DNA of 64,000 nt from NCBI RefSeq assembly GCF_003024155.1, contig NZ_CP028136.1:1674001-1738000 (forward strand). Reading direction: 5' to 3'. This stretch comes from Christiangramia fulva. Its GTDB lineage: Bacteria; Bacteroidota; Bacteroidia; Flavobacteriales; Flavobacteriaceae. The notes under the pieces are model-generated. The model had not been told where the DNA came from. It worked only from the letters and a program-made list of their open reading frames with translations, and did no database searches. Shown here in pieces: positions 1 through 64,000 of this stretch (within the stretch, counting starts at the first letter, position 1; every line of letters starts with the position of its first letter). Both the position numbers and the translations under genes were made by a program.

Positions 1-2
1 AG

Positions 3-3000
3 TATAATGGATCCCCCGCTAACTGGTGGGCAGTTGAAGGTGCCGGTGGGCTCATGTTTTTTGCAAATGAAAGAGATGTATTAGAATATGATGGAATTGA
101 GTGGAAGCATATAAAAACAGGTAATGGATGTCGTAGCCTGGCGAAAGGTGATGATGGAATCATTTACGTAGGAGGTTTTGGAGGCTTTGGTTATTTGCAA
201 GCAAATAAATACGGAGAATTGAAATATCAATCCCTGAAAGAAAAAATTCCCGAAGAGTATCGGGATTTTCAGGATGTGTGGATGATCGATAACTTTCAGG
301 GTAAAATTTATTTTACTACCAGTAATTATATCTACGTCTGGGATGGAAAATCGATCCAGGTTTTGCAATCAGATAATATGTTTCATATTTCTGCAGTAGT
401 AAATGGAAAATTTTATTGCCGTATCTGGAATAAAGGTTTATGTGTGTTAAAAGACGGCAAATTTGAACTGGTTCCCGGCGGCGAACAATTTGCAGAGGAG
501 CGTATTTATGAAATGCTACCCTATGATGATCATAAGGTTTTATTAGGAACAAGGGATAAAGGTTTTTTTCTCTATGATGGTAAAACGATCAGGCCTTTTA
601 AAACCGAGGTTGATAAATTTATTCAAGGAGTTATTTATTCCCCCGGAGTAGCACTTCAGAACGGCAACTTTATTATAAATACTTTCCAGGGTGCATATTT
701 AATGGATCATAAGGGGCGCCTTCTTCAGGAATATACTAAAGCAACGGGTTTAAAAAACGAAGGTTTATATTTTGTATATGTAGACTCACGTAATATTTTA
801 TGGTTGCTGAGTTATGGCGGGATTTCAATGTTAAATTTACAATCGCCATATACTTATCTTGGTTCTGAGAAGGGAATTCCTGCCGATGCTATTACTCAGG
901 TTCAAAAAAAAGAGGATTTTCTTTATCTGGCAACTAACCAGAATGGAATATATTATCGAAAACAGGGGCAAGAAAAATTTAGCCATATTGTAGGTACGAC
1001 GGGACAAACTTTTACCATTAAAAAGGTGAAAGGTCGACTGTATGTTGCTTCTACAGAAGGTTTACTGGAAATTAAAGGGAATAGTTTCGAATATGTAAGA
1101 AAAAGTGAGAATTATGATTTTCGCGCAAATTTCATTTTACCTTCTGAAAAAAATCCCAATACTTTATTTGTAGGGGCGGAAGGCAAAATAGCTGCTTTTA
1201 ATTTTGATGAAAAAACCAGTCAGTTTAAAGAGGTTTCTTCTCTTGAAATAAGCTTTCTAAATATAATTAATGATAAGGATGATAATCTTTGGATTACAAA
1301 TAATGATAAAGGTAAACTGACGAAACTGATTCCTGAAATAAAAGATGGTAAGGTTGACCTTGAAGCCTCACAAATTATCACCTATGATACCGTTAATGGA
1401 TTGCCTGACAAGACTATTGATTTTTTCAAGCCATTTGATAAGGTGATTTTTGTTGATTCAGAAAATAAGACTTTCCGATTTGATCCCATGACAAATACTT
1501 TTAAAAAATATGATACCCCTATTAATAAATGGATGGATATAAACAAAGGGAATTTTGTAATTTCTAAAGATTCAACCAACAAGGTTTTCGCGTCCCTGGG
1601 TGAAGGTGTAATTGTAGCCGAACAAGAAGGAGATTCGGTCCAAATTAATGCCTCCACTTTTAAACAGCTTAAAAATGTAGCGATAAATGATATTTTTCCC
1701 GGTCCCGTTCAAGCCGATGGTACTCAAGAGGTATGGTTTGCAACGGCAGAAGGTCTTATTCGTTACGAAGGAAAGTTAGGTAATCCTCAAGTGCCCGATT
1801 TTGATCTTCAAATTAGAAATATAAATATTGCCGGGGATTCCCTGCTTTATGCCGGGGCGGGAAGCATGCCTGAAAAAATCCAGATGAATTATAAGAATAA
1901 TTCCATCAGCTTCAGTTATGCGGCTCCGGTATTTGAAGGCCAAAAATATGTGGAATACAGTACCTATCTGAAAGGTTTTGACTCCCGATGGAGTGATTAC
2001 TCTAAACAGACTTCCAGGGAGTATTTAAACCTACCGGCTGGCAACTATACTTTTAAGGTAAAAGCTAAAAGTTCATTAGGTAAAACCAGCGATGAAGTTT
2101 CAGTGCCTTTCAGTATTGCATCGCCCTGGTACCTTACCTGGTGGGCCTATATTTTATACGCACTTGCCTTTATTGCCATTATCTACCTTATAGTTCACCG
2201 TAGAACCCGAATGTTGCGAACCAGGCAGAAGGTTCTGGAAGAAAGAGTAGCGGAGCGAACCCGGGAAGTACAAAAAAGACTGGGAGAACTGGCAACCATC
2301 AATCATGTAAGTACAGCGCTTACCGAAAAATTAAAATTAAACGAACTCATTCAACTGGTAGGAGATGAAATGAAGAAATTGTTCAATTCAGATATCACCT
2401 ACCTGGCTTTGCTCGATCGTGAGAACAATATCATCAATTTCCCCTATCAGGATGGGGATAATATAAAACCACAAAAAATAGGAAATGGTCTTACCTCCAA
2501 AATAATTACTACGGGAGAACCATTATTGATCAACAGGGATACCGATATAGTAGCCGAATTTGATAAAATGGGAATAAAAGAATCTGGGAAAAGAGCGGTT
2601 TCTTACCTGGGCGTTCCCATTCCCGTGGAAGATAAGATCATTGGTGCGATAAGCGTCCAGAGCACCCAGCAGGAAAGCAGGTTCAACGAGGAAGACAAGC
2701 GGCTACTCAATACCATTGCAATAAATGTTGGGGTAGCGCTGCATAACGCCGAATTGTTTGAACAGGCTAGAGAAGCCAAAATTAGAGCAGAAGAGGCCAA
2801 TGAAGCGAAAAGCGCTTTCCTTTCCACCGTTAGTCACGAATTGCGAACTCCGCTGACCTCTGTTCTCGGATTTGCAAAAATCATCAGAAAACGTTTAGAA
2901 GATAAAATATTCCCGGCTGTAAATATTGACGACCAGAAGATCAAGAAAACAATGAAGCAGGTAAGTGAGAATCTTGATGTGGTGGTTTCAGAAGGAGAAA

Positions 3001-4223
3001 GGCTCACCACCCTGATCAATGATGTGCTGGATCTGGCAAAAATAGAATCGGGCCGTATGGAATGGAATATGAAACCTGTATTGATGCAGGACGCCATAGG
3101 CCGGGCCATCGCCAGTACAAAATCACTGTTTGAAAATAAAAAGGTAAGCCTTAAGAAAAATATTCCTAAAGATCTGCCTATGGTCAATGGGGATGAAGAT
3201 AAACTCATCCAGGTTGTTATCAATCTATTGTCCAACGCTGTAAAATTCACCGATAAAGGTAAAGTACAGATCGAAGCATATTTAGAGAAAGATCAGATTA
3301 TCGTTGAGGTTCAGGATACCGGGATTGGCATAGCCGAAGAAGACCGTCATAAGGTATTTGAGAAATTCAGGCAGGCAGGGGATACTTTGACCGATAAACC
3401 AAAAGGTACAGGTTTAGGTTTGCCAATTTGCCGTGAAATTATTGAACATCATGGAGGCATAATCTGGATGAAAAGTGAGCTTGGTGTAGGCAGCACTTTC
3501 TTCTTTTCAATTCCAGTGCTGGGAGAAGGAGTCCCCCAACAGCCATTAGAGCTGGATCGAATTCTGAAAAGCTTAAAAAAACAAATAAAGCATTCCTCTC
3601 AAAAGGCTAATGTAATAAGTGAGCCCACCATATTGGTAGTTGATGATGCCACTCCCATTCGGTCCCTGCTCAGGCAGGAACTCAGTGAAGCTGGTTACAG
3701 GGTAAAGGAAGCTGAAAATGGCAAGGAAGCCCTGGAAATGGTAAGAAATTCCAAACCAGATTTGATCATTCTGGATGTCATGATGCCTGAGATCAATGGT
3801 TTTGATGTCGCGGCTGTGCTTAAAAACGATCCGTCAACCATGGATATTCCTATCATCATTCTTTCTATCGTAAAAGATAAAGAGCGTGGTTTGAGAATTG
3901 GCGTGGATCGGTATCTTACTAAGCCTATCAATACCGAAGAGCTTTTCCACGAGGTGGACGTTTTGCTGGAGCAGGGAGTTTCCAAGAAGAAAGTGCTGGT
4001 GGTAGATGAAGATTTTTCAGCTGTTAAAACGCTTTCTGAGGTTTTGAGTGCCAGGGGTTATAAAGTGGTGGAAAGCAACTCGAAAGATTTATTCGAAACA
4101 GCTACCAAATCACGTCCAGATATAATTATGTTGAATTCGGTGAGCAATGGAGATCAAAAAGTCCTCAAAGATCTCAAGCTCCAAAAAGGGATGGAAAATG
4201 TGATGTTTTTCATTTATAAATAA
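3..4223 (+). CDS. Hybrid two-component sensor kinase with Reg_prop-type N-terminus (5' end outside window)
   Basis: The frame is open from base 3, upstream of the first ATG at 54, so the true start lies outside the window. Counting from that ATG, about 600 residues of repeated W/Y/G-rich propeller-like sequence (two-component regulator propeller type) lead to a Y_Y_Y-like domain (about 605-690). One transmembrane helix (about 700-720), a coiled linker and a GAF domain (about 750-905) follow. Next come HisKA (SHELRTP, His928), HATPase_c with N, G1 and G2 boxes (GTGLGLP) and a receiver with phospho-acceptor Asp near 1241 (LILDVMMP) and TKP lysine. The last 75 residues resemble a second receiver but have Asn where the Asp belongs (IIMLNSV). 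It should sense a periplasmic signal and phosphorylate its own receiver and probably the lone receiver encoded 25 bp downstream. Confidence 0.9.
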   Translation, partial: YNGSPANWWAVEGAGGLMFFANERDVLEYDGIEWKHIKTGNGCRSLAKGDDGIIYVGGFGGFGYLQANKYGELKYQSLKEKIPEEYRDFQDVWMIDNFQGKIYFTTSNYIYVWDGKSIQVLQSDNMFHISAVVNGKFYCRIWNKGLCVLKDGKFELVPGGEQFAEERIYEMLPYDDHKVLLGTRDKGFFLYDGKTIRPFKTEVDKFIQGVIYSPGVALQNGNFIINTFQGAYLMDHKGRLLQEYTKATGLKNEGLYFVYVDSRNILWLLSYGGISMLNLQSPYTYLGSEKGIPADAITQVQKKEDFLYLATNQNGIYYRKQGQEKFSHIVGTTGQTFTIKKVKGRLYVASTEGLLEIKGNSFEYVRKSENYDFRANFILPSEKNPNTLFVGAEGKIAAFNFDEKTSQFKEVSSLEISFLNIINDKDDNLWITNNDKGKLTKLIPEIKDGKVDLEASQIITYDTVNGLPDKTIDFFKPFDKVIFVDSENKTFRFDPMTNTFKKYDTPINKWMDINKGNFVISKDSTNKVFASLGEGVIVAEQEGDSVQINASTFKQLKNVAINDIFPGPVQADGTQEVWFATAEGLIRYEGKLGNPQVPDFDLQIRNINIAGDSLLYAGAGSMPEKIQMNYKNNSISFSYAAPVFEGQKYVEYSTYLKGFDSRWSDYSKQTSREYLNLPAGNYTFKVKAKSSLGKTSDEVSVPFSIASPWYLTWWAYILYALAFIAIIYLIVHRRTRMLRTRQKVLEERVAERTREVQKRLGELATINHVSTALTEKLKLNELIQLVGDEMKKLFNSDITYLALLDRENNIINFPYQDGDNIKPQKIGNGLTSKIITTGEPLLINRDTDIVAEFDKMGIKESGKRAVSYLGVPIPVEDKIIGAISVQSTQQESRFNEEDKRLLNTIAINVGVALHNAELFEQAREAKIRAEEANEAKSAFLSTVSHELRTPLTSVLGFAKIIRKRLEDKIFPAVNIDDQKIKKTMKQVSENLDVVVSEGERLTTLINDVLDLAKIESGRMEWNMKPVLMQDAIGRAIASTKSLFENKKVSLKKNIPKDLPMVNGDEDKLIQVVINLLSNAVKFTDKGKVQIEAYLEKDQIIVEVQDTGIGIAEEDRHKVFEKFRQAGDTLTDKPKGTGLGLPICREIIEHHGGIIWMKSELGVGSTFFFSIPVLGEGVPQQPLELDRILKSLKKQIKHSSQKANVISEPTILVVDDATPIRSLLRQELSEAGYRVKEAENGKEALEMVRNSKPDLIILDVMMPEINGFDVAAVLKNDPSTMDIPIIILSIVKDKERGLRIGVDRYLTKPINTEELFHEVDVLLEQGVSKKKVLVVDEDFSAVKTLSEVLSARGYKVVESNSKDLFETATKSRPDIIMLNSVSNGDQKVLKDLKLQKGMENVMFFIYK

Positions 4224-4248
4224 TCCGAAAAAATCTTACACAGAATCT

Positions 4249-4629
4249 ATGAAAAATCGCAAATTATTGATTGTTGATGATGAATCCCATATTCGTATGC
4301 TCATTGAACAAACACTGGAAGATCTAGAAGATGAAGGAGTAGAATTGCTGTTTGCTGAAAATGGGGAACAGGCTTTGGAAATGATCCAGCGTGAAAAACC
4401 GCATTTGGTATTTTTAGACGTAATGATGCCTAAAATGAATGGGATGCAGGTATGCCAGAAAGTAAAAAAAGAACTTGGGCTAAATGAAGTATATATTATT
4501 CTTTTAACGGCAAAGGGGCAGGAAATTGACCGGCAGCAGGGAATGGAAATGGGTGCAGACCGTTATATGACCAAACCTTTCGATCCTGATGAAATGCTTG
4601 ACATAGCTACAGAAATACTGAAGGTTTGA
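4249..4629 (+). CDS. Single-domain response regulator
   Basis: This 126-residue CheY-like receiver has no output domain. The acidic pocket (IVDDE), the phospho-acceptor Asp57 (FLDVMMP), the Thr switch residue (LLTAK) and the TKPF lysine are all present. It lies 25 bp after the hybrid kinase and 1 bp before the cyclase gene, so the three are almost certainly co-transcribed. The likely role is to carry phosphate from the hybrid kinase to the cyclase or another partner; that link is inferred from gene order. The ATG start is supported by the tight spacing. Confidence 0.9.
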   Translation: MKNRKLLIVDDESHIRMLIEQTLEDLEDEGVELLFAENGEQALEMIQREKPHLVFLDVMMPKMNGMQVCQKVKKELGLNEVYIILLTAKGQEIDRQQGMEMGADRYMTKPFDPDEMLDIATEILKV

Positions 4630-4630
4630 A

Positions 4631-6319
4631 ATGTCAGAGAATTTTGATGAAATAGCGCTTTCGAGAATGCTTAAAAGGCTCATTAAAAAAGAGCCCCTGG
4701 TGCAGTCTATTATAAATAATTTATCTGATGCGGAATTTTGCATAAAAGACGCCCAAAATGATATTTTATATGGAAAGGACATTAATTTTTCACAAACTTT
4801 TCCTTTAAAAGAAAACGATATTTCTTACGGAACACTTTGTTCTAATTCAGAAAGTCATGAGTTTATTGCAGAATGTATCATGACCTTAATGAAAAAGGAA
4901 ATAGAGAAGAAAAAAATTGGCACTGAAGTTTTAGGTTTGTACAGGGAGATAAATATGATCTATAATTTCAGTGAAATTATTTCCCAGAAAATTGATGATG
5001 TTTCTATTGCCAGATCTGCTCTTAAAGAAGCCACTCAAATTATCCATGCTTCCCACGGACTTTTCCTGATGTTCGATTCTTCTGAAGATAAAGTTCATGA
5101 ACTGGCATCCGTTGGGCATAATCCCAATAAAAAAAGGCAAATAGATAAACAGGATATTCTGCTTAAAGAGTTGATAAAAAAAGGAACAGCATTTATTGTT
5201 CCTCAAGAACGAATAAAAAAAAACCCGGCGATATCCCATTTGAAATCGGTGATGTATGCGCCATTAAGAGTTAAAGACCGTACCCTGGGCCTCATTGTTC
5301 TTGGGAATGAGCATGAAAAGGAATTTACCGCAGCAGAATTGAAATTGCTTACAACTATTGCATTACAATCTGCGGCCGCGGTAGAAAGCGCTCAATTATA
5401 CCAAAAAGGATTAAAGGAAGCGAGAGACCGGGAGGAGGCAATTATGACCGTACATAAAGCTACTCAAAAATTCGTTCCGGTTGAATTTATTAAATCACTG
5501 GGTAAAAATAAATTAACTGAAGTCTCTCTTGGGGATCAGGTAGAACGTGAAGTTACCGTTTTATTTACCGACATCAGGGGATTTACCGGAATTTCAGAAA
5601 ATATGACACCCACTGAAAATTTCTTCTTTATAAATTCTTTTAACAAAAGAATGGGTCCCATAGTAAGAAAAAATGAAGGTTTTATTATGCAATATCTGGG
5701 AGATGGATTCATGGCTCTTTTTCCAAATGGTTCTCAACATGCTCTAAGGGCTTCAGTTGAGATGCACGAGGCACTTAAAGAATATAACGTCCAAAGAGAA
5801 GCGAAAAACAGGCCTGAAGTAAAAATTGGAATCGGGATGCAGAACGGGAAATTAATTATGGGAATTACCGGTGATGTCGAGCGTATGGATGCCGCCATTA
5901 TAAGTGATACCGTAAATACCGCAGCACGAATTGAAGGTCTTTCGAAATATTATGGCACTTCAATTTTGCTTACAGATATGTGTATGGAGAATTTGAGTAA
6001 CCCGGGGGAATTTGACTTTAGATATCTTGGGCCGGTGAAAGTCCAGGGGAAACAAAAACCCATCGATCTCTATGAATGTATCAACGGCGATCATAAATCA
6101 CTCTACAAGCATAAACTCGATTCCTCAAGAGTATTCCAGCAGGGAATGGAATTATATTTTAAAAAGGAATTTGCCATGGCTGCAGTGACTTTCCAGAAGG
6201 TCGTAAAACAGAATAAAAATGATCATACGGCCAAGCTATTTCTTAACAGGGCTGCCCATCTCATCACCCAGGAAATAGGTGATGACTGGAAAGGAATTGA
6301 AGCGATGGATAAAAAATAG
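4631..6319 (+). CDS. GAF-domain class III adenylate/guanylate cyclase-like protein
   Basis: 562 residues. An N-terminal region of unknown fold (1-110) precedes a GAF domain (about 120-255) and a class III nucleotide cyclase domain (about 295-470). The C-terminal tail is TPR-like (FQQGMELYFKKEFAMAAVTF). The two metal-binding aspartates are visible: Asp314 in FTDIRGFT and Asp358 in LGDGFMA; the NTAARIE box holds the transition-state Asn and Arg. The two residues that normally select the base are unusual: Gln354 where adenylate cyclases have Lys, and Ala422 where they have Asp/Thr. The product (cAMP, cGMP or other) therefore cannot be read from the sequence. The start is 1 bp after the receiver stop, implying translational coupling. 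Confidence 0.85.
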   Translation: MSENFDEIALSRMLKRLIKKEPLVQSIINNLSDAEFCIKDAQNDILYGKDINFSQTFPLKENDISYGTLCSNSESHEFIAECIMTLMKKEIEKKKIGTEVLGLYREINMIYNFSEIISQKIDDVSIARSALKEATQIIHASHGLFLMFDSSEDKVHELASVGHNPNKKRQIDKQDILLKELIKKGTAFIVPQERIKKNPAISHLKSVMYAPLRVKDRTLGLIVLGNEHEKEFTAAELKLLTTIALQSAAAVESAQLYQKGLKEARDREEAIMTVHKATQKFVPVEFIKSLGKNKLTEVSLGDQVEREVTVLFTDIRGFTGISENMTPTENFFFINSFNKRMGPIVRKNEGFIMQYLGDGFMALFPNGSQHALRASVEMHEALKEYNVQREAKNRPEVKIGIGMQNGKLIMGITGDVERMDAAIISDTVNTAARIEGLSKYYGTSILLTDMCMENLSNPGEFDFRYLGPVKVQGKQKPIDLYECINGDHKSLYKHKLDSSRVFQQGMELYFKKEFAMAAVTFQKVVKQNKNDHTAKLFLNRAAHLITQEIGDDWKGIEAMDKK

Positions 6320-6349
6320 AATTTTGAAGCAATAGGTTTGAACTAAAAA

Positions 6350-7333
6350 TCAGGTTGTTTTCTCATCTTTTTCTTCGTTGTCTGCCACATGATCGGCATG
6401 CCAGGCGCCTCTTTCTCCCATAGGTTTCGGTTCACCGGTAGTGGTGTCTTTGGGGGTTTGATGCTCCATTTCGGCATTGATTTCGGCACCAATAAGAATG
6501 ATAAAAGCGGTAAGAAAAAGCCATAAAAGAAGTATGATCACCGCGGCAAAACTTCCATAAGTATTGGAGTAACTTCCGAAATTACTTACGTACCACGAAA
6601 AAAGTATCGATGCCAGAAGCCAAAGTACCGTAGCTATTCCAGCTCCCCAACTTACCCATTTAAATTGCGGTTTTCCCCTGGCTGGAGCGATTTGGTATAA
6701 AAATCCTAAACTAAAAATGAGGATCACCGCCATTAAAATCCATCTGCTAAAACTAAGGATACCGGTTATTGTGCCGGATAACCCCAGTCGGTCTATGAGT
6801 GATGGAAATGCTATTACAGCAATAAGACTTAAAATACCTACTATTATTCCGCCGAGCGTAAATCCCAGGCTAAGGAGCTTTTTCTTGATGAAACCTCTTT
6901 CATCCAACTCGTTATAGGAGATATTGAGACCTTCAAAAATAGCTGATGTTCCCTTATTGGCACTCCATAAACTGAAAAGGATACTTAAGGCAAAGCTCCA
7001 TCCCAGCGTGCTGGAAGATTCTTTTAGAACAGGATCTATGATGCTTTCGAAAATGCTGTAAGTCTTTGGTGGTAAAAAACCTTGTAGTTGCGCCATATCC
7101 TGGGATATTTGCGCGGGATCCTGGATGAGGCTATACAATGAAATTGCGGCGACGATAGTTGGAAACAAAGCAAGAAAAAAGTAAAAAGCGACACCTGCAG
7201 CGGTGATCTGCACATGATCCTTTTTAATTTGATCGATCACCCTTTTTCCTATACTTTTCCAGGCTTCTCCAGAAAATTGCGAAGGTTTATCGGCATTAAG
7301 GTTTTGATCCTCAACTTTTATTTCTTTTTTCAT
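6350..7333 (-). CDS. YihY/BrkB family inner-membrane protein
   Basis: 327 residues with about six hydrophobic helices between residues 40 and 285. Family hallmarks are the AAGVAFYFFLALFPTI segment near residues 45-60 and the RWKWVSWGA-like KFKWVSWGAG-type loop (here QFKWVSWGAG) before the last helices. The C-terminus is a charged soluble tail. The family was formerly annotated as ribonuclease BN, which is wrong for these membrane proteins; the true function is unknown. It converges with the cyclase operon on the plus strand and stands alone on its strand, with about 150 bp separating its start from the divergent PQQ dehydrogenase gene. Confidence 0.88.
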   Translation of the reverse strand: MKKEIKVEDQNLNADKPSQFSGEAWKSIGKRVIDQIKKDHVQITAAGVAFYFFLALFPTIVAAISLYSLIQDPAQISQDMAQLQGFLPPKTYSIFESIIDPVLKESSSTLGWSFALSILFSLWSANKGTSAIFEGLNISYNELDERGFIKKKLLSLGFTLGGIIVGILSLIAVIAFPSLIDRLGLSGTITGILSFSRWILMAVILIFSLGFLYQIAPARGKPQFKWVSWGAGIATVLWLLASILFSWYVSNFGSYSNTYGSFAAVIILLLWLFLTAFIILIGAEINAEMEHQTPKDTTTGEPKPMGERGAWHADHVADNEEKDEKTT

Positions 7334-7480
7334 AGTTATCTTTTTTGATAAATTAAAAAAAGAGGCTGTGAAGACATTCCATTATATAGAAACTTTAACT
7401 TTTTGATTGAGAGAATCATATCTTATATGGTCAAAATCTAAAACTTTTTATCTTTAGGTTTCCTTATCAATTATATTCTT

Positions 7481-9694
7481 ATGCTTCCATATTCTGAATG
7501 GTCAAGATTTTCGAGATTATACCTTCTATTTTCAGCTTTTTGCTTTTCGATGAGTTTTTATTCCTGTTCAGATGAAAACGATTCTGAGGGAACGGAAGAT
7601 TTTTCTGGTTGGGAAGCTTATGCAGGAACCGTATCGGGCATGCGATATTCTTCCGCAGCTGAGATCAATAAGGAAAATGTGGCAGATCTTAAAGAGGTTT
7701 GGAGGTTTAGCACAGCTGATAAGGATGAAGATAACCGCTCGCAGATCCAAACCAATCCTGTTATTGTTGATGGTGTTTTGTATGGCATTTCTCCAAGATT
7801 GAAACTCTTTGCCCTTGATGCCGCCACGGGAACAAAAAAATGGATATTCGATCCGGCAGTTTTTGATACAATTGGTCAGTCTGATCCCATGGCTTTTTTC
7901 AAGGTGAGCCGTGGCCTGGTTTATAAAAGAGAAGAAGCCGGCCCCGATATTATTTTTCATGCCGTGGGTAAAAAGATCTATGCTATAAATGCTGAAAACG
8001 GTAAAGTATTGACAGATTTTGGGAATGGGGGAACTATTGACCTTTCCCAGAACCTGGATAGGGAGGAAGATGATTTCAATTCTTTCATCGCTGAAACCAC
8101 ACCGGGAGTTCTTTATAAAGATTTGCTCATTGTGAGCATGCGGGTGGCAGAATCGGCTGATGCCGCTCCGGGCCATATCAGGGCATACAATACCAAAACA
8201 GGAAAACTGGAATGGATCTTTCATACCATTCCTCATCCCGGGGAAGAGGGGTATGATTCATGGCCCGATAAGGACGCCTGGGAAAAACTGGGCGGTGCCA
8301 ATTGCTGGGCGGGAATGTCATTAGACAGGGAAAGAGGAATCGTATATGTTCCCACAGGCTCGGTATCGGGTGATTTTTATGGCGGAATCAGGGAGGGAAC
8401 CAATCTTTTCGCCAATTCACTCATCGCCCTGGACGCGGCGACCGGAAAATATCTATGGCATTATCAAATTGTGCATCATGATCTCTGGGACCGTGATCTT
8501 CCGGCAAATCCAAATCTGGTGACTTTACATAAAGACGGAAAAAAAATAGACGCGGTGGCTCAGATCACGAAGCATGGCTATATTTTCGTTTTTGACCGCG
8601 TAACCGGAGAGCCGGTTTTTCCTATAGAGGAAAAAGCGGTTCCTCAGCTGCATTTACCGGGAGAAAAACCATGGCCAACCCAACCAATTCCAACTTTACC
8701 CGAAGCTTTTGCAAGACAGCTTTTCGACAGGGGGGATGTTTCTGATCTTGATGTAGAAACCCATCAAAACCTTCTTCAAAAATATGATAGTATCAGGTAT
8801 AAAAAAATGTTTACGCCTCCCTCAAAAGAAGGAGCCTGGATCTTCCCGGGCTTTGACGGCGGAGGTGAATGGGGAGGTGCTGCCGTAGATCCTGAAACTC
8901 AAATAATGTATGTAAACTGCAGCGAATTGCCATGGTCATTGACCATGATCGATATTCCCAAAGAAGATCCAAGTCCAAAAAGTCTGAAAAAAAAGGGCAA
9001 AGGTGTGTATGATAAATATTGTATGTCGTGCCATGGTAATGATCGCAGGGGAAATGGTACTTCTTACCCGCCTTTGACCAATCTGAATAAGAAATATGAA
9101 AAAGAACATATACTTGCTATTATTGAAAATGGCAGAAATATGATGCCCGCTTTTGGAACGCTGAAAGAAGATGAAGAAAAGGCACTTTTGAACTACTTGC
9201 TGGATCTTAAAGATGAAACTATCAAAGAACCTGTAGGAAAATCCGGGAAAAATTCTATTATTGATGAGGTGCCTTATATGATGACGGGATATAATCGCTT
9301 CCTTGATAAAAATGGATATCCCGGTATCAAACCTCCATGGGGTACTTTAAATGCCATAGATCTCAATTCGGGTAAGCTCCTATGGAAGGTTCCTTTAGGC
9401 GAATATCCTGAACTCACTAAAAATGGAATTCCGGTTACCGGTACCGAAAACTATGGAGGCCCCGTGGTGACCAAAGGTGGACTTGTTTTTATCGCGGCTA
9501 CAAAAGATTCAAAGATCAGGGCTTTTGATAAAAATAATGGAGAGGTATTATGGGAGGCGAAACTCCCAGTTCCCGGGTATGCAACTCCAGCGGTCTATAC
9601 CATTGAAGGGAAAGAATATCTCGTCATCGCCTGTGGAGGAGGAAAAATAGGAAGCCCTTCAGGTGATGAATATGTCACTTTTGCACTTCCTTAG
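7481..9694 (+). CDS. PQQ-dependent dehydrogenase with inserted cytochrome c domain (lipoprotein)
   Basis: 737 residues. The N-terminus has a hydrophobic signal ending at Cys29 (FYSC), suggesting a lipoprotein outside the inner membrane. Beta-propeller blades follow with repeated tryptophan-docking motifs (AATGTKKWIF, AATGKYLWHY, NNGEVLWEA). A class I cytochrome c domain is inserted late in the propeller: heme motif CMSCH at 514-518 and a downstream Met ligand candidate in NMMPAFG. The last blades resume after it. It resembles the membrane-bound quinoprotein glucose/alcohol dehydrogenase family; substrate unknown. No PQQ biosynthesis gene is in the window, so the cofactor comes from elsewhere in the genome or from outside the cell. 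Confidence 0.88.
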   Translation: MLPYSEWSRFSRLYLLFSAFCFSMSFYSCSDENDSEGTEDFSGWEAYAGTVSGMRYSSAAEINKENVADLKEVWRFSTADKDEDNRSQIQTNPVIVDGVLYGISPRLKLFALDAATGTKKWIFDPAVFDTIGQSDPMAFFKVSRGLVYKREEAGPDIIFHAVGKKIYAINAENGKVLTDFGNGGTIDLSQNLDREEDDFNSFIAETTPGVLYKDLLIVSMRVAESADAAPGHIRAYNTKTGKLEWIFHTIPHPGEEGYDSWPDKDAWEKLGGANCWAGMSLDRERGIVYVPTGSVSGDFYGGIREGTNLFANSLIALDAATGKYLWHYQIVHHDLWDRDLPANPNLVTLHKDGKKIDAVAQITKHGYIFVFDRVTGEPVFPIEEKAVPQLHLPGEKPWPTQPIPTLPEAFARQLFDRGDVSDLDVETHQNLLQKYDSIRYKKMFTPPSKEGAWIFPGFDGGGEWGGAAVDPETQIMYVNCSELPWSLTMIDIPKEDPSPKSLKKKGKGVYDKYCMSCHGNDRRGNGTSYPPLTNLNKKYEKEHILAIIENGRNMMPAFGTLKEDEEKALLNYLLDLKDETIKEPVGKSGKNSIIDEVPYMMTGYNRFLDKNGYPGIKPPWGTLNAIDLNSGKLLWKVPLGEYPELTKNGIPVTGTENYGGPVVTKGGLVFIAATKDSKIRAFDKNNGEVLWEAKLPVPGYATPAVYTIEGKEYLVIACGGGKIGSPSGDEYVTFALP

Positions 9695-9704
9695 AAAAAG
9701 TCTA

Positions 9705-10607
9705 TCAGACTTCTGACAGCTTTTTATTTCCGCAATAGGCATCATCACCAAAATCATTTTCTATCTGAAGGGTGGTATGAGTAATTTCGAATTTTTCGTG
9801 AAGTTCTTCACGTATCTTATAGAGAAAATTGTCATCCTGTCCTCCCGGTACTATAAGGTGCGCCGTTAATGCGGTTTCAGTGGTGCTCATCGCCCAGATA
9901 TGCAAATCATGAACACCTTCAACACCATTGATAGATTTTAAATAATTGTTTACTTCCTGTATATCTATTTCCTGTGGGACGGCATCGAGTGCAAGTTTGA
10001 CGGAATCACGTAATAAACCCCAGGCACTGTAGACGATTACGGCCACAATTACGAAACTCAAAACAGGATCTATCCAGGTAATTCCGGTGAGCTTGATCAC
10101 CAGTCCGCCAATAACAACTCCTAAAGAGACACCTGCATCTGCAGCCATATGAAGAAAAGCTCCTTTGATATTGAGATCGCCTTTTTGGCCTTTCATAAAG
10201 AGCAAAGCTGTAAGGGTGTTAATAACGACCCCTATGCCGGCCACGATCATTATAATATTACCCGGTATTTCAACAGGGTTCTGTAATTTTAAAATTGCAT
10301 CATAAGTTATGATACCTCCCGCGGCAATAATAAGAGCTCCGTTGATCACCGAAGCCATAATGGTTGTTTTTCTATAGCCGTAGGTATAATCGCCTGAAGG
10401 CCTTTTTTGCGCAGCCCAAGTCGCTGCCCAGGCCAGAACGAGGCTTAAAACATCACTGGTATTATGCCCTGCATCTGCAAGTAGAGCCGAGGAGTTGATA
10501 GATAGTCCATAGAATACTTCTACAATTACATAAGCGATATTCAAAGTGATTCCTATCGCAAAGGCTTTCCCATGTGTAGAAGGTGTATGTGAATGCTTAT
10601 GTGCCAT
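9705..10607 (-). CDS. Cation diffusion facilitator (Zn/Cd efflux, CzcD/ZitB type)
   Basis: 300 residues: a His-rich N-terminus (HKHSHTPSTH), six transmembrane helices and a C-terminal cytoplasmic domain of about 80 residues. The metal-site pattern is of the zinc type: ALLADAGHNTSD in helix 2 and HMAADAG in helix 5. The family exports divalent metals, usually Zn2+, by proton antiport as a homodimer. It converges with the PQQ dehydrogenase gene, 10 bp apart. No metalloregulator gene is adjacent, so regulation is not visible. Confidence 0.92.
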   Translation of the reverse strand: MAHKHSHTPSTHGKAFAIGITLNIAYVIVEVFYGLSINSSALLADAGHNTSDVLSLVLAWAATWAAQKRPSGDYTYGYRKTTIMASVINGALIIAAGGIITYDAILKLQNPVEIPGNIIMIVAGIGVVINTLTALLFMKGQKGDLNIKGAFLHMAADAGVSLGVVIGGLVIKLTGITWIDPVLSFVIVAVIVYSAWGLLRDSVKLALDAVPQEIDIQEVNNYLKSINGVEGVHDLHIWAMSTTETALTAHLIVPGGQDDNFLYKIREELHEKFEITHTTLQIENDFGDDAYCGNKKLSEV

Positions 10608-10807
10608 TTCCAGATTAAAGCTGCTAAATTCTAATTCTAAAGAGACAGGATTATTTTATGCCTGTTATTTTCTTTATTTTCAAAAGTATAAATTAGAAAA
10701 TATAATTGGGTTTGAATTATAAAAAGGTTTTTATAAAGTTTCTTAATAAAGCGCTATTGAAGATTGGTTAGATTCTTAAAATTTCTGAGTATTTTATTTA
10801 TTTTTCT
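10608..10807. other. AT-rich intergenic region
   Basis: About 200 bp between the CDF exporter start and the first structured repeat. It is AT-rich and must hold the exporter's promoter on the minus strand. No RNA gene, reading frame of interest or recognisable operator was seen. Confidence 0.5.
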
Positions 10808-10897
10808 GTGGCTTCGATACGATTTTCTTCGGAAAATCACTCTGTTCCATAAGAACGGTCGCTGAGTGACCGCGTTAAGCGGGCGTATCGAAGCGAC
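10808..10897. repeat. Structured repeat, copy 1 (three-stem element) beside the GIY-YIG gene
   Basis: The outer arms GCTTCGATACG (10811-10821) and CGTATCGAAGC (10884-10894) are perfect inverted repeats. Between them lie GATTTTC-TTCG-GAAAATC (10821-10838), a perfect 7-bp stem with a TTCG tetraloop, and CGGTC...GACCG (10856-10872) around a GCTGAGT loop. Together they can fold into a cloverleaf-like structure. A second copy in the same orientation lies at 11233-11357, on the other side of the GIY-YIG gene. Confidence 0.85.
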
Positions 10898-10904
10898 ACT
10901 TTTT

Positions 10905-11204
10905 TTATTCATTCCGTTTCACGAAAATCTTTTTAGCAAGTTCAGGAAGGAGTTCATTTTCTCCTCTCATAAGGGCCTCTTTTTTCTTTCTGCTCCAGCC
11001 CTGTATCTGTTTTTCGCGGTAGAAAGCCTCATCTATACGTGAATATTCTTCATAATAGCATATTTCAACTGGTAATCTTCGGGCGGTGTATTTGGCACCT
11101 GTTCCGTTGTTGTGTTGAATCAATCTTTTTTCCAAATCTTTTGTACTTCCGGTATAGTAAGAACCATCACTGCATTTAACTATGTACATATATCCTTTTA
11201 TCAT
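10905..11204 (-). CDS. Solitary GIY-YIG endonuclease-domain protein
   Basis: 99 residues forming a complete small GIY-YIG (URI-type) nuclease domain. The paired tyrosines are in GYMYIV and YYTGST, the Arg in KDLEKRL, the His in IQHNNG, and the catalytic Glu in FYREKQIQGW. The C-terminal tail is basic. Such solitary domains are common in Bacteroidota but their role is not settled. Both flanks carry copies of the same structured repeat, which suggests gene and repeats travel or act together. The stop codon lies only about 8 bp from the left repeat copy. No partner gene is on the same strand. Confidence 0.9.
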   Translation of the reverse strand: MIKGYMYIVKCSDGSYYTGSTKDLEKRLIQHNNGTGAKYTARRLPVEICYYEEYSRIDEAFYREKQIQGWSRKKKEALMRGENELLPELAKKIFVKRNE

Positions 11205-11232
11205 AATGATGAATTTGGAAAATTTAATTCCT

Positions 11233-11357
11233 GTGGTTTCGATACGATTTTCTTCCGAAAATCACTCAGCCACCCCCGATCAATTTTATCGAAAATCACT
11301 CGGTTCCATAAAAACGGTCGCTGAGTGACCGCGGCGAGCGGTCGTATCGAAGCGACG
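11233..11357. repeat. Structured repeat, copy 2, with a 34-bp internal expansion
   Basis: Same orientation and near-identical to the copy at 10808-10897: outer arms TTTCGATACGA / TCGTATCGAAG, hairpin GATTTTC-TTCC-GAAAATC (11246-11263), and the CGGTCGCTGAGTGACCG stem (11315-11331). It holds about 34 extra bases (around 11267-11300) that end by repeating the ATCGAAAATCACTC segment, as expected for slippage or partial duplication inside the element. The loop base change from TTCG to TTCC leaves the 7-bp stem intact. Confidence 0.82.
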
Positions 11358-11395
11358 CTTATATCTAAATTCACAATAAATAAATTAAGTCCCTT

Positions 11396-11440
11396 TCTGC
11401 TACTATCCGAAAAGAATCCAAATTTCAACAGCTGAAATCT
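11396..11440 (+). pseudogene. Possible remnant of a paralogue of the downstream small gene
   Basis: The 15 bases at 11409-11423 (GAAAAGAATCCAAAT) are identical to 11707-11721 inside the small gene downstream, and the match continues imperfectly on both sides (TCTGCT before, ACAGCT after). In frame, this copy reads SEKNPNFNS and then stops, against SEKNPNYYSS in the intact gene. It looks like a decayed duplicate stranded next to the repeat cassette. It is short enough that chance is not excluded. Confidence 0.35.
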
Positions 11441-11562
11441 TATCTATTATCACAATTTACCGATACTTTGAAAATTCAACCTCAGAGAAATATCAGGAGG
11501 ATTAAACTGAATTTATCAATAACCTTTTAATATTCTTTTTAAAATAAGTGTATTTTTATAAC

Positions 11563-11931
11563 ATGATGAGAAATAAAAAAATAGGAAAGAATTTCTTAAG
11601 AGGATTTTTTGCCCTCTCTGTTGTTCTTGTTATTTTCTCTTTTTCTGACTTTCCAGGATTTTCTTTTACTCCCGATACTAATCAAACCGAGTTATTCTCT
11701 GCTTCAGAAAAGAATCCAAATTATTACAGCTCAACTTTTCAGTTTCAGAATTATTTCAATCAGATTTTCAGTCAGCAAAATTCCGAAGTGGATCCCTGGC
11801 ATGATGAATCGACTACTGAAAAATCAGCTACTCAGTTTATTATAATTAATAAAGAGTTCCTCTCATTTAAAGGTTCCATTCTTACCAGATTTCTGCAATC
11901 CACTCAGAATAACTCCAATTACATCATCTAA
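11563..11931 (+). CDS. Unknown small secreted or membrane-anchored protein
   Basis: About 122 residues from the ATG at 11563; a GTG 15 bp upstream is also open, and a second ATG follows directly. The first 35 residues are a basic start plus a hydrophobic segment (FFALSVVLVIFSF), fitting a signal peptide or membrane anchor. The rest is rich in Asn, Gln, Ser and Phe with no recognised domain. It lies 80 bp upstream of another small membrane protein gene on the same strand, and both precede the KdpD-like kinase. Whether they belong to the potassium cluster is unknown. Confidence 0.55.
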   Translation: MMRNKKIGKNFLRGFFALSVVLVIFSFSDFPGFSFTPDTNQTELFSASEKNPNYYSSTFQFQNYFNQIFSQQNSEVDPWHDESTTEKSATQFIIINKEFLSFKGSILTRFLQSTQNNSNYII

Positions 11932-12010
11932 ATTCCTCAGGCCATTCACTGGCAAAATTTTCAAAATTTTCAAAACTATTTGCTGAATATCAGCATAAAA
12001 AATTTTTGTT

Positions 12011-12208
12011 ATGAGGAGTTTCAAAAAGATTTTGAGGCTTTTCGGATTCATTTTATTTATAACATTAGCAATGCTTGGAGTTAGTTTGAGCGGTGGTGTT
12101 CCCCCGCCTGTGACGAATAAAAGAAAAGGAACTATTGAAAATATTATTGAAGTCGAAGAGCCCTTAGAAGAAGATTCAGAAGAATTTGAGTACATAAAAA
12201 AGGAATAA
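12011..12208 (+). CDS. Small membrane protein with acidic tail, unknown
   Basis: 65 residues: a basic N-terminus (MRSFKKILRL), one hydrophobic helix (about 9-28), a GGVPPP turn, and a strongly acidic C-terminal tail. The pattern of helix, GGVP(P)P and charged tail looks like a conserved small flavobacterial protein, but I know no function. ATG at 12011 is preceded by AT-rich sequence only. It stands about 160 bp before the sensor kinase on the same strand. Confidence 0.6.
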   Translation: MRSFKKILRLFGFILFITLAMLGVSLSGGVPPPVTNKRKGTIENIIEVEEPLEEDSEEFEYIKKE

Positions 12209-12368
12209 GAAAATCGCTGGCATCCCCCAAGGACTTGCAATTTTTCGGATAAATTGAGCTAATATTTTAAGGGAATGCTCGAGCCGGCGCAGGATTAAAC
12301 CAGTTCTACAAAACTGTTTTTTCTATTCCGTTTTCGCTTTTTTCTGTAAAATTGGACAGTAATTAATA

Positions 12369-13535
12369 GTGGGAAGATTATCTTTATTTTTCAAAGCACC
12401 TATGTGCTACCTTAGTTTTATATTACATTTTTTGCGAAATAGATTTTCCTTTTTCAGAGACGGTATAAAAGACCGGGCAGGAGTACAGTATTTGCTTGGG
12501 GTTGGTTCTGTAAGCATTGTGGCCCTTATTTGTAATTCTATATTTGGTGAGGCCGAATATCATGTGGTTGCTCTTATCCTGCTCCTTGTGGTTTCGATTT
12601 TAGCAATGTTTCTGGATGTTCTTCCAATTATATCGGCTGCGGTAATGAGTGCTTTACTGTGGAATTTCTTATTTATTCCACCAGAATTTACCTTTAGTAT
12701 AAGTACTCCCCAGGATGCGCTGCTTTTCCTGATGTATTTTGTCATAGCTGTTATCAACGGATTTTTTACTTCCAAGATCCGGAAAATGGAAAATATTTCG
12801 AATCAGCGAAAGGAACGGGAAAAAACTCTGGAACTTTACAACACTCTTTTCAATTCACTTTCCCACGAATTAAAGACACCTATTGCGACCATTATAGGCT
12901 CGGTAGATGTTTTAAAGAATAACCGGGAACAGATTTCCACAGAAGTAAAAGAGGATATTTACAATGAGATCGAGATTGCCAGTCAGCGTTTGAACCGACA
13001 GGTAGAACATTTTTTGGATATGAGTAGGCTGGATAGCGATTACATTAAGATCCAGCCCGATTGGTATGATCTTGATGAGATTATTCATCTTGTTATTAAT
13101 GCTAATTGGGATGAAACTTCTGAACATTCTATCGTTCTGGTACAGGAAAATGAAATTCCGCTTTTAAAAATAGACGGTCCGCTTGTAGAACAAATTCTTT
13201 ATAATATAGTTCATAATGCGGTGCAGTATACTCCTCCCGGTTCAAAAATTTTAATAGGAAGAAGCGTTGAACAGGGAAAAATGAGTATCAGTATAAAAGA
13301 TAATGGCTATGGTTTTCCTGAAGACAAATTAGGACTCGTATTTCAAAAATTTTATAGGCTTCCAAATACCCGAACTGGGGGGACAGGTTTGGGACTTTCT
13401 ATCGCGCAGGGATTTGCCAAAGCTCATAATGGCCAAATATCACTGAAAAACCTGCCCGAAGGAGGAGCGGAATTTATAATTGAAATTCCATGTGAAATAA
13501 ATTATTATAAAACTACCGAAGATGAAACAAGGTGA
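12369..13535 (+). CDS. KdpD-C-terminal-like sensor histidine kinase (DUF4118 type)
   Basis: 388 residues from GTG at 12369; ATG at 12402 is an equally possible start. Four hydrophobic helices (about 35-125) form the KdpD-type DUF4118 membrane domain, followed by HisKA (SHELKTP, His166) and HATPase_c with GTGLGLS. The N-terminal KdpD sensor and Usp domains of a full-length KdpD are absent, so this is the membrane-plus-kinase half only. It overlaps the KdpE-like regulator gene by 14 bp and lies next to two potassium-transport genes, so potassium or turgor sensing is the likely role. An island gene at 29071 encodes the complementary N-terminal KdpD half. Confidence 0.85.
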   Translation: MGRLSLFFKAPMCYLSFILHFLRNRFSFFRDGIKDRAGVQYLLGVGSVSIVALICNSIFGEAEYHVVALILLLVVSILAMFLDVLPIISAAVMSALLWNFLFIPPEFTFSISTPQDALLFLMYFVIAVINGFFTSKIRKMENISNQRKEREKTLELYNTLFNSLSHELKTPIATIIGSVDVLKNNREQISTEVKEDIYNEIEIASQRLNRQVEHFLDMSRLDSDYIKIQPDWYDLDEIIHLVINANWDETSEHSIVLVQENEIPLLKIDGPLVEQILYNIVHNAVQYTPPGSKILIGRSVEQGKMSISIKDNGYGFPEDKLGLVFQKFYRLPNTRTGGTGLGLSIAQGFAKAHNGQISLKNLPEGGAEFIIEIPCEINYYKTTEDETR

Positions 13536-14199
13536 GATCCTGGTAATTGATGATGAACCACAAATAAGAAAATTATTAAAAATTTCTCTGGAAAGTAATA
13601 ATTATAAAGTGATCGCTGCTTCCACAGCGACTGAAGGAATCAATCTTGCTGCAAATCATGCTCCAGATTTGATAATCCTTGATTTAGGATTACCCGATAA
13701 GGATGGGCATGAGGTTTTAGTGGAACTAAGGCAATGGTTCGAGAGAGCTATCATTATTCTCTCGGTACAAAATGCTGAAATGGATATTATAAAAGCTTTA
13801 GATAACGGTGCCACTGATTACTTATCCAAACCCTTCAGGACCGGTGAATTGTTAGCGAGGATCAGGGCTTCCTTACGGTTAAACCGTTCAGAAGAAATAA
13901 CGCCCGCTATAAAAACAGGAAATCTGGAAATTGACCTTGTTTTCAAAACCGTCAAATTAAATGATGAATTAGTTAAACTTACTTCTACTGAATACAATTT
14001 AATGGCGCTCTTCGCCCAGAATTTGGGAAAAGTTTTGACTCATCAGTATCTTTTAAAAGAAATATGGGGGCCTGGAGCTGCGAGTGAAACGCAATATATC
14101 AGGGTGTATGTAGCGCAGCTAAGGAAAAAAATAGAAATCGATCCCAATCAGCCGCAACATCTTATCACAATAAGTGGGGTTGGGTATAGATTCCTGTAA
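13522..14199 (+). CDS. kdpE: KdpE-like OmpR-family response regulator
   Basis: 225 residues. The receiver carries the acidic pair (IDDEPQ), the phospho-acceptor Asp54 (LDLGLPDKDG) and SKPF lysine. A winged-helix DNA-binding domain occupies about 130-225 (TSTEYNLMALFAQN, YIRVYVAQLRKKIE, GVGYRFL). Length and the GLPDKDG segment match KdpE closely. It overlaps the kinase gene by 14 bp, the usual kdpDE arrangement. The kdpFABC genes themselves are about 9.5 kb away inside the mobile island, which has its own sigma-54 regulator, so this regulator's target is uncertain; the trkA-kup pair next door is a candidate. Confidence 0.88.
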   Translation: MKQGEILVIDDEPQIRKLLKISLESNNYKVIAASTATEGINLAANHAPDLIILDLGLPDKDGHEVLVELRQWFERAIIILSVQNAEMDIIKALDNGATDYLSKPFRTGELLARIRASLRLNRSEEITPAIKTGNLEIDLVFKTVKLNDELVKLTSTEYNLMALFAQNLGKVLTHQYLLKEIWGPGAASETQYIRVYVAQLRKKIEIDPNQPQHLITISGVGYRFL

Positions 14200-14320
14200 A
14201 TTCGTTTATATTTTCTTTATACCATAAAGATGTTTTTTATAAAGTTCTTAAATTAGATTTCTGAATATTTATTTTCTCTTATAAATATTTGTTTCTTCGG
14301 GAATTAAAACCCGCAACATA

Positions 14321-15010
14321 ATGAAGTATATCATCGTAGGTCTTGGCAACTTTGGAGCTTCTCTCGCCGAAAAATTATCGTCTTTAGGGAATGAAGTGAT
14401 TGGAGTAGATGTTAGTATGCCCCGAATTGAAAGTTTAAAAAATAAAATTACCCATGTGATCAGCCTTGATGCAACCGATAAAGATGCGGTCATGAGCCTG
14501 CCTTATAAAGATGCAGATACTACCATAATTGCCATTGGAGAGGATCCCGGAGCCAGTATCCTGGCCACTGCCGTAATGCAGCAACTTCATGTTAAACGTT
14601 TGATCAGCAGGGCGATATCGCCACTTCAACAACTTGTTTTAGAGGCTATGGGCGTTCGTGAGATCATTCATCCTGAAGAAGAAACTGCAGATAGATGGTC
14701 TATGAAATTAAATATGCCTGGAGTGTATGATAGTTTTGAGCTTAACCCCCAACATAATGTGGTGGAGGTGGAGGTCCCTTCAGCCTTTGATGGGAAGTCA
14801 TTACAGGAATTGTCCCTTCGGAAAAATTACAATCTTATCGTTCTCACCACCATGAAGTATATTAAAGAGAAAAATAAACTGGGTATTGAAACTTCACAAA
14901 TTGATGTTCAGGATCTGGCCTCTGCAAAAACGGTTTTACATGAGGGAGACTTAATGGTGGTTTATGGTCATACCAAAAACATCAAAAAACTGATCAAAAG
15001 CTTTTCCTAA
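14321..15010 (+). CDS. TrkA/KtrA-type potassium channel regulatory subunit
   Basis: 229 residues. An RCK-N Rossmann domain opens with VGLGNFGAS (GxGxxG) and has the conserved acidic residue after strand 2 (GVDVS). A TrkA-C (RCK-C) domain covers about 145-225. These subunits bind NAD(H)/ATP and gate Trk/Ktr channels. No TrkH/KtrB subunit is adjacent on the chromosome; the next gene is kup, converging 6 bp away. A TrkH is encoded inside the island at 20509, with its own trkA partner. Confidence 0.88.
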   Translation: MKYIIVGLGNFGASLAEKLSSLGNEVIGVDVSMPRIESLKNKITHVISLDATDKDAVMSLPYKDADTTIIAIGEDPGASILATAVMQQLHVKRLISRAISPLQQLVLEAMGVREIIHPEEETADRWSMKLNMPGVYDSFELNPQHNVVEVEVPSAFDGKSLQELSLRKNYNLIVLTTMKYIKEKNKLGIETSQIDVQDLASAKTVLHEGDLMVVYGHTKNIKKLIKSFS

Positions 15011-15016
15011 AAAGCC

Positions 15017-16894
15017 CTACATCTCGATATTGGTTCCAATTTCCAGAACATGCTCCGGTGGAAGATTGAAATATCGGGTTGCACGCTGGGAATTCCTTGA
15101 TAGAAAAGAAAACAGGGATTCCCGCCATTCAGCCATTCCTAATTTACCATGTACGATTAGGGTTTCCCTTCCCAGGCAATACACCACATTTTCCATGTCA
15201 ATTTTCAAATTATCATCTTTTATGGTAGAAATTGTTAAAGGAAGATTTGTTCGGTCCATATAACCATAACTGATGATCAAACGGAAAAAGCCATTTCCCA
15301 ACTGTTTAATGGTGATTCGCTTAGCTGGCGGAATATGCGGAACCGACTTAAAATTCACTGAAGCGATTACGACCTGTTCGTGAACAACCATATTGTGTTT
15401 GACATTTTGAACCAGGGCCGGTGGAGTCCTGTCCGGCGATTTGGTAAAGTAAATAGCTGTTAAAGGAATCCTTTCAACTTCTTTCTCCTTTAATTCTCTG
15501 ATGAATCTCTTTAAAGGAGTCATGATCTTGGTGAGCTGAATGCTTAAGATTCTTCTTCCTTTAGACCAGGTGGTCATTGTGAAATAGATGAGAGCTGCAA
15601 CCAGTAAGGGTACCCAACCGCCATCGGGAATTTTATCTATGTTAGCGTAGAGAAAGGAAAGGTCGATGCAAAGCAGGAAAATAGTTATAACGATTGCTAT
15701 AGGGAGCTTCCAGTTCCACAATTTTCTCATGGCGATAAAGGCCAGCAAAGTGGTTATCACCATGGTGGTTGTAACTGCAATTCCGTAAGCCGCTGCCAGG
15801 TTACTTGATGTCTGGAATGCAAGTACCAATGTAATTGTTCCTATAAAGATCATCCAGTTGATATGTGGCATATAGATCTGTCCTTCTTCTTTTTCTGAAG
15901 TATGAACGACTTTTAAACGCGGGAAATATCCAAGTTGTAATGCCTGGAAAGTTAAGCTGAACGCCCCGGTAATGATCGCCTGCGAAGCAATAATAGTCGC
16001 TATTGTAGCAATGATCACCAAAGGATATAAACCCCAGGTAGGTGCAAGGTGATAAAATGGGTTTTCTAATCTTGTGGTATCGCGCAAAAGCAATGCTCCC
16101 TGGCCGAAATAATTCATTAATAAACACGGCAATACAACGGTAAACCATGCCCAGCGAATGGGTTTTTTTCCAAAATGGCCAATATCTGCATACAGGGCTT
16201 CTCCTCCTGTGACTACCAGAAATACCGCGCCTAAAATAAAAATCCCATGCCAGCTATTGGTTTTGAAGAATTCAAAAGCGTAATACGGATTTGCTGCCTT
16301 CAGAATTTCAGGAGTTTTAATGATAGAAGATACCCCCAGTGCCGCAATAGACAAAAACCAGATCAGGATAAGGGGTCCAAAGATCATCCCAACACCATGC
16401 GTTCCTCTTTTCTGAAAAATAAAAAGTCCAATAAGTATGATCACGGTAATGATCACCACATAAGGTTCAAAAAAAGGAGTGGCTACTTTTAATCCTTCTG
16501 TGGCACTTAAAACAGAAATTGCCGGCGTGATCATGCCGTCACCATATAATAAGGCTGCTCCAAAAAGTCCCATGGTTAGGATAACTAACCTTCTGGTTTT
16601 TTTCTTTCGGGGCAGTACAAGTTCCATTAAGGCAAGTATTCCACCTTCTCCATCATTATCGGCTCTTAAAATAAGGGTAAGATATTTAAGACTTATCACT
16701 AAAATGAGGGCCCAAAAAATTAAGGAAATAGCTCCCATAACATTAATAGTGGTAGGTTCTACTCCAAAGTCTCCGAAAAAACATTCTCTGACGGCGTATA
16801 ACGGACTCGTACCAATATCACCAAAAACAACCCCTAAGGCGGCTAAGCTTAGTGTAAACATTCGCCTGGAGGGAACTTTGTCGTTACTTTTCAT
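15017..16894 (-). CDS. kup: Kup-family potassium uptake transporter
   Basis: 625 residues, the usual Kup length. About twelve membrane helices occupy the first 430 residues, followed by a cytoplasmic tail of about 190. Family motifs include GVVFGDIGTSPLYA near the N-terminus, GDGMITPAISVLSA in helix 3, and GGEALYADIGHFG in the middle. The protein imports K+ driven by the proton gradient. It converges with the TrkA-type gene. Its start lies about 370 bp from the tRNA-Leu fragment that marks the left edge of the mobile island, so it is chromosomal by that boundary. Confidence 0.95.
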   Translation of the reverse strand: MKSNDKVPSRRMFTLSLAALGVVFGDIGTSPLYAVRECFFGDFGVEPTTINVMGAISLIFWALILVISLKYLTLILRADNDGEGGILALMELVLPRKKKTRRLVILTMGLFGAALLYGDGMITPAISVLSATEGLKVATPFFEPYVVIITVIILIGLFIFQKRGTHGVGMIFGPLILIWFLSIAALGVSSIIKTPEILKAANPYYAFEFFKTNSWHGIFILGAVFLVVTGGEALYADIGHFGKKPIRWAWFTVVLPCLLMNYFGQGALLLRDTTRLENPFYHLAPTWGLYPLVIIATIATIIASQAIITGAFSLTFQALQLGYFPRLKVVHTSEKEEGQIYMPHINWMIFIGTITLVLAFQTSSNLAAAYGIAVTTTMVITTLLAFIAMRKLWNWKLPIAIVITIFLLCIDLSFLYANIDKIPDGGWVPLLVAALIYFTMTTWSKGRRILSIQLTKIMTPLKRFIRELKEKEVERIPLTAIYFTKSPDRTPPALVQNVKHNMVVHEQVVIASVNFKSVPHIPPAKRITIKQLGNGFFRLIISYGYMDRTNLPLTISTIKDDNLKIDMENVVYCLGRETLIVHGKLGMAEWRESLFSFLSRNSQRATRYFNLPPEHVLEIGTNIEM

Positions 16895-17237
16895 ATGAGG
16901 AATAGTTTTACAAGAGGGCGAAATTATTTAAATACAAGTTGTGTAAGAAATGATAACTCTATTTTCTTCCTGATTTTTATAATTTCTTTATATTATTCTG
17001 GGAATTTATATTTTTTCTAAATATCACACAAGATTCTGAATTAGAGTTCTGAAGTTCTAATTTTTTAGTTACAGCCTGAAAATAAACTGTATTTTCCGAT
17101 TGCTTTTAAAAGTAAAGAGTTTGCCGTAATTCAGTAGGGAAATATTTTTAAAGGAAAGAGCAGGTTCACTTTAAGAGATGGTAATATTTTTTTCTCCTAT
17201 TAACGGTCCAATTTCATCACCTCCAGAATTTGGAAAA
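16895..17237. other. AT-rich intergenic region upstream of kup
   Basis: About 340 bp between the kup start and the tRNA-side terminator. Very AT-rich; it must contain the kup promoter on the minus strand. I looked for a ydaO-type c-di-AMP riboswitch (G-rich conserved core) and saw none. No other gene or RNA was recognised. Confidence 0.5.
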
Positions 17238-17267
17238 AAAAAGCTCTCCATTTCTGAAGAGCTTTTT
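17238..17267 (-). terminator. Former tRNA-Leu terminator, now left of the island
   Basis: AAAAAGCTCT (17238-17247) pairs with AGAGCTTTTT (17258-17267). Read on the minus strand it gives a stem followed by a T-run, directly after the tRNA-Leu 3' fragment. It probably ended the tRNA transcript before the island inserted. Confidence 0.7.
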
Positions 17268-17319
17268 GTGCGGGCGAAAGGACTCGAACCTTCACACCTC
17301 GCGGCACTAGATCCTAAGT
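17267..17319 (-). repeat. attL: 53-bp tRNA-Leu 3'-end fragment
   Basis: This stretch is identical over 53 bp to 35377-35429, which is the 3' part of the intact tRNA-Leu gene (anticodon loop to discriminator). To the left the two copies diverge at base 17266; to the right at 17320. It is a tRNA remnant that cannot form a full tRNA, the hallmark of site-specific integration into a tRNA gene. Confidence 0.95.
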
Positions 17320-17423
17320 TTTCTAAAAATTTTGCAGAAAAACATTTAATATATTTAAAATCAATTAATTAGAGCATTTTGTATTTTACATAATATCATA
17401 AAATATCATTTAAAATGGCAAAA

Positions 17424-17444
17424 TGTTGTACCTATGTTGTACCT
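17424..17444 (+). repeat. Left-end tandem TGTTGTACCT motif (candidate integrase arm site)
   Basis: TGTTGTACCT occurs twice, separated by one A, 105 bp inside the attL repeat and just upstream of the integrase gene. The identical 21-bp unit in the same orientation is at 35314-35334, 42 bp inside the right end. Paired copies near both ends fit arm-type binding sites for the recombinase or its accessory factor; this role is inferred. Confidence 0.7.
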
Positions 17445-17482
17445 AAATGGATTATCTTAGAGTGGAAGTAAATCATTAAACT

Positions 17483-18697
17483 ATGAAATCTACTGCCTCT
17501 ATTACTCTTAGAAAAAAAGCAAATAAAAATGGCCTTTATCCCCTAGCTATCAGGATCACAAAATTTAGAAGATCGGCATATCTATACATTGGGCATTATA
17601 TTGATTTAAAATACTGGGATGAGGCCAAATGTTTGGTAAAAAAAAGCCATCCATATGCAACACGGTTAAATAGTCTATTGCTAATTAAATTAGCAGAGAC
17701 TAATAAATTTCTTCTTGAATTGCAATCCGAAGGAAAGGATTACTCTGCTAATCAGATTAAAAAAGAAATTACTTATAAAAATGGTAACAGTAATTTTTTC
17801 GATGTTGCAGATGCACATCTGAATGAACTTAAAATCAATAGTAAATTTGGAAGACATTCTGTAGATAAAGCAGTTATTGGACATATAAGGCGGTTTCATA
17901 AATCAAACCTGTTATCCTTCCAGGATTTGGATGAAAATCTCCTTAAAAAATATATGGCCTACCTAAGGAATACTCCAAAGATTTCAGAACGGACCATTGC
18001 TAACCATTTGGTGCTCATTCGGCTTTTATTTAACAAGGCTATCCGAAAGGGCATGGTTGATCGCAAATTCTATCCTTTTGGCAGAGATAAGATAAAAATA
18101 AAATTTCCTGAAGCAGGGAAGATTGGATTAACCCGGGAGGAGATAAAAAAAATAGAGAAAATGGAAGACCTTACAAAGGAAGAGCATCATGCTCGAAATG
18201 TTTGGCTTTTTAGTTTTTATCTTGCCGGAATCCGCATAGCAGATGTTTTGAAAGTCCGCTGGAGTGATATTTATGATAATAGGATTCATTATACAATGAA
18301 CAAAAATTCTAAACTAGTCTCACTACAGCTACCCGATAAAGTTCATGGGATTTTAAAAGATTACATAAAAGATAAGAGAGATGAAAATGATTATATTTTT
18401 CCAGAATTAAAAGTGGTAAGCTCTAAGGATAAGAAGAAACTATTTGACAAGTCTAAACGGGCAAATAGAAATATCAATGCTCACTTAACCAATATTGCCT
18501 CAAGAGCTGGGATTAATAAAAAGTTAAGTATGCATATTGCCCGTCACAGTTTTGGCCATATTGCGGGGGATAAGATTCCAATCCAAATGCTTCAAAAATT
18601 ATACAGACATTCCTCAGTTACCACCACTATGATGTATCAGTCTTATTTTATAAATAATGAAACAGATAAAGCATTAAATAGTATTGTTGATTTTTGA
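17483..18697 (+). CDS. int: Tyrosine recombinase / integrase (phage-integrase SAM-like, Bacteroidota type)
   Basis: 404 residues. An Arm-DNA-binding-like N-terminus (TASITLRKKANKNGLYPLAI) leads to a SAM-like core-binding domain (about 105-205) and the catalytic domain. Catalytic residues are visible: Arg251 (AGIRIADV), His351-x-x-Arg354 (HIARHSF), His376 (RHSSV) and nucleophile Tyr385 (MMYQSY). It sits 163 bp inside the attL repeat, reading inward. It most likely integrates and excises this element at tRNA-Leu. ATG at 17483 leaves a sensible N-terminus. Confidence 0.95.
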   Translation: MKSTASITLRKKANKNGLYPLAIRITKFRRSAYLYIGHYIDLKYWDEAKCLVKKSHPYATRLNSLLLIKLAETNKFLLELQSEGKDYSANQIKKEITYKNGNSNFFDVADAHLNELKINSKFGRHSVDKAVIGHIRRFHKSNLLSFQDLDENLLKKYMAYLRNTPKISERTIANHLVLIRLLFNKAIRKGMVDRKFYPFGRDKIKIKFPEAGKIGLTREEIKKIEKMEDLTKEEHHARNVWLFSFYLAGIRIADVLKVRWSDIYDNRIHYTMNKNSKLVSLQLPDKVHGILKDYIKDKRDENDYIFPELKVVSSKDKKKLFDKSKRANRNINAHLTNIASRAGINKKLSMHIARHSFGHIAGDKIPIQMLQKLYRHSSVTTTMMYQSYFINNETDKALNSIVDF

Positions 18698-18798
18698 TTC
18701 TGAACATTTCGAATATCTAGCTTTCTCAGGATTTTTTTAATTTAAAATAAAACCACATTTAAGGGACGCTAAGATTTATTCAGATTAAAAAATATTTC

Positions 18799-18829
18799 CC
18801 GTTTTATGTAAAACGGCAAAAAAATTGTA
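18799..18829 (+). promoter_or_regulatory. Palindrome overlapping a sigma-54-like promoter upstream of the regulator gene
   Basis: CCGTTTTA-TG-TAAAACGG (18799-18816) is a perfect 8-bp dyad. It overlaps CGGCAAAAAAATTGTA (18814-18829), which keeps the sigma-54 layout: GG and G(T) separated by 10 bp, with GGCA and TTG matching TGGCAC-N5-TTGC. The gene starts 58 bp downstream. This could allow autoregulation of the sigma-54 regulator, but the -12 GC is imperfect. Confidence 0.4.
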
Positions 18830-18886
18830 TCTCCTTTATTTTCCTTTAAATTCCTTTCTTTGTAATAACTTTCCGATTAAAATAAA

Positions 18887-20227
18887 ATGAAAAAGACCAT
18901 TCTTATTATTGACGATGAAAAGGATATTCTTAATATGCTTTCCAGAATTATTGAACTTGAAGGATACAATGTCTTCAAAGCACCGACAGGTAAGGAGGCT
19001 ATAAAATTATTCAAAAAGGAAAGAATTCATGTAGTGATTACCGATGTTAAATTACCCGATATTTCAGGGATTGAATTGGTAAATACGTTTAAAGAGATCA
19101 ATAAGGCAGCAGAGATCATTTGTCTTACTGCGTATGGCAAGATTGAAGATGGGGTAAAGGCCATAAAACAGGGAGCCTTTGACTATCTGGTAAAGGGAGA
19201 TGATAATAAGAAAATCCTGCCACTTCTAAGCAAGGCCTATGATAAAGCCGAATTACAGTACAAAATTTTACGACTTAAATCTCAAATTTCCGAACAATTT
19301 GGTTTTAATAGAATCATAGGTAGCTCCAAACCTTTAAAAAATGCCATTGAAATGGCAAAAAGGGTAGCTCCAATGGACACCACAGTTCTAATATTAGGTC
19401 CAACCGGGTCTGGTAAAGAGGTGTTTTCAAGAGCAATCCATTCTGAAAGTAATAGAGCAACAGAAAGTTTTTTAGCCATTAATTGCAGTGCTCTTGGGAA
19501 GGATCTTCTTGAAAGTGAACTTTTTGGCCATAAAGCGGGGGCTTTTACCGGAGCTATTAAAGATAAACCAGGCCTGTTTGAAGAGGCTCATTTAGGAACC
19601 ATATTACTAGATGAAATTGGTGAAATGGATCTTGAACTTCAGGCGAAGCTTTTGCGTTTTCTTGAGGAAGGAACCTTTATTCCGCTTGGAGAATCGCGGG
19701 AGAAAAAAGTAGATGTTAGAGTGATATCTGCGACGAATAAGAATCTTCAAAAAGCAGTAGAAGAGGGAGCTTTTAGAGAAGATCTTTATTATCGCCTTTC
19801 AGTCTTTACTATTGATTTACCAGGCCTGGATCAACGAAAAAAAGATATTCCAGCTTTAGCCAATTACTTTGTTAAAAATATTAGCCTAAAAGCTAATAAA
19901 AATATTAAAACAGTCTCCAAGGACTTTATTCAGGCCCTTCAAGAGCATCATTGGAAGGGAAATATTAGGGAATTGCGAAATATTATTGAACGCTCCATCA
20001 TTCTAGCTAATGAGGAAAAACTTACCGCTGATTTGCTTCCATTTGATTTTCTTTTAAACAGCAATCCTGGACTTTCTACTGGTCTCTATAAATTAAAGGA
20101 TGTTGAAAAAGAACATATTCGGAATCTCCTAAAATACACGAAAGGAAATAAAACAAAAACTGCAGAACTTTTAGATATTGGTCTTACTACTCTTTACAAT
20201 AAGGTTAAAGAATATGAGCTAGAATAA
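18887..20227 (+). CDS. NtrC-family sigma-54-dependent response regulator
   Basis: 446 residues: a receiver (IDDEKD, phospho-acceptor Asp53 in VITDVKLPD), then an AAA+ domain with Walker A GPTGSGKE (171-178), the sigma-54 contact loop GAFTGA (218-223) and Walker B (ILLDEIGEMD). A Fis-type helix-turn-helix closes the protein (KTKTAELLDIGLTTLYNKV). It activates transcription by sigma-54 polymerase; rpoN is on this chromosome at 59193-60650. It lies in the island ahead of trkHA and kdp, and the island kinase at 30195 is the natural partner. A good hairpin terminator follows, so it is probably a single-gene transcript. Confidence 0.92.
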   Translation: MKKTILIIDDEKDILNMLSRIIELEGYNVFKAPTGKEAIKLFKKERIHVVITDVKLPDISGIELVNTFKEINKAAEIICLTAYGKIEDGVKAIKQGAFDYLVKGDDNKKILPLLSKAYDKAELQYKILRLKSQISEQFGFNRIIGSSKPLKNAIEMAKRVAPMDTTVLILGPTGSGKEVFSRAIHSESNRATESFLAINCSALGKDLLESELFGHKAGAFTGAIKDKPGLFEEAHLGTILLDEIGEMDLELQAKLLRFLEEGTFIPLGESREKKVDVRVISATNKNLQKAVEEGAFREDLYYRLSVFTIDLPGLDQRKKDIPALANYFVKNISLKANKNIKTVSKDFIQALQEHHWKGNIRELRNIIERSIILANEEKLTADLLPFDFLLNSNPGLSTGLYKLKDVEKEHIRNLLKYTKGNKTKTAELLDIGLTTLYNKVKEYELE

Positions 20228-20250
20228 TAAGTCTTCACTTTCTGCAAAGA

Positions 20251-20278
20251 CCCTTCAATTTCTGAAGGGTTTTTTTTT
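20251..20278 (+). terminator. Rho-independent terminator after the sigma-54 regulator
   Basis: CCCTTCA (20251-20257) and TGAAGGG (20263-20269) form a 7-bp stem followed by nine T residues. Confidence 0.9.
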
Positions 20279-20508
20279 AAAAGATTTTAATTGGTAATTT
20301 TTTTATTCTGAAGAACAGTCGGTTGGAGGTGACTAAGGTTTGTTGGTACGGAGGTTGACATAAGGTTTGAAGAATTTTTTATGGGATAAGATTTAATCAA
20401 TTCCTTTTTCCTGAGCTATGTATTTTATCCCAAATCTTTCTTTTTAAACCAATCATGTTTTAAGGTAAAAAAAGAAAGTGCCTAAAATCCTTTTTACCAG
20501 TACTGAGA
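20279..20508 (+). promoter_or_regulatory. trkH leader with competing inverted repeats
   Basis: This 230-bp stretch upstream of trkH holds TGGGATAA/TTATCCCA (20382-20389 with 20425-20432), then CTTTCTTTTT/AAAAAGAAAG (20436-20445 with 20469-20478) and GGTAAAAA/TTTTTACC (20464-20471 with 20491-20498). The last two share bases 20469-20471 and cannot form together. That fits a switching leader, though AT-rich sequence produces such pairs by chance. Confidence 0.3.
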
Positions 20509-22068
20509 ATGTTGCGAAGTATAATTAGACAAATTGCAAGCCTCCAAATATTACTTGGAATCGTAATGATTATCCCGGGAATCGTTTCTGTTATATATAG
20601 AGAATGGTACTCTCTCCTGGGATTTGTAATTTCTGGTCTTATAGTTAGTGGTATAGGTTTTCTAATATATAAAAGTCTTAAAGGTGCACCTGATCCTGCA
20701 CATAAGGAATCTCTGATAATTGCAGCACTAGGTTGGCTTATGATCATCATTTTAGGCGGAGTACCCTATTTTATTATTGCTCATATAACACCCTTAAATG
20801 TGATGCAATCTTTCGTGCCTTTGGGAGAGACTTATGTTTCAAGTTTAATGAATTTCAGAAATCCTTTACATTGTATTTTTGAGAGTACCAGTGCCTTTAC
20901 CACTACAGGTTTAACTATGGCATACCATGAGCCTTCAGTGGGGTATTCCGTATTATTTTATAGATCTTTTTCTCAATGGGTGGGTGGTGCAGGCTTTATT
21001 GTCATGGCATTGGCTATTTTCAAGCAAATCCCAGGGCAATCTGCTGTTTTATTATATGGTTCTGAAGCTAGCGGAACAAAAGTTCGAAGTAATGTCATCC
21101 AAACCGCCAGGGCAATTTGGAAGGTTTACCTCCTGGTAACTGCGTTTTCTTTCCTGTTTATTTTTATAGGAACTTATTTTATTTTACCAGATTATCCTTT
21201 GGGAAGGAATATTTTTGATGCTGTTAATCACTCGATGGCTGGCCAATCCACTGGCGGTTTCAGCGTATTGGATGATAGCATTGCTGGTTACCATTCAGCA
21301 AAAATGGATGCCTTATTTATTCTCCCAATGCTACTTGGAGGGATGTCTATTCCTTTTTTATTCAGAATTATCTTTTTGAAAGATTTTAAAGAGTTCTGGT
21401 ATGATATACAAACGCGGGCTATCCTTTTGGCAAGTATTCTTGGAAGTGTTGTACTCTCTCTTTTTTTAATTGGCTCGGGTGGAGTTGTTTCGCCCTGGCG
21501 AGAAGGCATCTTTCAGTTTATAAGCGCTTTGACCACGACTGGCTGGCAAACTTCTGCCATTGGCTCCTGGGATGATGCTCCTGTGCTTTTTATTGTGGTC
21601 ACTGCAATGGTGGTAGGTGGTGCCGCCGGTGCTACGGTTGGCGGAATTAAAATTATAAGGGCTCTATTACTTCAAAAGGGATTGAGATGGCATATCAATA
21701 AAATCTTTTTAAGTAAGAACACTGTAAAAACAATAAAATTCAACGGCAAATTACTCTTACCTAATGAAATGAACAGAGAGCTTGCCAAAACAGGTATGTT
21801 CGTTTTGATGTACCTTTTGTTTGTCTTCATTTCTACTATAGTCACTCTTTACTTAATGAAAGGAGATTTTGGGCTTGCAGATGCCCTTTTTGAATCTGCG
21901 TCGGCTCAGGGAACAGTTGGACTCTCCTCGGGGATTACAGATCCGTCAATGTCCAGTGGTTTGGAATTGGTATATATTTTTCAAATGTGGAGCGGGAGAA
22001 TAGAAATTATTCCCATTTTAGTCGTAATACGGTTGTTTTTATACGGAATGAAACCTAGAAAAATTTAG
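20509..22068 (+). CDS. trkH: TrkH-family potassium channel/transporter subunit
   Basis: 519 residues with four pore repeats. The selectivity-filter segments are all visible: TTTGLT, STGGFS, TTTGWQ and GTVGLSS. Hydrophobic helices fill the rest, as in TrkH/KtrB proteins. It moves K+ (or Na+) across the inner membrane under control of a TrkA-type subunit, whose gene starts 5 bp after this stop. The ATG at 20509 gives the expected short N-terminal helix. It is island cargo, next to but separate from the Kdp operon. Confidence 0.93.
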
Positions 22069-22073
22069 AAAGT

Positions 22074-22733
22074 ATGAATATAATAATAATTGGTTCTGGC
22101 AGAACCGGAAAGCATGTTATAGAATCTGCGATCCAGGATAAGAATGAAGTTTGTGTAATTGAAAAAAATAAGGAAAGGGCTAATCAAATTGCTTCAACCT
22201 ATGATTGTGTAGTAATTCATGGAGATGCCACTCATTTAAATGTTTTAAATGAAGCGAACGAAGTACAGGCAGATGCCATTATTGTTACCACTGACGATGA
22301 TGCTGTAAATGCCCTGGTTATCTTACTGGCAAAACAACTAAAGATCAAAAGGCTGGTGAGCTCTGTGAACAACGATGATCTTTTACCCGTTTTCGAGCAA
22401 CTCGGGATAGATACAGTAGAAAGCCCTTACAGACTTAATGGTAAATACCTTTACCGAGCAGTTCAAGGTCCCGGGGTGAAAGAATTCCTTGACCTGGGGG
22501 ATGGCTTTGAGCTTTTGGAAATGCTGATTGAAAAAGGCTCGCAAATAGAAAATATGTACATCAAAGATATGATGAACGAAAAAATTCTTCCAGCAGATAC
22601 ACGGGTAGTTTTGATAAAACGTAACAACAGGATTTTGGTGCCGGAAGGAGATACTAAAGTTGTTCAAAACGACCTCCTTGTATTATTGTCAAGAAAAGAT
22701 GATGTTGAGGCCGTAAGTAAGATATTCAAATAG
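22074..22733 (+). CDS. trkA: TrkA potassium uptake regulatory subunit
   Basis: 219 residues, a one-copy TrkA: RCK-N Rossmann domain ([12 protein letters not shown], acidic residue in [14 protein letters not shown]) and a C-terminal RCK-C domain (about 130-215). It is co-transcribed with trkH (5-bp gap) and should gate that channel by binding NAD(H)/ATP. A hairpin terminator 30 bp downstream ends the trkHA unit. The chromosome carries a second TrkA-like gene at 14321, so the cell has at least two RCK subunits in this region. Confidence 0.93.
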
Positions 22734-22762
22734 ACACCATAATCCTTTCAGATAGTAAAAAG

Positions 22763-22788
22763 CCCTTCAATATTTGAAGGGTTTTTTT
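22763..22788 (+). terminator. Rho-independent terminator after trkHA
   Basis: CCCTTCAA (22763-22770), loop TAT, TTGAAGGG (22774-22781), then seven T residues. The stem sequence nearly matches the one after the sigma-54 regulator gene. Confidence 0.92.
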
Positions 22789-23042
22789 AATGGAGTGAAT
22801 TTGTCTTAAAAATAATATCGATTTATAAATAACTATATATCAGATTTTTAAAATTTAATAGTGACTTTTTTTTCCAAATGGTATCGGTTTTGGCTTTGGA
22901 CCTATAAAATCTGAAAAGTTAAAATGAAATCGAACACTGCGATGAAACCCGTAGAGAAAATTATCAGGAAAAAAAGCTTTATTCCTGTTTTGTCTGGCAG
23001 GTACTCATTCTTTATTAAATGTAATCCAAAATTAATTAAACC
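22789..23042 (+). promoter_or_regulatory. Kdp operon upstream region with a weak sigma-54-like match
   Basis: About 250 bp free of clear genes ahead of the kdp operon. At 22879-22894, TGGTATCGGTTTTGGC has TGG and TTGG in sigma-54 spacing (GG-N10-GG, where GC is expected). Given the sigma-54 regulator in the island this is a plausible but weak promoter. A 44-codon open frame at 22924-23058 overlaps the next small gene and looks fortuitous. Confidence 0.3.
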
Positions 23043-23141
23043 ATGGAATTTCTATTAGGCTTGGCCATGTTGATACTCTGTATCGTTGGCTTTATCATTT
23101 TATTCAAATCTATCGATTGGTTTGATCAACTAATTCAATAA
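23043..23141 (+). CDS. 32-residue membrane peptide of the kdp operon
   Basis: ATG at 23043 opens a 32-residue frame with one hydrophobic helix (about 3-22, LLGLAMLILCIVGFIILF) and an IDWFDQL tail. It is separate from KdpF, which is encoded 400 bp further on. Its clean single-helix design and position at the head of the operon suggest a real small subunit or regulatory peptide of the Kdp complex, but the family is not one I can name with certainty. Confidence 0.6.
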   Translation: MEFLLGLAMLILCIVGFIILFKSIDWFDQLIQ

Positions 23142-23156
23142 CTAACCTTTAAAGTC

Positions 23157-23540
23157 ATGCTAAATCATAAAGATTCAAAAGATCTAATTCTTATCGAGTT
23201 TCCGGAAATGGTAAAAGAAAAGAAAAACTTTGCCCAAATAACAAGCTTGTTAGCGGCAGAAACCAATGATGCCATGAAGTGGGGAGTTGTGGAAAGGGCC
23301 AAACAGGTGCTCAATTTTACCCATTATCTATTTCTTCACAGCAATAAATACGTACAACTGCTTTTACTGGATCAGTATTACAAAAAGCTGAATTGCGTGA
23401 GGTGCAATTTGAGTTTTCAAAATTTTACCAGAAATCATTCAGGTGCTGGAGGAAATGAAAGTCAGTTGCCATTTCATATTTCCTATCGCCTGCGCAATGC
23501 GAAGAGTGTCATGCAACTAACCTTAATAACTATAAAGTAA
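23157..23540 (+). CDS. Unknown soluble protein in the kdp operon (DUF7674-like start, possibly frameshifted)
   Basis: 127 residues as read. The first 65 (EFPEMVKEKKNF, ERAKQVLNFTHYLF) resemble the small helical DUF7674-type proteins seen near Bacteroidota kdp genes; this similarity is from memory. After about residue 66 the composition changes to Cys/Arg/Asn-rich sequence. Other frames then read more protein-like, for example VLQKAELREVQFEFSKFY (frame beginning 23354) and ILPEIIQVLEEMK further on. A frameshift or decay in the 3' half is therefore possible. It is 15 bp after the 32-residue peptide and 5 bp before kdpF. Confidence 0.5.
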   Translation: MLNHKDSKDLILIEFPEMVKEKKNFAQITSLLAAETNDAMKWGVVERAKQVLNFTHYLFLHSNKYVQLLLLDQYYKKLNCVRCNLSFQNFTRNHSGAGGNESQLPFHISYRLRNAKSVMQLTLITIK

Positions 23541-23545
23541 AAGTT

Positions 23546-23623
23546 ATGATCATTTTACTCATAATATCGGTAATCACCCTTGGGTATTTGTTTTATGCCA
23601 TTGTTAAACCAGAAAAATTCTAA
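23546..23623 (+). CDS. kdpF: KdpF, small subunit of the potassium P-type ATPase
   Basis: 25 residues, one hydrophobic helix ending in LGYLFYAIVKPEKF, which is the KdpF signature (YLxYAIxxPExF). It starts 5 bp after the preceding stop and ends 3 bp before kdpA, the expected place. KdpF stabilises the KdpABC complex in the inner membrane. Confidence 0.9.
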   Translation: MIILLIISVITLGYLFYAIVKPEKF

Positions 23624-23626
23624 ACG

Positions 23627-25321
23627 ATGTATCAATCAGAAATTATTGGCGCGGTTCTCATTTTTTTACTGGCAATAATATTTGCAATCCCTTTAGGAAG
23701 GCTGATCTCAAAGATCTTTAAGGGAGAAAAGAACTGGATGGGCTTTATGGCGCCTCTGGAGAAATTTATATTCAAGCTCGGGGGTGTGGATCCCACCAAA
23801 GAAATGGACTGGAAGCAGAATATGAAGGCAATGCTCGGTTTAAACCTGGTTTTCTTTATTGTTGCCTTTCTAATCCTGTTGTTTCAGGGGCTCATAAAAT
23901 TCTGGAATCCCGTAGGAATAGGAAACTGGGAACCAACTCTGGCTTTCAATACGGCTATCAGTTTTATGACGAACACCAATCTGCAGCATTATTCTGGGGA
24001 AACCGGGGCCAGTTACTTTACACAGCTCGCAGTTTTTGCCTGGCTGCAGTTTGTAAGTGCAGGAACAGGAATCGCTGCCTGTGGTTTGCTGTTTCGGGGA
24101 TTGGCGAATAAGAGCAGCAAGGCTCTCGGGAATTTTTACGACCTGTGGCTTAAATCCTGTACAAGAATACTTCTGCCAATAGCGATGATCCTGTCTTTGA
24201 TCCTTAGTATTAACGGAACCACTTCAAATTTTGAAGGACTGCAGAAGGTTACTACTCTTGAAGGAGATACCCAGATGGTGGCTGGTGGGCCTACTGCTCC
24301 CATGGTCTCTATTAAACAACTGGGAACCAATGGGGGAGGGTATTTTGGTCCTAACTCCACACATCCGTTCGAAAATCCGAATTATCTCACCAACATGGCA
24401 GAAAATATTGCCATCATACTCATTCCCATGGCCCTGGTTTTTGCCTTCGGTTTCTTTATGAGAAGGCGAAAATTAAGCTATTATCTCTTTGGGGTAATGT
24501 CGCTGCTCTTTATAGCCTTTGTGTATATCTCTTCTTCACAGGAAGTTGCGGGTGATCCAAATTTTGAGGCTATGGGGTTACATCAGGCCGCAAATATGGA
24601 AGGCAAGGAAATGAGGTTTGGGCCGATTGCTTCCTCTTTGTGGGGAGTTTCTACCACTGCAACTTCCAATGGTTCGGTGAACTCTATGCATGATAGCCAT
24701 ACACCAATTTCGGGAGGTGTGTTTCTCCTGGATATGTTTATCAATGCTGTTTACGGTGGAGTAGGTGTAGGTTTTATTAACTTCTTCGTCTTTCTGGTCA
24801 TTGCAGTATTTATTGCCGGCCAAATGATTGGGAGGACGCCAGATTTTCTTGGGAAAAAACTGGAGGCCCGTGAGATCAAAATAGCTGCGATCGTGGTGAT
24901 CTTACACCCACTTCTCATCCTGGCAGGAACTGCGCTTTCCAGCTATCTCCTTACCGAGGATCCGCGTTTACCCTGGCTTAACAATCCCGGTTTTCACGGA
25001 TTTTCTGAAATGATGTACGAATTCACATCGGCTTCGGCAAATAACGGATCTGGTTTTGAAGGACTGGGCGATAATACTCCTTTCTGGAATATAGCCACCG
25101 GTCTTGTAATGTTATTCGCGCGATTTCTTCCTATTATTGGACCGCTTGCAATTGCAGGTTCTCTATCCAGTAAAAAGTTCGTGCCTGAATCGGCCGGGAC
25201 TCTTAAAATGGACACTCCGGCATTTGCAGCTGTTTTATTAGCCGTGATACTGATCATTTCTGCCCTTGCCTTTTTCCCTGCCCTCGCTTTAGGACCACTG
25301 GCAGAATATTTTACCATTTAA
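23627..25321 (+). CDS. kdpA: KdpA, K+-translocating subunit of the Kdp ATPase
   Basis: 564 residues, normal KdpA length, with about ten membrane helices. It is a superfamily-of-K-transporters pore protein. Filter-region segments are visible: [31 protein letters not shown] and [12 protein letters not shown]. It forms the selective K+ channel that hands ions to KdpB. It is 3 bp after kdpF and 10 bp before kdpB, within one operon. The kdpFABC segment looks somewhat less AT-rich than the integrase and trkH genes of the same island. Confidence 0.97.
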
Positions 25322-25331
25322 ATCTGAAATA

Positions 25332-27365
25332 ATGAGTGCAAACAATAAATTATTAGATAAAAACCTCATGCAAAGTGCTTTTAGTGAGTCTTTTCGTAAA
25401 CTTCAGCCTCTGCAAATGATGAAAAATCCGGTGATGTTTACCGTGGAAATCGGAACTGCCATTATGGTGCTGGTAACCCTCATTTCTGCCTTTACCGTAA
25501 ATGAAAGTCTTGGCAGCACAGGGTATAATTTTGTAATTACCCTTATTTTACTGATCACCCTTTTATTTGCCAATTTTGCCGAAGCTATTGCCGAAGCACG
25601 CGGTAAGGCTCAGGCCAATGCTCTAAAGAAAACCCGTACCGATACAATGGCGAAACGTCAAATGGTGGATGGGGAGATAAAAATGGTCAATGCAACCGAG
25701 TTGCGTAAGAATGACATTTTTATTGCTGAAGCCGGTGATATTATTGCCAGCGATGGTGAAATAATTGAGGGGATGGCTTCCATCGATGAATCGGCGATAA
25801 CCGGGGAATCGGCACCTGTTATCAGGGAGGCAGAAACCGATCATAATTCGGTGATTGGCGGAACACAGGTACTTTCAGATACCATAAAGATCAAAGTGAC
25901 CTCTGAACCCGGAGAATCGTTTCTTGACAAAATGATAGGGCTCGTAGAAGGAGCTAACAGGCAAAAAACTCCAAATGAGATCGCTTTGACCATTCTTCTG
26001 GCAAGTTTCACGCTTGTATTTCTGATTGTGACAGTCACTCTGCAACCGTTCGCGGTTTATGCGAATACTGTTCTATCCATAGCCGCACTGGTCTCGCTTT
26101 TCGTATGTCTTATTCCCACTACAATTGGTGGACTGCTTTCCGCAATTGGGATCGCGGGAATGGACAGGGCTCTGGGAGCCAATATCATTGCTAAATCAGG
26201 GAAAGCTGTAGAAACCGCCGGTGATATTGATGTATTATTGTTAGATAAGACAGGTACAATTACCATCGGTAATAGAAAGGCTACCAATTTTTACCCACTA
26301 GGGAATATTGGTGAAGAGGAATTTGCCCATCTCTGTGCCTGGGGATCTTATTCCGATAAAACTCCTGAAGGTAAATCGATCATTGAATTGGCTAAAAATC
26401 TGAATATTCCTCTAAACAAGGAAAGTATTGAAATTGAGGAATCAGTGAAATTCACAGCCGAAACTCGAATGAGTGGTGTAAATCTTGCCGATGGCCGTCA
26501 AATTAGAAAGGGTGCCTGGGATGCCATTAGAGATTGGTGCGATATGGATGAAGAAACTTTAAAAAAGTTTGAGGCTAAAACCAGGGAAATTGCCGAAAAA
26601 GGTGGTACTCCCTTAGCGCTAGGGGTCGATAGGAAAGCTTTGGGTGTGATACAGTTGGAAGACATTATCAAGCCTGGTATTCAGGAAAGATTCGCGAGAT
26701 TTAGAAAAATGGGATTGAAAACCGTGATGGTTACAGGAGATAACCCACTCACTGCCGAATATATTGCGAAGGAAGCCGGTGTTGATGATTTCATAGCCGA
26801 GGCCAAACCAGAAGATAAACTGGAATATATAAAAAGGGAACAGGAAGCCGGAAAACTGGTAGCAATGATGGGAGATGGTACCAATGATGCTCCCGCCCTC
26901 GCTCAGGCCGATGTGGGGATTGCAATGAACAGCGGAACCCAGGCTGCAAAAGAAGCAGCCAATATGGTAGATCTTGATAATGATCCTACCAAACTACTGG
27001 AAGTAGTTGAAATTGGAAAGCAGTTATTAATAACAAGGGGAAATGTTACTACATTTTCTATTGCCAACGATGTGGCTAAATATTTTGCAATCGTTCCGGC
27101 ACTTTTTGCCGCCAGTATTCCGGGTTTAGGAGTGCTGAATATTATGGGATTAGCGAGTCCGCAATCAGCTATTCTATCTGCCGTGATTTTCAATGCCATT
27201 GTAATTCCTATCCTTATTCCGCTTGCCCTTAAGGGTGTCAAATATCGCCCAATGGGAGCTTCGGCCTTACTAGGAAGAAACCTTCTTGTTTACGGTCTGG
27301 GCGGTATTATCGTTCCTTTTATTGGAATTAAACTCATTGATCTACTCGTAAATCTATTTTTATAA
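25332..27365 (+). CDS. kdpB: KdpB, P-type ATPase catalytic subunit
   Basis: 677 residues. The phosphorylation motif DKTGT starts at Asp305, the actuator loop is TGES (ITGESAPV), and the hinge motif is [10 protein letters not shown] followed by [18 protein letters not shown]. About seven membrane helices surround these domains. It hydrolyses ATP to drive high-affinity K+ import with KdpA and KdpC. All catalytic residues appear intact, so the pump should work. It is spaced 10 bp from both neighbours. Confidence 0.98.
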
Positions 27366-27375
27366 AAATTAGCAT

Positions 27376-27957
27376 ATGAAAACTTTAAGAAATATACTCG
27401 TCCTTTCATTTCTTAGTCTTCTGTTATTCGGAATTGCCTATCCACTGGCGATGACTGCAGTAGGACAGGCAATAGCTCCAAACGCTGCCGATGGAAAGCC
27501 TATTTATCGAAATGACCAACTTGTTGGCTTTGAAAATATCGGCCAAAACTTTAAAAGCAGCCAGTATTTCTGGGGAAGGCCTTCTGCCGTAGATTATGAT
27601 GCATCTTCTACGGGAGGTTCAAATTATGGCCCCACCAATCCGGAATTTCTCGCTCTTGTGCAGCACCGAATCGACACACTAATGGCTTATCATCCATCCA
27701 TAAAAAAGAGTGAAATTCCAGTGGAGCTGGTAACGGCTTCAGGGTCGGGATTAGATCCTCACATCAGCAATGAGGCAGCCTTACTTCAGGTGAACAGGAT
27801 AGCCAAACAACGCAATTTATCCAAAGAAGAATTAAAGAACCTTGTAGATGAACATACTGAAGGAGCTTTATTTGGAATCGCAGGTCCCGAAAATTATGTA
27901 AATGTTTTAAAACTCAATTTGTCTCTGGATGAACTGGAAAAAAATTCAAAAAAATGA
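27376..27957 (+). CDS. kdpC: KdpC, accessory subunit of the Kdp ATPase
   Basis: 193 residues: one N-terminal membrane helix (about 8-30) and a periplasmic domain with the KdpC motifs YFWGRPSAVDYDAS, SGGSNxGP-like TGGSNYGPTNP and GSGLDPHIS. It raises the ATP affinity of KdpB and bridges the subunits. The stop overlaps the start of the porin gene by 4 bp (ATGA), so the two are translationally coupled. Confidence 0.96.
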   Translation: MKTLRNILVLSFLSLLLFGIAYPLAMTAVGQAIAPNAADGKPIYRNDQLVGFENIGQNFKSSQYFWGRPSAVDYDASSTGGSNYGPTNPEFLALVQHRIDTLMAYHPSIKKSEIPVELVTASGSGLDPHISNEAALLQVNRIAKQRNLSKEELKNLVDEHTEGALFGIAGPENYVNVLKLNLSLDELEKNSKK

Positions 27958-29060
27958 AAAATTTAATCATAGCCGTTTTTACCATTTTTTCAGCAGGCGA
28001 GGTTCTGGCGCAGGAAGTGGAGGAAAGTAAAACAAGCTTAAAATTGTCGGGATATGCCGATGTGTATTATGCAAATTTCAGCAACGATATGGAACCTAAT
28101 GAATTCCAACCCTATACCACGGTGGCTCCCAGGGATGCAAGATTTGGGCTCAATATAGCCCAAACAAGCCTTGCATACACTTCAGAAAAAGTGAGAGGAA
28201 ACATAAGCCTGCACTGGGGTGATATCCCCCAGGCCACGTGGTCTTCAGAGTTTACCAACATACAGGAAGCAAATATTGGAATAAGATTAAAAGGCGACTG
28301 GTGGCTGGATGCCGGATTTTTTACCACCCATATCGGTACAGAGAGCTTCCTTCCAAAGAATAATTTCTTAAGCTCTACTGCTATCGCTACGTACAATGAA
28401 CCTTTTTACCAGGCGGGGGCGAAACTCAGCTATTCCGGTTCTGAAAAGTGGTATGGAGAGTTATGGGTAGTCAATGGCTACAATTACTTCCTTGATGTTA
28501 ATGATGCCAAATCGGTAGGAATTCTGCTAAGCTATAATTTTAATGATAATACCAGCCTTACCTACACCAATCTGTTTGGAAAGGAGTTGCCTTCGGGATC
28601 GGGCGATGATGCCTTCCGAACCTACCATAATTTATATCTGAATGCTCATTTCGCTGATAAGTGGTTCCTTCAGGTAGGGGGTGATATCGGAACACAGTCC
28701 CATTCGGGGCTCAGCACCCCAGAAGAGACTGCCATTATGTACAATGCTCTCGCTACACTGCGTTATCAGGTAAATGATAAATTATCTTTTACCGGAAGGG
28801 GAGAACTCTTCAATGATGAAAATGGTTTTATTAGCGGTTTGCTTCCTTCTTCCAATGATCGTCCTCAAGGTCTCGAAATGTGGGGTATCACCATGGGTTC
28901 CGAATTCCGGCCCATTGCACATGCTTACATCCGGGGCGAGACCAGGTTTTTACATCTCAATGAAGATATTAGCTTTTTTGAGGGTGATCTTGATCCTAAT
29001 AAAAGATGGGAAGTTCTTTTTACCATGGGCTATCAATTTGACAAATTGTTTGAACGGTAA
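27954..29060 (+). CDS. Outer-membrane beta-barrel porin of the kdp operon
   Basis: 368 residues with a signal peptide ending near residue 20 (VLAQE). The rest alternates polar and aromatic residues in strands ending with GYQFDKLFER, typical of a porin-like barrel (DUF1597/BBP2-type outer-membrane protein). Translational coupling to kdpC suggests it admits K+ or other ions through the outer membrane for the pump. That function is inferred from position; the substrate is not visible. Confidence 0.8.
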   Translation: MKNLIIAVFTIFSAGEVLAQEVEESKTSLKLSGYADVYYANFSNDMEPNEFQPYTTVAPRDARFGLNIAQTSLAYTSEKVRGNISLHWGDIPQATWSSEFTNIQEANIGIRLKGDWWLDAGFFTTHIGTESFLPKNNFLSSTAIATYNEPFYQAGAKLSYSGSEKWYGELWVVNGYNYFLDVNDAKSVGILLSYNFNDNTSLTYTNLFGKELPSGSGDDAFRTYHNLYLNAHFADKWFLQVGGDIGTQSHSGLSTPEETAIMYNALATLRYQVNDKLSFTGRGELFNDENGFISGLLPSSNDRPQGLEMWGITMGSEFRPIAHAYIRGETRFLHLNEDISFFEGDLDPNKRWEVLFTMGYQFDKLFER

Positions 29061-29070
29061 TTATTCAATT

Positions 29071-30192
29071 ATGAACGCACATTCACAACCTGATCGATTC
29101 CTCGAACTAATAAAGAAGCGCCGTAAAGGAAGCCTGAAAGTTTATCTTGGAATGATCGCAGGAGTGGGGAAAACGTACCGAATGCTTCAGGAAGCACATG
29201 AGCTCTTGCGACAGGGAGTGGATGTGCGTATAGGTCTGATTGAAACGCATAACCGGGAGGAAACACAGCGCCTTTTGAAGGGAATCCCTCAAATTCCTTT
29301 AAAGGAAACATATTATAAGGGAAAGGTCCTTACAGAAATGGATCTGGAAAGCATTATAGAAAGTCGTCCCGAGATCGTCCTGGTAGATGAGCTTGCCCAT
29401 TCGAACATTCCCGGCAGCCAAAACGAAAAGCGCTGGCAGGATGTAATAGATTTGCTGGAAGAGGGGATCAATGTTATCACCGCTTTTAATGTTCAACACC
29501 TGGAAAGTATGGTCGATCGTGTAGATAGCATTGCGGGAATCGAGGTAAAGGAAACTATTCCCGATCATTTTCTCAAGCATGCCGATGAAGTGGTAAATAT
29601 AGACCTTCCCGCTGAAGATCTAATAAACAGGCTAAAAGATGGAAAAATTTACCAGGGTGAAAGAATAGAAAGGGCATTGAACAATTTCTTTCAGCCGGAG
29701 AAAATTCTTCAACTAAGAGATCTGGCCCTAAGAAAAGTAGCTTCACTTGTAGAGAAGAGAATTGAAAAAAACTTGCCTCCTGATAACCGGTTGAAGCAGG
29801 AGCGTTTTATGGCCTGCATAAGTACCAACTTTGAAAGTGCTAAAAATATTATAAGAAAGACCTCTCGTGTCGCCGATTATTATCAGGCCGAGTGGTATGT
29901 ACTATATATCAAGACAACAGGAGAAGGAACAGAAAAAATAGATTTAAAACTTCAAAGAAAATTAATCAATAACTTTCAGTTCGCCGAAGAATTGGGTGCC
30001 AGGGTTATTACCGTTAAAGAAAATAATATTTCTCTTGCCGTATACCAAAAGGCTTTAGAATTGAAGATCACTAATATTGTAATGGGAAAGCCGCATTACA
30101 CTATTTGGAGGCAAATAAGGGGCAAAAATCACTTTGATAAATTACTTAAACGCCTCATAGATACAGATATAGATGTAATTATAGTTTTTTAA
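29071..30192 (+). CDS. kdpD: KdpD N-terminal sensor half with Usp domain (split KdpD)
   Basis: 373 residues from ATG at 29071. The frame stays open upstream but overlaps the porin gene, and this start gives the canonical KdpD N-terminus. The KdpD domain (about 20-230) has Walker A GMIAGVGKT (27-35) and Walker B with Asp106 (IVLVDELAHSN). A universal-stress-protein-like domain follows (about 250-373). The DUF4118 membrane, HisKA and HATPase parts are missing. A separate HAMP histidine kinase starts 3 bp later and presumably supplies kinase activity. KdpD of this split form is known in Bacteroidota. Confidence 0.9.
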   Translation: MNAHSQPDRFLELIKKRRKGSLKVYLGMIAGVGKTYRMLQEAHELLRQGVDVRIGLIETHNREETQRLLKGIPQIPLKETYYKGKVLTEMDLESIIESRPEIVLVDELAHSNIPGSQNEKRWQDVIDLLEEGINVITAFNVQHLESMVDRVDSIAGIEVKETIPDHFLKHADEVVNIDLPAEDLINRLKDGKIYQGERIERALNNFFQPEKILQLRDLALRKVASLVEKRIEKNLPPDNRLKQERFMACISTNFESAKNIIRKTSRVADYYQAEWYVLYIKTTGEGTEKIDLKLQRKLINNFQFAEELGARVITVKENNISLAVYQKALELKITNIVMGKPHYTIWRQIRGKNHFDKLLKRLIDTDIDVIIVF

Positions 30193-30194
30193 AG

Positions 30195-31976
30195 ATGAAA
30201 ATTAAAACCAAAATAATCCTTTCTTTCGGATTTTTATTCCTCATGATCATCCTTCTAGGATCGGTTGGAAGTTTTTACGTTAGGCAATTGGGAAACGATG
30301 CGGCAGAAATTCTGAAAGAGAATAACCGCAGTTTAATCTATATGGAAAATATAGATAATGACCTTGATGTAATTTTAAAACAAGTGACGGTTGATGATCA
30401 ATTACCTTCTTCTGAAATCATCCCAAATATTGAAGAGAATCTGGAACTTCAAAAGGCCAATATTACCGAGTTGGGAGAAAAAGGTCTCACCGCAGAATTG
30501 GAGAATTCTTTTGGTGCCTTGCTTGCCGCCATGGAGAACGGAAATATGGACCAGATCAAGAGGAATGTTTTCCAGGCAAAGCAGCTCGCCAGGAAAATCT
30601 ATAATTTGAATCAGGAGAAGATCCTGGTAAGAAATGAAAAGGTAACCAAAACGGCCAAAGAGGTGTACATCTATATCACCAGTGTGTCGTTTTGCGCTTT
30701 TGTCATCGCCTTCTTTTTTTCCATTGGAATGCCTGGTTATCTAATCAAACCCATTCAAAGGTTCAATGAAGCCATTAAGAAGATTGCTGCCGGTAATTAT
30801 AGCACACGTATTAAAATAAATAACAACGATGAATTTGGACAGCTTGGGAATTCTTTCAATTTCATGTCGGCTAGGCTGGAAGAATTTGAAAGCAGCAGTT
30901 ATTCAAAGATACTTTCGGAGAAAAAACGTCTTGATTCGGTGATCAATCAAATGAGCGAAGGAATTTTAGGGTTAGATGATCGCAAAAACATCATTTTTGC
31001 TAATAAAAAAATGCTTTCTCTTCTAAATGTAGAGGAATCAAAGGTTAAAGGTAAATATGCTCCCGATATTGCTGTTCATAACGCTCTTTTACATAATCTG
31101 TTAGGACCAATTATGATTAGCAATGGTAAATATTCAACGGAAAGTTCTCCTATTAAAGTTACTGAAAACAATATAGAGAAGCTTTTTTCAAAACAATATT
31201 TTGATATTACAACTACTGCAAATGGAGAATCCAATCTATTAATCGGACATGTAGTAATGCTTCATGATATTACAAATTTCGCTGAAAAAGACAGGGCTAA
31301 AACCCGTTTTATTGCCACTTTAAGTCATGAATTGAAAACTCCCGTTGCCGCAATAGAAATGGGAACCGATCTTTTAAAAAACAGGCAAACAGGAAATCTA
31401 AATGATGAACAGCAAAATTGGCTTGAAGTTATCAATAATAACAATCTCAGGATAAAAAATATTATTAATGAGATTTTAGAATTAGCACAAATTGAAAGCG
31501 GGAGTATTGAGATAAGGAAAGAAAAAATCAGACTGGGAAAAATTTTAGAACTGGCTGTCCAGGCGGTACAACCTTTTCTTCGGAAAAAAGATATTAAAAT
31601 TGAAGTAAATAATCCTACTGAAAATGTGATCCTGGAAGTAGACGGTCAGAAACTAAGTTGGGTCTTGAACAATTTACTTATCAATGCTATCAGATATGCT
31701 CCAAAATCATCCTTGATTTCGGTAAATACATTGCTTTCCGGCAAAGAAGTTAAAATTTCGGTCAGAGATGAAGGTAAAGGTATTACCCAGGAACAAAAAA
31801 ATAACATTTTTAAGCCTTTCTTTAAAGGGAAAAATAAAAATTCGAGCGGAACAGGTTTAGGGTTGGTAATTTCAAAAGAATTCGTAGAGGCCATGGGAGG
31901 AAAAATTGGAGTCACCTCTCAAATTAATGAAGGAGCTGAATTTTGGATAAAATTTAATATTGCGGATAATGAATAA
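30195..31976 (+). CDS. HAMP/PAS sensor histidine kinase partner of the split KdpD
   Basis: 593 residues. Membrane helices at about 7-30 and 158-180 bracket a short periplasmic four-helix sensor region. HAMP (about 180-235), a PAS-like domain (about 245-360), HisKA (TLSHELKTPV, His378) and HATPase_c (NLLINA, GTGLGLV) follow. It starts 3 bp after kdpD and its stop overlaps the apbE start. The first third resembles the kdp genes in base composition and the rest looks more AT-rich. Its receiver partner is probably the island sigma-54 regulator, since no receiver gene lies nearer. Confidence 0.92.
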   Translation: MKIKTKIILSFGFLFLMIILLGSVGSFYVRQLGNDAAEILKENNRSLIYMENIDNDLDVILKQVTVDDQLPSSEIIPNIEENLELQKANITELGEKGLTAELENSFGALLAAMENGNMDQIKRNVFQAKQLARKIYNLNQEKILVRNEKVTKTAKEVYIYITSVSFCAFVIAFFFSIGMPGYLIKPIQRFNEAIKKIAAGNYSTRIKINNNDEFGQLGNSFNFMSARLEEFESSSYSKILSEKKRLDSVINQMSEGILGLDDRKNIIFANKKMLSLLNVEESKVKGKYAPDIAVHNALLHNLLGPIMISNGKYSTESSPIKVTENNIEKLFSKQYFDITTTANGESNLLIGHVVMLHDITNFAEKDRAKTRFIATLSHELKTPVAAIEMGTDLLKNRQTGNLNDEQQNWLEVINNNNLRIKNIINEILELAQIESGSIEIRKEKIRLGKILELAVQAVQPFLRKKDIKIEVNNPTENVILEVDGQKLSWVLNNLLINAIRYAPKSSLISVNTLLSGKEVKISVRDEGKGITQEQKNNIFKPFFKGKNKNSSGTGLGLVISKEFVEAMGGKIGVTSQINEGAEFWIKFNIADNE

Positions 31977-32976
31977 AGCAAAATTTTTAAAATTTTTTAT
32001 TCCGTTGGTTCTTTTAATAATTACTGAGATTTTATTTCTTAATAAAAATTATAATAATCATTATATTACTTTGAAAGGGGATATCTATGGAACTTTTTAT
32101 TCTATCAAATATCGCTCTCATACTAATTTTCAAGAGGGTATAGATTCTATATTTTCTTCCATAGATAATGCCGTCAGCTATTTTAATCCAACATCAGAAA
32201 TCAGCATTTTTAATAAGAATGGCCAGTTTTTACATCCTTCGAAAATATTTCTGGAGCAACTGAATCGCGCCAGGTTTTATTATCAGAAAACACAGGGGGC
32301 TTTTGAACCCACCCTTTCTCCTATAATAGAAGCCTGGGGATTTGGTTTTAGAGCTGGTAATAAACCCACACCTTCACAGGTGGACTCTTTGTTGAACTTA
32401 GTTTCTTTTGAAAAAAATATTTATTTTAATGATACGGTGGTCAAAGCTGTTAAAAAGAACACAACCATTAATTTAACAGCTATGGGTGAAGGATTTACTA
32501 TTGATAAAATTGCTAAATATTTAGATACAAAGAAAATTCAGGATTATAAAGTCGAAATTGGAGGAGAAATTAAATGTCATGGTGTAAATGAAAAAGGTGA
32601 GATCTGGAGAATTGGTATTGAAAACCCAAATTTTAGTTTAGGAAAGGAGGAAAATAGAATCCTAAAAATTGTAAAGCTAGATGATGCTGCTATCAGTACA
32701 TCGGGAAGCTATAGAAAATTTTATTTAGATTCTACGGGACGCAGGCGTCCGCATATTATTGATCCAAAGACTGGGTATCCCGTTTCTCATAACTTGCTTT
32801 CAGCATCCATAAAATGTAAGAGCGCAGAAAAGGCCGATGCTATGGCTACAGCGTGCATGGTTTTAGGGCTTAGAAAATCTATTGACCTGATTAAAGCAGA
32901 TTCCGGATTGGAAGGTTTTTTAATTTATGACGATGAAACAAATACACTTGATACTTGGAAATCGGAAAATTTTTAA
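31969..32976 (+). CDS. apbE: ApbE, FAD:protein FMN transferase
   Basis: About 335 residues from ATG at 31969, which overlaps the kinase stop by 8 bp; a TTG three codons upstream is less likely. An N-terminal hydrophobic helix (about 8-27) without a lipobox Cys anchors it outside the cytoplasm. Family motifs are present: GGEIKCHG, AISTSGSYRKF, HIIDPKTGYPV and ADAMATACMVLG. ApbE attaches FMN to Thr/Ser of target flavoproteins such as NqrB/NqrC or RnfG. No obvious FMN-binding target is in the window, and its link to potassium uptake is unknown. Confidence 0.92.
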   Translation: MNKAKFLKFFIPLVLLIITEILFLNKNYNNHYITLKGDIYGTFYSIKYRSHTNFQEGIDSIFSSIDNAVSYFNPTSEISIFNKNGQFLHPSKIFLEQLNRARFYYQKTQGAFEPTLSPIIEAWGFGFRAGNKPTPSQVDSLLNLVSFEKNIYFNDTVVKAVKKNTTINLTAMGEGFTIDKIAKYLDTKKIQDYKVEIGGEIKCHGVNEKGEIWRIGIENPNFSLGKEENRILKIVKLDDAAISTSGSYRKFYLDSTGRRRPHIIDPKTGYPVSHNLLSASIKCKSAEKADAMATACMVLGLRKSIDLIKADSGLEGFLIYDDETNTLDTWKSENF

Positions 32977-33572
32977 AAGCAATCTTTTATAATCTCCAAA
33001 TTTTTTGTTGCTTCAGGTTTTTACTTTTACTATAACCGATTGAATTAATCAATAAATAAAGAGTTAGTATTTGTGGTCCAAAATGAGGAAGAGGTGTCCC
33101 GTATGTAGGACAACCTATAAAAATACTTGTTTTCTATTGGGACACCGGTGTCCCAATACGGGACAACATACCATTAATAAATAAACATTAAAACATTTAA
33201 ATGAAAAAATAATTATTATTTCGATAGGGTCAAAGTAAATTTTGCCAATTAACTTTCGGCTTCATCATTTTTACGGACTCTGTATTGGAATGGTAGTTTT
33301 AAGAAAAATGATTCAAAAAATGCTCCTAAAAAATTAACAAATAAGGACCTTCCAAGGATGTATCGGATTTATGAAATTTTGTATTTTTAAAAAGCAGCTT
33401 TTGAAAAAAAAAGTTACTCAAACAGGATCGAAATTTATAAAGTCTTCGACTTAGAAATTCCGACCCGTTTTCACCTTGACATGGTAAAAGAAGCTTGAGA
33501 GTTTAAGTTCCTTCGGATCAAACCTCAAGCCTCTTTCGGTTGATTTGACTTTCGCTTATTAAATCAATCGCC
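32977..33572. other. Long intergenic region with palindromes: candidate oriT / control region
   Basis: About 600 bp without a gene, between apbE and the mobilization genes. It holds a perfect 22-bp palindrome (arm ATTGGGACACC, 33136-33157) flanked by the related direct repeats GTGTCCCGTATGTAGGACAA (33094-33113) and GTGTCCCAATACGGGACAAC (33148-33167). An 11-bp hairpin with one bulge, GCTTGAG/CTCAAGC plus GTTT/AAAC, lies at 33493-33530, and TTGATTT/AAATCAA is near 33539-33567. These are typical of nick regions and relaxosome or repressor sites, and their place ahead of mobC-mobA supports an oriT here. Confidence 0.6.
33136..33157. repeat. Perfect 22-bp palindrome in the candidate oriT region
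   Basis: ATTGGGACACC followed at once by its exact reverse complement GGTGTCCCAAT. With no spacer it suits binding by a dimeric protein better than an RNA hairpin. Its right arm also forms part of the GTGTCCC...GGGACAAC direct repeat. Confidence 0.85.
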
Positions 33573-34058
33573 ATGAAGAAAAAACCCGATTCCCAGCTTA
33601 AGCTTTTCAAGCTTAAATTTCCTTTTGAAGAAACTGAAAATCCAAGAAAAAATCCTGACGCTCCAAGAGAGAATTCAACGTCTGAATTCAGTAATTCAAG
33701 ATGTGTGCCTGTGGACACAATCTTGATTGCTCCCGATGGTCGCAATGAAAAAAAGAGGTTTAGGGGGAAAGGTGATCTCGTTAAATTTCGATGCTCCTCC
33801 TTCGAAAAAAAATTATTGCTGATCAAAGCTAAAAAGAGCGGATTAACCCTTAGCGAATATTGCAGAAGAAGTGCTTTCGGATTAGAAATAACGGAAAGGC
33901 TTTCTGATGACCAAATTGCTATTTATAAAACACTGCTGCAATTCCACAACAATTTCAAATGGATCGGAAATATGTTTCGTCGGAAAGATCCTCGTCTTTC
34001 ATCTGCGGTTTATAAACTTGCAGAAGAAATTAAGTCTCACCTTCAAAAAATTGTATGA
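33573..34058 (+). CDS. mobC: MobC-like relaxosome protein (ribbon-helix-helix type)
   Basis: 161 residues. A polar, low-complexity first 65 residues precede a RHH-like segment (VKFRCSSFEKKLLLIKAKKSGLTLSEYCRRSAFG) of MobC/BmgB type, given here only in outline: strand VKFRCS, helices around EKKLLLIKAKKSG and LSEYCRRSA. Helical sequence follows to the end. Such proteins bind oriT and help the relaxase nick. The stop overlaps the relaxase start (ATGA), so the two are coupled. Confidence 0.8.
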   Translation: MKKKPDSQLKLFKLKFPFEETENPRKNPDAPRENSTSEFSNSRCVPVDTILIAPDGRNEKKRFRGKGDLVKFRCSSFEKKLLLIKAKKSGLTLSEYCRRSAFGLEITERLSDDQIAIYKTLLQFHNNFKWIGNMFRRKDPRLSSAVYKLAEEIKSHLQKIV

Positions 34059-34921
34059 TGATTGGAAAAGGAAAATCAATTAGTCATACCCGGGCCTCAA
34101 TGACTTATGGATGGAACCAGGAAAAAGAAGCCAAGGTAGTTTTTAAACAGGAACTCATCGGTGAAACACCTAAAGAGATCACAAAGGAATTTCAGGCCAT
34201 TCAAGAGCTAAATGAAAATTGCCAAAGAAACACTCTATCTTTTGTCTTAAGTCCTACTATTGAAGACGGTCAAAAACTTAGCAACAAACAACTAAAGGAA
34301 ATCTGTAAATCTTTCGTGGAGAAAATGGACCTGGGAGATCACCAGGCAATTGCCTTTGTGCATAAGGATAAAGAACATAAACATATCCATTTATACGTAA
34401 ACCGAATCAATTACCAGGGTCAGGCCTATAATGATAGTTTTATAGGAAAACGTAGCCAATTGATGGCTGAAAAGGTCGCCCTTGAACATAAGTTAGAAAC
34501 GGTAAAGGAGGTGCAAATGGAGAAGCTAATCAATCTAAAGGATATCCGTGCAGAGATCAAAAGAAGACATGATATTGCTTTAAAAAGTTTTCGGCCTAAC
34601 ACTTTTGAAAGATACCAGGAGGCCATGCACTGCAATGGAGTAAGAGTAATCCCTTGTATCAATAAAGCAGAGAAGCTGCAAGGATTTCGTTTTGAGTTTG
34701 ATAAATACAATTTAAAGGGAAGTGAAATTCACCGAAGCATGAGCATGGGCAACATTGCAAAACAACTGGATAAAAACCAGCAGCGTTACAATGAAATAGG
34801 AAAACAACTGGCAGCTAAAATGATCGGGAAAGGTCTGGACGCGGCAGGAAACATACCCCTTAAACTAGCCAAGGAGGTAATCAAGAAAACAATATCTAAG
34901 GGTATGGATTTGGGAATGTAA
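34055..34921 (+). CDS. mobA: MobA/VirD2-like relaxase (MOBP type)
   Basis: 288 residues; the start is ATG at 34055 or 34058. The relaxase domain has the metal-binding triad HKHIHLYVNRI near residues 109-119 and an upstream helix with DHQAIAFVHKDKEHK. The N-terminus (GKGKSISHTRASMTYG) carries the candidate nucleophile Tyr. It should nick oriT and pilot DNA into a recipient using another element's conjugation channel. The protein lacks a helicase or primase domain, as in small Bacteroidota mobilizable elements. Confidence 0.9.
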   Translation: MMIGKGKSISHTRASMTYGWNQEKEAKVVFKQELIGETPKEITKEFQAIQELNENCQRNTLSFVLSPTIEDGQKLSNKQLKEICKSFVEKMDLGDHQAIAFVHKDKEHKHIHLYVNRINYQGQAYNDSFIGKRSQLMAEKVALEHKLETVKEVQMEKLINLKDIRAEIKRRHDIALKSFRPNTFERYQEAMHCNGVRVIPCINKAEKLQGFRFEFDKYNLKGSEIHRSMSMGNIAKQLDKNQQRYNEIGKQLAAKMIGKGLDAAGNIPLKLAKEVIKKTISKGMDLGM

Positions 34922-34932
34922 ATCATAAGGAT

Positions 34933-35238
34933 ATGGCAAAAGTAGAAGAACTAATGGCACTGATGATCGACGAGATCAACAGGTATGAGCAGCTGATTAA
35001 AAAAATGGAAAAGCTGCAGCAGCAAAAAATAGAAATCGATGTAATAAAATTAGAAGAATTCCTAAAAGCTCATGAAAATCAAATGGAGCAGAGCAGAAAC
35101 ATTCTGGAAAAATTTCATCGAAAAATGGAAAAATTAATGGAGGATGCCAATGTATACCCGAAATGGGCGGTGATAGTGTTTATAATTTCTCTTTTAATCA
35201 ATTGCGGATTAATATTCTATATAATCATCCTGTTATAA
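34933..35238 (+). CDS. Mobilization-operon membrane protein with coiled coil
   Basis: 101 residues: a charged helical region (1-75) with heptad-like spacing of Leu/Ile/Met, then one membrane helix (about 78-100, AVIVFIISLLINCGLIFYII). It is 11 bp after the relaxase gene. Similar small coiled-coil/membrane proteins close the mob operons of other Bacteroidota elements; a role in linking the relaxosome to the membrane is a guess. Confidence 0.7.
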   Translation: MAKVEELMALMIDEINRYEQLIKKMEKLQQQKIEIDVIKLEEFLKAHENQMEQSRNILEKFHRKMEKLMEDANVYPKWAVIVFIISLLINCGLIFYIIILL

Positions 35239-35313
35239 AGCTATATACCTATTCATGAAATGAAATCGTATAGAATGAAGTTGAAAAAAATGGAAAATAA
35301 AAAAAATTAAAGT

Positions 35314-35334
35314 TGTTGTACCTATGTTGTACCT
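35314..35334 (+). repeat. Right-end tandem TGTTGTACCT motif (candidate integrase arm site)
   Basis: Identical to 17424-17444, in the same orientation, 42 bp from the right att repeat. Two TGTTGTACCT units separated by one A. Confidence 0.7.
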
Positions 35335-35340
35335 GTAAAT

Positions 35341-35366
35341 AAAAAAGCCGACTCGTAAAAGTCGGC
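35341..35366 (-). terminator. Island-supplied terminator for tRNA-Leu
   Basis: GCCGACT (35347-35353) pairs with AGTCGGC (35360-35366); on the minus strand the stem is followed by a T-run. It lies inside the element, replacing the chromosomal terminator left behind at 17238-17267. Confidence 0.8.
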
Positions 35367-35376
35367 CTTCTCTTGC

Positions 35377-35429
35377 TGTGCGGGCGAAAGGACTCGAACC
35401 TTCACACCTCGCGGCACTAGATCCTAAGT
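35377..35429 (-). repeat. attR: 53-bp direct repeat within tRNA-Leu
   Basis: Identical to 17267-17319. It covers the tRNA 3' half from the anticodon loop to two bases past the gene, so integration rebuilds a complete tRNA. Confidence 0.95.
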
Positions 35430-35460
35430 CTAGCGTGTCTACCAATTCCACCACGCCCGC
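35379..35460 (-). tRNA. tRNA-Leu (UAG anticodon)
   Basis: 82 nt on the minus strand. The acceptor stem pairs GCGGGCG with CGCCCGC and the discriminator is A. The anticodon stem CTAGA/TCTAG encloses the loop CTTAGGA, giving anticodon TAG. A long variable arm (TGCCGCGAGGTGT) marks a class II tRNA, and the T-arm GGTTCGAGTCC is present. CCA is not encoded. It is the integration target of the island. Confidence 0.96.
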
Positions 35461-35582
35461 ATTTTTTTCAATAAGATGCTTATTTTCGGTAAGCGGGTGC
35501 AAATATAAACATTACTTTTAAATAACAAATAGGTTGATAAAAAATTATCTTCTTAACTTTATCAAAATTCGAAATCAGTTTA

Positions 35583-36971
35583 ATGGATACAATAAAAGAC
35601 TATCTCGGTAAGAACCGGGAACGTTTTCTTGATGAATTAATTCAACTTCTTAAAATTCCTTCCATCAGTGCCGATCCTGCTTTTAAAAAGGATATGTTAA
35701 CAGCAGCAGAGGCAGTTAAAAAAAGTTTATTAGATGCAGGCTGTGACCTTGTCGAGGTCTGCGAAACCCCAGGTCATCCTGTGGTCTTTGCAGAGAAAAT
35801 AAAAGATAAAGATCTTCCAACAGTACTGGTTTATGGTCATTATGATGTGCAACCGCCGGATCCATTGGATCTTTGGGATTCGCCACCATTTGAACCTGTG
35901 ATCAAAAAAACTAAGATACATCCTGAAGGGGCTATTTTCGCACGTGGAGCCTGTGATGACAAGGGACAAATGTTCATGCACGTGAAGGCGATGGAATACA
36001 TGACCCAGAATGATGTGCTGCCCTGCAACGTCAAATTTATGATCGAAGGGGAAGAGGAGGTTGGAAGCGCTCATTTGGACTGGTTTATAAAGGAAAATAA
36101 AGACCGGTTGAGCAATGATGTGATTTTAATTTCCGATACAGGAATGATTTCCAGAGAAGCTCCTTCTATTACCACCGGTTTGCGCGGACTTTCCTATGTT
36201 GAAGTGGAAGTGACCGGTCCTAATCGTGATCTGCATAGCGGACTGTATGGTGGAGCGGTAGCCAATCCTCTCAATATTCTCAGCCAAATGATCGCTTCTT
36301 TGACCGATGAGAACAATCATATAACTATTCCCGGATTTTATGATAAAGTCGAACAGCTAAGCGACGAAGAACGATCAAAAATGGCTGAGGCGCCTTTCAA
36401 TCTTGAAGAATATAAGAAAAAGCTTGATATTGAGGATGTTTACGGAGAGAAGGGCTATTCTACGCTCGAAAGAGGATCGATTCGACCAACCCTCGATGTC
36501 AACGGAATGTGGGGCGGGTACATTGGCGAGGGTGCCAAAACAGTGCTGCCTTCCAAAGCTCATGCAAAGATCTCAATGAGATTGGTTCCCGACCAGGACT
36601 GGAAAGAAATTACAGAGCTCTTCAAAAAACATTTTGAAAGCATCGCTCCAAAAAGTGTGAAGGTGGAAGTAAAACCTCATCATGGTGGTTTTCCTTATGT
36701 AACACCCATTAATACCATTGGTTATCAGGCGGCGAGCAAGGCTTATGAACAAACCTTCGGAAAAACTCCTATTCCTCAGCGTAGCGGTGGAAGCATTCCT
36801 ATTGTGACGCTTTTTGAAAAAGAACTGAAAAGCAAGATCATCTTAATGGGATTTGGACTGGATACCGATGCAATCCATTCTCCTAATGAGCATTTTGGCG
36901 TATGGAATTACCTTAAAGGCATTGAAACCATCCCATGGTTTTACAAGTATTTTACAGAAATGAGTAAATAA
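35583..36971 (+). CDS. M20-family dipeptidase
   Basis: 462 residues. Metal ligands are in VYGHYDVQPP (His, with the catalytic Asp) and GACDDKGQ (bridging Asp); the general-base region is EGEEEVGS. A dimerisation/lid domain lies in the middle (about 190-345). This matches the M20 dipeptidase group (CNDP/PepV-like) acting on short peptides in the cytoplasm. It is the first chromosomal gene right of tRNA-Leu and divergent from it. No partner gene follows on the same strand. Confidence 0.92.
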   Translation: MDTIKDYLGKNRERFLDELIQLLKIPSISADPAFKKDMLTAAEAVKKSLLDAGCDLVEVCETPGHPVVFAEKIKDKDLPTVLVYGHYDVQPPDPLDLWDSPPFEPVIKKTKIHPEGAIFARGACDDKGQMFMHVKAMEYMTQNDVLPCNVKFMIEGEEEVGSAHLDWFIKENKDRLSNDVILISDTGMISREAPSITTGLRGLSYVEVEVTGPNRDLHSGLYGGAVANPLNILSQMIASLTDENNHITIPGFYDKVEQLSDEERSKMAEAPFNLEEYKKKLDIEDVYGEKGYSTLERGSIRPTLDVNGMWGGYIGEGAKTVLPSKAHAKISMRLVPDQDWKEITELFKKHFESIAPKSVKVEVKPHHGGFPYVTPINTIGYQAASKAYEQTFGKTPIPQRSGGSIPIVTLFEKELKSKIILMGFGLDTDAIHSPNEHFGVWNYLKGIETIPWFYKYFTEMSK

Positions 36972-37197
36972 CGGTATTTTTCTCTGGAGCGGATAAGTGC
37001 AGTAAATCTTGTGTTTAATATATCGAGGGCATCTAAAAAGTTGAAGAAATCTGATCCTTTTTCGTAGCTATCGGGATATTTCAGGATCTCAACTAAATTT
37101 TAAATAAATTAAAAGCTGAATTAAGTTAATCTTGACGAAAATAGATTCCTTTGTCTCTTTTATTTCTTTTTATTTGGAAAGCTCAGGCCCGTTAACA
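36972..37197. other. Intergenic region with a repeat-like segment
   Basis: 226 bp between convergent genes. At about 37050-37090 GATCC...GGATC-type inverted sequence (TCTGATCC and CAGGATCT) brackets CGTAGCTATCGGGATAT, which looks like a dispersed intergenic repeat. No gene was recognised. Confidence 0.35.
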
Positions 37198-37434
37198 TTA
37201 AAAATCTGTCTTCAGAAATAGTCTTTCTACCTTTTCTCTGGCCCAGGGAGTTCTGCGTAAAAACTTAAGGCTGGATTTAATTGATGGATCATTTTTAAAG
37301 CAATTGATGTTAATCCTGTCGGCAAGACCATCCCAGCCGTAATGATCTAACAGTTTTTCCATTATGGTAGTCAGTTTCACGCCGTGTAAGGGGTTGTTGG
37401 GTTGTTCGTTGCCGGATTTGGTTTTCTTATCCAT
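37198..37434 (-). CDS. VF530 family DNA-binding protein
   Basis: 78 residues. The core matches the VF530 (DUF2132) family: [31 protein letters not shown] and [18 protein letters not shown]. Family members are small helical proteins thought to bind DNA; the biological role is not known. It follows the PhnA-like gene by 15 bp on the same strand. Confidence 0.9.
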
Positions 37435-37449
37435 AATTCTAAATTGCTG

Positions 37450-38025
37450 CTAGGCTTTCTTCACAAATTTGGTGAGTATCACAATTTGCTGACCTTCAAT
37501 TTTCCCTTCAATCTGTTCGGCATTGTCATGAACCAGTGATATTCGTCTTACTGCTGTTCCGCGTTTAGCGGTCAGGCTGGAACCTTTAACATTAAGATCT
37601 TTGGTGAGCATGACGGTATCACCCGCTTCCAGTACCGCACCATTACTGTCTTTATGAATTATTTCTTCGGAAGCACCTTCTGTTTTTAAACCAGCTTTCG
37701 CCCAGGCTTTTATATCATCCTCTAAATACATCATCTCCAGAAGATCCTGCGGCCAGCCTTCAGTTCGCAAACGGTGAAGCATTCTGTACGCCATCACCTG
37801 AACCGCCGGCACCTGGCTCCACATGCTGTCATTCAGGCATCTCCAGTGATTTGGCTGTACTTTTTCAGGATTTTCAATTTGTTCTTTACAGGTACGGCAG
37901 AGCAGAATTGAAGTATCGGCACTTTCTTCGGGAGAATCGGGGATTTGATAAATATCCAAATTGTTCTTTGCAGCACATAATTCACAGGTGGAATCACTGC
38001 GTTCTCTTAAAATTTCTAGGTTCAT
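37450..38025 (-). CDS. PhnA-domain zinc-ribbon protein
   Basis: 191 residues. The N-terminal zinc ribbon has CELC near residues 14-17 and CRTC further on. The C-terminal PhnA domain (about 120-190) includes KDSNGAVLEAGDTVMLTKDL and KRGTAVRRI. Despite the name, PhnA proteins are not shown to act on phosphonates in most bacteria; the function here is unknown. It is 15 bp upstream of the VF530 gene in a likely two-gene operon. Confidence 0.88.
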   Translation of the reverse strand: MNLEILRERSDSTCELCAAKNNLDIYQIPDSPEESADTSILLCRTCKEQIENPEKVQPNHWRCLNDSMWSQVPAVQVMAYRMLHRLRTEGWPQDLLEMMYLEDDIKAWAKAGLKTEGASEEIIHKDSNGAVLEAGDTVMLTKDLNVKGSSLTAKRGTAVRRISLVHDNAEQIEGKIEGQQIVILTKFVKKA

Positions 38026-38083
38026 TCAGGTAAATTTGGCCGCAAAGGTACGCTATTAAAAAAGGAAAGGAATTATTACCGGT

Positions 38084-39868
38084 TCAATTCTCTTCATCGA
38101 CGATCTTCATTTTCCGAAGTAAAAACGAAGCGTTCATGTTTTTGCAGATTCCGTTCTTCAGTTGATAGTCGAAATGCAGTTCATTATGAAGGATTTCAGC
38201 ATCAAAATAGAAGTTTTTTACGGCTATTAATTCTTCTGAAATTTCACAAAGACTAAGATCATGAGTCGCAATGATTCCTGTAGAACCACTTTTTACCAGG
38301 CGCTGCACAAATTTTTTGGAGCCGATGGCTTTATCGGTGCTGTTGGTGCCTTTCAAAATTTCGTCCAGAATAATAAAATATTGATCCTTTTCAATATGAT
38401 CTACAATAAATTTCAGGCGTTTTAATTCTGAAAAGAAATAAGATTCATCATCGCCAAGCGAGTCGCTGGTTCGCATACTCGTAATGAGCTTGATCGGGGA
38501 GTACTGACAAGATTCTGCACAAACAGGAAGACCAATATTCGACATCAATATCTGAAGGGCAACGGTACGTAAAAAAGTACTTTTTCCGGCCATATTTGCA
38601 CCGGTGATAATAAAAAATTCTTCCGAATTGATCTCAAAATCATTGGTTACTCTTTTATCGGGATTTAATAGAGGATGACCAAGTTTTTTGGCTTTTATTC
38701 CTTTATTTTCAGAAAGGATTTCGGGATAGACGTAATGCTGATGGTTAAAATCAAAATTTCCCAGGCTGTTCCAGGCGTCGAGGGTTTCAACGGCTTCAAA
38801 CCAGTGCTCTACGATTTCTGAATAATTCCCGATCCATTTTTCAATGGCATAAGCGTAGCGAAGGTCCCATAGAAAAAAGCCATTTGCGAGGAAACCGAAA
38901 AGGAAATTATTACGCTGGTCCAGAGAATCGATCTTGCGGGAAAATTTCTTCAGAAGAACTGAGGCTTTTTCTTTTTCAGATTGAATGGATTCTTTAAAAT
39001 CTTTGAGATAAGCTGCCTCGAAATCTTCCTTTTCAATCAACGCCAGTAATTGGTGATATTGCTGAAAAGTATCCATTGTTTTTCCGGCTTTTTCGGAAAG
39101 TTCATTCACTTTCTTCAAATAAATAGCGGTTATTCCTATTCCGATAACCAGCCAAAGACCCACCGCCAATCCGGGAATAATCGAAAAATAAAATGCCAGA
39201 AAAACTCCAACAGAAATGACCGAAAATAAACCTGGGATCCAGGCCATTATTTTAGGAACGAACTGTTGGTAATTTCCCAGCCAATCAAGTATAGTAGACG
39301 ATCTTGTTTCGCTTCTCACAAGCCTGGCTGTTGCTGTAAAATCCTGGCGCCAGTCGGCTTTTGCGCTTAATTCCCTGGTTGCTTCCTGTTTTTTCAGGAT
39401 ATTATCACACTCGTTTTCAAGCAGACTTTCAGCCAGTTTTGCTTTTCCTTCCTTTAACGCCGTACGGTTTAGATACTGGAAAAAGGATTTTCTTCCGAAA
39501 AGATCAATATCCCGGCAATATTCATGGTCTTCTTTTTCAAATTCCTTTCCGTCAGTCAACTCAGAATAATCATGAGTTTTCAGGATATTAAGTTCCTGTT
39601 CATTGATATTGATCAACTCACTGAGCTTTTCTTTTTCCTTTTTAAGATCGTTATGCCTGGAAACCAGGAAAATAAAAAGAACGATAAGAACAAGGGCCGC
39701 CGGTAAAAGAACCTGAAGATTTCCGAAGAAGAAATAAACAGCGGCACAGAATAACAGAAATGCCAGGAGTCTTAACATACCTGAAATGACCAGTTTCCTG
39801 GAGATTTTGCTGTGAGCAGACTGGTATTTTTTTAGTCGGTTATTGTAAAATGAGGTTGCTTCTTTCAT
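38084..39868 (-). CDS. MutS-related membrane-associated ATPase
   Basis: 594 residues. Two hydrophobic helices near the N-terminus (about 28-65) and another pair about 205-250 precede a MutS-type core and ATPase: Walker A GANMAGKSTF, Walker B YFIILDEILKGTN, and GIIATHDLSL. The mismatch-recognition domain of true MutS is absent, so this is not the repair protein. Its role is unknown. The start touches the stop of the YjbR gene (one shared base), giving a two-gene unit. Confidence 0.88.
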   Translation of the reverse strand: MKEATSFYNNRLKKYQSAHSKISRKLVISGMLRLLAFLLFCAAVYFFFGNLQVLLPAALVLIVLFIFLVSRHNDLKKEKEKLSELININEQELNILKTHDYSELTDGKEFEKEDHEYCRDIDLFGRKSFFQYLNRTALKEGKAKLAESLLENECDNILKKQEATRELSAKADWRQDFTATARLVRSETRSSTILDWLGNYQQFVPKIMAWIPGLFSVISVGVFLAFYFSIIPGLAVGLWLVIGIGITAIYLKKVNELSEKAGKTMDTFQQYHQLLALIEKEDFEAAYLKDFKESIQSEKEKASVLLKKFSRKIDSLDQRNNFLFGFLANGFFLWDLRYAYAIEKWIGNYSEIVEHWFEAVETLDAWNSLGNFDFNHQHYVYPEILSENKGIKAKKLGHPLLNPDKRVTNDFEINSEEFFIITGANMAGKSTFLRTVALQILMSNIGLPVCAESCQYSPIKLITSMRTSDSLGDDESYFFSELKRLKFIVDHIEKDQYFIILDEILKGTNSTDKAIGSKKFVQRLVKSGSTGIIATHDLSLCEISEELIAVKNFYFDAEILHNELHFDYQLKNGICKNMNASFLLRKMKIVDEEN

Positions 39869-40227
39869 TAAAGATCGTTGAGTTCTTTTTGGAGTTTTTG
39901 AGTAAGACTTTCCACAACCAGATCGTAAGAATGGTCAATGAGTTCAAAGACTAATTTAGGATCCAGGCGACCGTCGAGAACGACCGTGTTCCAGTGTTTT
40001 TTATTCATATGATAACCTGGTAGAATGGAATCTTCATGTTCTTCTCGCAATTCCACAGCCCTGCCTGGATCACATTTAAGATTTGCTCGAAGCGGCACTT
40101 CGTCAAGGGAAGCCAGGGCGAATATTTTTCCCATTACTTTAAAGACCAGCGTATCTGGACCAAAAGGCAAACCTTCGGTTACCCCTTTTTTGCTGAGGCA
40201 GTAGTCTCTGAAAGTGTCGATGTTCAT
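39868..40227 (-). CDS. MmcQ/YjbR family protein
   Basis: 119 residues with the YjbR pattern: DYCLSKKGVTEGLPFGPDTL at the start, VFKVMGKIFALASLD, LKCDPGRAVELRE, and KKHWNTVVLDG. The fold is CyaY-like; DNA binding has been suggested for the family but the function is open. It ends one base into the MutS-like gene. Confidence 0.92.
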   Translation of the reverse strand: MNIDTFRDYCLSKKGVTEGLPFGPDTLVFKVMGKIFALASLDEVPLRANLKCDPGRAVELREEHEDSILPGYHMNKKHWNTVVLDGRLDPKLVFELIDHSYDLVVESLTQKLQKELNDL

Positions 40228-40251
40228 TCCGATTTTTTAATTATCAAAAAC

Positions 40252-40268
40252 CCTGAAATAACTTCAGG
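40252..40268. repeat. REP-like hairpin, degenerate copy
   Basis: CCTGAA-ATAAC-TTCAGG. It shares the CCTGAA...TTCAGG core with the elements at 40297-40325, 40487-40512 and 40571-40593. Confidence 0.6.
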
Positions 40269-40296
40269 ACGGCTGGAGGTGAAATTAAGAAAATTT

Positions 40297-40325
40297 CGTC
40301 ATGCTGAACTTGTTTCAGCATCTCA
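40297..40325 (-). repeat. REP-like hairpin, left of the GIY-YIG remnant
   Basis: ATGCTGAA-CTTGT-TTCAGCAT (40301-40321) is a perfect 8-bp stem preceded by CGTC. Its reverse complement is the same family as 40487-40512, with TG/CA pairs replaced by CC/GG. The last bases contain the stop codon of the GIY-YIG remnant. Confidence 0.85.
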
Positions 40326-40478
40326 TAATTGTAAGAATAGATCTTTGAATTCGGGATTGATGGATCTGATCAAATTTAACTTCCATTCCCTGTGCCAGTT
40401 TTTTAATTGCTTTTCTCTTTCTATAGCCTGATGAATATCGGTAAACTCTTCAAAATAAATAAGTTTATTCTTTTTCAT
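40323..40478 (-). pseudogene. Truncated GIY-YIG nuclease gene (C-terminal half)
   Basis: A 51-residue frame from ATG at 40478 reads NKLIYFEEFTDIHQAIEREK, then QLKNWHREWKLNLI and NPEFKDLF. This is the second half of a solitary GIY-YIG protein, including the catalytic Glu region (EREKQLKNW). The GIY and YIG strands and the catalytic Arg are missing; where they should be is a REP-like hairpin and unrelated sequence. It is a different subtype from the intact gene at 10905. It cannot be an active nuclease on its own. Confidence 0.85.
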
Positions 40479-40486
40479 AATAGAAA

Positions 40487-40512
40487 GACCCTGAAACAAG
40501 TTCAGGGTGACG
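40487..40512 (+). repeat. REP-like hairpin, right of the GIY-YIG remnant
   Basis: ACCCTGAA-ACAAG-TTCAGGGT is a perfect 8-bp stem followed by GACG. It is the inverted counterpart of 40297-40325, differing by compensatory pair changes in the stem. Confidence 0.85.
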
Positions 40513-40570
40513 TGATGTTCAAATTGAAATCACTGGTATTCTGAGACTGCTGGGTAATGGATAAATAGAG

Positions 40571-40614
40571 CCCGGAACAAATTCAGGGTTACGAACCTGC
40601 CTATCGCTGGCAGG
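40571..40614. repeat. Degenerate REP-like copy plus CCTGCC/GGCAGG hairpin
   Basis: CCCGGAACAAATTCAGGG (40571-40588) is a third, partly decayed copy of the CCCTGAA...TTCAGGG element. It is followed by CCTGCC-TATCGCT-GGCAGG (40596-40614), a perfect 6-bp hairpin. Confidence 0.7.
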
Positions 40615-40630
40615 CTCATTTCAGAATCTC

Positions 40631-41248
40631 TTATTCATTTTCAATTGTTTTCTTTTCAGCGCTATCCACCGTTAATGAGGTATAATCCAGTTTCCAGCCG
40701 ATGGTTTCCACGATTTTTTCCATCAATAAAATAGTGTCGAGGGCTTCCTTTTTCGCCTGTTCCATGAGTCCGCTTTGGGGAATCTTGTCGACGATATGTT
40801 TTTTCGCGTCACGGTTAATGTCGGTAAGATCAGATGTTGTAAACGGGTTTGCCCAGCCCTCTCGTTTGTCGTAATATTTAAAATCGGTTTCCACGGTAAG
40901 CAGTTCGGGCTGTGGGAAATCGGTTAAAATGATCTTTTTCTCCCGGGTATCACTGTGCATTTTGATCTTGCTCAGGTCAAATCCCACATGCGCTTTGGCA
41001 TTGATAAGAACTATCGCTTTTTTCTTTCCGAAGATCAGGCTCATATATTTTTCCTTTAAATTCTCATAATGATAGATCTCTGAAAAGTCGCCTTCCACGG
41101 TAATGAATTTGCAAACGCTTCTGATCTTGTCCATCAAAATGACCGACTGCTCATTGGTCTTCAGCTTTGAGCGCTCTTTATGAAAACCGGTAAAAATGAG
41201 ATAAGCCGCCACTGCGCCGGCCGCCAGGCCTATGAATAATAATTCCAT
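40631..41248 (-). CDS. DUF4230 membrane-anchored protein
   Basis: 205 residues. One N-terminal membrane helix (about 4-20) is followed by a soluble domain of DUF4230 type (FITVEGDFSEIYHYEN, KKAIVLINAKAHVGFDLSKI, GLMEQAKKEALDTIL). The function of the family is unknown. It starts 1 bp after the stop of a 36-codon frame on the same strand. It is common and well conserved in Bacteroidota. Confidence 0.88.
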   Translation of the reverse strand: MELLFIGLAAGAVAAYLIFTGFHKERSKLKTNEQSVILMDKIRSVCKFITVEGDFSEIYHYENLKEKYMSLIFGKKKAIVLINAKAHVGFDLSKIKMHSDTREKKIILTDFPQPELLTVETDFKYYDKREGWANPFTTSDLTDINRDAKKHIVDKIPQSGLMEQAKKEALDTILLMEKIVETIGWKLDYTSLTVDSAEKKTIENE

Positions 41249-41249
41249 A

Positions 41250-41360
41250 CTATTTTCCTATTTCTCCAAGATGGGTAAATTTATATCCTTTTTCATACTT
41301 AAGTCCGTAACCAGGCATACGATCGAAACTACTACGTGCAAAAAGTATGATTCCTGCCAT
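41250..41360 (-). CDS. Unrecognised 36-residue frame upstream of the DUF4230 gene
   Basis: ATG at 41360 to TAG at 41250. It reads SSFDRMPGYGLKYEKGYKF and then THLGEIGK, which looks like real protein rather than random sequence and could be the C-terminal end of a decayed larger gene. The 1-bp gap to the DUF4230 start suggests co-translation. I recognise no family. Confidence 0.35.
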   Translation of the reverse strand: MAGIILFARSSFDRMPGYGLKYEKGYKFTHLGEIGK

Positions 41361-41482
41361 TTAAGAGTAATTTATTCCCAATTCATAGTCAATTACGGAA
41401 ACCCGTAAGGTTAATTGATGATAACTAATTTATTTTGGCTTCATAAAGATGTTTAAATATAAATTAACTAAATCCATTTTAC

Positions 41483-41839
41483 ATGAAAAGATTATTACTT
41501 AGAATTTCTTTTGTTTTATGCTTAACAATTCTTTTTTCAAGTTGTGCCGCCGGACTTACAGGTTACATGAACAATTCAGCAGCATTAAGCGCTGATAACT
41601 ATACCTATGTGAAGAAAGATCTTCAGGGTATGTCACAGGCAACCTATGTTCTTGGGATAGGAGGTATGAAAAGAGAGGCTATTGTCGCTGAAGCCAAGCA
41701 AAAAATGCTTGAAAATTATACCTTACAAGATGGACAGACTATAGCGAATACAACCGTCAACTTTAAATACTCAAACTTTTTAGGGATTGTTGCTACAACA
41801 AAATGTTATGTAACCGCCGACATAGTAGAGTTTAAATAA
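41483..41839 (+). CDS. DUF6567 family lipoprotein
   Basis: 118 residues. The signal sequence ends in LFSSCAAG, a lipobox with Cys near residue 21. The mature part has the DUF6567 pattern ATYVLGIGGMKREAIVAEAK and ends VYVTADIVEF-like (here CYVTADIVEF). Function unknown. A terminator hairpin follows at 41858. Confidence 0.85.
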   Translation: MKRLLLRISFVLCLTILFSSCAAGLTGYMNNSAALSADNYTYVKKDLQGMSQATYVLGIGGMKREAIVAEAKQKMLENYTLQDGQTIANTTVNFKYSNFLGIVATTKCYVTADIVEFK

Positions 41840-41857
41840 GTCATTATCTAACTTTTG

Positions 41858-41890
41858 AACGGATTGAACTAAATGGTTTGATCCGTTTTT
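41858..41890 (+). terminator. Terminator between the two small lipoprotein genes
   Basis: AACGGAT (41858-41864) pairs with ATCCGTT (41881-41887) and is followed by a T-run. An inner GAAC/GGTT pairing extends the stem. Confidence 0.75.
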
Positions 41891-41905
41891 CTTTTTCTAA
41901 CCAAA

Positions 41906-42250
41906 ATGAAATTAAAAAATCTTTTTACCTTAATTGTAGGAATCTTATTGCTCTTTTCCAGTTGCGCCAGCTCCACAATTATTGATTCCTATCCGTCAAA
42001 TGCTACAATTTATATAAATGGTGAAAAAGTCGGAAAAACTCCATATAAACACCGAGATACTAAAATTGTAGGAAGTACAAATGAAGTAAGAATTGAAAAA
42101 ACAGGATTCAAAACATACAAAAGTTCTTTTTCAAAAAATGAAGAAATCGCCGTTGGACCTTTGATAGGAGGTGTTTTTGTATTAGTACCCTATTTATGGA
42201 TTATGAAATATAAAAAAGCAAGAGTCTATGATCTAATTCCTGAAGAATAG
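41906..42250 (+). CDS. PEGA-domain lipoprotein with C-terminal hydrophobic segment
   Basis: 114 residues: a lipoprotein signal (LFSSCASS, Cys near 20), a PEGA domain (SYPSNATIYINGEKVGKTP, then RIEKTGFKTY), and a hydrophobic stretch (IGGVFVLVPYLWIM). PEGA domains are surface beta-sandwich modules of unknown partner. It is likely transcribed from its own promoter, since a terminator lies 16 bp upstream. Confidence 0.85.
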   Translation: MKLKNLFTLIVGILLLFSSCASSTIIDSYPSNATIYINGEKVGKTPYKHRDTKIVGSTNEVRIEKTGFKTYKSSFSKNEEIAVGPLIGGVFVLVPYLWIMKYKKARVYDLIPEE

Positions 42251-42280
42251 CCGCTTCTTCCATTTTCAGACTGATATTTA

Positions 42281-43027
42281 TCATTTTAATATTTTATAAA
42301 GTACTGGCTTGCATGGTGCCGCGTCATTTTCGAAGGATGCGGGCTGAAGATTCAGAAAATAATCGCCGTCTTCTATTTTGTTTGGAACATAGATCAGTTC
42401 CGTAATCGTGGCATCAAAACGGGTATTTTTGGGATAGTTCCAAAAAGCCTTATGAGCCAGTAATTTTCCCTCATCATTTTCCTTATCTACTGATGGCTGA
42501 TCGATGAGCAGATGTTTGATTCCGTTTTCGCGAATGAAAACCGCGGCCTCTTCTTCAAGATAAGGCCAGTTGGAATGCGAGTGGATCTTTGAGATCTTCC
42601 CGATATAATTCGGAAGGCATCTTATTACCAGGGCCTGCGCGTCTATATTTTTAATTTTTTCAATAGATTTTTTTGTGATCACCAGATCGCTACCCTTTTT
42701 CTGAGGTTCTACGGAAATTAAAACAGCCTTAAAAAAGAAAGTTTTCAGTAGTTGCTGAAGATTTTCATTTTCAGGAGTGATATGCCCAACACATTCAGTA
42801 TGCGTGGCATGCGCGTGCGGATTAAACCAGATATTATTAAAATTCACCGAAGCCCCCTCAGTGACTTTTCCCACGAATTTGCCATCTCTAACCGGCTTGA
42901 TCTCCGGATGTTTTAAATACCAGGCCTGCGGATTCTTATCATCGCCGCGCAGGCTGATGGAAATATCCAGCGGTTTGGAAAAATCTATCCGGTAAGTTTC
43001 GCCATTGTGGCTAATACTGGCTAACAT
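42281..43027 (-). CDS. Cyclase-family (kynurenine formamidase-like) hydrolase
   Basis: 248 residues. The metal-site region HAHATHTECVGH matches the HxGTHxDxPxH motif of the family with substitutions. DISISLRG near the start and HLLIDQPSVDKEND near 170-185 fit the fold. Members hydrolyse N-formylkynurenine or related amides, or open rings; the substrate here is unclear because the motif diverges. It converges with the PEGA gene. Confidence 0.8.
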   Translation of the reverse strand: MLASISHNGETYRIDFSKPLDISISLRGDDKNPQAWYLKHPEIKPVRDGKFVGKVTEGASVNFNNIWFNPHAHATHTECVGHITPENENLQQLLKTFFFKAVLISVEPQKKGSDLVITKKSIEKIKNIDAQALVIRCLPNYIGKISKIHSHSNWPYLEEEAAVFIRENGIKHLLIDQPSVDKENDEGKLLAHKAFWNYPKNTRFDATITELIYVPNKIEDGDYFLNLQPASFENDAAPCKPVLYKILK

Positions 43028-43052
43028 GCTCGATTGATTGGTTACACAAAGG

Positions 43053-43092
43053 TAATTGATAATTGAGAATGGATAATGGATAATTGAAAATG
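43053..43092. repeat. TGATAATTGA-type simple intergenic repeat
   Basis: Imperfect tandem units of TAATTGATAATTGAGAATGG and GATAATGGATAATTGAAAAT. Similar strings occur at 44223-44258, 44626-44665 and 46407-46440. Confidence 0.6.
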
Positions 43093-43099
43093 AAGTATT

Positions 43100-44224
43100 C
43101 TAGTCGATATAGAATAAATCGGCAGCGATCCCGTCGCTAAGGAATTTCCCTTTTTTGGTGATGTGGAAATGCGAGTCTTTCTTTTCGAGCAGGCCATCCC
43201 GTAAAAATCTTTCGGTTTCCTTTAAAAAATATTCGGCATATTTTTTTCCGAAAAGTTCTTCAATGTCTTTTGCCGAAACTCCAAATTTAGTTCGAAAACG
43301 CGTCATCACGAATTCGTTATACCTGTCGGTTACTGATAGTTCCTCGGTTGTCAAAGGCAGTTCGCTTTTTTCCAGTGCTTTTATGTAAAGTGTATTGTTA
43401 CTCACATTCCATTTGCGTTGTTTTCCGTCAAAAGAGTGAGCCGAAGGTCCAATTCCTAAATAGGCTTTGCCCATCCAGTAAGCCATATTGTTCCTTGAAT
43501 GAAAGCCCGGTTTGCCAAAATTTGAAAATTCATAATGCTCAAATCCGGAAGAAGTGAGTGTTTCTACCAGGATATCAAATTGCTCACGATAAGTCTCATC
43601 GCTAACAGGCGTTACTTTGCCCTTTTCGATGAATTTTTCAAGTGCTGTTTTAGGTTCGACGGTTAGCGCGTAACTTGAAATATGCGGAATTTCGAGGTCT
43701 AAGGCAATCTGCAGATTTTTCTTCCAGTTTTTATTGGTCAGTCCGGGGATACCGTAAATAAGATCGATGGATATATTATCGAAATACTTTTTAGCCAGCT
43801 GCAGGGATTTCAATGCTTCTTCGGCATTATGAGCACGGTTCATCAGTTGCAGGTCGGCTTCAAAAAAAGACTGCACGCCAATGCTGAGCCTGTTCACTGG
43901 AGATTGGGCCAGCATTTTTAAAACTTCTTCCGATAGGTCATCGGGATTGGCTTCCAGGGTGATTTCAGCATTTTCTAAAACTTCAAAACTGTCAGAAATC
44001 GTTCGGAATATTTTTTCAAGTTCCTCAGAATTTAGCAGGGAAGGGGTGCCGCCCCCAAAATAGATAGTTTCTATATTCGATTTTAATTCATCTTTTCTTA
44101 ATTCCAATTCCCGACATAGCATTTCCACAAGCTGCGGCTTTTTCTTCACCGAAGTGGAAAAATGAAAATCACAGTAATGGCAGGCCTGCTTGCAAAAAGG
44201 AATGTGTAAATATATTCCAGACAT
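43100..44224 (-). CDS. hemW: HemW-like radical SAM protein
   Basis: 374 residues from ATG at 44224; the frame extends two codons further to TTG. The radical-SAM cluster motif CKQACHYC (CxxxCxxC) follows IYLHIPF, and GGGTPSLL and SIGVQSF are also typical. A C-terminal HemW domain is present (VTDRYNEFVMTRFRT). HemW proteins insert heme into respiratory enzymes; they lack the extra Cys of true coproporphyrinogen dehydrogenase HemN. The start codon overlaps the edge of the repeat that flanks the four-helix-bundle gene, so that cassette now separates hemW from ruvC. Confidence 0.92.
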   Translation of the reverse strand: MSGIYLHIPFCKQACHYCDFHFSTSVKKKPQLVEMLCRELELRKDELKSNIETIYFGGGTPSLLNSEELEKIFRTISDSFEVLENAEITLEANPDDLSEEVLKMLAQSPVNRLSIGVQSFFEADLQLMNRAHNAEEALKSLQLAKKYFDNISIDLIYGIPGLTNKNWKKNLQIALDLEIPHISSYALTVEPKTALEKFIEKGKVTPVSDETYREQFDILVETLTSSGFEHYEFSNFGKPGFHSRNNMAYWMGKAYLGIGPSAHSFDGKQRKWNVSNNTLYIKALEKSELPLTTEELSVTDRYNEFVMTRFRTKFGVSAKDIEELFGKKYAEYFLKETERFLRDGLLEKKDSHFHITKKGKFLSDGIAADLFYID

Positions 44225-44235
44225 TAACAATTAAC

Positions 44236-44252
44236 AATTAACAGTTATCAAT
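44236..44252 (+). repeat. 17-bp terminal inverted repeat, left, of the four-helix-bundle cassette
   Basis: AATTAACAGTTATCAAT, exact reverse complement of 44644-44660. It is preceded by tandem TTAACAA units (from 44224) and overlaps the last codons of the four-helix gene. Confidence 0.9.
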
Positions 44253-44622
44253 TATCAGTTTTTCTGATTCGTGTGGACTTCAGTATTGAATATAATATTT
44301 TAGATAGCTCGTCGGCGAGTTGATATAATGAGGAAAAATTCTTCTCTCTTAAATAATTGGAATCATGAAGGAGTTTGAGCCAATATTTTGTCTCCAGGCT
44401 TTCTTTATAAGCAATTGAGATTTTAGCAGAAAAATCGGCATTTGAGATCGCACCATTGGCTTCCGCAACATTAGCGCCTATCGAAGTGCCACAACGCAAG
44501 AGTTGTTTTGATAAAATATATTCCTTTTGCTCGGTCAGTTCCTTGCAAGCAGAAATAATTTTTAACGCATATTGGTAAGATTTATCTGCCAACACATTCC
44601 TTTTATCCGCACCTTCTTCCAT
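44248..44622 (-). CDS. Four-helix-bundle protein (S23 / 23S rRNA intervening-sequence family)
   Basis: 124 residues, almost all helical. Family motifs are YQYALKIISACKELTEQK, RCGTSIGANVAEANGA, SKISIAYKES-like (AKISIAYKESLETKYWL) and LADELSKILYSILKS. Relatives are encoded in intervening sequences of 23S rRNA genes and resemble Avd of diversity-generating retroelements; the function of free-standing copies is unknown. The gene sits between perfect 17-bp inverted repeats, and its last codons (TDN-stop) lie within the repeat. It occupies the junction between ruvC and hemW. Confidence 0.9.
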   Translation of the reverse strand: MEEGADKRNVLADKSYQYALKIISACKELTEQKEYILSKQLLRCGTSIGANVAEANGAISNADFSAKISIAYKESLETKYWLKLLHDSNYLREKNFSSLYQLADELSKILYSILKSTRIRKTDN

Positions 44623-44643
44623 GTCGTTAATTGATAATTGGTT

Positions 44644-44660
44644 ATTGATAACTGTTAATT
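44644..44660 (-). repeat. 17-bp terminal inverted repeat, right, of the four-helix-bundle cassette
   Basis: ATTGATAACTGTTAATT, exact reverse complement of 44236-44252. The stop codon of ruvC (44655-44657) lies inside it. Confidence 0.9.
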
Positions 44661-45233
44661 GATTTTTTTAGGGTTTTGCTTCACAAAAGCTTCCCAGCCC
44701 GTATAACTTTTCCCTATTTCCGGCCGGCCAGAATTATAAAAATGACAAACCGCGGCAGCAAGTCCATCGGTGGCGTCCAGGTTTTTGGGAAGGGTTTTTA
44801 ATTTAAGCAGACTCTGAAGCATTTTGGCCACCTGCTCCTTGCTGGCGTTTCCGTTGCCGGTAATGGCCATTTTGATCTTTTTCGGAAGATATTCGGTAAT
44901 CGGCACCTGACGGGAAAGTCCGGCTGCCATGGCTACGCCCTGAGCCCGGCCAAGTTTCAGCATTGACTGCACGTTTTTTCCGAAAAAAGGTGCTTCAATA
45001 GCGATCTCATCGGGATGATAATTATCGATAAGCTCCACGGTTCTTTCAAAGATCATTTTCAGTTTGAGATAATGATCGTCGTACTTTTTCAGCTGAAGTT
45101 CATTCATCTGGATAAAAGTCATTGTATTTTTTTCAACTTTGATGAGTCCGAAACCCATGATCGTGGTTCCGGGATCGATGCCAAGAATGATCTTTTCGCC
45201 TTTCAAAACTGCCTTATCTGAAGAATTGCTCAC
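44655..45233 (-). CDS. ruvC: RuvC Holliday-junction endonuclease
   Basis: 192 residues. Catalytic acids are visible: Asp in ILGIDPGTT near residue 20, Glu in IAIEAPFFG, and the C-terminal [12 protein letters not shown] pair. RuvC resolves recombination intermediates with RuvAB. The stop lies within the right inverted repeat of the downstream cassette, so its last residues may have been changed by that insertion. The glycosyltransferase gene diverges 43 bp away. Confidence 0.95.
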
Positions 45234-45276
45234 TAAAAATACCTAATTTGGGACTTTCACAAAGCTAAACATTTTA

Positions 45277-46407
45277 ATGCTCATACTCCTGCTTCTCACC
45301 GGCGGACTTTATTCTTCGCTGATCCTGGCTTTTATCATAGGTTTTGAAAAATTGAAAGCGCCTCAAAGCATCGGAGAAGAAAATTCCATCCGGTTTTCGG
45401 TGATTGTACCTTTTAGAAATGAAGCCGAAAATTTGCCTTGTTTACTTGAATCTTTCAGTTTGCTGAATTACCCGATAGGGAAGTTTGAAATTCTTTTGAT
45501 CGACGATGATTCTGAAGACGGTTCTGTGGAAATAGGTGAGAAATTCAAAAGGGATTTCCCTGATTTCAGGATGAGAATTCTGAAAAACAAAAGGCAATCC
45601 AAGTCGCCAAAAAAGGACGCGATAAGAACCGGAATCGAAAATTCATCTTTTGAATATATCATCACTACAGATGCCGATTGCCGGGTTCCCGAAAACTGGC
45701 TGAAATATTTCGAAGCACAAATAAAAGCCAATGCACCTTCCATGATCGCCGGTCCCGTTGCTTTTTCTGAAAACCTGCGAAAGAAACTTTTCCAGCGTTT
45801 TGAAGAAATTGATTTTTTCAGCCTGCAGGGAAGTTCAATGGGTGCGTTTGGGATTGGGAAGCCTTTTATGTGCAATGGTGCCAATCTGTGTTATGAAAAA
45901 TCGGCTTTTGAAAAAGTTGGTGGCTTTCAGAATAACATTGAGATCACCAGTGGAGATGATGTATTTCTGCTTCAGAATTTCAAAGCAGAAGGCCTGAAGA
46001 TCGATTTTTTAAAGAAATATGAGGCGGCGGTTTTTACTAATTATCAAAAAGACCCTGGTGCACTTATTTCACAGCGAATTCGATGGGGAGCAAAAACTTC
46101 AGCTTATAAGGATATTTTCGCAAAAGCGGTTGGTCTTATCGTGATGGTATTCAATTCTTTATTGATCATTTCCGGAATTCTGGCTCTTTTTGGCAGTATA
46201 AATTACCAGATATTGTTGTTTGTGTTTCTGATAAAATTCAATCTTGATTTTATTCTTATTTATAAAACCGCCCAGTTTTTCCAAAGGGAACTTGGGATGA
46301 GAGATTATTTCTGGGTAAGCTTTTTACATCCTTTCTTTTTATCTTTTACTGCAGTTTTGGCAATTTTTAGCGGATTTCATTGGAAAGGAAGGAAGTATAA
46401 GAATTGA
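45277..46407 (+). CDS. Membrane-anchored family 2 glycosyltransferase
   Basis: 376 residues. An N-terminal membrane helix (1-20) precedes a GT-A fold: VIVPFRNEAENLP, LLIDDDSEDGS, TTDADCRVP (DxD-like), GDDVFLLQNF and the QRIRWGAK motif. Two or three membrane helices follow at about 285-370. It should transfer a sugar from a nucleotide donor to a lipid or surface acceptor at the inner membrane. The acceptor is unknown. Confidence 0.9.
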   Translation: MLILLLLTGGLYSSLILAFIIGFEKLKAPQSIGEENSIRFSVIVPFRNEAENLPCLLESFSLLNYPIGKFEILLIDDDSEDGSVEIGEKFKRDFPDFRMRILKNKRQSKSPKKDAIRTGIENSSFEYIITTDADCRVPENWLKYFEAQIKANAPSMIAGPVAFSENLRKKLFQRFEEIDFFSLQGSSMGAFGIGKPFMCNGANLCYEKSAFEKVGGFQNNIEITSGDDVFLLQNFKAEGLKIDFLKKYEAAVFTNYQKDPGALISQRIRWGAKTSAYKDIFAKAVGLIVMVFNSLLIISGILALFGSINYQILLFVFLIKFNLDFILIYKTAQFFQRELGMRDYFWVSFLHPFFLSFTAVLAIFSGFHWKGRKYKN

Positions 46408-46490
46408 CAATGGATAATTGAAAATTGACAATTAAAAGTTGAGGTGACCGTCTGCTTAGAAGGCAGATGCTCTTTCAGCATCTTTAATCA
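46407..46490. repeat. Intergenic repeat string and paired hairpins
   Basis: TGGATAATTGAAAATTGACA-type repeat (46410-46440) is followed by two overlapping hairpins: TCTGC-TTAGAAG-GCAGA region (46451-46467) and GATGCT-CTTTC-AGCATC (46466-46482). Likely a dispersed repeat; no gene. Confidence 0.5.
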
Positions 46491-46505
46491 GAAATACCTT
46501 GAATT

Positions 46506-46796
46506 ATGAATTACTACATACTTTTTTACGATCTCAATGATAATTATCTCGAGGAACGTGGTCAGTATCGGGCGGAGCATTTAGGAATGGCCAAAGAAGC
46601 TGCAGAGAAAGGTCAGCTGGTTTTAGGCGGAGCAATGGACAGCCCGGCAGATCAGGCTATTTTGATCTTCCGTGGAAATGATGAAAAATTGGCGCGCGAT
46701 TTCGCTGAAAATGATCCATATGTAAAAAACGGACTTGTAAAATCCTGGAAAGTGCGAAAATGGAATGCGGTGATCGGTAGTAAATTCGAAGAATAG
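46506..46796 (+). CDS. YciI family protein
   Basis: 96 residues with the YciI (ferredoxin-like) pattern: YYILFYDL at the start, RAEHLGMAKEAAEKGQLVLG, AMDSPADQAILIF and AENDPYVKNGLVKSW. Members are small putative enzymes of unclear substrate. It stands alone between a repeat region and convergent TonB-like genes. Confidence 0.92.
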   Translation: MNYYILFYDLNDNYLEERGQYRAEHLGMAKEAAEKGQLVLGGAMDSPADQAILIFRGNDEKLARDFAENDPYVKNGLVKSWKVRKWNAVIGSKFEE

Positions 46797-46887
46797 GATT
46801 GTTTATTAAGGTAACTGTGAGTTACCTCAGTAGAGAAGCAGTCTCTTCAAATAGGTAAACAGCCTAATTCTAAAGTTAACTGCCTAT

Positions 46888-47361
46888 TCATTCCGCTTTA
46901 ACCACCACGGGCATCTTAAAAACTGTGGAAACGGGAATGCCTCTTTTACTGGCCGGATAGATCTTCGGAAGTGAATCGATACTCTGCTTTAGCCAATCCT
47001 TTATATGAGGCAGCTGGTTGGTGACGGTAGTGTCTACTTTTATAGAATCTATCTGAGGCCGTCCTTCCTTGGTGATTTCCAGATAAATAAAAAGCGTGTC
47101 GTTGATGCTCTCGGTGACTACCGGTTGTTGCGCGGCAAGAAAAGAATAGATTTCAGAAGCTACTTTGGTTTCAAAACAATGCTTCGCGGCTTGTAATTCG
47201 GTTTGGTTCTGGCATTCTTCAAAAGCGGGATATTCATCGACTTCTTTCCAGTTAAGCGCACGTGTTTCCTGTTCCAAAACCTCTTCTGAAGAGATCTTTT
47301 TAGTCTCGAAATTACAGGAAATCAGGCTTAAAAATAAAACAGGAAGTAATGCTTTTTTCAT
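46888..47361 (-). CDS. TonB-C-like lipoprotein
   Basis: 157 residues. The signal ends in LFLSLISCNFE (Cys near 16), suggesting a lipoprotein. The mature part follows the layout of the two genes upstream: PAFEEC near 45, a conserved Cys pair, and a C-terminal TonB-like stretch (FIYLEITKEGRPQIDSIKV, STVFKMPVVVKAE). It probably arose by duplication of the TonB-C domain of the M56 protein. The role is unknown; a lone TonB C-terminal domain with a lipid anchor cannot act as a normal TonB. Confidence 0.75.
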   Translation of the reverse strand: MKKALLPVLFLSLISCNFETKKISSEEVLEQETRALNWKEVDEYPAFEECQNQTELQAAKHCFETKVASEIYSFLAAQQPVVTESINDTLFIYLEITKEGRPQIDSIKVDTTVTNQLPHIKDWLKQSIDSLPKIYPASKRGIPVSTVFKMPVVVKAE

Positions 47362-47487
47362 TTAGAATCCGCTTACGGATTTCAAAAATAGTGAAATATA
47401 GCAGGTTAGGAAAGAAAACTGTTATTCGATCATTTTTATAAAATAATTTCCGACTATTCTTCCTGAAATGACGCCCGTTTTAAGGCC

Positions 47488-47922
47488 TTATTTTTCAACC
47501 ATAAAAACAATGGGAAGATGATATTGAACATTTACCGGTTCACCATTCACCTTCGCTGGTTTCATATGGGGAAGGCTTTTTACCGCCCTTTCTGCTTCTT
47601 TTAGAATTTCATTTGGAGCACCTGTGGCATGTACCTGGGTCACATTCCCGTCTTTGGTGATCACAAAATGAACAAACAGTTTATTTCTGCCTTTTTTAGC
47701 ATAGGGTCTAACCTTGACGGTATTGAAATTGGAATTCACATACCAAATCACTTTTTCAGAAAAGCATTTCCTGTTTTGTTCTTCTGAGTGAAGCTCCAGG
47801 CAGCCGGGAAAAACGGGCGCTTCAGATGTTTCCTCAAATGAGACCGTTTCAAGATCTTTTTCTTTCTGGGCAAAAGCCGCGACACTTATAAAAAGCGTCG
47901 CGGTGATTAAAAGAGTTTTCAT
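47488..47922 (-). CDS. Secreted TonB-C-domain protein
   Basis: 144 residues: a signal peptide (FISVAAFAQ), the PVFPGCLELHSEEQNRKCF motif shared with the M56 protein, and a TonB C-terminal domain (LFVHFVITKDGNVTQVHATG, SLPHMKPAKVNGEPVNVQY, LPIVFMVEK). No membrane anchor remains after signal cleavage. It is 18 bp after the M56 gene and should be in the BlaI-controlled operon. Confidence 0.8.
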   Translation of the reverse strand: MKTLLITATLFISVAAFAQKEKDLETVSFEETSEAPVFPGCLELHSEEQNRKCFSEKVIWYVNSNFNTVKVRPYAKKGRNKLFVHFVITKDGNVTQVHATGAPNEILKEAERAVKSLPHMKPAKVNGEPVNVQYHLPIVFMVEK

Positions 47923-47940
47923 AGGTGTATTTTTTATGCA

Positions 47941-49377
47941 TTATTCAGCAACTTTAAAGGCGATAGGTAAAGAGTACATCACACTCACAGGTTGACCATT
48001 TTGCTCGCCCGGTGTCATTTGAGGCAGGCTCGAAACTACCCGAATGGCTTCTTCTTCAAGTTCAGGTTTTGGTGCCCTCGCCTTAACGTCTACTATTTTT
48101 CCGGTTTCATCAATCCTGAATTGGACTATTACGCGGTTAATTCCGGTTAGACCCAGTTTTTTTCCCAGCGAGGTATCAAAATTCTCGTTTACAAACTCTG
48201 CAATTTTACTGGAAGTACAATTCTTTCTTGGATCATCAACCCATTGTTCGCACCCGGGAAACGCGGGAGCCAAATCTACCACTGCAAAGGGAATTTTATC
48301 TTTATAAACCTGAGCTTTAGATTTCCCGCTGACTTCAATAACTTCCACTTTTTTCATATAATCTTTTTGAAGACTTTTTAGAAGATCAAATTCCTCTTGA
48401 GTTAGGTTTTCCTTATTCTGGATTGCTGCTTTTAGATCGACAATTTGATTGCTTAAAGACATTTCCTGTTCATCGATTCCCATGTTCTGATCTTCGGAGC
48501 AGGAAACATAAGTTAACATTAGCAGCAGCGCAGGAACGAGTAATAAAAATTTGAATTTTGATAATTGTGATGATTTGTGTTTTTGTAACATAATGATTCG
48601 TTTTTTGATTAATGAATGACTAAAAAATTGATTGGTGAATGAGATATTGCTGGTGCCGAATGTGCTGTTCAGCAATTGTTCAAAATATTGCTTTTTTCCT
48701 GAGGTCTTAACCGTAGATTCATCGGCGATGAACTCGTGTAAAGTTGCCAGTTTTGACTGAAAAAGATAGATCAACGGATTGAACCAGAACAAAATCTTTA
48801 AAAGCTCAAAAATCAAAAGATCGGCGGTATGTTTATGATCGAGATGAACAAGCTCGTGAAGCATGATCTGTTCCCTTTCGGTTTCACTCAGGGCCTCGCC
48901 AATATAAAGCCAGTTAAAAAAAGTAAAGGCCGCCCGGGATCGAGGAATCTGGTAAATTCGGTAATGAGATTTCGAGATACATATAGATTTACGCGATACT
49001 TTAAATAATCTATTAAGCTTAAAAATAAAAACACCTAAAGCGATCAGCGATCCGCATAAATAGATAACCAGCCACCAGTTCAAATGATTTTCGAAATTCA
49101 TCAGAATATCATTTTGAGCTGTTCCAGCCTGCTTACCTATAAATACCTCGGGCAGCCAGTATGTTGTATTTGCTGAAATTTCCTGGAACGCAACAGCAGG
49201 AGCCGATTTTTGTAAACCTTCAATCCTGATGAACGGAATGAGGAAAGAGAGTATTGGGGTGGCCAGCAAATAAATCCGGTTAAGGTTAAAAAAAGTTTCC
49301 TTCTGAAGCCAGAATTCGTAGATCAGCAAAAATGCGAGCTGAAAAACTATTATTTCGAGAATATACTGAGTAATCAT
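47941..49377 (-). CDS. M56 (BlaR1-like) metallopeptidase fused to a TonB C-terminal domain
   Basis: 478 residues. Membrane helices at the N-terminus and near 85-115 frame the M56 domain with zinc motif HELVH (174-178) facing the cytoplasm; another helix lies about 275-295. A periplasmic linker follows, then PAFPGCEQWVDDPRKNC and a TonB C-terminal domain (VIVQFRIDETGKIVDVKARA, MTPGEQNGQPVSVMYSLPI). In BlaR1 the periplasmic part is a beta-lactam sensor; here it is replaced by a TonB-like domain, a combination known in Bacteroidota. It shares one base with the blaI stop. Confidence 0.88.
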   Translation of the reverse strand: MITQYILEIIVFQLAFLLIYEFWLQKETFFNLNRIYLLATPILSFLIPFIRIEGLQKSAPAVAFQEISANTTYWLPEVFIGKQAGTAQNDILMNFENHLNWWLVIYLCGSLIALGVFIFKLNRLFKVSRKSICISKSHYRIYQIPRSRAAFTFFNWLYIGEALSETEREQIMLHELVHLDHKHTADLLIFELLKILFWFNPLIYLFQSKLATLHEFIADESTVKTSGKKQYFEQLLNSTFGTSNISFTNQFFSHSLIKKRIIMLQKHKSSQLSKFKFLLLVPALLLMLTYVSCSEDQNMGIDEQEMSLSNQIVDLKAAIQNKENLTQEEFDLLKSLQKDYMKKVEVIEVSGKSKAQVYKDKIPFAVVDLAPAFPGCEQWVDDPRKNCTSSKIAEFVNENFDTSLGKKLGLTGINRVIVQFRIDETGKIVDVKARAPKPELEEEAIRVVSSLPQMTPGEQNGQPVSVMYSLPIAFKVAE

Positions 49378-49739
49378 TATTCTTTGTCTTTATTGATCTC
49401 TTTGAGGATCGCTTCGAGATCGCTCGTTTTCATATCGTTCTTCTTCATAAAAAAGGAAACCATGCTTTTAAAAGAGCCGTTGAAATAATTATCCATTAAC
49501 TGGGTAATGCTTTGATTGCTGTAGGTTTCCTTTTCCATTACAGGGAAGTAGATATAGCCTTTTCCCTGCTGGCGATGGTCTACAAAACCTTTGGTTTCCA
49601 GGATCCTCACAATGGTCGAAACCGTATTATAAGCCGGTTTTGGCTCGGGCATTTCCTCAATAATGGCGGCCACATTTCCTTCTTTTAATTCCCAAAGGAT
49701 CTGCATGATCTCTTCTTCGGCTTTGGTGAGCTGTTTCAT
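49377..49739 (-). CDS. BlaI/MecI-family repressor
   Basis: 120 residues: an N-terminal winged helix (LTKAEEEIMQILWELKEGNV, AYNTVSTIVRILETKGFV) and a C-terminal dimerisation helix region. Members repress an operon by binding dyad operators and are cleaved when the M56 partner senses a signal. The gene heads a four-gene TonB-C/M56 unit, and a clear operator pair lies 30-64 bp upstream, so autorepression is likely. Confidence 0.93.
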   Translation of the reverse strand: MKQLTKAEEEIMQILWELKEGNVAAIIEEMPEPKPAYNTVSTIVRILETKGFVDHRQQGKGYIYFPVMEKETYSNQSITQLMDNYFNGSFKSMVSFFMKKNDMKTSDLEAILKEINKDKE

Positions 49740-49768
49740 CTTTTCTCAGAATTTGATATTGCTAATAT

Positions 49769-49803
49769 AAACTAAGTTTTTAGTTTGAACTAATATTTTA
49801 GTT
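49769..49803. promoter_or_regulatory. Tandem BlaI-type operators
   Basis: AAACTAA-GTTT-TTAGTTT (49769-49786) and AACTAA-TATT-TTAGTT (49788-49803) are two perfect dyads with the same half-site and their centres 18 bp apart. They lie between the blaI start and the divergent DUF456 gene, so they could control both. Confidence 0.85.
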
Positions 49804-49851
49804 AAAATTATAATTTGAAAGTTTTATATCTTCGCTTTTCATTGAATTGCT

Positions 49852-50349
49852 ATGGAAATATTTTTACTCATACTCGCCGCGGTTTTTATGCTTGCCGGGA
49901 TTTTAGGCAGTTTTCTGCCGGTGCTTCCCGGAGTGCCATTAAGCTGGATAGGTTTGCTCCTTTTTTATCTCATTCCCGGAATCGGCCTTAATTATTTGTT
50001 TCTCGGAATAACCCTGGCGATCACCATCATCATTTATATCCTAAATCTTGTCATTCCGGCTTATGGAACAAAGCGTTTTGGCGGAAGCCGAAAGGGAATG
50101 ATCGGTGCGACCATCGGTTTGGTTGTGGGAATCTTTGCGCCTTTTCCTTTCGCTGTGATTATTTGTCCGTTTATTGGTGCCCTCATCGGTGAAATTTTGA
50201 ATAAAAGCACTTCCAGGACCGCGATGCGAGCCGCTTTTGGTTCTTTTGTTGGGCTATTGGCTTCTAGTTTTATGGAATTTGTGGTCTGCTTCGGATTTCT
50301 GATTTTGTTTCTTTTCCAGTTCTGGTCGTACAGATACCTTTTCTTTTAG
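49852..50349 (+). CDS. DUF456 family membrane protein
   Basis: 165 residues with four to five hydrophobic helices. The family start is visible (AGILGSFLPVLPGVPLSWIG), as is the GxxKGMIGATIGLVVGIF segment (SRKGMIGATIGLVVGIFAPF). The function is unknown. It diverges from blaI across the shared operator region, so it might be BlaI-controlled, though that is only positional. Confidence 0.88.
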   Translation: MEIFLLILAAVFMLAGILGSFLPVLPGVPLSWIGLLLFYLIPGIGLNYLFLGITLAITIIIYILNLVIPAYGTKRFGGSRKGMIGATIGLVVGIFAPFPFAVIICPFIGALIGEILNKSTSRTAMRAAFGSFVGLLASSFMEFVVCFGFLILFLFQFWSYRYLFF

Positions 50350-50399
50350 CCCATTTTCAGAAAGCCTTTAGAAATCCTATTTTTGCAAAAAAACAGGGA

Positions 50400-51437
50400 A
50401 TGCTCGATTTTATTGTAGTGGGAGCTGCACAGGCCGGACTCGCGATGGCCTATTATTTAAAAAAATTGAATAAGGATTTTCTTCTCGTCGACAAGGAGTC
50501 TGAAATCGGTGCCTCCTGGCTCAATCGCTGGGATTCTCTAAAACTTTTTACGCCTTCAGAATTTAATAATATGCCGGGAATGGAATTTCCGGCGGAAAAT
50601 GGCCATTATCCCTCGAAGACAGAGGTAGCCAATTATTTCAAGATGTATGCCGAAGAATTCGAATTTCCTATTAAGCTGAATACCCTAGTTGAAAATATTT
50701 CCCACGAAGGAGATCATTTTATAATTACAGGGCCTAACATCGATCTGAAATCTAAAAATGTGGTGATCGCCACCGGGCCGTTCCATATTCCATACACACC
50801 TCCGTTCTCTAAAAAGATCAACCGGGATATTTTCCAGATTCATAGTAATTATTATAAAAATCCGTCGCAGCTTCAACCCGGAGCGGCCATGGTTGTTGGT
50901 GCGGGAGATAGCGGTTTTCAAATCCTCGATGAGATTTCAGAAGAAGCTGAACGGAAAGTTTACTTTTCGGGAACTACAGATGTACGCGCGCTTCCGCAGG
51001 AAATATTAGGAAAAACGCTCTGGTGGTGGTTCACAAAGATCGGTTTTCTTAGTTTTAGCCGGAATAACTGGCTTGGGAAAAAATTAAGTAGAACGCGCCA
51101 GCCGGTGATAGGGACTGATGTAAAAGAAATTCTTTCCAGAAAAAATGTCGAACCGGTGGGGAAAACAAAAAATGCAGAAGGTCGTGTTGTGATCACCGAA
51201 AAGAAAAAACTTGAGGATCTTCAAAATATCATTTGGGCGACCGGCTACCGGCCAAATTTTAACTGGATCGAAGGCCTGGAACTTTCCAAAGACGGTTATC
51301 CAAAACATCAACGAGGCATTAGCAATATTGATGGTTTATATTTTATAGGTTTGCCCTGGCTGCATACCCGCGGTTCTGCAACCCTTGGCGGGATCAAAAA
51401 AGATGCTGCCTATCTCGCTTCAAAAATAAGCACTTAA
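50400..51437 (+). CDS. FAD/NAD(P)-dependent flavin monooxygenase-like oxidoreductase
   Basis: 345 residues with two Rossmann motifs: VVGAAQAGLAMAYYL at the N-terminus for FAD and MVVGAGDSGFQI near 165 for NAD(P)H. ATGPFHIP and the IIWATGYRPNF motif complete the FMO/CzcO-like pattern. The substrate is not evident. Base 50400 is the first in-frame ATG and gives the FAD motif at the usual place. The gene appears monocistronic. Confidence 0.88.
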   Translation: MLDFIVVGAAQAGLAMAYYLKKLNKDFLLVDKESEIGASWLNRWDSLKLFTPSEFNNMPGMEFPAENGHYPSKTEVANYFKMYAEEFEFPIKLNTLVENISHEGDHFIITGPNIDLKSKNVVIATGPFHIPYTPPFSKKINRDIFQIHSNYYKNPSQLQPGAAMVVGAGDSGFQILDEISEEAERKVYFSGTTDVRALPQEILGKTLWWWFTKIGFLSFSRNNWLGKKLSRTRQPVIGTDVKEILSRKNVEPVGKTKNAEGRVVITEKKKLEDLQNIIWATGYRPNFNWIEGLELSKDGYPKHQRGISNIDGLYFIGLPWLHTRGSATLGGIKKDAAYLASKIST

Positions 51438-51718
51438 AATTACCAAAAAATTAACGCCTTCAAAACAATGAAAACCTGTCTTTGAGGTTAATTTTAATGT
51501 GTTTTTTACAATTTACCTTTTTTCAAAAGAATTAGCCGTGTTTTTTTCTTCTCCTTGTTGCGATCTTCTTAAACTGGAAAAAAGAGATATAACTACAACT
51601 TCCAATAAGCTTAATACCAAATTTTTATCAACTTACCTCTGCAGGTATAATTATATCATTTCTAAAACCTTTGAAACCTGATTATTGAATTGATTTTTAA
51701 TTAAATACTATTTAAAAA

Positions 51719-52150
51719 ATGAAAAGAGTAGAATTTATTGCTTCCGTGGGAAAAGGATTGTTTTTAGCCTGTTCAGGTGCCTGTATGCTAAGTAGCTGCA
51801 GTACAGGCAATGATCAGTTACCAGCTCCTCCCACAGGAGATGTAAGTGTAGATATTACAAAATTGAGTGCAGTTGGAGATCAGATAATTAAAAACAGCGT
51901 ACTGTTTTTTAGAATTAGTACAGGGAATTCTGCCGATAGTTTTGTTGCAACCCAGGCACTTTGTCCACATCAGGGGGGAAGACTGGTATGGGTAGAGCAG
52001 GATAATCTTATTGAATGTGTGCTTCATTTCGCAGAATTTCAAAAAGACGGTTCTGTGGTACAGGGTCCTCAGGGATCTTCCGGTAATGTGAGGCCGCTTG
52101 CTGTATATCCGCTCAGCTTAACCGGCGACACCCTTACAGCTAGCGTTTAA
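51719..52150 (+). CDS. Rieske [2Fe-2S] lipoprotein
   Basis: 143 residues. A lipoprotein-type signal ends in CMLSSCSTG (Cys near 28). The Rieske cluster ligands are CPHQGG and CVLHFAEF, both Cys-His pairs in order, within a small beta domain like those of arsenite oxidase or bc-type proteins. It is an electron carrier attached outside the inner membrane; its redox partner is unknown. A 280-bp AT-rich stretch without recognised features precedes it. Confidence 0.88.
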   Translation: MKRVEFIASVGKGLFLACSGACMLSSCSTGNDQLPAPPTGDVSVDITKLSAVGDQIIKNSVLFFRISTGNSADSFVATQALCPHQGGRLVWVEQDNLIECVLHFAEFQKDGSVVQGPQGSSGNVRPLAVYPLSLTGDTLTASV

Positions 52151-52207
52151 AATTTAAAATCCCTTCATGCTTTTTGCAGTTCACCAGCTAAGCTTACTTT
52201 TGCAGTT

Positions 52208-52975
52208 ATGACAATTACCGATACCCATACTCATTTATATAGCGACGCTTTTGATGAAGACCGAAAAGAGGTAATTCAGAAAGCGATAGATAATAGAATT
52301 AAACGTTTTTTTATTCCTGCCATCGATTCTGAAACTACCAAAAGCATGTATGCTCTTGAAAAAGAATTTCCTAAAAATGTTTTTCTTATGATGGGCCTGC
52401 ATCCCACTAGTGTAATGGAAAACTATCAGGAAGAGCTCCAACATGTAAAAGACCAATTTGAGAAACGGGATTTTTACGCGGTGGGAGAAATAGGAATCGA
52501 TCTTTACTGGGATAAATCAACCCTAGAAATTCAGAAAAAAGCCTTTAGGCAACAAATACAGTTCGCAAAAGAAAAGGGGCTTCCTATCGTAATTCATTGC
52601 AGGGATGCTTTTGATGAAATCTTTGAAGTCCTTGAACAGGAAAAAGATGATAAGCTCTTTGGAATTTTTCATTGTTTTACCGGCACCTACGAGCAGGCTC
52701 AAAAAGCGCTTTCCTATAATATGAAACTTGGAATAGGCGGAGTGGTCACTTTTAAAAATGGCGGAATTGACAAATTTCTACCTAAGATCCCTCTTGAAAA
52801 TATTGTGCTGGAGACAGATTCCCCTTATTTGGCACCTTCACCATACCGGGGAAAACGCAATGATCCTGTTTACATTCTGGAAGTACTGAAAAAGCTCGCG
52901 GATCTATATAATGTTACAGAAGAACAAGTTGCGGAAATCACAACGCTAAACTCTTGTGAAATATTTGGAATTTAA
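52208..52975 (+). CDS. TatD-family metal-dependent nuclease
   Basis: 255 residues. The metal-binding motif DTHTHLY opens the protein; GEIGIDLYWD, VIHCRDAFDE, FHCFTGTYEQA and LETDSPYLAP follow in the order of TatD. Members are 3'-5' exonucleases or D-aminoacyl-tRNA/DNA processing enzymes. It precedes the acyltransferase gene by about 50 bp on the same strand and may share its transcript. Confidence 0.95.
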   Translation: MTITDTHTHLYSDAFDEDRKEVIQKAIDNRIKRFFIPAIDSETTKSMYALEKEFPKNVFLMMGLHPTSVMENYQEELQHVKDQFEKRDFYAVGEIGIDLYWDKSTLEIQKKAFRQQIQFAKEKGLPIVIHCRDAFDEIFEVLEQEKDDKLFGIFHCFTGTYEQAQKALSYNMKLGIGGVVTFKNGGIDKFLPKIPLENIVLETDSPYLAPSPYRGKRNDPVYILEVLKKLADLYNVTEEQVAEITTLNSCEIFGI

Positions 52976-53024
52976 AACTATTAAACAGAAATTTTGTTCA
53001 TTTGCTAAACAAACTGACCAATAA

Positions 53025-54158
53025 GTGCAAAATTTCGATGATATAAGATTTTACCATGATGAGGAGGTAAAGCCTGCTTTAAAGGAATATGTAAAAAATC
53101 CCATGGTAAAAGCTCTTTTTCAGTTTACATTTCCTGAAAAAGATTTTTCAGAAATTGAAGAAAAAGTTCTCCTGTGTGAATCTATACGGGATTTCCAAAC
53201 GCAGATCATTTACTACAGCGTGGAGAAGGTTCTGGAAAAAACCAGTGAAGGCTTAAATGCTTCCGGATTTGAAAAACTGGATCCTTCGGAATCTTATTTT
53301 TTTATTTCAAATCATCGGGATATTATCCTGGATACTTCGCTGATCAATTACACTTTATACAATCACGGCCTGGTAATGACGGCTTCAGCTATTGGCGATA
53401 ACCTGGTGCAGAAACCTTTCCTGATGGCCCTTTCGAAGCTCAACCGAAACTTTCTGGTCCTTCGCAATCAGACTCCGCGGCAAATGCTGCACAGTTCCAT
53501 GAAGCTTTCAGAATATATAAGAAAACTTCTTGAAGAAGGCCGTTCGGTATGGATGGCGCAGAGAGAAGGAAGAACCAAAGACGGAAATGATTTTACGCAA
53601 CAGGGAGTGCTGAAAATGCTGGCTATGGCGAAAGGTGATGATGAAATAACTGATTATTTCGCAAAACTGAAGATTGTTCCGGTTTCTATTTCGTATGAAT
53701 TTGATCCCACCGATATGCTTAAAATGCCCGAGGTTCTGGCTAAGCGAATGAAAGAAGAGTATAAAAAATCTGCTAACGAAGATTTTAACAGTATCATGCA
53801 GGGCGCTTTGGGTCAGAAAGGACGAATTCAATTAAGCGCTGGAAAGGTTTTGACAAAAGAAGATTTTGCACCGATCGCAGAAAAAGATCTTTCGGTGAAT
53901 GATCAGTTAAAAGAAATCGCTGCACGAATAGACCAAAGCATCTACAGGAACTTCAAATTATGGCCGGCCAATTATATTGCCTATGACCTGCTGAAGAATG
54001 AAAAGAAATTTTCTGATAAATATTCCGATAAGGAGAAAAGGCAATTTGAAAGACGAATCAGTAGAAGAGTAGATGTCAAAAATCCGCTGGCGCTGAACAG
54101 CTACTTATTGATGTATGCCAACCCGGTGATCAATAAAATGTCTTTAAATGAAGAATAA
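53025..54158 (+). CDS. Lysophospholipid acyltransferase-family protein
   Basis: 377 residues from GTG at 53025; no ATG lies nearby in frame. The acyltransferase motif NHRDIILD (NHxxxxD) is near residue 90, and a second block REGRTKDGND near 185 fits glycerolphosphate acyltransferases. It probably acylates lysophosphatidate or a related lipid at the membrane. Its end overlaps the asparaginase start by 11 bp, giving translational coupling with that gene. Confidence 0.85.
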   Translation: MQNFDDIRFYHDEEVKPALKEYVKNPMVKALFQFTFPEKDFSEIEEKVLLCESIRDFQTQIIYYSVEKVLEKTSEGLNASGFEKLDPSESYFFISNHRDIILDTSLINYTLYNHGLVMTASAIGDNLVQKPFLMALSKLNRNFLVLRNQTPRQMLHSSMKLSEYIRKLLEEGRSVWMAQREGRTKDGNDFTQQGVLKMLAMAKGDDEITDYFAKLKIVPVSISYEFDPTDMLKMPEVLAKRMKEEYKKSANEDFNSIMQGALGQKGRIQLSAGKVLTKEDFAPIAEKDLSVNDQLKEIAARIDQSIYRNFKLWPANYIAYDLLKNEKKFSDKYSDKEKRQFERRISRRVDVKNPLALNSYLLMYANPVINKMSLNEE

Positions 54159-55176
54159 TTCCAGGATACTTCTCATATATACCGGGGGGACGATCGGGAT
54201 GATCAAAGATTATGAAACCGGTGCTTTAAAAGCTTTTAATTTTAATGAGCTGCTTCAAAATATTCCCGAGCTTCAGATCCTGGAGCATGAAATTGAGACC
54301 ATCAGTTTTGAAGAGCCCATAGATTCTTCGAATATGAATCCGGTTTACTGGATCCAGATTGCTGAAATTATCGAAGAAAATTATGATAATTATGATGGTT
54401 TCGTGGTGCTTCATGGTAGTGATACGATGTCTTATTCGGCATCTGCACTGAGCTTTATTTTTGAAAATCTTTCAAAACCTATCATTTTTACGGGTTCGCA
54501 GCTTCCTATTGGAGACTTGAGAACCGATGCCAAGGAAAATCTCATTACCAGCATCCAAATTGCCGGTCTTCAGAAAAATGGCCGGCCGGTGATTACTGAA
54601 GTGGGTCTTTATTTTGAATATAAATTATACCGGGCCAATAGAACTACCAAGATCAATGCGGAACATTTTCAGGCTTTTGCATCTATGAATTATGCGCCTT
54701 TAGCCGAATCGGGTGTTTATCTTTCGGTCAATCATAAAGCTTTATGGAAGCCGAACCGGAAACAGAAATTAAAAATCCACAAGCATCTAAATGACGAGGT
54801 GTTGATATTAAAAATGTTTCCGGGCATAAGTGAAAGCTCGGTTTCTCATATACTTTCCAAGAAGGATCTGAAAGGAGTTGTACTTGAGACCTATGGCAGT
54901 GGTAATGCTCCTAATGACAAATGGTTCATAGAATTGCTAAGAGAATATGTAAAAAAAGGAGTGCGAATAGTGAATGTCACCCAATGTATTGCGGGTAGCG
55001 TGATGATGGGGCAGTATGAAACAAGTGTGGGCCTTAAAAAAGTAGGAATTGTTTCAGGAAAAGATATCACTACCGAAGCAGCGGTGGCAAAATTGATGTA
55101 TTTGTTAGGCAAGGAATTGTCTCCAAATGTGTTCAAAACTATCTTCGAAACTTCCCTTCGTGGCGAAATGTCTTAA
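54148..55176 (+). CDS. Type I L-asparaginase
   Basis: 342 residues. Active-site threonines are in YTGGTIGM and HGSDTMSYS, the two hallmark motifs. FTGSQLPIGDLRTDAKENL is also conserved. No signal peptide, so it is cytoplasmic, like AnsA. It hydrolyses L-asparagine to aspartate and ammonia. The start overlaps the acyltransferase gene. Confidence 0.95.
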   Translation: MKNNSRILLIYTGGTIGMIKDYETGALKAFNFNELLQNIPELQILEHEIETISFEEPIDSSNMNPVYWIQIAEIIEENYDNYDGFVVLHGSDTMSYSASALSFIFENLSKPIIFTGSQLPIGDLRTDAKENLITSIQIAGLQKNGRPVITEVGLYFEYKLYRANRTTKINAEHFQAFASMNYAPLAESGVYLSVNHKALWKPNRKQKLKIHKHLNDEVLILKMFPGISESSVSHILSKKDLKGVVLETYGSGNAPNDKWFIELLREYVKKGVRIVNVTQCIAGSVMMGQYETSVGLKKVGIVSGKDITTEAAVAKLMYLLGKELSPNVFKTIFETSLRGEMS

Positions 55177-55240
55177 AATTAATGCTTCAGAACTTGACGG
55201 AAAACGTTTTTTTTCGTTATTTGCCGCCCCGAAACAATAC

Positions 55241-55329
55241 AGAGAGGTGGCCGAGCGGTCGAAGGCGCACGCCTGGAAAGTGTGTATCCGCCTAACGGCG
55301 GATCGAGGGTTCGAATCCCTTCCTCTCTG
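55241..55329 (+). tRNA. tRNA-Ser (GGA anticodon)
   Basis: 89 nt with acceptor AGAGAGG/CCTCTCT and discriminator G. The D-arm is GGCCGAGCGGTC, the anticodon loop CTGGAAA gives GGA, the long variable arm TATCCGCCTAACGGCGGATC forms a strong stem, and the T-arm is GGGTTCGAATCCC. CCA is not encoded. Confidence 0.96.
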
Positions 55330-55396
55330 CTAAATGTTTTTATAAAAATTATTTATATCTTTAACCCTTTAACTAATTAAATTAAGACAAACAGTA

Positions 55397-56200
55397 ATGA
55401 AAAGATTATTTTCTATTTTGGTAATCGCCGCGATTACGGTTCTTGGGGCCTACAATCTTCAGGCGGCTAACAGTTCGAATACTATGCCAGGAACTATCGC
55501 AACCTTTGTGCAGCAAGATGAAGATACAGCTGCTGCGGCAGATGAGGCAGATGAAAATCTTGGGTTTCACCAGGAACTTAAGAAACGATTCATCGAAGGT
55601 GGTCCTGCTTTTATGGGAATCGTACTACTATGTTTAATTTTAGGTCTGGCAATCGCCATTGAGAGAATTATCTATTTAAACCTTTCTACCACTAACACTA
55701 AGAAGTTGGCTCAGGAAGTTGAAGATGCTCTTAACAGTGGAGGAATTGAGGCAGCTAAAGAAGTTTGCCGTAACACAAAAGGTCCTGTTGCTTCTATCTA
55801 CTATCAGGGTCTTGATCGTGCAGATGAAAGTATTGAAGCTGCAGAAAAAGCTGTTGTAGCTTATGGAGGTGTTCAAATGGGACAACTTGAGAAGAACGTA
55901 TCATGGGTTTCCTTATTTATAGCTCTTGCACCTATGCTTGGGTTCATGGGAACGGTAATTGGTATGATCCAGGCCTTCGATAAAATTGAAGCAGCCGGGG
56001 ATATGCAGCCATCACTTGTGGCAGGAGGTATTAAAGTAGCACTTCTTACTACGGTATTTGGTCTTATTGTTGCTATTATCCTTCAAATTTTCTACAACTA
56101 CATTATCGCAAAAATCGATAGTATAGTAAATGATATGGAAGATGCTTCTATCATTCTTATTGATATGTTGGTAGCATACAAGAATAAAAAAAGAGTCTAA
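55397..56200 (+). CDS. exbB: ExbB/TolQ proton-channel protein
   Basis: 267 residues. A signal-like N-terminal helix and a low-complexity acidic segment precede three membrane helices at about 75-95, 170-190 and 210-235. The MotA/TolQ/ExbB signature GFMGTVIGMIQAFD and VALLTTVFGLIVAI are clear. With ExbD it uses the proton gradient to energise TonB or a related trans-envelope motor. It heads a tight cluster with an unknown membrane protein and two ExbD genes. Confidence 0.93.
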   Translation: MKRLFSILVIAAITVLGAYNLQAANSSNTMPGTIATFVQQDEDTAAAADEADENLGFHQELKKRFIEGGPAFMGIVLLCLILGLAIAIERIIYLNLSTTNTKKLAQEVEDALNSGGIEAAKEVCRNTKGPVASIYYQGLDRADESIEAAEKAVVAYGGVQMGQLEKNVSWVSLFIALAPMLGFMGTVIGMIQAFDKIEAAGDMQPSLVAGGIKVALLTTVFGLIVAIILQIFYNYIIAKIDSIVNDMEDASIILIDMLVAYKNKKRV

Positions 56201-56218
56201 GACAAAGCAAAAGAAATT

Positions 56219-56656
56219 ATGACCTTACATAAAATTTTAAAATATCTGGCACTCGTTATCGGTGTGATTGGATTGATCCTTCTGGGAAGGATCATCGCCT
56301 CGGGTGACGATGCTATTAAAGCCTCAGCAGATCTTCAGGCAAGTATGCTGGATCCATACATGTGGATTTCTTATATAATTCTGGCTGTAGTGATCGTAAT
56401 GGTCGCAATATTCGTGATAGCCGGATTGTTTAGAGGAAATATTAAGAACACATTGATCGCGATTGGCTCATTTGTTGTAATAGTAGTTGTTGCATACGTA
56501 GTGAGTGACGGAACTGCTCATGAACTTAAAGATGGTACAATGCTTTCAGCATCGGGCGATCATTGGGTAGGAGCAGGATTGGTAACATTTTATATTTTAG
56601 CCGGGATCGCTATTTTAACTATGGTATTCTCGGGTATTAAAAAATTGGCTAAATAA
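56219..56656 (+). CDS. Unknown four-helix membrane protein in the ExbB/ExbD cluster
   Basis: 145 residues with four hydrophobic helices (about 8-27, 48-70, 78-95, 118-138). No catalytic or binding motif is visible. Its position between exbB and exbD is typical of Bacteroidota clusters of this type, suggesting an accessory subunit of the motor. It starts 18 bp after exbB and ends 5 bp before exbD. Confidence 0.8.
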   Translation: MTLHKILKYLALVIGVIGLILLGRIIASGDDAIKASADLQASMLDPYMWISYIILAVVIVMVAIFVIAGLFRGNIKNTLIAIGSFVVIVVVAYVVSDGTAHELKDGTMLSASGDHWVGAGLVTFYILAGIAILTMVFSGIKKLAK

Positions 56657-56661
56657 TAATT

Positions 56662-57270
56662 ATGGCAAAAAGATCAGCACCGGAAGTGAATGCAGGTTCT
56701 ATGGCAGATATCGCTTTCCTGCTTCTTATCTTTTTCCTGGTAACTACCACTATTGAGACCGATAAAGGAATTAGTAGGAAGTTACCGGAATGGCAACCAG
56801 AAGATATTGAACCTCCGGTAATCAAACAGAGAAATATCTTTACCGTGCAGGTGAACTCCAACGATGAGTTGCTGGTAGAAGATGAGGAAATGCAATTGGA
56901 AGATTTAAGGCAAGCGGCTTTCAAATTTTTAGATAATGGCGCAGGTACCGGTGATGAGGCCTGTAGTTTTTGTCAGGGAGCTAAAGATCCGAGTTCTTCT
57001 GTGAATCCACAAAAGGCGGTTATTTCTCTTCAGAATAACCGTGGAACCAGTTATTCCATGTATATAGCTGTGCAAAATGAATTAGTGGCAGCTTATAATG
57101 AACTTCGAGATCGCGAGGCTAAGCGTATGTACGGAGTCACTTATACCAAGATGGAAAAGATGTACAACGATCCTAACTATAATGGTGATAAAGACGCTCT
57201 GAAGGAGAAGATCGATGTAATTACGAATATGATTCCACAGAAATTATCGGAAGCTGAGCCTAAAAGCTAA
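56662..57270 (+). CDS. exbD: ExbD/TolR-family protein, first copy
   Basis: 202 residues. One N-terminal membrane helix carries the proton-relay Asp (SMADIAFLLLIFFLVTTT). The periplasmic domain is longer than in E. coli ExbD and contains CSFCQGAKD, whose Cys pair is unusual. It works with ExbB in proton-driven energy transfer. It is followed 33 bp later by a second copy. Confidence 0.92.
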   Translation: MAKRSAPEVNAGSMADIAFLLLIFFLVTTTIETDKGISRKLPEWQPEDIEPPVIKQRNIFTVQVNSNDELLVEDEEMQLEDLRQAAFKFLDNGAGTGDEACSFCQGAKDPSSSVNPQKAVISLQNNRGTSYSMYIAVQNELVAAYNELRDREAKRMYGVTYTKMEKMYNDPNYNGDKDALKEKIDVITNMIPQKLSEAEPKS

Positions 57271-57303
57271 GCTTTCCGAAAAACGAAAACGACTTAAATT
57301 ATT

Positions 57304-57786
57304 ATGGCAAAGTTTACAAAGAAAAAATCTGGAGATCTGCCTGCTATCAGTACGGCATCTTTACCTGATATTGTATTCATGCTTCTGTTTTTCTTTATGG
57401 TGGCTACTGTAATGCGTAAGAACACGCTTATGGTACAGAACAAGCTTCCATACGCCGATCAGGTTGAGAAACTTGATAAGAAAGACCTGGTAATGTATAT
57501 ATATGCAGGTAAGCCGAGCAAGCGGTATCAGGCTAAATTTGGTACGGAGGCCCGTATCCAGCTCAATGATAAATTTGCAAGTGTTGAAGAAATTCAGCCG
57601 TTTATCTATTCAGAACGTGAATCCAAAAGGGAAGAGCTTATTCCTTATCTGGTAACAGCTCTTAAGGTAGATTCAGATACGAATATGGGACTTGTTTCCG
57701 ATATCAAACAAGAATTAAGAAAAGCAGAGGCTCTTAAGATCAACTATACCACGATCGAGGGAGATGCGATGCAAAATCTTAAATAA
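57304..57786 (+). CDS. exbD: ExbD/TolR-family protein, second copy
   Basis: 160 residues. The membrane helix has the relay Asp in LPDIVFMLLFFFMVATV, then a periplasmic domain. Two different ExbD copies per cluster are common in Bacteroidota and may form a heteromeric pair in the ExbB pore. A strong terminator closes the operon 20 bp downstream. Confidence 0.92.
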   Translation: MAKFTKKKSGDLPAISTASLPDIVFMLLFFFMVATVMRKNTLMVQNKLPYADQVEKLDKKDLVMYIYAGKPSKRYQAKFGTEARIQLNDKFASVEEIQPFIYSERESKREELIPYLVTALKVDSDTNMGLVSDIKQELRKAEALKINYTTIEGDAMQNLK

Positions 57787-57804
57787 TCTTTTCACTTTAT
57801 ATAG

Positions 57805-57844
57805 AAAACATCCTGTTTGGAATAATTCAGACAGGATGTTTTTA
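57805..57844 (+). terminator. Terminator after the ExbB/ExbD operon
   Basis: AACATCCTGT (57807-57816) and ACAGGATGTT (57831-57840) form a perfect 10-bp stem, followed by a T-run. Confidence 0.92.
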
Positions 57845-57876
57845 TATATTTAAAGGTCACTACCACACGACTTGGA

Positions 57877-58593
57877 ATGAAAAATATCGTATTCCTCTTT
57901 ATTTCCTTTCTCTCTTTTGCTCTGTATGCCCAGGGAGATGAAAGGTCCCTCACTAAAATTCCCGATACAGTACCGTCTACTTTAGATAGTCTTTACCGGG
58001 AAGATCAGTTTTATATTGGGTTTAGTTTTAACCTGATCACCGATAAACCTTCCACGATTTCTCAGGAAAGTTTTTCAGGTGGTCTGCATGGCGGATTTAT
58101 TCGTGATTTTCCTTTAAATAAAAGAAGAAACATCGCCCTGGGAATTGGTGCGGGCTTGAGTATAAATACCTACGGTCAGGATTTATTCATAGGTAAAGAT
58201 AGCAACGGGAGTACCATTTTTGAAAGTCTTGCCGATAATTCAAAATATCAAACCAACCGCTTTACCACACAGCTGGTTGAGGTGCCAATTGAATTTAGAT
58301 GGCGCACTTCTACACCCATGACCTATAAATTCTGGAGAATCTATTCCGGATTTCGCCTGGGATATATGTACCATTTTAGGAGTAATTTTAAAACCGATAC
58401 TCAGCAGGTCATCACTAATGATCTTCCGGAATTAAATCGTTTCCGCCTGGGAACGACCTTTACTTTTGGTTATAACACCTTTAATTTTCAGTTTTATTAC
58501 GCGCTGAATCCTTTTTTTAAGGATGCGGAAGTTGATGGTGAAAAATTCGGAATTTCCACGCTTAAAATTGGTCTTACCTTTTATATTCTATAA
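57877..58593 (+). CDS. PorT-like outer-membrane beta-barrel protein
   Basis: 238 residues. A signal peptide (FALYAQG) is followed by alternating strand-like sequence: FYIGFSFNLITD, GFIRDFPLNKRRNIALGIGAG, VEVPIEFRWR and FRLGTTFTFGYNTF. The pattern fits the porin/PorT family, and the place right after exbBDD matches other Bacteroidota. PorT is part of the type IX secretion apparatus in relatives; that role here is inferred. The preceding terminator suggests its own promoter. Confidence 0.75.
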   Translation: MKNIVFLFISFLSFALYAQGDERSLTKIPDTVPSTLDSLYREDQFYIGFSFNLITDKPSTISQESFSGGLHGGFIRDFPLNKRRNIALGIGAGLSINTYGQDLFIGKDSNGSTIFESLADNSKYQTNRFTTQLVEVPIEFRWRTSTPMTYKFWRIYSGFRLGYMYHFRSNFKTDTQQVITNDLPELNRFRLGTTFTFGYNTFNFQFYYALNPFFKDAEVDGEKFGISTLKIGLTFYIL

Positions 58594-59193
58594 CCAGAAT
58601 TTTAGCGCGAGTATTTGAGGAATAAGTCCCACTAAAATTCCCATAATAAGTTCAAATGAAGAATGGGCTTTAAAATATAGCCTGGAAGAGGCTGTTAGCC
58701 CCATGGCTATAATCATAAAACTAAGGGTGTAAATAAAGTACAGGTGGTAATAGATACAAAAACCGGCAACGAACATAACCAAACCTGCCAAACCTACCAT
58801 ATGCAGGCTTACTTTAAGCTTAAACCAACTGAAAATGTACGCTATGACCGTAGATCCCAGTATGCCCAGAAAATAATAAAAAAGGCCTGGATAATTGTAG
58901 ATATTCAGGATCTGGTTGAGAACCATCACGCACAAAAGAATATAAAAAAGCAGGGGCCAGCGCCGCTCTGTGACATTATCTAAAAAAAGGCTGGAAACTT
59001 TATTGAGGTTCTTTAGCAAAAAATGAAAAATAATAGGAATGAAAACCGTGATAATCGCAATTGCCATGAGTTTGGCCTTTACTACTTCATCGGGAAAGAA
59101 CCTCGGAATGAATAAAAAATAGAACAGGCTTCCTAAAAACGGCATCCATACGGGATGGAAAATGTATGAGGCAATCTTTAAAAGTGCTTTCAT
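58588..59193 (-). CDS. PAP2-like membrane protein with degenerate phosphatase motifs
   Basis: 201 residues, six hydrophobic helices. Segments NVTERRWPLLF, KVSLHMVGLAG and SSRLYFKAHSSFEL recall the three PAP2 motifs (KxxxxxxRP, PSGH, SRxxxxxHxxxD), with His and Arg present but Gly and Asp changed. It may be a lipid phosphatase relative or an inactive one. It overlaps the PorT-like gene by 6 bp (convergent) and its start shares a base with the rpoN stop on the same strand. Confidence 0.7.
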   Translation of the reverse strand: MKALLKIASYIFHPVWMPFLGSLFYFLFIPRFFPDEVVKAKLMAIAIITVFIPIIFHFLLKNLNKVSSLFLDNVTERRWPLLFYILLCVMVLNQILNIYNYPGLFYYFLGILGSTVIAYIFSWFKLKVSLHMVGLAGLVMFVAGFCIYYHLYFIYTLSFMIIAMGLTASSRLYFKAHSSFELIMGILVGLIPQILALKFWL

Positions 59194-60650
59194 TAAATTT
59201 CTTTACGTAACCTGGCTACAGGAATATCTAATTGTTCCCTGTATTTTGCTACCGTTCTCCGGGCGATTGGGTATCCTTTATCCTTCAGTACTTTAGCCAG
59301 CTTCTCATCGGTAAGGGGTTTCCTTTTATTTTCTTCTTCAATAGACATTTCCAGGATCTTTTTGATCTCCCGCGTAGAAACATCTTCTCCCTGGTCATTT
59401 TTCATAGATTCAGAGAAAAACTCCTTGATCAGTTTAGTTCCATAAGGGGTATCTACATATTTGCTGTTTGCAACCCTGGAAACCGTAGAAACGTCCATTT
59501 CGATCTCATCGGCGATATCTTTCAGGATCATTGGCCTCAAATTTCGCTCGTCACCGCTAAGAAAATATTCTTTTTGGTAATTCATTATAGAACTCATCGT
59601 CAGCATAAGGGTTTGTTGTCTTTGCTTAATGGCTTCAATAAACCATTTGGCCGCATCCAGTTTTTGCTTAATGAACATCACGGCATCTTTCTGCGCCTTG
59701 GTCTTTTCTTTTGCTTCTTTATACCCCTTAAGCATATTGCTGTAATCTCTGGAAATATGCATTTCGGGAGCGTTTCTTCCATTGAGGCTAAGCTGTAATT
59801 CGCCATCTTCGATCTTGATCGTAAAATCGGGGATCACATGCTCTACCATTCGCATGTTCCCTGAAAAAGCTCCTCCTGGTTTCGGATTTAGATGCTCGAT
59901 AACCTCTATGGCATCCCTAAGCTCATCTTCAGTGATATCATGCCTGGAAAGCAGTTTGTTGTAATGCTTTTTACTAAAATGATCGAAAGACCGTTCTATA
60001 AGGTCTAAAGCCAGGTCAACCTGTTTTGTTGGCTCTTTGCGATGAAGCTGAATAATCAAACATTCTCTTAAATCCCGCGCTCCAACTCCGGCAGGATCTA
60101 ATTGTTGTACTTTTTTAAGCACCTTTTCCACTGTTTCTTCATCGGTGTAAACATTTTGGGTAAAGGCGAGGTCATCCACAATATCCTGAACGGTTCTTCT
60201 TATGTACCCGCTTTCGTCCACGCTTCCCACCAGGAATTCGGCGATCTCATGTTCAGTATCGTTAAACCTGAACGTATTTAACTGACTTTTTAAATGCTGA
60301 TTAAAGGAAGTTCCCGCGGCATAAGGCACACTCTTTTCATCATCGTCGGGACTATAATTGTTTGCCTGTAACCGGTAACTGGGGATTTCATCATCGCTTA
60401 GATATTCATCCACATCGATATCGGTTTCTATGCTTTCGCTGTCATAATCTTCCTCATTGTTATCAGCTTCATATTCTTCATACTCCTCAGTTCTTTCTTC
60501 ACGGCCATCTTCAAGCGCCGGATTTTCTTCCAGCTCCTGTTTTATGCGCTGTTCAAAAGCCTGCGTAGGCAGCTGGATCAACTTCATGAGCTGAATCTGC
60601 TGCGGGGACAGTTTCTGAGAGAGTTTTAGATTTAATTGTTGTTTAAGCAT
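59193..60650 (-). CDS. rpoN: RNA polymerase sigma-54 factor
   Basis: 485 residues from ATG at 60650; the frame extends 15 codons further to 60695 but those are not typical. Region I is Gln/Leu-rich (LKQQLNLKLSQKLSPQQIQL), region II is acidic, and the C-terminus holds the RpoN box ARRTVAKYRE. It directs polymerase to -24/-12 promoters with help from NtrC-type activators. It is needed by the island regulator encoded at 18887. Confidence 0.97.
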   Translation of the reverse strand: MLKQQLNLKLSQKLSPQQIQLMKLIQLPTQAFEQRIKQELEENPALEDGREERTEEYEEYEADNNEEDYDSESIETDIDVDEYLSDDEIPSYRLQANNYSPDDDEKSVPYAAGTSFNQHLKSQLNTFRFNDTEHEIAEFLVGSVDESGYIRRTVQDIVDDLAFTQNVYTDEETVEKVLKKVQQLDPAGVGARDLRECLIIQLHRKEPTKQVDLALDLIERSFDHFSKKHYNKLLSRHDITEDELRDAIEVIEHLNPKPGGAFSGNMRMVEHVIPDFTIKIEDGELQLSLNGRNAPEMHISRDYSNMLKGYKEAKEKTKAQKDAVMFIKQKLDAAKWFIEAIKQRQQTLMLTMSSIMNYQKEYFLSGDERNLRPMILKDIADEIEMDVSTVSRVANSKYVDTPYGTKLIKEFFSESMKNDQGEDVSTREIKKILEMSIEEENKRKPLTDEKLAKVLKDKGYPIARRTVAKYREQLDIPVARLRKEI

Positions 60651-60733
60651 ATATTTAATTCCCTTTCTAACAAAAATAAGGAAAATTGAGGCCATACTTT
60701 CTTTGGCACAGCCGATGTTGTGGTAAAATTTTG

Positions 60734-61606
60734 TTAATGCAGCCTGCTGATATTCTTTAAATTCCTGAATTTCTTGGGCAATTCAAGATCAAATTCTTTT
60801 TGCTCTTTGGTAACGGGATGCTGAAATTTTACCTTTCCGGCGAACAAGTACAGCTTCCTGTTCTTAAAAACGTCTTTTTCTTCAATTCCGTATAAGGTGT
60901 CGGCAACAATGGGAAAACCCGCGTGAGAGAGGTGTCTTCGAATTTGATGAGTACGACCGGTTAATGGCCGGGCTTCGATTAGGCTGTAAAAATTATTATG
61001 AATATTGTAGATTTTGATACTTTTCAGCATTGTTTTCGCTGATTTACCATCAACAGGCTCATCGATCAATTTTTCTTCCGGAAATTTTTGATGAACAAGT
61101 GCGTAATAATATTTTGAAATTTTTTGTTCGGAAAAGGCTTTCTGAAGATTAATGAGCGCTTTTCGCGTTTTTGCGCAAAGAAGAATACCCGAAGTTGGGT
61201 TGTCCAGGCGGTGGACGGGTAGGGGATTTATTAATGCATCTTTTTCTTCGGAAGGTTTTAAATTGAATGGAAGGGCATTCTCAATAGTTTTAAAATAGTT
61301 TCCACTGGAAGGAAATCCTGCAGGTTTTTGGACCACCGCCATGAATTCATCCTCAAACACAACATTCAGTTTTTTCTGAAAGATTTTTTTGTCGCGAATT
61401 TCCTGTTTTAAAAGGTCAATTTGCTGTCCCTCGCGGATCCAATCACTGGTTTTTGCCTGCTGCCTGTCAAGTAAGATAAGGCCTTTTTTAATGGCTTTTT
61501 TAACACCACTTCTGGTATTAATCGTTTCAAAAATAGAAGCCGCATATTCCTGCAACCTGACATTTTCAGAAATTGCAGGAACAATATGCGTTTCTATTAT
61601 TTTCAT
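60734..61606 (-). CDS. RluA-family pseudouridine synthase
   Basis: 290 residues. The catalytic motif is PVHRLDNPTSGILL (HRLDxxTSG, catalytic Asp), and RPLTGRTHQIRRHL follows; an S4-like N-terminus (TRSGVKKAIKKGLILL) is present. It modifies uridines in rRNA or tRNA; the exact site cannot be assigned. It is transcribed alone or with asnS upstream. Confidence 0.92.
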   Translation of the reverse strand: MKIIETHIVPAISENVRLQEYAASIFETINTRSGVKKAIKKGLILLDRQQAKTSDWIREGQQIDLLKQEIRDKKIFQKKLNVVFEDEFMAVVQKPAGFPSSGNYFKTIENALPFNLKPSEEKDALINPLPVHRLDNPTSGILLCAKTRKALINLQKAFSEQKISKYYYALVHQKFPEEKLIDEPVDGKSAKTMLKSIKIYNIHNNFYSLIEARPLTGRTHQIRRHLSHAGFPIVADTLYGIEEKDVFKNRKLYLFAGKVKFQHPVTKEQKEFDLELPKKFRNLKNISRLH

Positions 61607-61635
61607 ATAAAAGAAGCCTTATTTAGAAGTTTAAG

Positions 61636-61660
61636 CGTGACCCGGAACTGGTTTCAGGTC
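61636..61660. repeat. Degenerate REP-like copy
   Basis: CGTGACCCGGAACTGGTTTC and five more bases; it matches the reverse complement of 40487-40512 (CGTCACCCTGAACTTGTTTC...) at most positions. A distant member of the same family. Confidence 0.6.
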
Positions 61661-61750
61661 TTTTAAGATTTCGGAAATAAAACATAATTTCTGAAATCAA
61701 TTCAGAAGGATGCCCATACTTTCTGTGGAAAACCTCTTTTATATCCTAAT

Positions 61751-63193
61751 TTAAAATTCAGCATTTTGAGGCGTTCTCGGGAAAGGTATCACATCGCGAA
61801 TATTTCCCATTCCGGTGGTAAACTGTACCAGGCGTTCAAAACCAAGTCCGAAACCGCTGTGCACGCAGGTTCCGAATCTTCTCGTATCAAGATACCACCA
61901 GAGTTCTTCTTCAGAAATATTGAGAGCATTCATTTTTTCTTTAAGCACATCCAGTCTTTCTTCACGCTGGCTTCCGCCTACGATCTCACCAATTCCGGGG
62001 AATAAGATATCCATTGCTCGAACGGTTTTTCCGTCTTCGTTCAAACGCATATAAAAGGCCTTGATCTTTGCTGGATAGTCAAAAAGAATAACCGGAGATT
62101 TAAAATGTTTCTCAACAAGGAATCTTTCATGTTCACTCTGCAGGTCGGCCCCCCATTCTTCGATGATGTAATTGAATTTCTTTTTCTTGTTTGGTTTGGA
62201 ATTTTTCAGGATCTCGATAGCTTCGGTATAACTTACCCGTTTGAAATTGTTGTCCAGAACGAAATTTAATTTTTCAAGTAAAGTCATTTCGCTGCGCTCG
62301 GTTTTTGGCTTCAGCTTATCTTCATTCTCCTGTCTTTCGGCAAGAAATTCAAGGTCATCTTTGCAGTTGTCAAGCACATACCTCAAGACATATTTAATGA
62401 ATTCTTCAGCCAGATCCATATTTCCATCAAGGTCACAAAAGGCAACCTCCGGTTCGATCATCCAGAATTCTGCCAGGTGACGAGAGGTATTTGAATTTTC
62501 AGCCCGGAAGGTCGGCCCAAAAGTATAAACCTGCCCCAGGCCAAGCGCGAAAGCTTCGGCTTCCAGTTGTCCGGAAACGGTAAGATTGGTTTCTTTTCCG
62601 AAGAAATCTTCCTTAAAATTAATGCTCCCATCTTCGTTCCTGGGAGGCTTATTCATATCCAGCGAAGTAACACGGAACATTTCACCGGCACCTTCGGCAT
62701 CACTTCCGGTAATAATGGGCGTATTGACGTAATGGAAATTCTTTTCCTGGAAAAATTTATGAACGGCAAAAGCAAGTTTGCTTCGTACGCGCATCACGGC
62801 ACCAAAAGTATTGGTTCGAACTCTTAAATGCGCCTGCTCCCGAAGCTTTTCCATACTGTGCTTCTTGGGCGAAAGAATGGTCTTTTTCACCTCCTCCGGA
62901 TTGGCATCCCCGAGGATTTCCAGATCGCTGACTTCAACTTCCACTCGCTGCTGGCTACCAAGGCTCTCTTTTAAAGTACCTTTTACCGAAATTGCCGCAC
63001 CCACATTGATCCTTTTTAAAAGATCTTCATCGGTTTTTTCAAAATCGATCACACACTGAAGATTTTTTAAAGTAGAACCGTCGTTTAGAGCTATAAAGCG
63101 GTTGCTTCGGAAGGAACGCACCCAACCCCTAACATGGAATTCCTGTAAAAATTGATCACTTTCCAGTATTTCAGCGATTTTTGCCTGTATCAT
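61751..63193 (-). CDS. asnS: Asparaginyl-tRNA synthetase
   Basis: 480 residues. An OB-fold anticodon-binding domain (VRGWVRSFRSNRFIALNDGS) leads to a class IIb catalytic domain: motif 2 (TFRAENSNTSRHLAEFWM) and motif 3 (GFGLGFERLVQFTTGMGNIR, 20 residues shown). The end IRDVIPFPRTP is typical of AsnRS. It charges tRNA-Asn with asparagine. Confidence 0.97.
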   Translation of the reverse strand: MIQAKIAEILESDQFLQEFHVRGWVRSFRSNRFIALNDGSTLKNLQCVIDFEKTDEDLLKRINVGAAISVKGTLKESLGSQQRVEVEVSDLEILGDANPEEVKKTILSPKKHSMEKLREQAHLRVRTNTFGAVMRVRSKLAFAVHKFFQEKNFHYVNTPIITGSDAEGAGEMFRVTSLDMNKPPRNEDGSINFKEDFFGKETNLTVSGQLEAEAFALGLGQVYTFGPTFRAENSNTSRHLAEFWMIEPEVAFCDLDGNMDLAEEFIKYVLRYVLDNCKDDLEFLAERQENEDKLKPKTERSEMTLLEKLNFVLDNNFKRVSYTEAIEILKNSKPNKKKKFNYIIEEWGADLQSEHERFLVEKHFKSPVILFDYPAKIKAFYMRLNEDGKTVRAMDILFPGIGEIVGGSQREERLDVLKEKMNALNISEEELWWYLDTRRFGTCVHSGFGLGFERLVQFTTGMGNIRDVIPFPRTPQNAEF

Positions 63194-63266
63194 TTAGTCT
63201 GATTTTTTTGAGAAAACAAAGATAGTTTTTCGCCTGAAGCTTAGCAAGCAGGCATACTGTTCACAT

Positions 63267-64000
63267 TTAATCGTTTTTCGAATTTTCTTCTTCCTCCACT
63301 TCATCATTTTCATCTTCGATGATATTCATAGCGGGTTCCTTCAGCACTTTTTTATTGGCAATGCTTTTTTCCAGCGACAATAATAAAGAAGGAAGCAATA
63401 ACAAATTAGAAAGCATCGCGAAAAGAAGAGTTGCTGAAACCAGTCCGCCCAATGCTACAGTTCCTCCGAAACTACTGATCATAAATACCGAAAATCCGAA
63501 GAATAAAACTATGGATGTATAGAACATGCTCACCCCGGTTTCCCGAAGGGCGGCATAAACCGAACGTTTGATCTTCCAGTCATGAACCTGCAGTTCCTGT
63601 CGATATTTTGCTAAAAAGTGAATGGTATCATCAACCGAAATTCCAAAGGCAATACTAAAAACGAGAATGGTTGAGGGTTTTATTGGTACACCCAGGAAAC
63701 CCATGACACCGGCAGTGATGATCAATGGTAGGAGGTTGGGAACAAGGGAGATAAGGATCATCCTGAAACTCCTGAACATCCATGCCATCAGTCCGGCGAT
63801 AAGCAAGATGGCGAGACCCAGAGAAATGATCAGGTTTCTTACCAGATAATCGGTTCCCTTTTGAAACAACAGCGCCTTACCGGTCATGGAAACATCATAA
63901 CGATCTTCCGGGAAAATCTTGTTGATTTGAGGTTTGAGATGTTCTTCGATGCGTTCCATTTCATCGGTACCCACATCCTGCATAAAAGTGGTGATACGGG
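63267..64000 (-). CDS. RND/MMPL-family transporter, C-terminal part (5' end outside window)
   Basis: The frame runs off the right edge on the minus strand: upstream of the first visible Met (63983) it continues as RITTF. At least 244 residues are visible. The last membrane helices are about 30-190 of the visible part, with the SSD-like pattern SIAFGISVDDTIHFLAKYR containing the Asp pair and GVSMFYTSIVLFFGFSVF. A highly acidic tail ends the protein. It exports hydrophobic substrates in relatives; this one is unassigned. Confidence 0.85.
   Translation of the reverse strand, partial: RITTFMQDVGTDEMERIEEHLKPQINKIFPEDRYDVSMTGKALLFQKGTDYLVRNLIISLGLAILLIAGLMAWMFRSFRMILISLVPNLLPLIITAGVMGFLGVPIKPSTILVFSIAFGISVDDTIHFLAKYRQELQVHDWKIKRSVYAALRETGVSMFYTSIVLFFGFSVFMISSFGGTVALGGLVSATLLFAMLSNLLLLPSLLLSLEKSIANKKVLKEPAMNIIEDENDEVEEEENSKND

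Follow-up and report, generated by a model that had tools for sequence, protein, structure and literature searches.

A predicted integrative mobilizable element in a tRNA-Leu gene of Christiangramia fulva carries Trk and Kdp potassium-uptake genes, and its host lacks the genus core trkHA

The window, a 64-kb stretch of the Christiangramia fulva genome analysed here as a whole, holds an 18.1-kb element lying between direct repeats in a tRNA-Leu gene. The repeat is 53 bp long, exact and maximal, and corresponds to the 3' part of the tRNA, as the first-pass annotation had described. Its left copy (17267..17319, minus strand) is a displaced tRNA end and represents an att site, and its right copy (35377..35429, minus strand) falls within an intact tRNA-Leu with the anticodon tag (35378..35460, minus strand), which was recognised by ARAGORN. 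Just inside both element ends, at 17426..17443 and 35316..35333 on the forward strand, lies a second repeat pair, TTGTACCTATGTTGTACC, which has just two matches in the 64 kb at up to one mismatch, none in 100 shuffles, and is found again in related elements. We read this pair as putative arm sites of the integrase. No excisionase gene was recognised in the element.

The left end is occupied by a tyrosine recombinase, or integrase (17483..18697, on the forward strand like all genes of the element; PF17293, PF13102 and PF00589), whose R, HxxR, H and Y residues, presumably catalytic, align with those of the solved XerC-like structure 4a8e. The mobilization genes, earlier placed beside the integrase, are located at the right end by the tRNA. 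The first of them, previously called mobC, encodes a mobilization protein of the MbpA/NikA type (33573..34058; PF21983) that scores 100.1 bits against the NCBIfam MbpA model NF041418, with a cut-off of 90. The relaxase that follows (34055..34921) matches PF03432 with 106.2 bits (cut-off 24.6); in contrast to its small partner it falls far short of the corresponding NCBIfam model MbpB (NF041420, 94.4 bits against 400), and its match to the MobP model is likewise below the cut-off. A DUF6730 protein (34933..35238; PF20503) comes next, relatives of which also lie 3' of the relaxase at three other loci (L091, L083 and L080). The lead-in of this region, 33068..33572 on the forward strand, probably contains oriT, though a search of 32900-33640 for a clear oriT hairpin returned weak AT-rich palindromes at most. 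It opens a 2139-bp block that recurs with 88% DNA identity as the mobilization block of a second element in the same genome, which is flanked by repeats of the 3' end of a tRNA-Met. No conjugation apparatus was found inside the element, the 14 main frames of at least 120 amino acids comprising 13 with other Pfam families and one of 127 amino acids with no match. Given the three TraG matches above cut-off in the same genome, a helper conjugation system may be available for transfer. Having an integrase and a relaxase of its own between direct repeats at a specific site, the element is best read as an integrative mobilizable element (IME), and its excision and transfer are predicted from this gene content.

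The cargo is a single co-directional K+ block. It begins with an NtrC-type sigma-54 response regulator (18887..20227; PF00072, PF00158 and PF02954), which had been listed late in the cargo but actually precedes trkHA, and which has a relative in the available stretch of 70 of the 80 related kdp loci. A TrkH K+ channel subunit (20509..22068) and a TrkA regulatory subunit with a single TrkA-N/C unit (22074..22733; PF02254 and PF02080) follow. TrkH matches PF02386 with 211.6 bits against a cut-off of 27, and lies below the NCBIfam TrkH cut-offs (for TIGR00933, 209 bits against 331). Between trkHA and kdp are a predicted membrane peptide of 32 amino acids, MEFLLGLAMLILCIVGFIILFKSIDWFDQLIQ (open frame, 23043..23141), and the 127-aa protein that lacks a Pfam match (23157..23540), which is 35-37% identical to a frame preceding kdpA in two Sinomicrobium. 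The four KdpFABC subunits are encoded together: kdpF (23546..23623), a 25-aa peptide, MIILLIISVITLGYLFYAIVKPEKF, directly 5' of kdpA and named from position and shape alone; kdpA (23627..25321; PF03814), which matches the solved KdpA 6hra at 8e-130; kdpB (25332..27365; PF00122 and PF00702); and kdpC (27376..27957; PF02669). Downstream are an OmpL-like beta-barrel porin of the BBP2 type (27954..29060; PF07642), a KdpD sensor half without kinase domain (29071..30192, with the start proposed at 29071; PF02702), a HAMP/PAS histidine kinase (30195..31976; PF00672, PF00512 and PF02518) and an ApbE-type FMN transferase (31960..32976; PF02424), the last placed after the kinase likewise in genome G146 and in an Allomuricauda metagenome-assembled genome (MAG). 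The earlier gene list is thus correct as to content, the integrase, the K+ block, the NikA/MbpA-like protein and the relaxase all being present as open frames, and wrong as to order. A search for close cargo copies through the histidine kinase, with scoring confined to the 7992 candidates that had most words in common with it, found the nearest at 66% identity among the best 120 of 149 matches.

The KdpD half is closest to the NCBIfam model of a KdpD-like non-kinase sensor (NF038185, 352 bits, under the cut-off of 550), and classical KdpD/KdpE control was not found within the element, where KdpD lacks its kinase; the kinase half and KdpE are outside, at 12369-14199. A sigma-54 promoter was sought before trkH and kdp with the presumed consensus as pattern, and none stood out above chance: the strict form gave 3 matches against 5.1 expected, none of them within the element, and the relaxed form gave 43 against 39.7. 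A relaxed match before trkH at 20344 is no evidence of a promoter, because such matches occur at chance rate.

Further K+ genes are present at 12369-16894, outside the left repeat. These are a KdpD kinase half (12369..13535, forward strand; Pfam DUF4118, HisKA and HATPase), a KdpE-like response regulator (13522..14199, forward strand; PF00072 and PF00486), for which the best NCBIfam model is KdpE at 227 bits, under the cut-off of 325, a TrkA-type RCK protein (14321..15010, forward strand; PF02254 and PF02080) and a Kup K+ transporter (15017..16894, minus strand; PF02705 and PF22776). Among 24 congeners, the KdpD kinase half (E<=1e-30) and Kup (E<=1e-50) were each detected in the present genome alone. 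The proposal of a single unit that takes all of K+ acquisition with it, for which movement is a prediction, is too strong, because KdpDE, RCK and Kup lie beyond the repeats and such a KdpDE pair is the usual neighbour of this TrkHA type: elsewhere the KdpD kinase half and KdpE precede element-type TrkHA at all six of six loci, with Kup following in G420. Together with G146, in which kdp, ApbE, KdpDE and TrkHA form one cluster among mobile genes, this arrangement speaks for an older and larger K+ island at the tRNA-Leu, of which the present repeats would bound a part, the left module of KdpDE, RCK and Kup having come from an earlier insertion whose outer repeat decayed. The left side is also longer here than in the congener flanks. 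A gene at -13634..-12309 lies 29.6 kb to the left of the left repeat, but in the 9 of 18 congener flanks that show it, its match (70-77% identity) is at a distance of about 4-18 kb; a nearer one at -3294..-1468 is 18.7 kb out here, and in 7 of the 18 its matches, of no more than 49-54% identity, are at about 2-8 kb. However, the 53-bp repeat has no further copy in the window or in the 39 kb that precede it, and the left part includes genes without relation to K+. We consider such an island conceivable, with doubt prevailing.

The same tRNA-Leu is occupied by related integrases in other genomes, 71-72% identical in G021 and G003 and 44-47% identical in G030 and G017, and all four, like the one in the window, adjoin a gene for an M20 peptidase, of which the G030 stretch includes just 81 aa. 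The cargo that this integrase family brings to the site differs and, with the present element counted, includes K+, heavy metals, fructan-type sugar use and ABC transport. In G017, the intact tRNA has a variant 3' part and the form seen in the window sits at the far left end, a swap of tRNA ends that we read as a mark of site-specific integration. Empty sites, anticipated earlier, are represented by five congener sites (9 kb each) with the same tRNA-Leu and one full repeat copy, not all of them clean, since the genes beside the tRNA are phage-like by eye in G011 and two degenerate partial tRNA-end copies occur in G004. In G021 the element has an integrase, and the 32 kb read there gave no match to a relaxase. 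The G003 relaxase is split in two, with an internal stop in one of the parts; therefore not every related element is mobilizable. The element was found in no second genome.

KdpB is absent from all 23 other congeners and present in 4 of 397 family genomes, the present one included. The kdp genes stand in the order that is common among related loci, and G052 and G039 share it with no integrase or mobilization match in the stretch read, as an ordinary, non-mobile chromosomal kdp locus lying by chance beside a tRNA and an integrase would. Against this, the integrase, TrkH and TrkA of the element were found in the available stretch of none of the 80 kdp loci retained from 431, some of which are cut by contig ends, and a relaxase was found at one; the repeat is exact and tRNA-derived, and KdpB is missing from the congeners. 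The presence of the whole block at the same place in all relatives, named at the outset as the observation that would overturn a mobile origin, was not encountered in any of the 23 congeners searched, and a non-mobile locus was rejected as very improbable. An IME in tRNA-Leu with K+-uptake cargo, as first proposed, is supported by the lack of KdpB in the congeners, by the five congener sites with a single repeat copy and by an integrase family that brings other cargo to this site. In a tree of KdpA and KdpB, the element groups with Sinomicrobium (support 1.0) and is separate from G146 and from Flavobacterium, which belong to the same family.

The host has, in addition, no core TrkH, which 22 of the 23 other congeners possess. 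In this genome just 252 bp separate the genes named aspC and menG, between which trkH-trkA lies in the four congeners that were read. TrkH and TrkA of the element are not orthologous to this genus core pair, with which they share 25-27% identity in the four congeners compared, and the element TrkH is the only one of the roughly 500-aa type in the genome. This suggests, short of proof, that mobile DNA has taken on a basic housekeeping task, in which case the TrkHA of the element would stand in for the lost pair. A stronger reading, which we offer tentatively, is a takeover in which the element brought non-orthologous TrkHA and KdpFABC, deletion of the core trkHA followed and the host kept the element because it needs it for K+. 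The adjoining KdpDE, RCK and Kup would belong to the same rebuilding of K+ uptake at a single tRNA hot spot. Since the genome still encodes a 596-aa TrkH-like protein and its RCK partner (C1:216498), and Kup lies outside the element, dependence of the host on the element does not follow. Gain of element-type TrkHA does not always entail loss of core Trk, an idea we rejected on finding that G146 has two element-type TrkH and retains the core type. Among the seven kdp-bearing genomes, in which the core type was called by score and length alone, it is absent from G362, G173 and two Sinomicrobium and present in G146, the Allomuricauda MAG and Psychroflexus.

The missing core trkHA could also mark a once-mobile element that is now domesticated, its integrase and mobilization genes being recent remains and the block having been fixed by the need for K+ after trkHA was lost. 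The restriction of the adjoining Kup and KdpD kinase half to this one genome among the 24 congeners fits as well, but the two 53-bp repeats are identical, and the integrase, mobilization and cargo genes all have open reading frames. Domestication is a minority reading in our estimate, one whose probability overlaps both with that of our preferred explanation and with that of the larger island. Our preferred explanation, which we hold with considerable confidence, is an 18.1-kb IME in tRNA-Leu with K+ cargo, in a host that lost its core trkHA and receives its TrkH of the roughly 500-aa type from the element. The integrase would recombine the 53-bp att site with the help of the two putative arm sites. 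Together the relaxase and the MbpA-like protein would nick an oriT near 33.1-33.6 kb, and a conjugation system elsewhere in the cell would transfer the excised circle. TrkHA would serve bulk uptake and KdpFABC scavenging, likely under the control of the NtrC-type regulator, the histidine kinase and the non-kinase KdpD sensor. The advantage in K+-poor or osmotically changing water that the first-pass annotation proposed is conjectural.

The occurrence of kdp on mobile DNA is already known. SCCmec type II carries kdp. KdpA matches are found on 463 of 72,556 plasmid records (117 mobilizable, 111 conjugative and 235 non-mobilizable), all less than 60% identical to KdpA of the element; like the element these place kdp on potentially transferable DNA, unlike it they are plasmid records. 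The staphylococcal ACME IV and V are, like the present element, chromosomal and site-specific and include a kdp operon in their cargo, but they are inserted in orfX and carry arc, with opp also in ACME V, and the passages describing them mention neither trkHA nor loss of host Trk (PMC7029136). The first-pass annotation, which knew of no described mobile element devoted to K+, has to be corrected on this point. No mobile element with Trk and Kdp together as cargo was found in the open-licence literature searched, and one may be described elsewhere in print. The Allomuricauda MAG (JASBTS010000080.1, locus L127) has the regulator, kdpABC, porin, KdpD, kinase and ApbE beside a DUF6730 gene and a 56% identical relaxase; it differs in lacking trkHA, in the opposite direction of its mobilization genes and in its separate KdpAB lineage, on a contig too short to show ends. 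Among Bacteroidota IMEs, NBU1 and MTnPi4 are likewise integrated by a single tyrosine recombinase in the 3' end of tRNA-Leu, and NBU1, with a MobP relaxase, is mobilized in trans by ICEs (PMC5704250). The likeness to NBU1 described here is one of site and gene make-up. In the same review, section 4.2 on cargo does not include K+ transport, and the word potassium is absent from the main text, Table 3 aside (PMC5704250).

The traits carried by mobile elements are generally regarded as optional, whereas the cargo here takes up the main intracellular cation, both in bulk and with high affinity. If the replacement of the core trkHA is real, the element would offer an example, open to experiment, of how a mobilizable element comes to carry an essential function and how it could be retained through dependence with no toxin-antitoxin or other addiction module. 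The tRNA-Leu site, with one integrase family and varied cargo, is a study case for cargo exchange.

The window corresponds to C1:1674001-1738000 of the 4.38 Mb, one-contig genome of C. fulva, and contains an exact and maximal 53-bp repeat at 17267-17319 and 35377-35429, the right copy of which forms the 3' part of an intact tRNA-Leu(tag) gene on the minus strand (35378-35460). The genes inside the repeats all lie on the plus strand, in the order integrase, NtrC-type sigma-54 regulator, TrkH, TrkA, a 32-aa frame, a 127-aa frame, KdpF, KdpA, KdpB and KdpC, followed by an OmpL-like porin, a kinase-less KdpD sensor half, a HAMP/PAS histidine kinase, ApbE, an MbpA-like protein, a relaxase and a DUF6730 protein. 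The 32-aa frame (23043-23141), upstream of kdpF, is a predicted membrane peptide. The R, HxxR, H and Y residues of the integrase align with those of a solved XerC-like recombinase. The sequence TTGTACCTATGTTGTACC occurs twice in the 64 kb, once directly inside either end of the element (and in none of 100 shuffles), with copies also near the ends of related elements, and the pair can be read as putative arm sites of the integrase. From what is known of these families, the integrase and arm sites would mediate excision from and insertion into tRNA-Leu.

The first-pass annotation had expected an empty tRNA-Leu site in relatives, and we read this site over 9 kb in five congeners (G004, G011, G013, G016 and G022). 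The tRNA-Leu gene adjoins an M20 peptidase gene, 87-89% identical to that of the window, at all five. The expectation was borne out insofar as every site carries one full repeat copy and no integrase match, but two of the five are not clean: in G011, genes that look phage-like by eye adjoin the tRNA, and in G004 the tRNA-Leu end is repeated in tandem beside the intact gene as two degenerate partial copies. KdpB is confined to C. fulva among the 24 congeners; of 397 genomes sampled from the family, 4 have it, C. fulva included. The tRNA-Leu block is an inserted element.

The integrase belongs to a family that carries other cargo elsewhere, with relatives at the same tRNA-Leu in G021 and G003 (71-72% identical, with ~27.7 kb and ~48.5 kb between repeat copies, respectively) and in G030 and G017 (44-47%); relatives of 52-56% identity lie next to a repeat copy in G007 and G035, each read at one end. 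The cargo read comprises an ABC-2 transporter in G021, fructan-type genes (glycoside hydrolase family 32, TonB-dependent receptor, sugar kinase) in G003, and AcrB-type efflux with an outer-membrane efflux domain, cation efflux, MerT and ArsR in G030. The stretches read in G021 gave no relaxase match; in G003 the relaxase is split in two, with an internal stop in one of the parts, and that island also holds an integrase remnant. The intact tRNA-Leu of G017 bears a variant 3' part, also found in G003, while the window's form, exact in 7 of 12 other congener loci checked, lies at the far left end. It is as if an element bringing its own tRNA end had integrated site-specifically and thereby swapped the end of the gene.

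A second element of the C. fulva genome lies between tRNA-Met 3'-end repeats (G000:C1 ~3364132-3376557; positions 4133-16558 of the stretch read). Its mobilization block is 88% identical over 2139 bp to window 33068-35204, and the two relaxases are 94% identical. It also encodes a TerC protein, a small multidrug-export-family protein, an FGE-sulfatase-domain protein and a partial extra integrase copy. The block common to both elements starts 505 bp upstream of the MbpA gene, for which reason we would place the oriT within these 505 bp. By family knowledge, the relaxase and MbpA would allow mobilization via a resident conjugation system; three TraG matches exceed the cut-off in the genome, and helpers may therefore exist.

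Potassium genes also extend across the left boundary, where the KdpD kinase half, KdpE, an RCK protein and Kup occupy 12369-16894, directly left of the left repeat; the kinase half and Kup are restricted to C. fulva among the 24 congeners. Elsewhere, the element-type TrkH occurs at six loci in five of the 397 genomes, and at all six it is preceded on the same strand by a KdpD kinase half, KdpE and a single small frame (94-116 aa); in G420 Kup follows downstream. The kdp genes, ApbE, KdpDE and TrkHA form one cluster in G146, where transposases and genes for a DUF5712 protein and a coupling protein lie in the vicinity; this genome has a second KdpDE-TrkHA locus. In the window the att site separates the KdpDE pair from TrkHA. 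Either the left part is a remnant of an older insertion at the same tRNA-Leu, or it and the element arrived separately; no outer repeat copy was found left of this flank in the window and the 39 kb before it. Family knowledge and gene order suggest that the KdpD half could sense the K+ state and that the histidine kinase would activate the NtrC-type regulator, which in turn may turn on kdp and perhaps trkHA, though no sigma-54 promoter rises above chance expectation.

TrkH matches of 245-263 bits are present in 22 of the 23 other congeners, the exception being a 67% complete genome (G023). In the four whose core loci were read (G013, G004, G022 and G003), this TrkH (498 aa) forms a pair with TrkA (449-463 aa), flanked by genes named by eye as aspC and menG. 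C. fulva, the one genome on which the absence rests, has 252 bp between these two genes (region G000:C1:2151318-2151577), and searching its DNA with the entire congener stretch recovers the neighbours and neither trkH nor trkA. Its sole TrkH besides that of the element is a 596-aa TrkH-like protein, which has an RCK partner and is of a kind matched in 17 of the 23 other congeners. The element's TrkH and TrkA share 25-27% identity with the congeners' pair, so that any replacement would have brought in another type of Trk. In G146 the core type is retained alongside two element-type TrkH; G362, G173 and two Sinomicrobium genomes have kdp and lack the core type.

Published work already describes Bacteroidota integrative mobilizable elements (IMEs) in tRNA-Leu (NBU1, MTnPi4; PMC5704250) and kdp on mobile DNA (ACME IV/V; PMC7029136), and kdp is also present on plasmids; Trk and Kdp as joint cargo with the core Trk lost was not met in the open-licence literature searched. 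Among the best 80 of 431 kdp relatives, some cut by contig ends, the stretch includes a sigma-54 regulator at 70 loci, Kup at 10, a relaxase at one, and TrkH, TrkA or the element's integrase at none. KdpA is 82-83% identical to that of two Sinomicrobium, and in a tree built on KdpA+KdpB from 32 sequences (the window's, those of 26 of the 80 loci and those of five whole-genome hits) the window groups with Sinomicrobium with a support of 1.0. The KdpAB of G362 and G173, of the same family as C. fulva, are close to Flavobacterium fluviatile. At the sole relaxase-bearing locus of the 80, an Allomuricauda metagenome contig, kdp through ApbE adjoins a DUF6730 gene and a relaxase of 56% identity, and its kdp falls on a different branch with G146 and Psychroflexus. 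This separate branch with mob genes suggests that kdp and mobilization genes of the element's type seem to have been joined at least twice.
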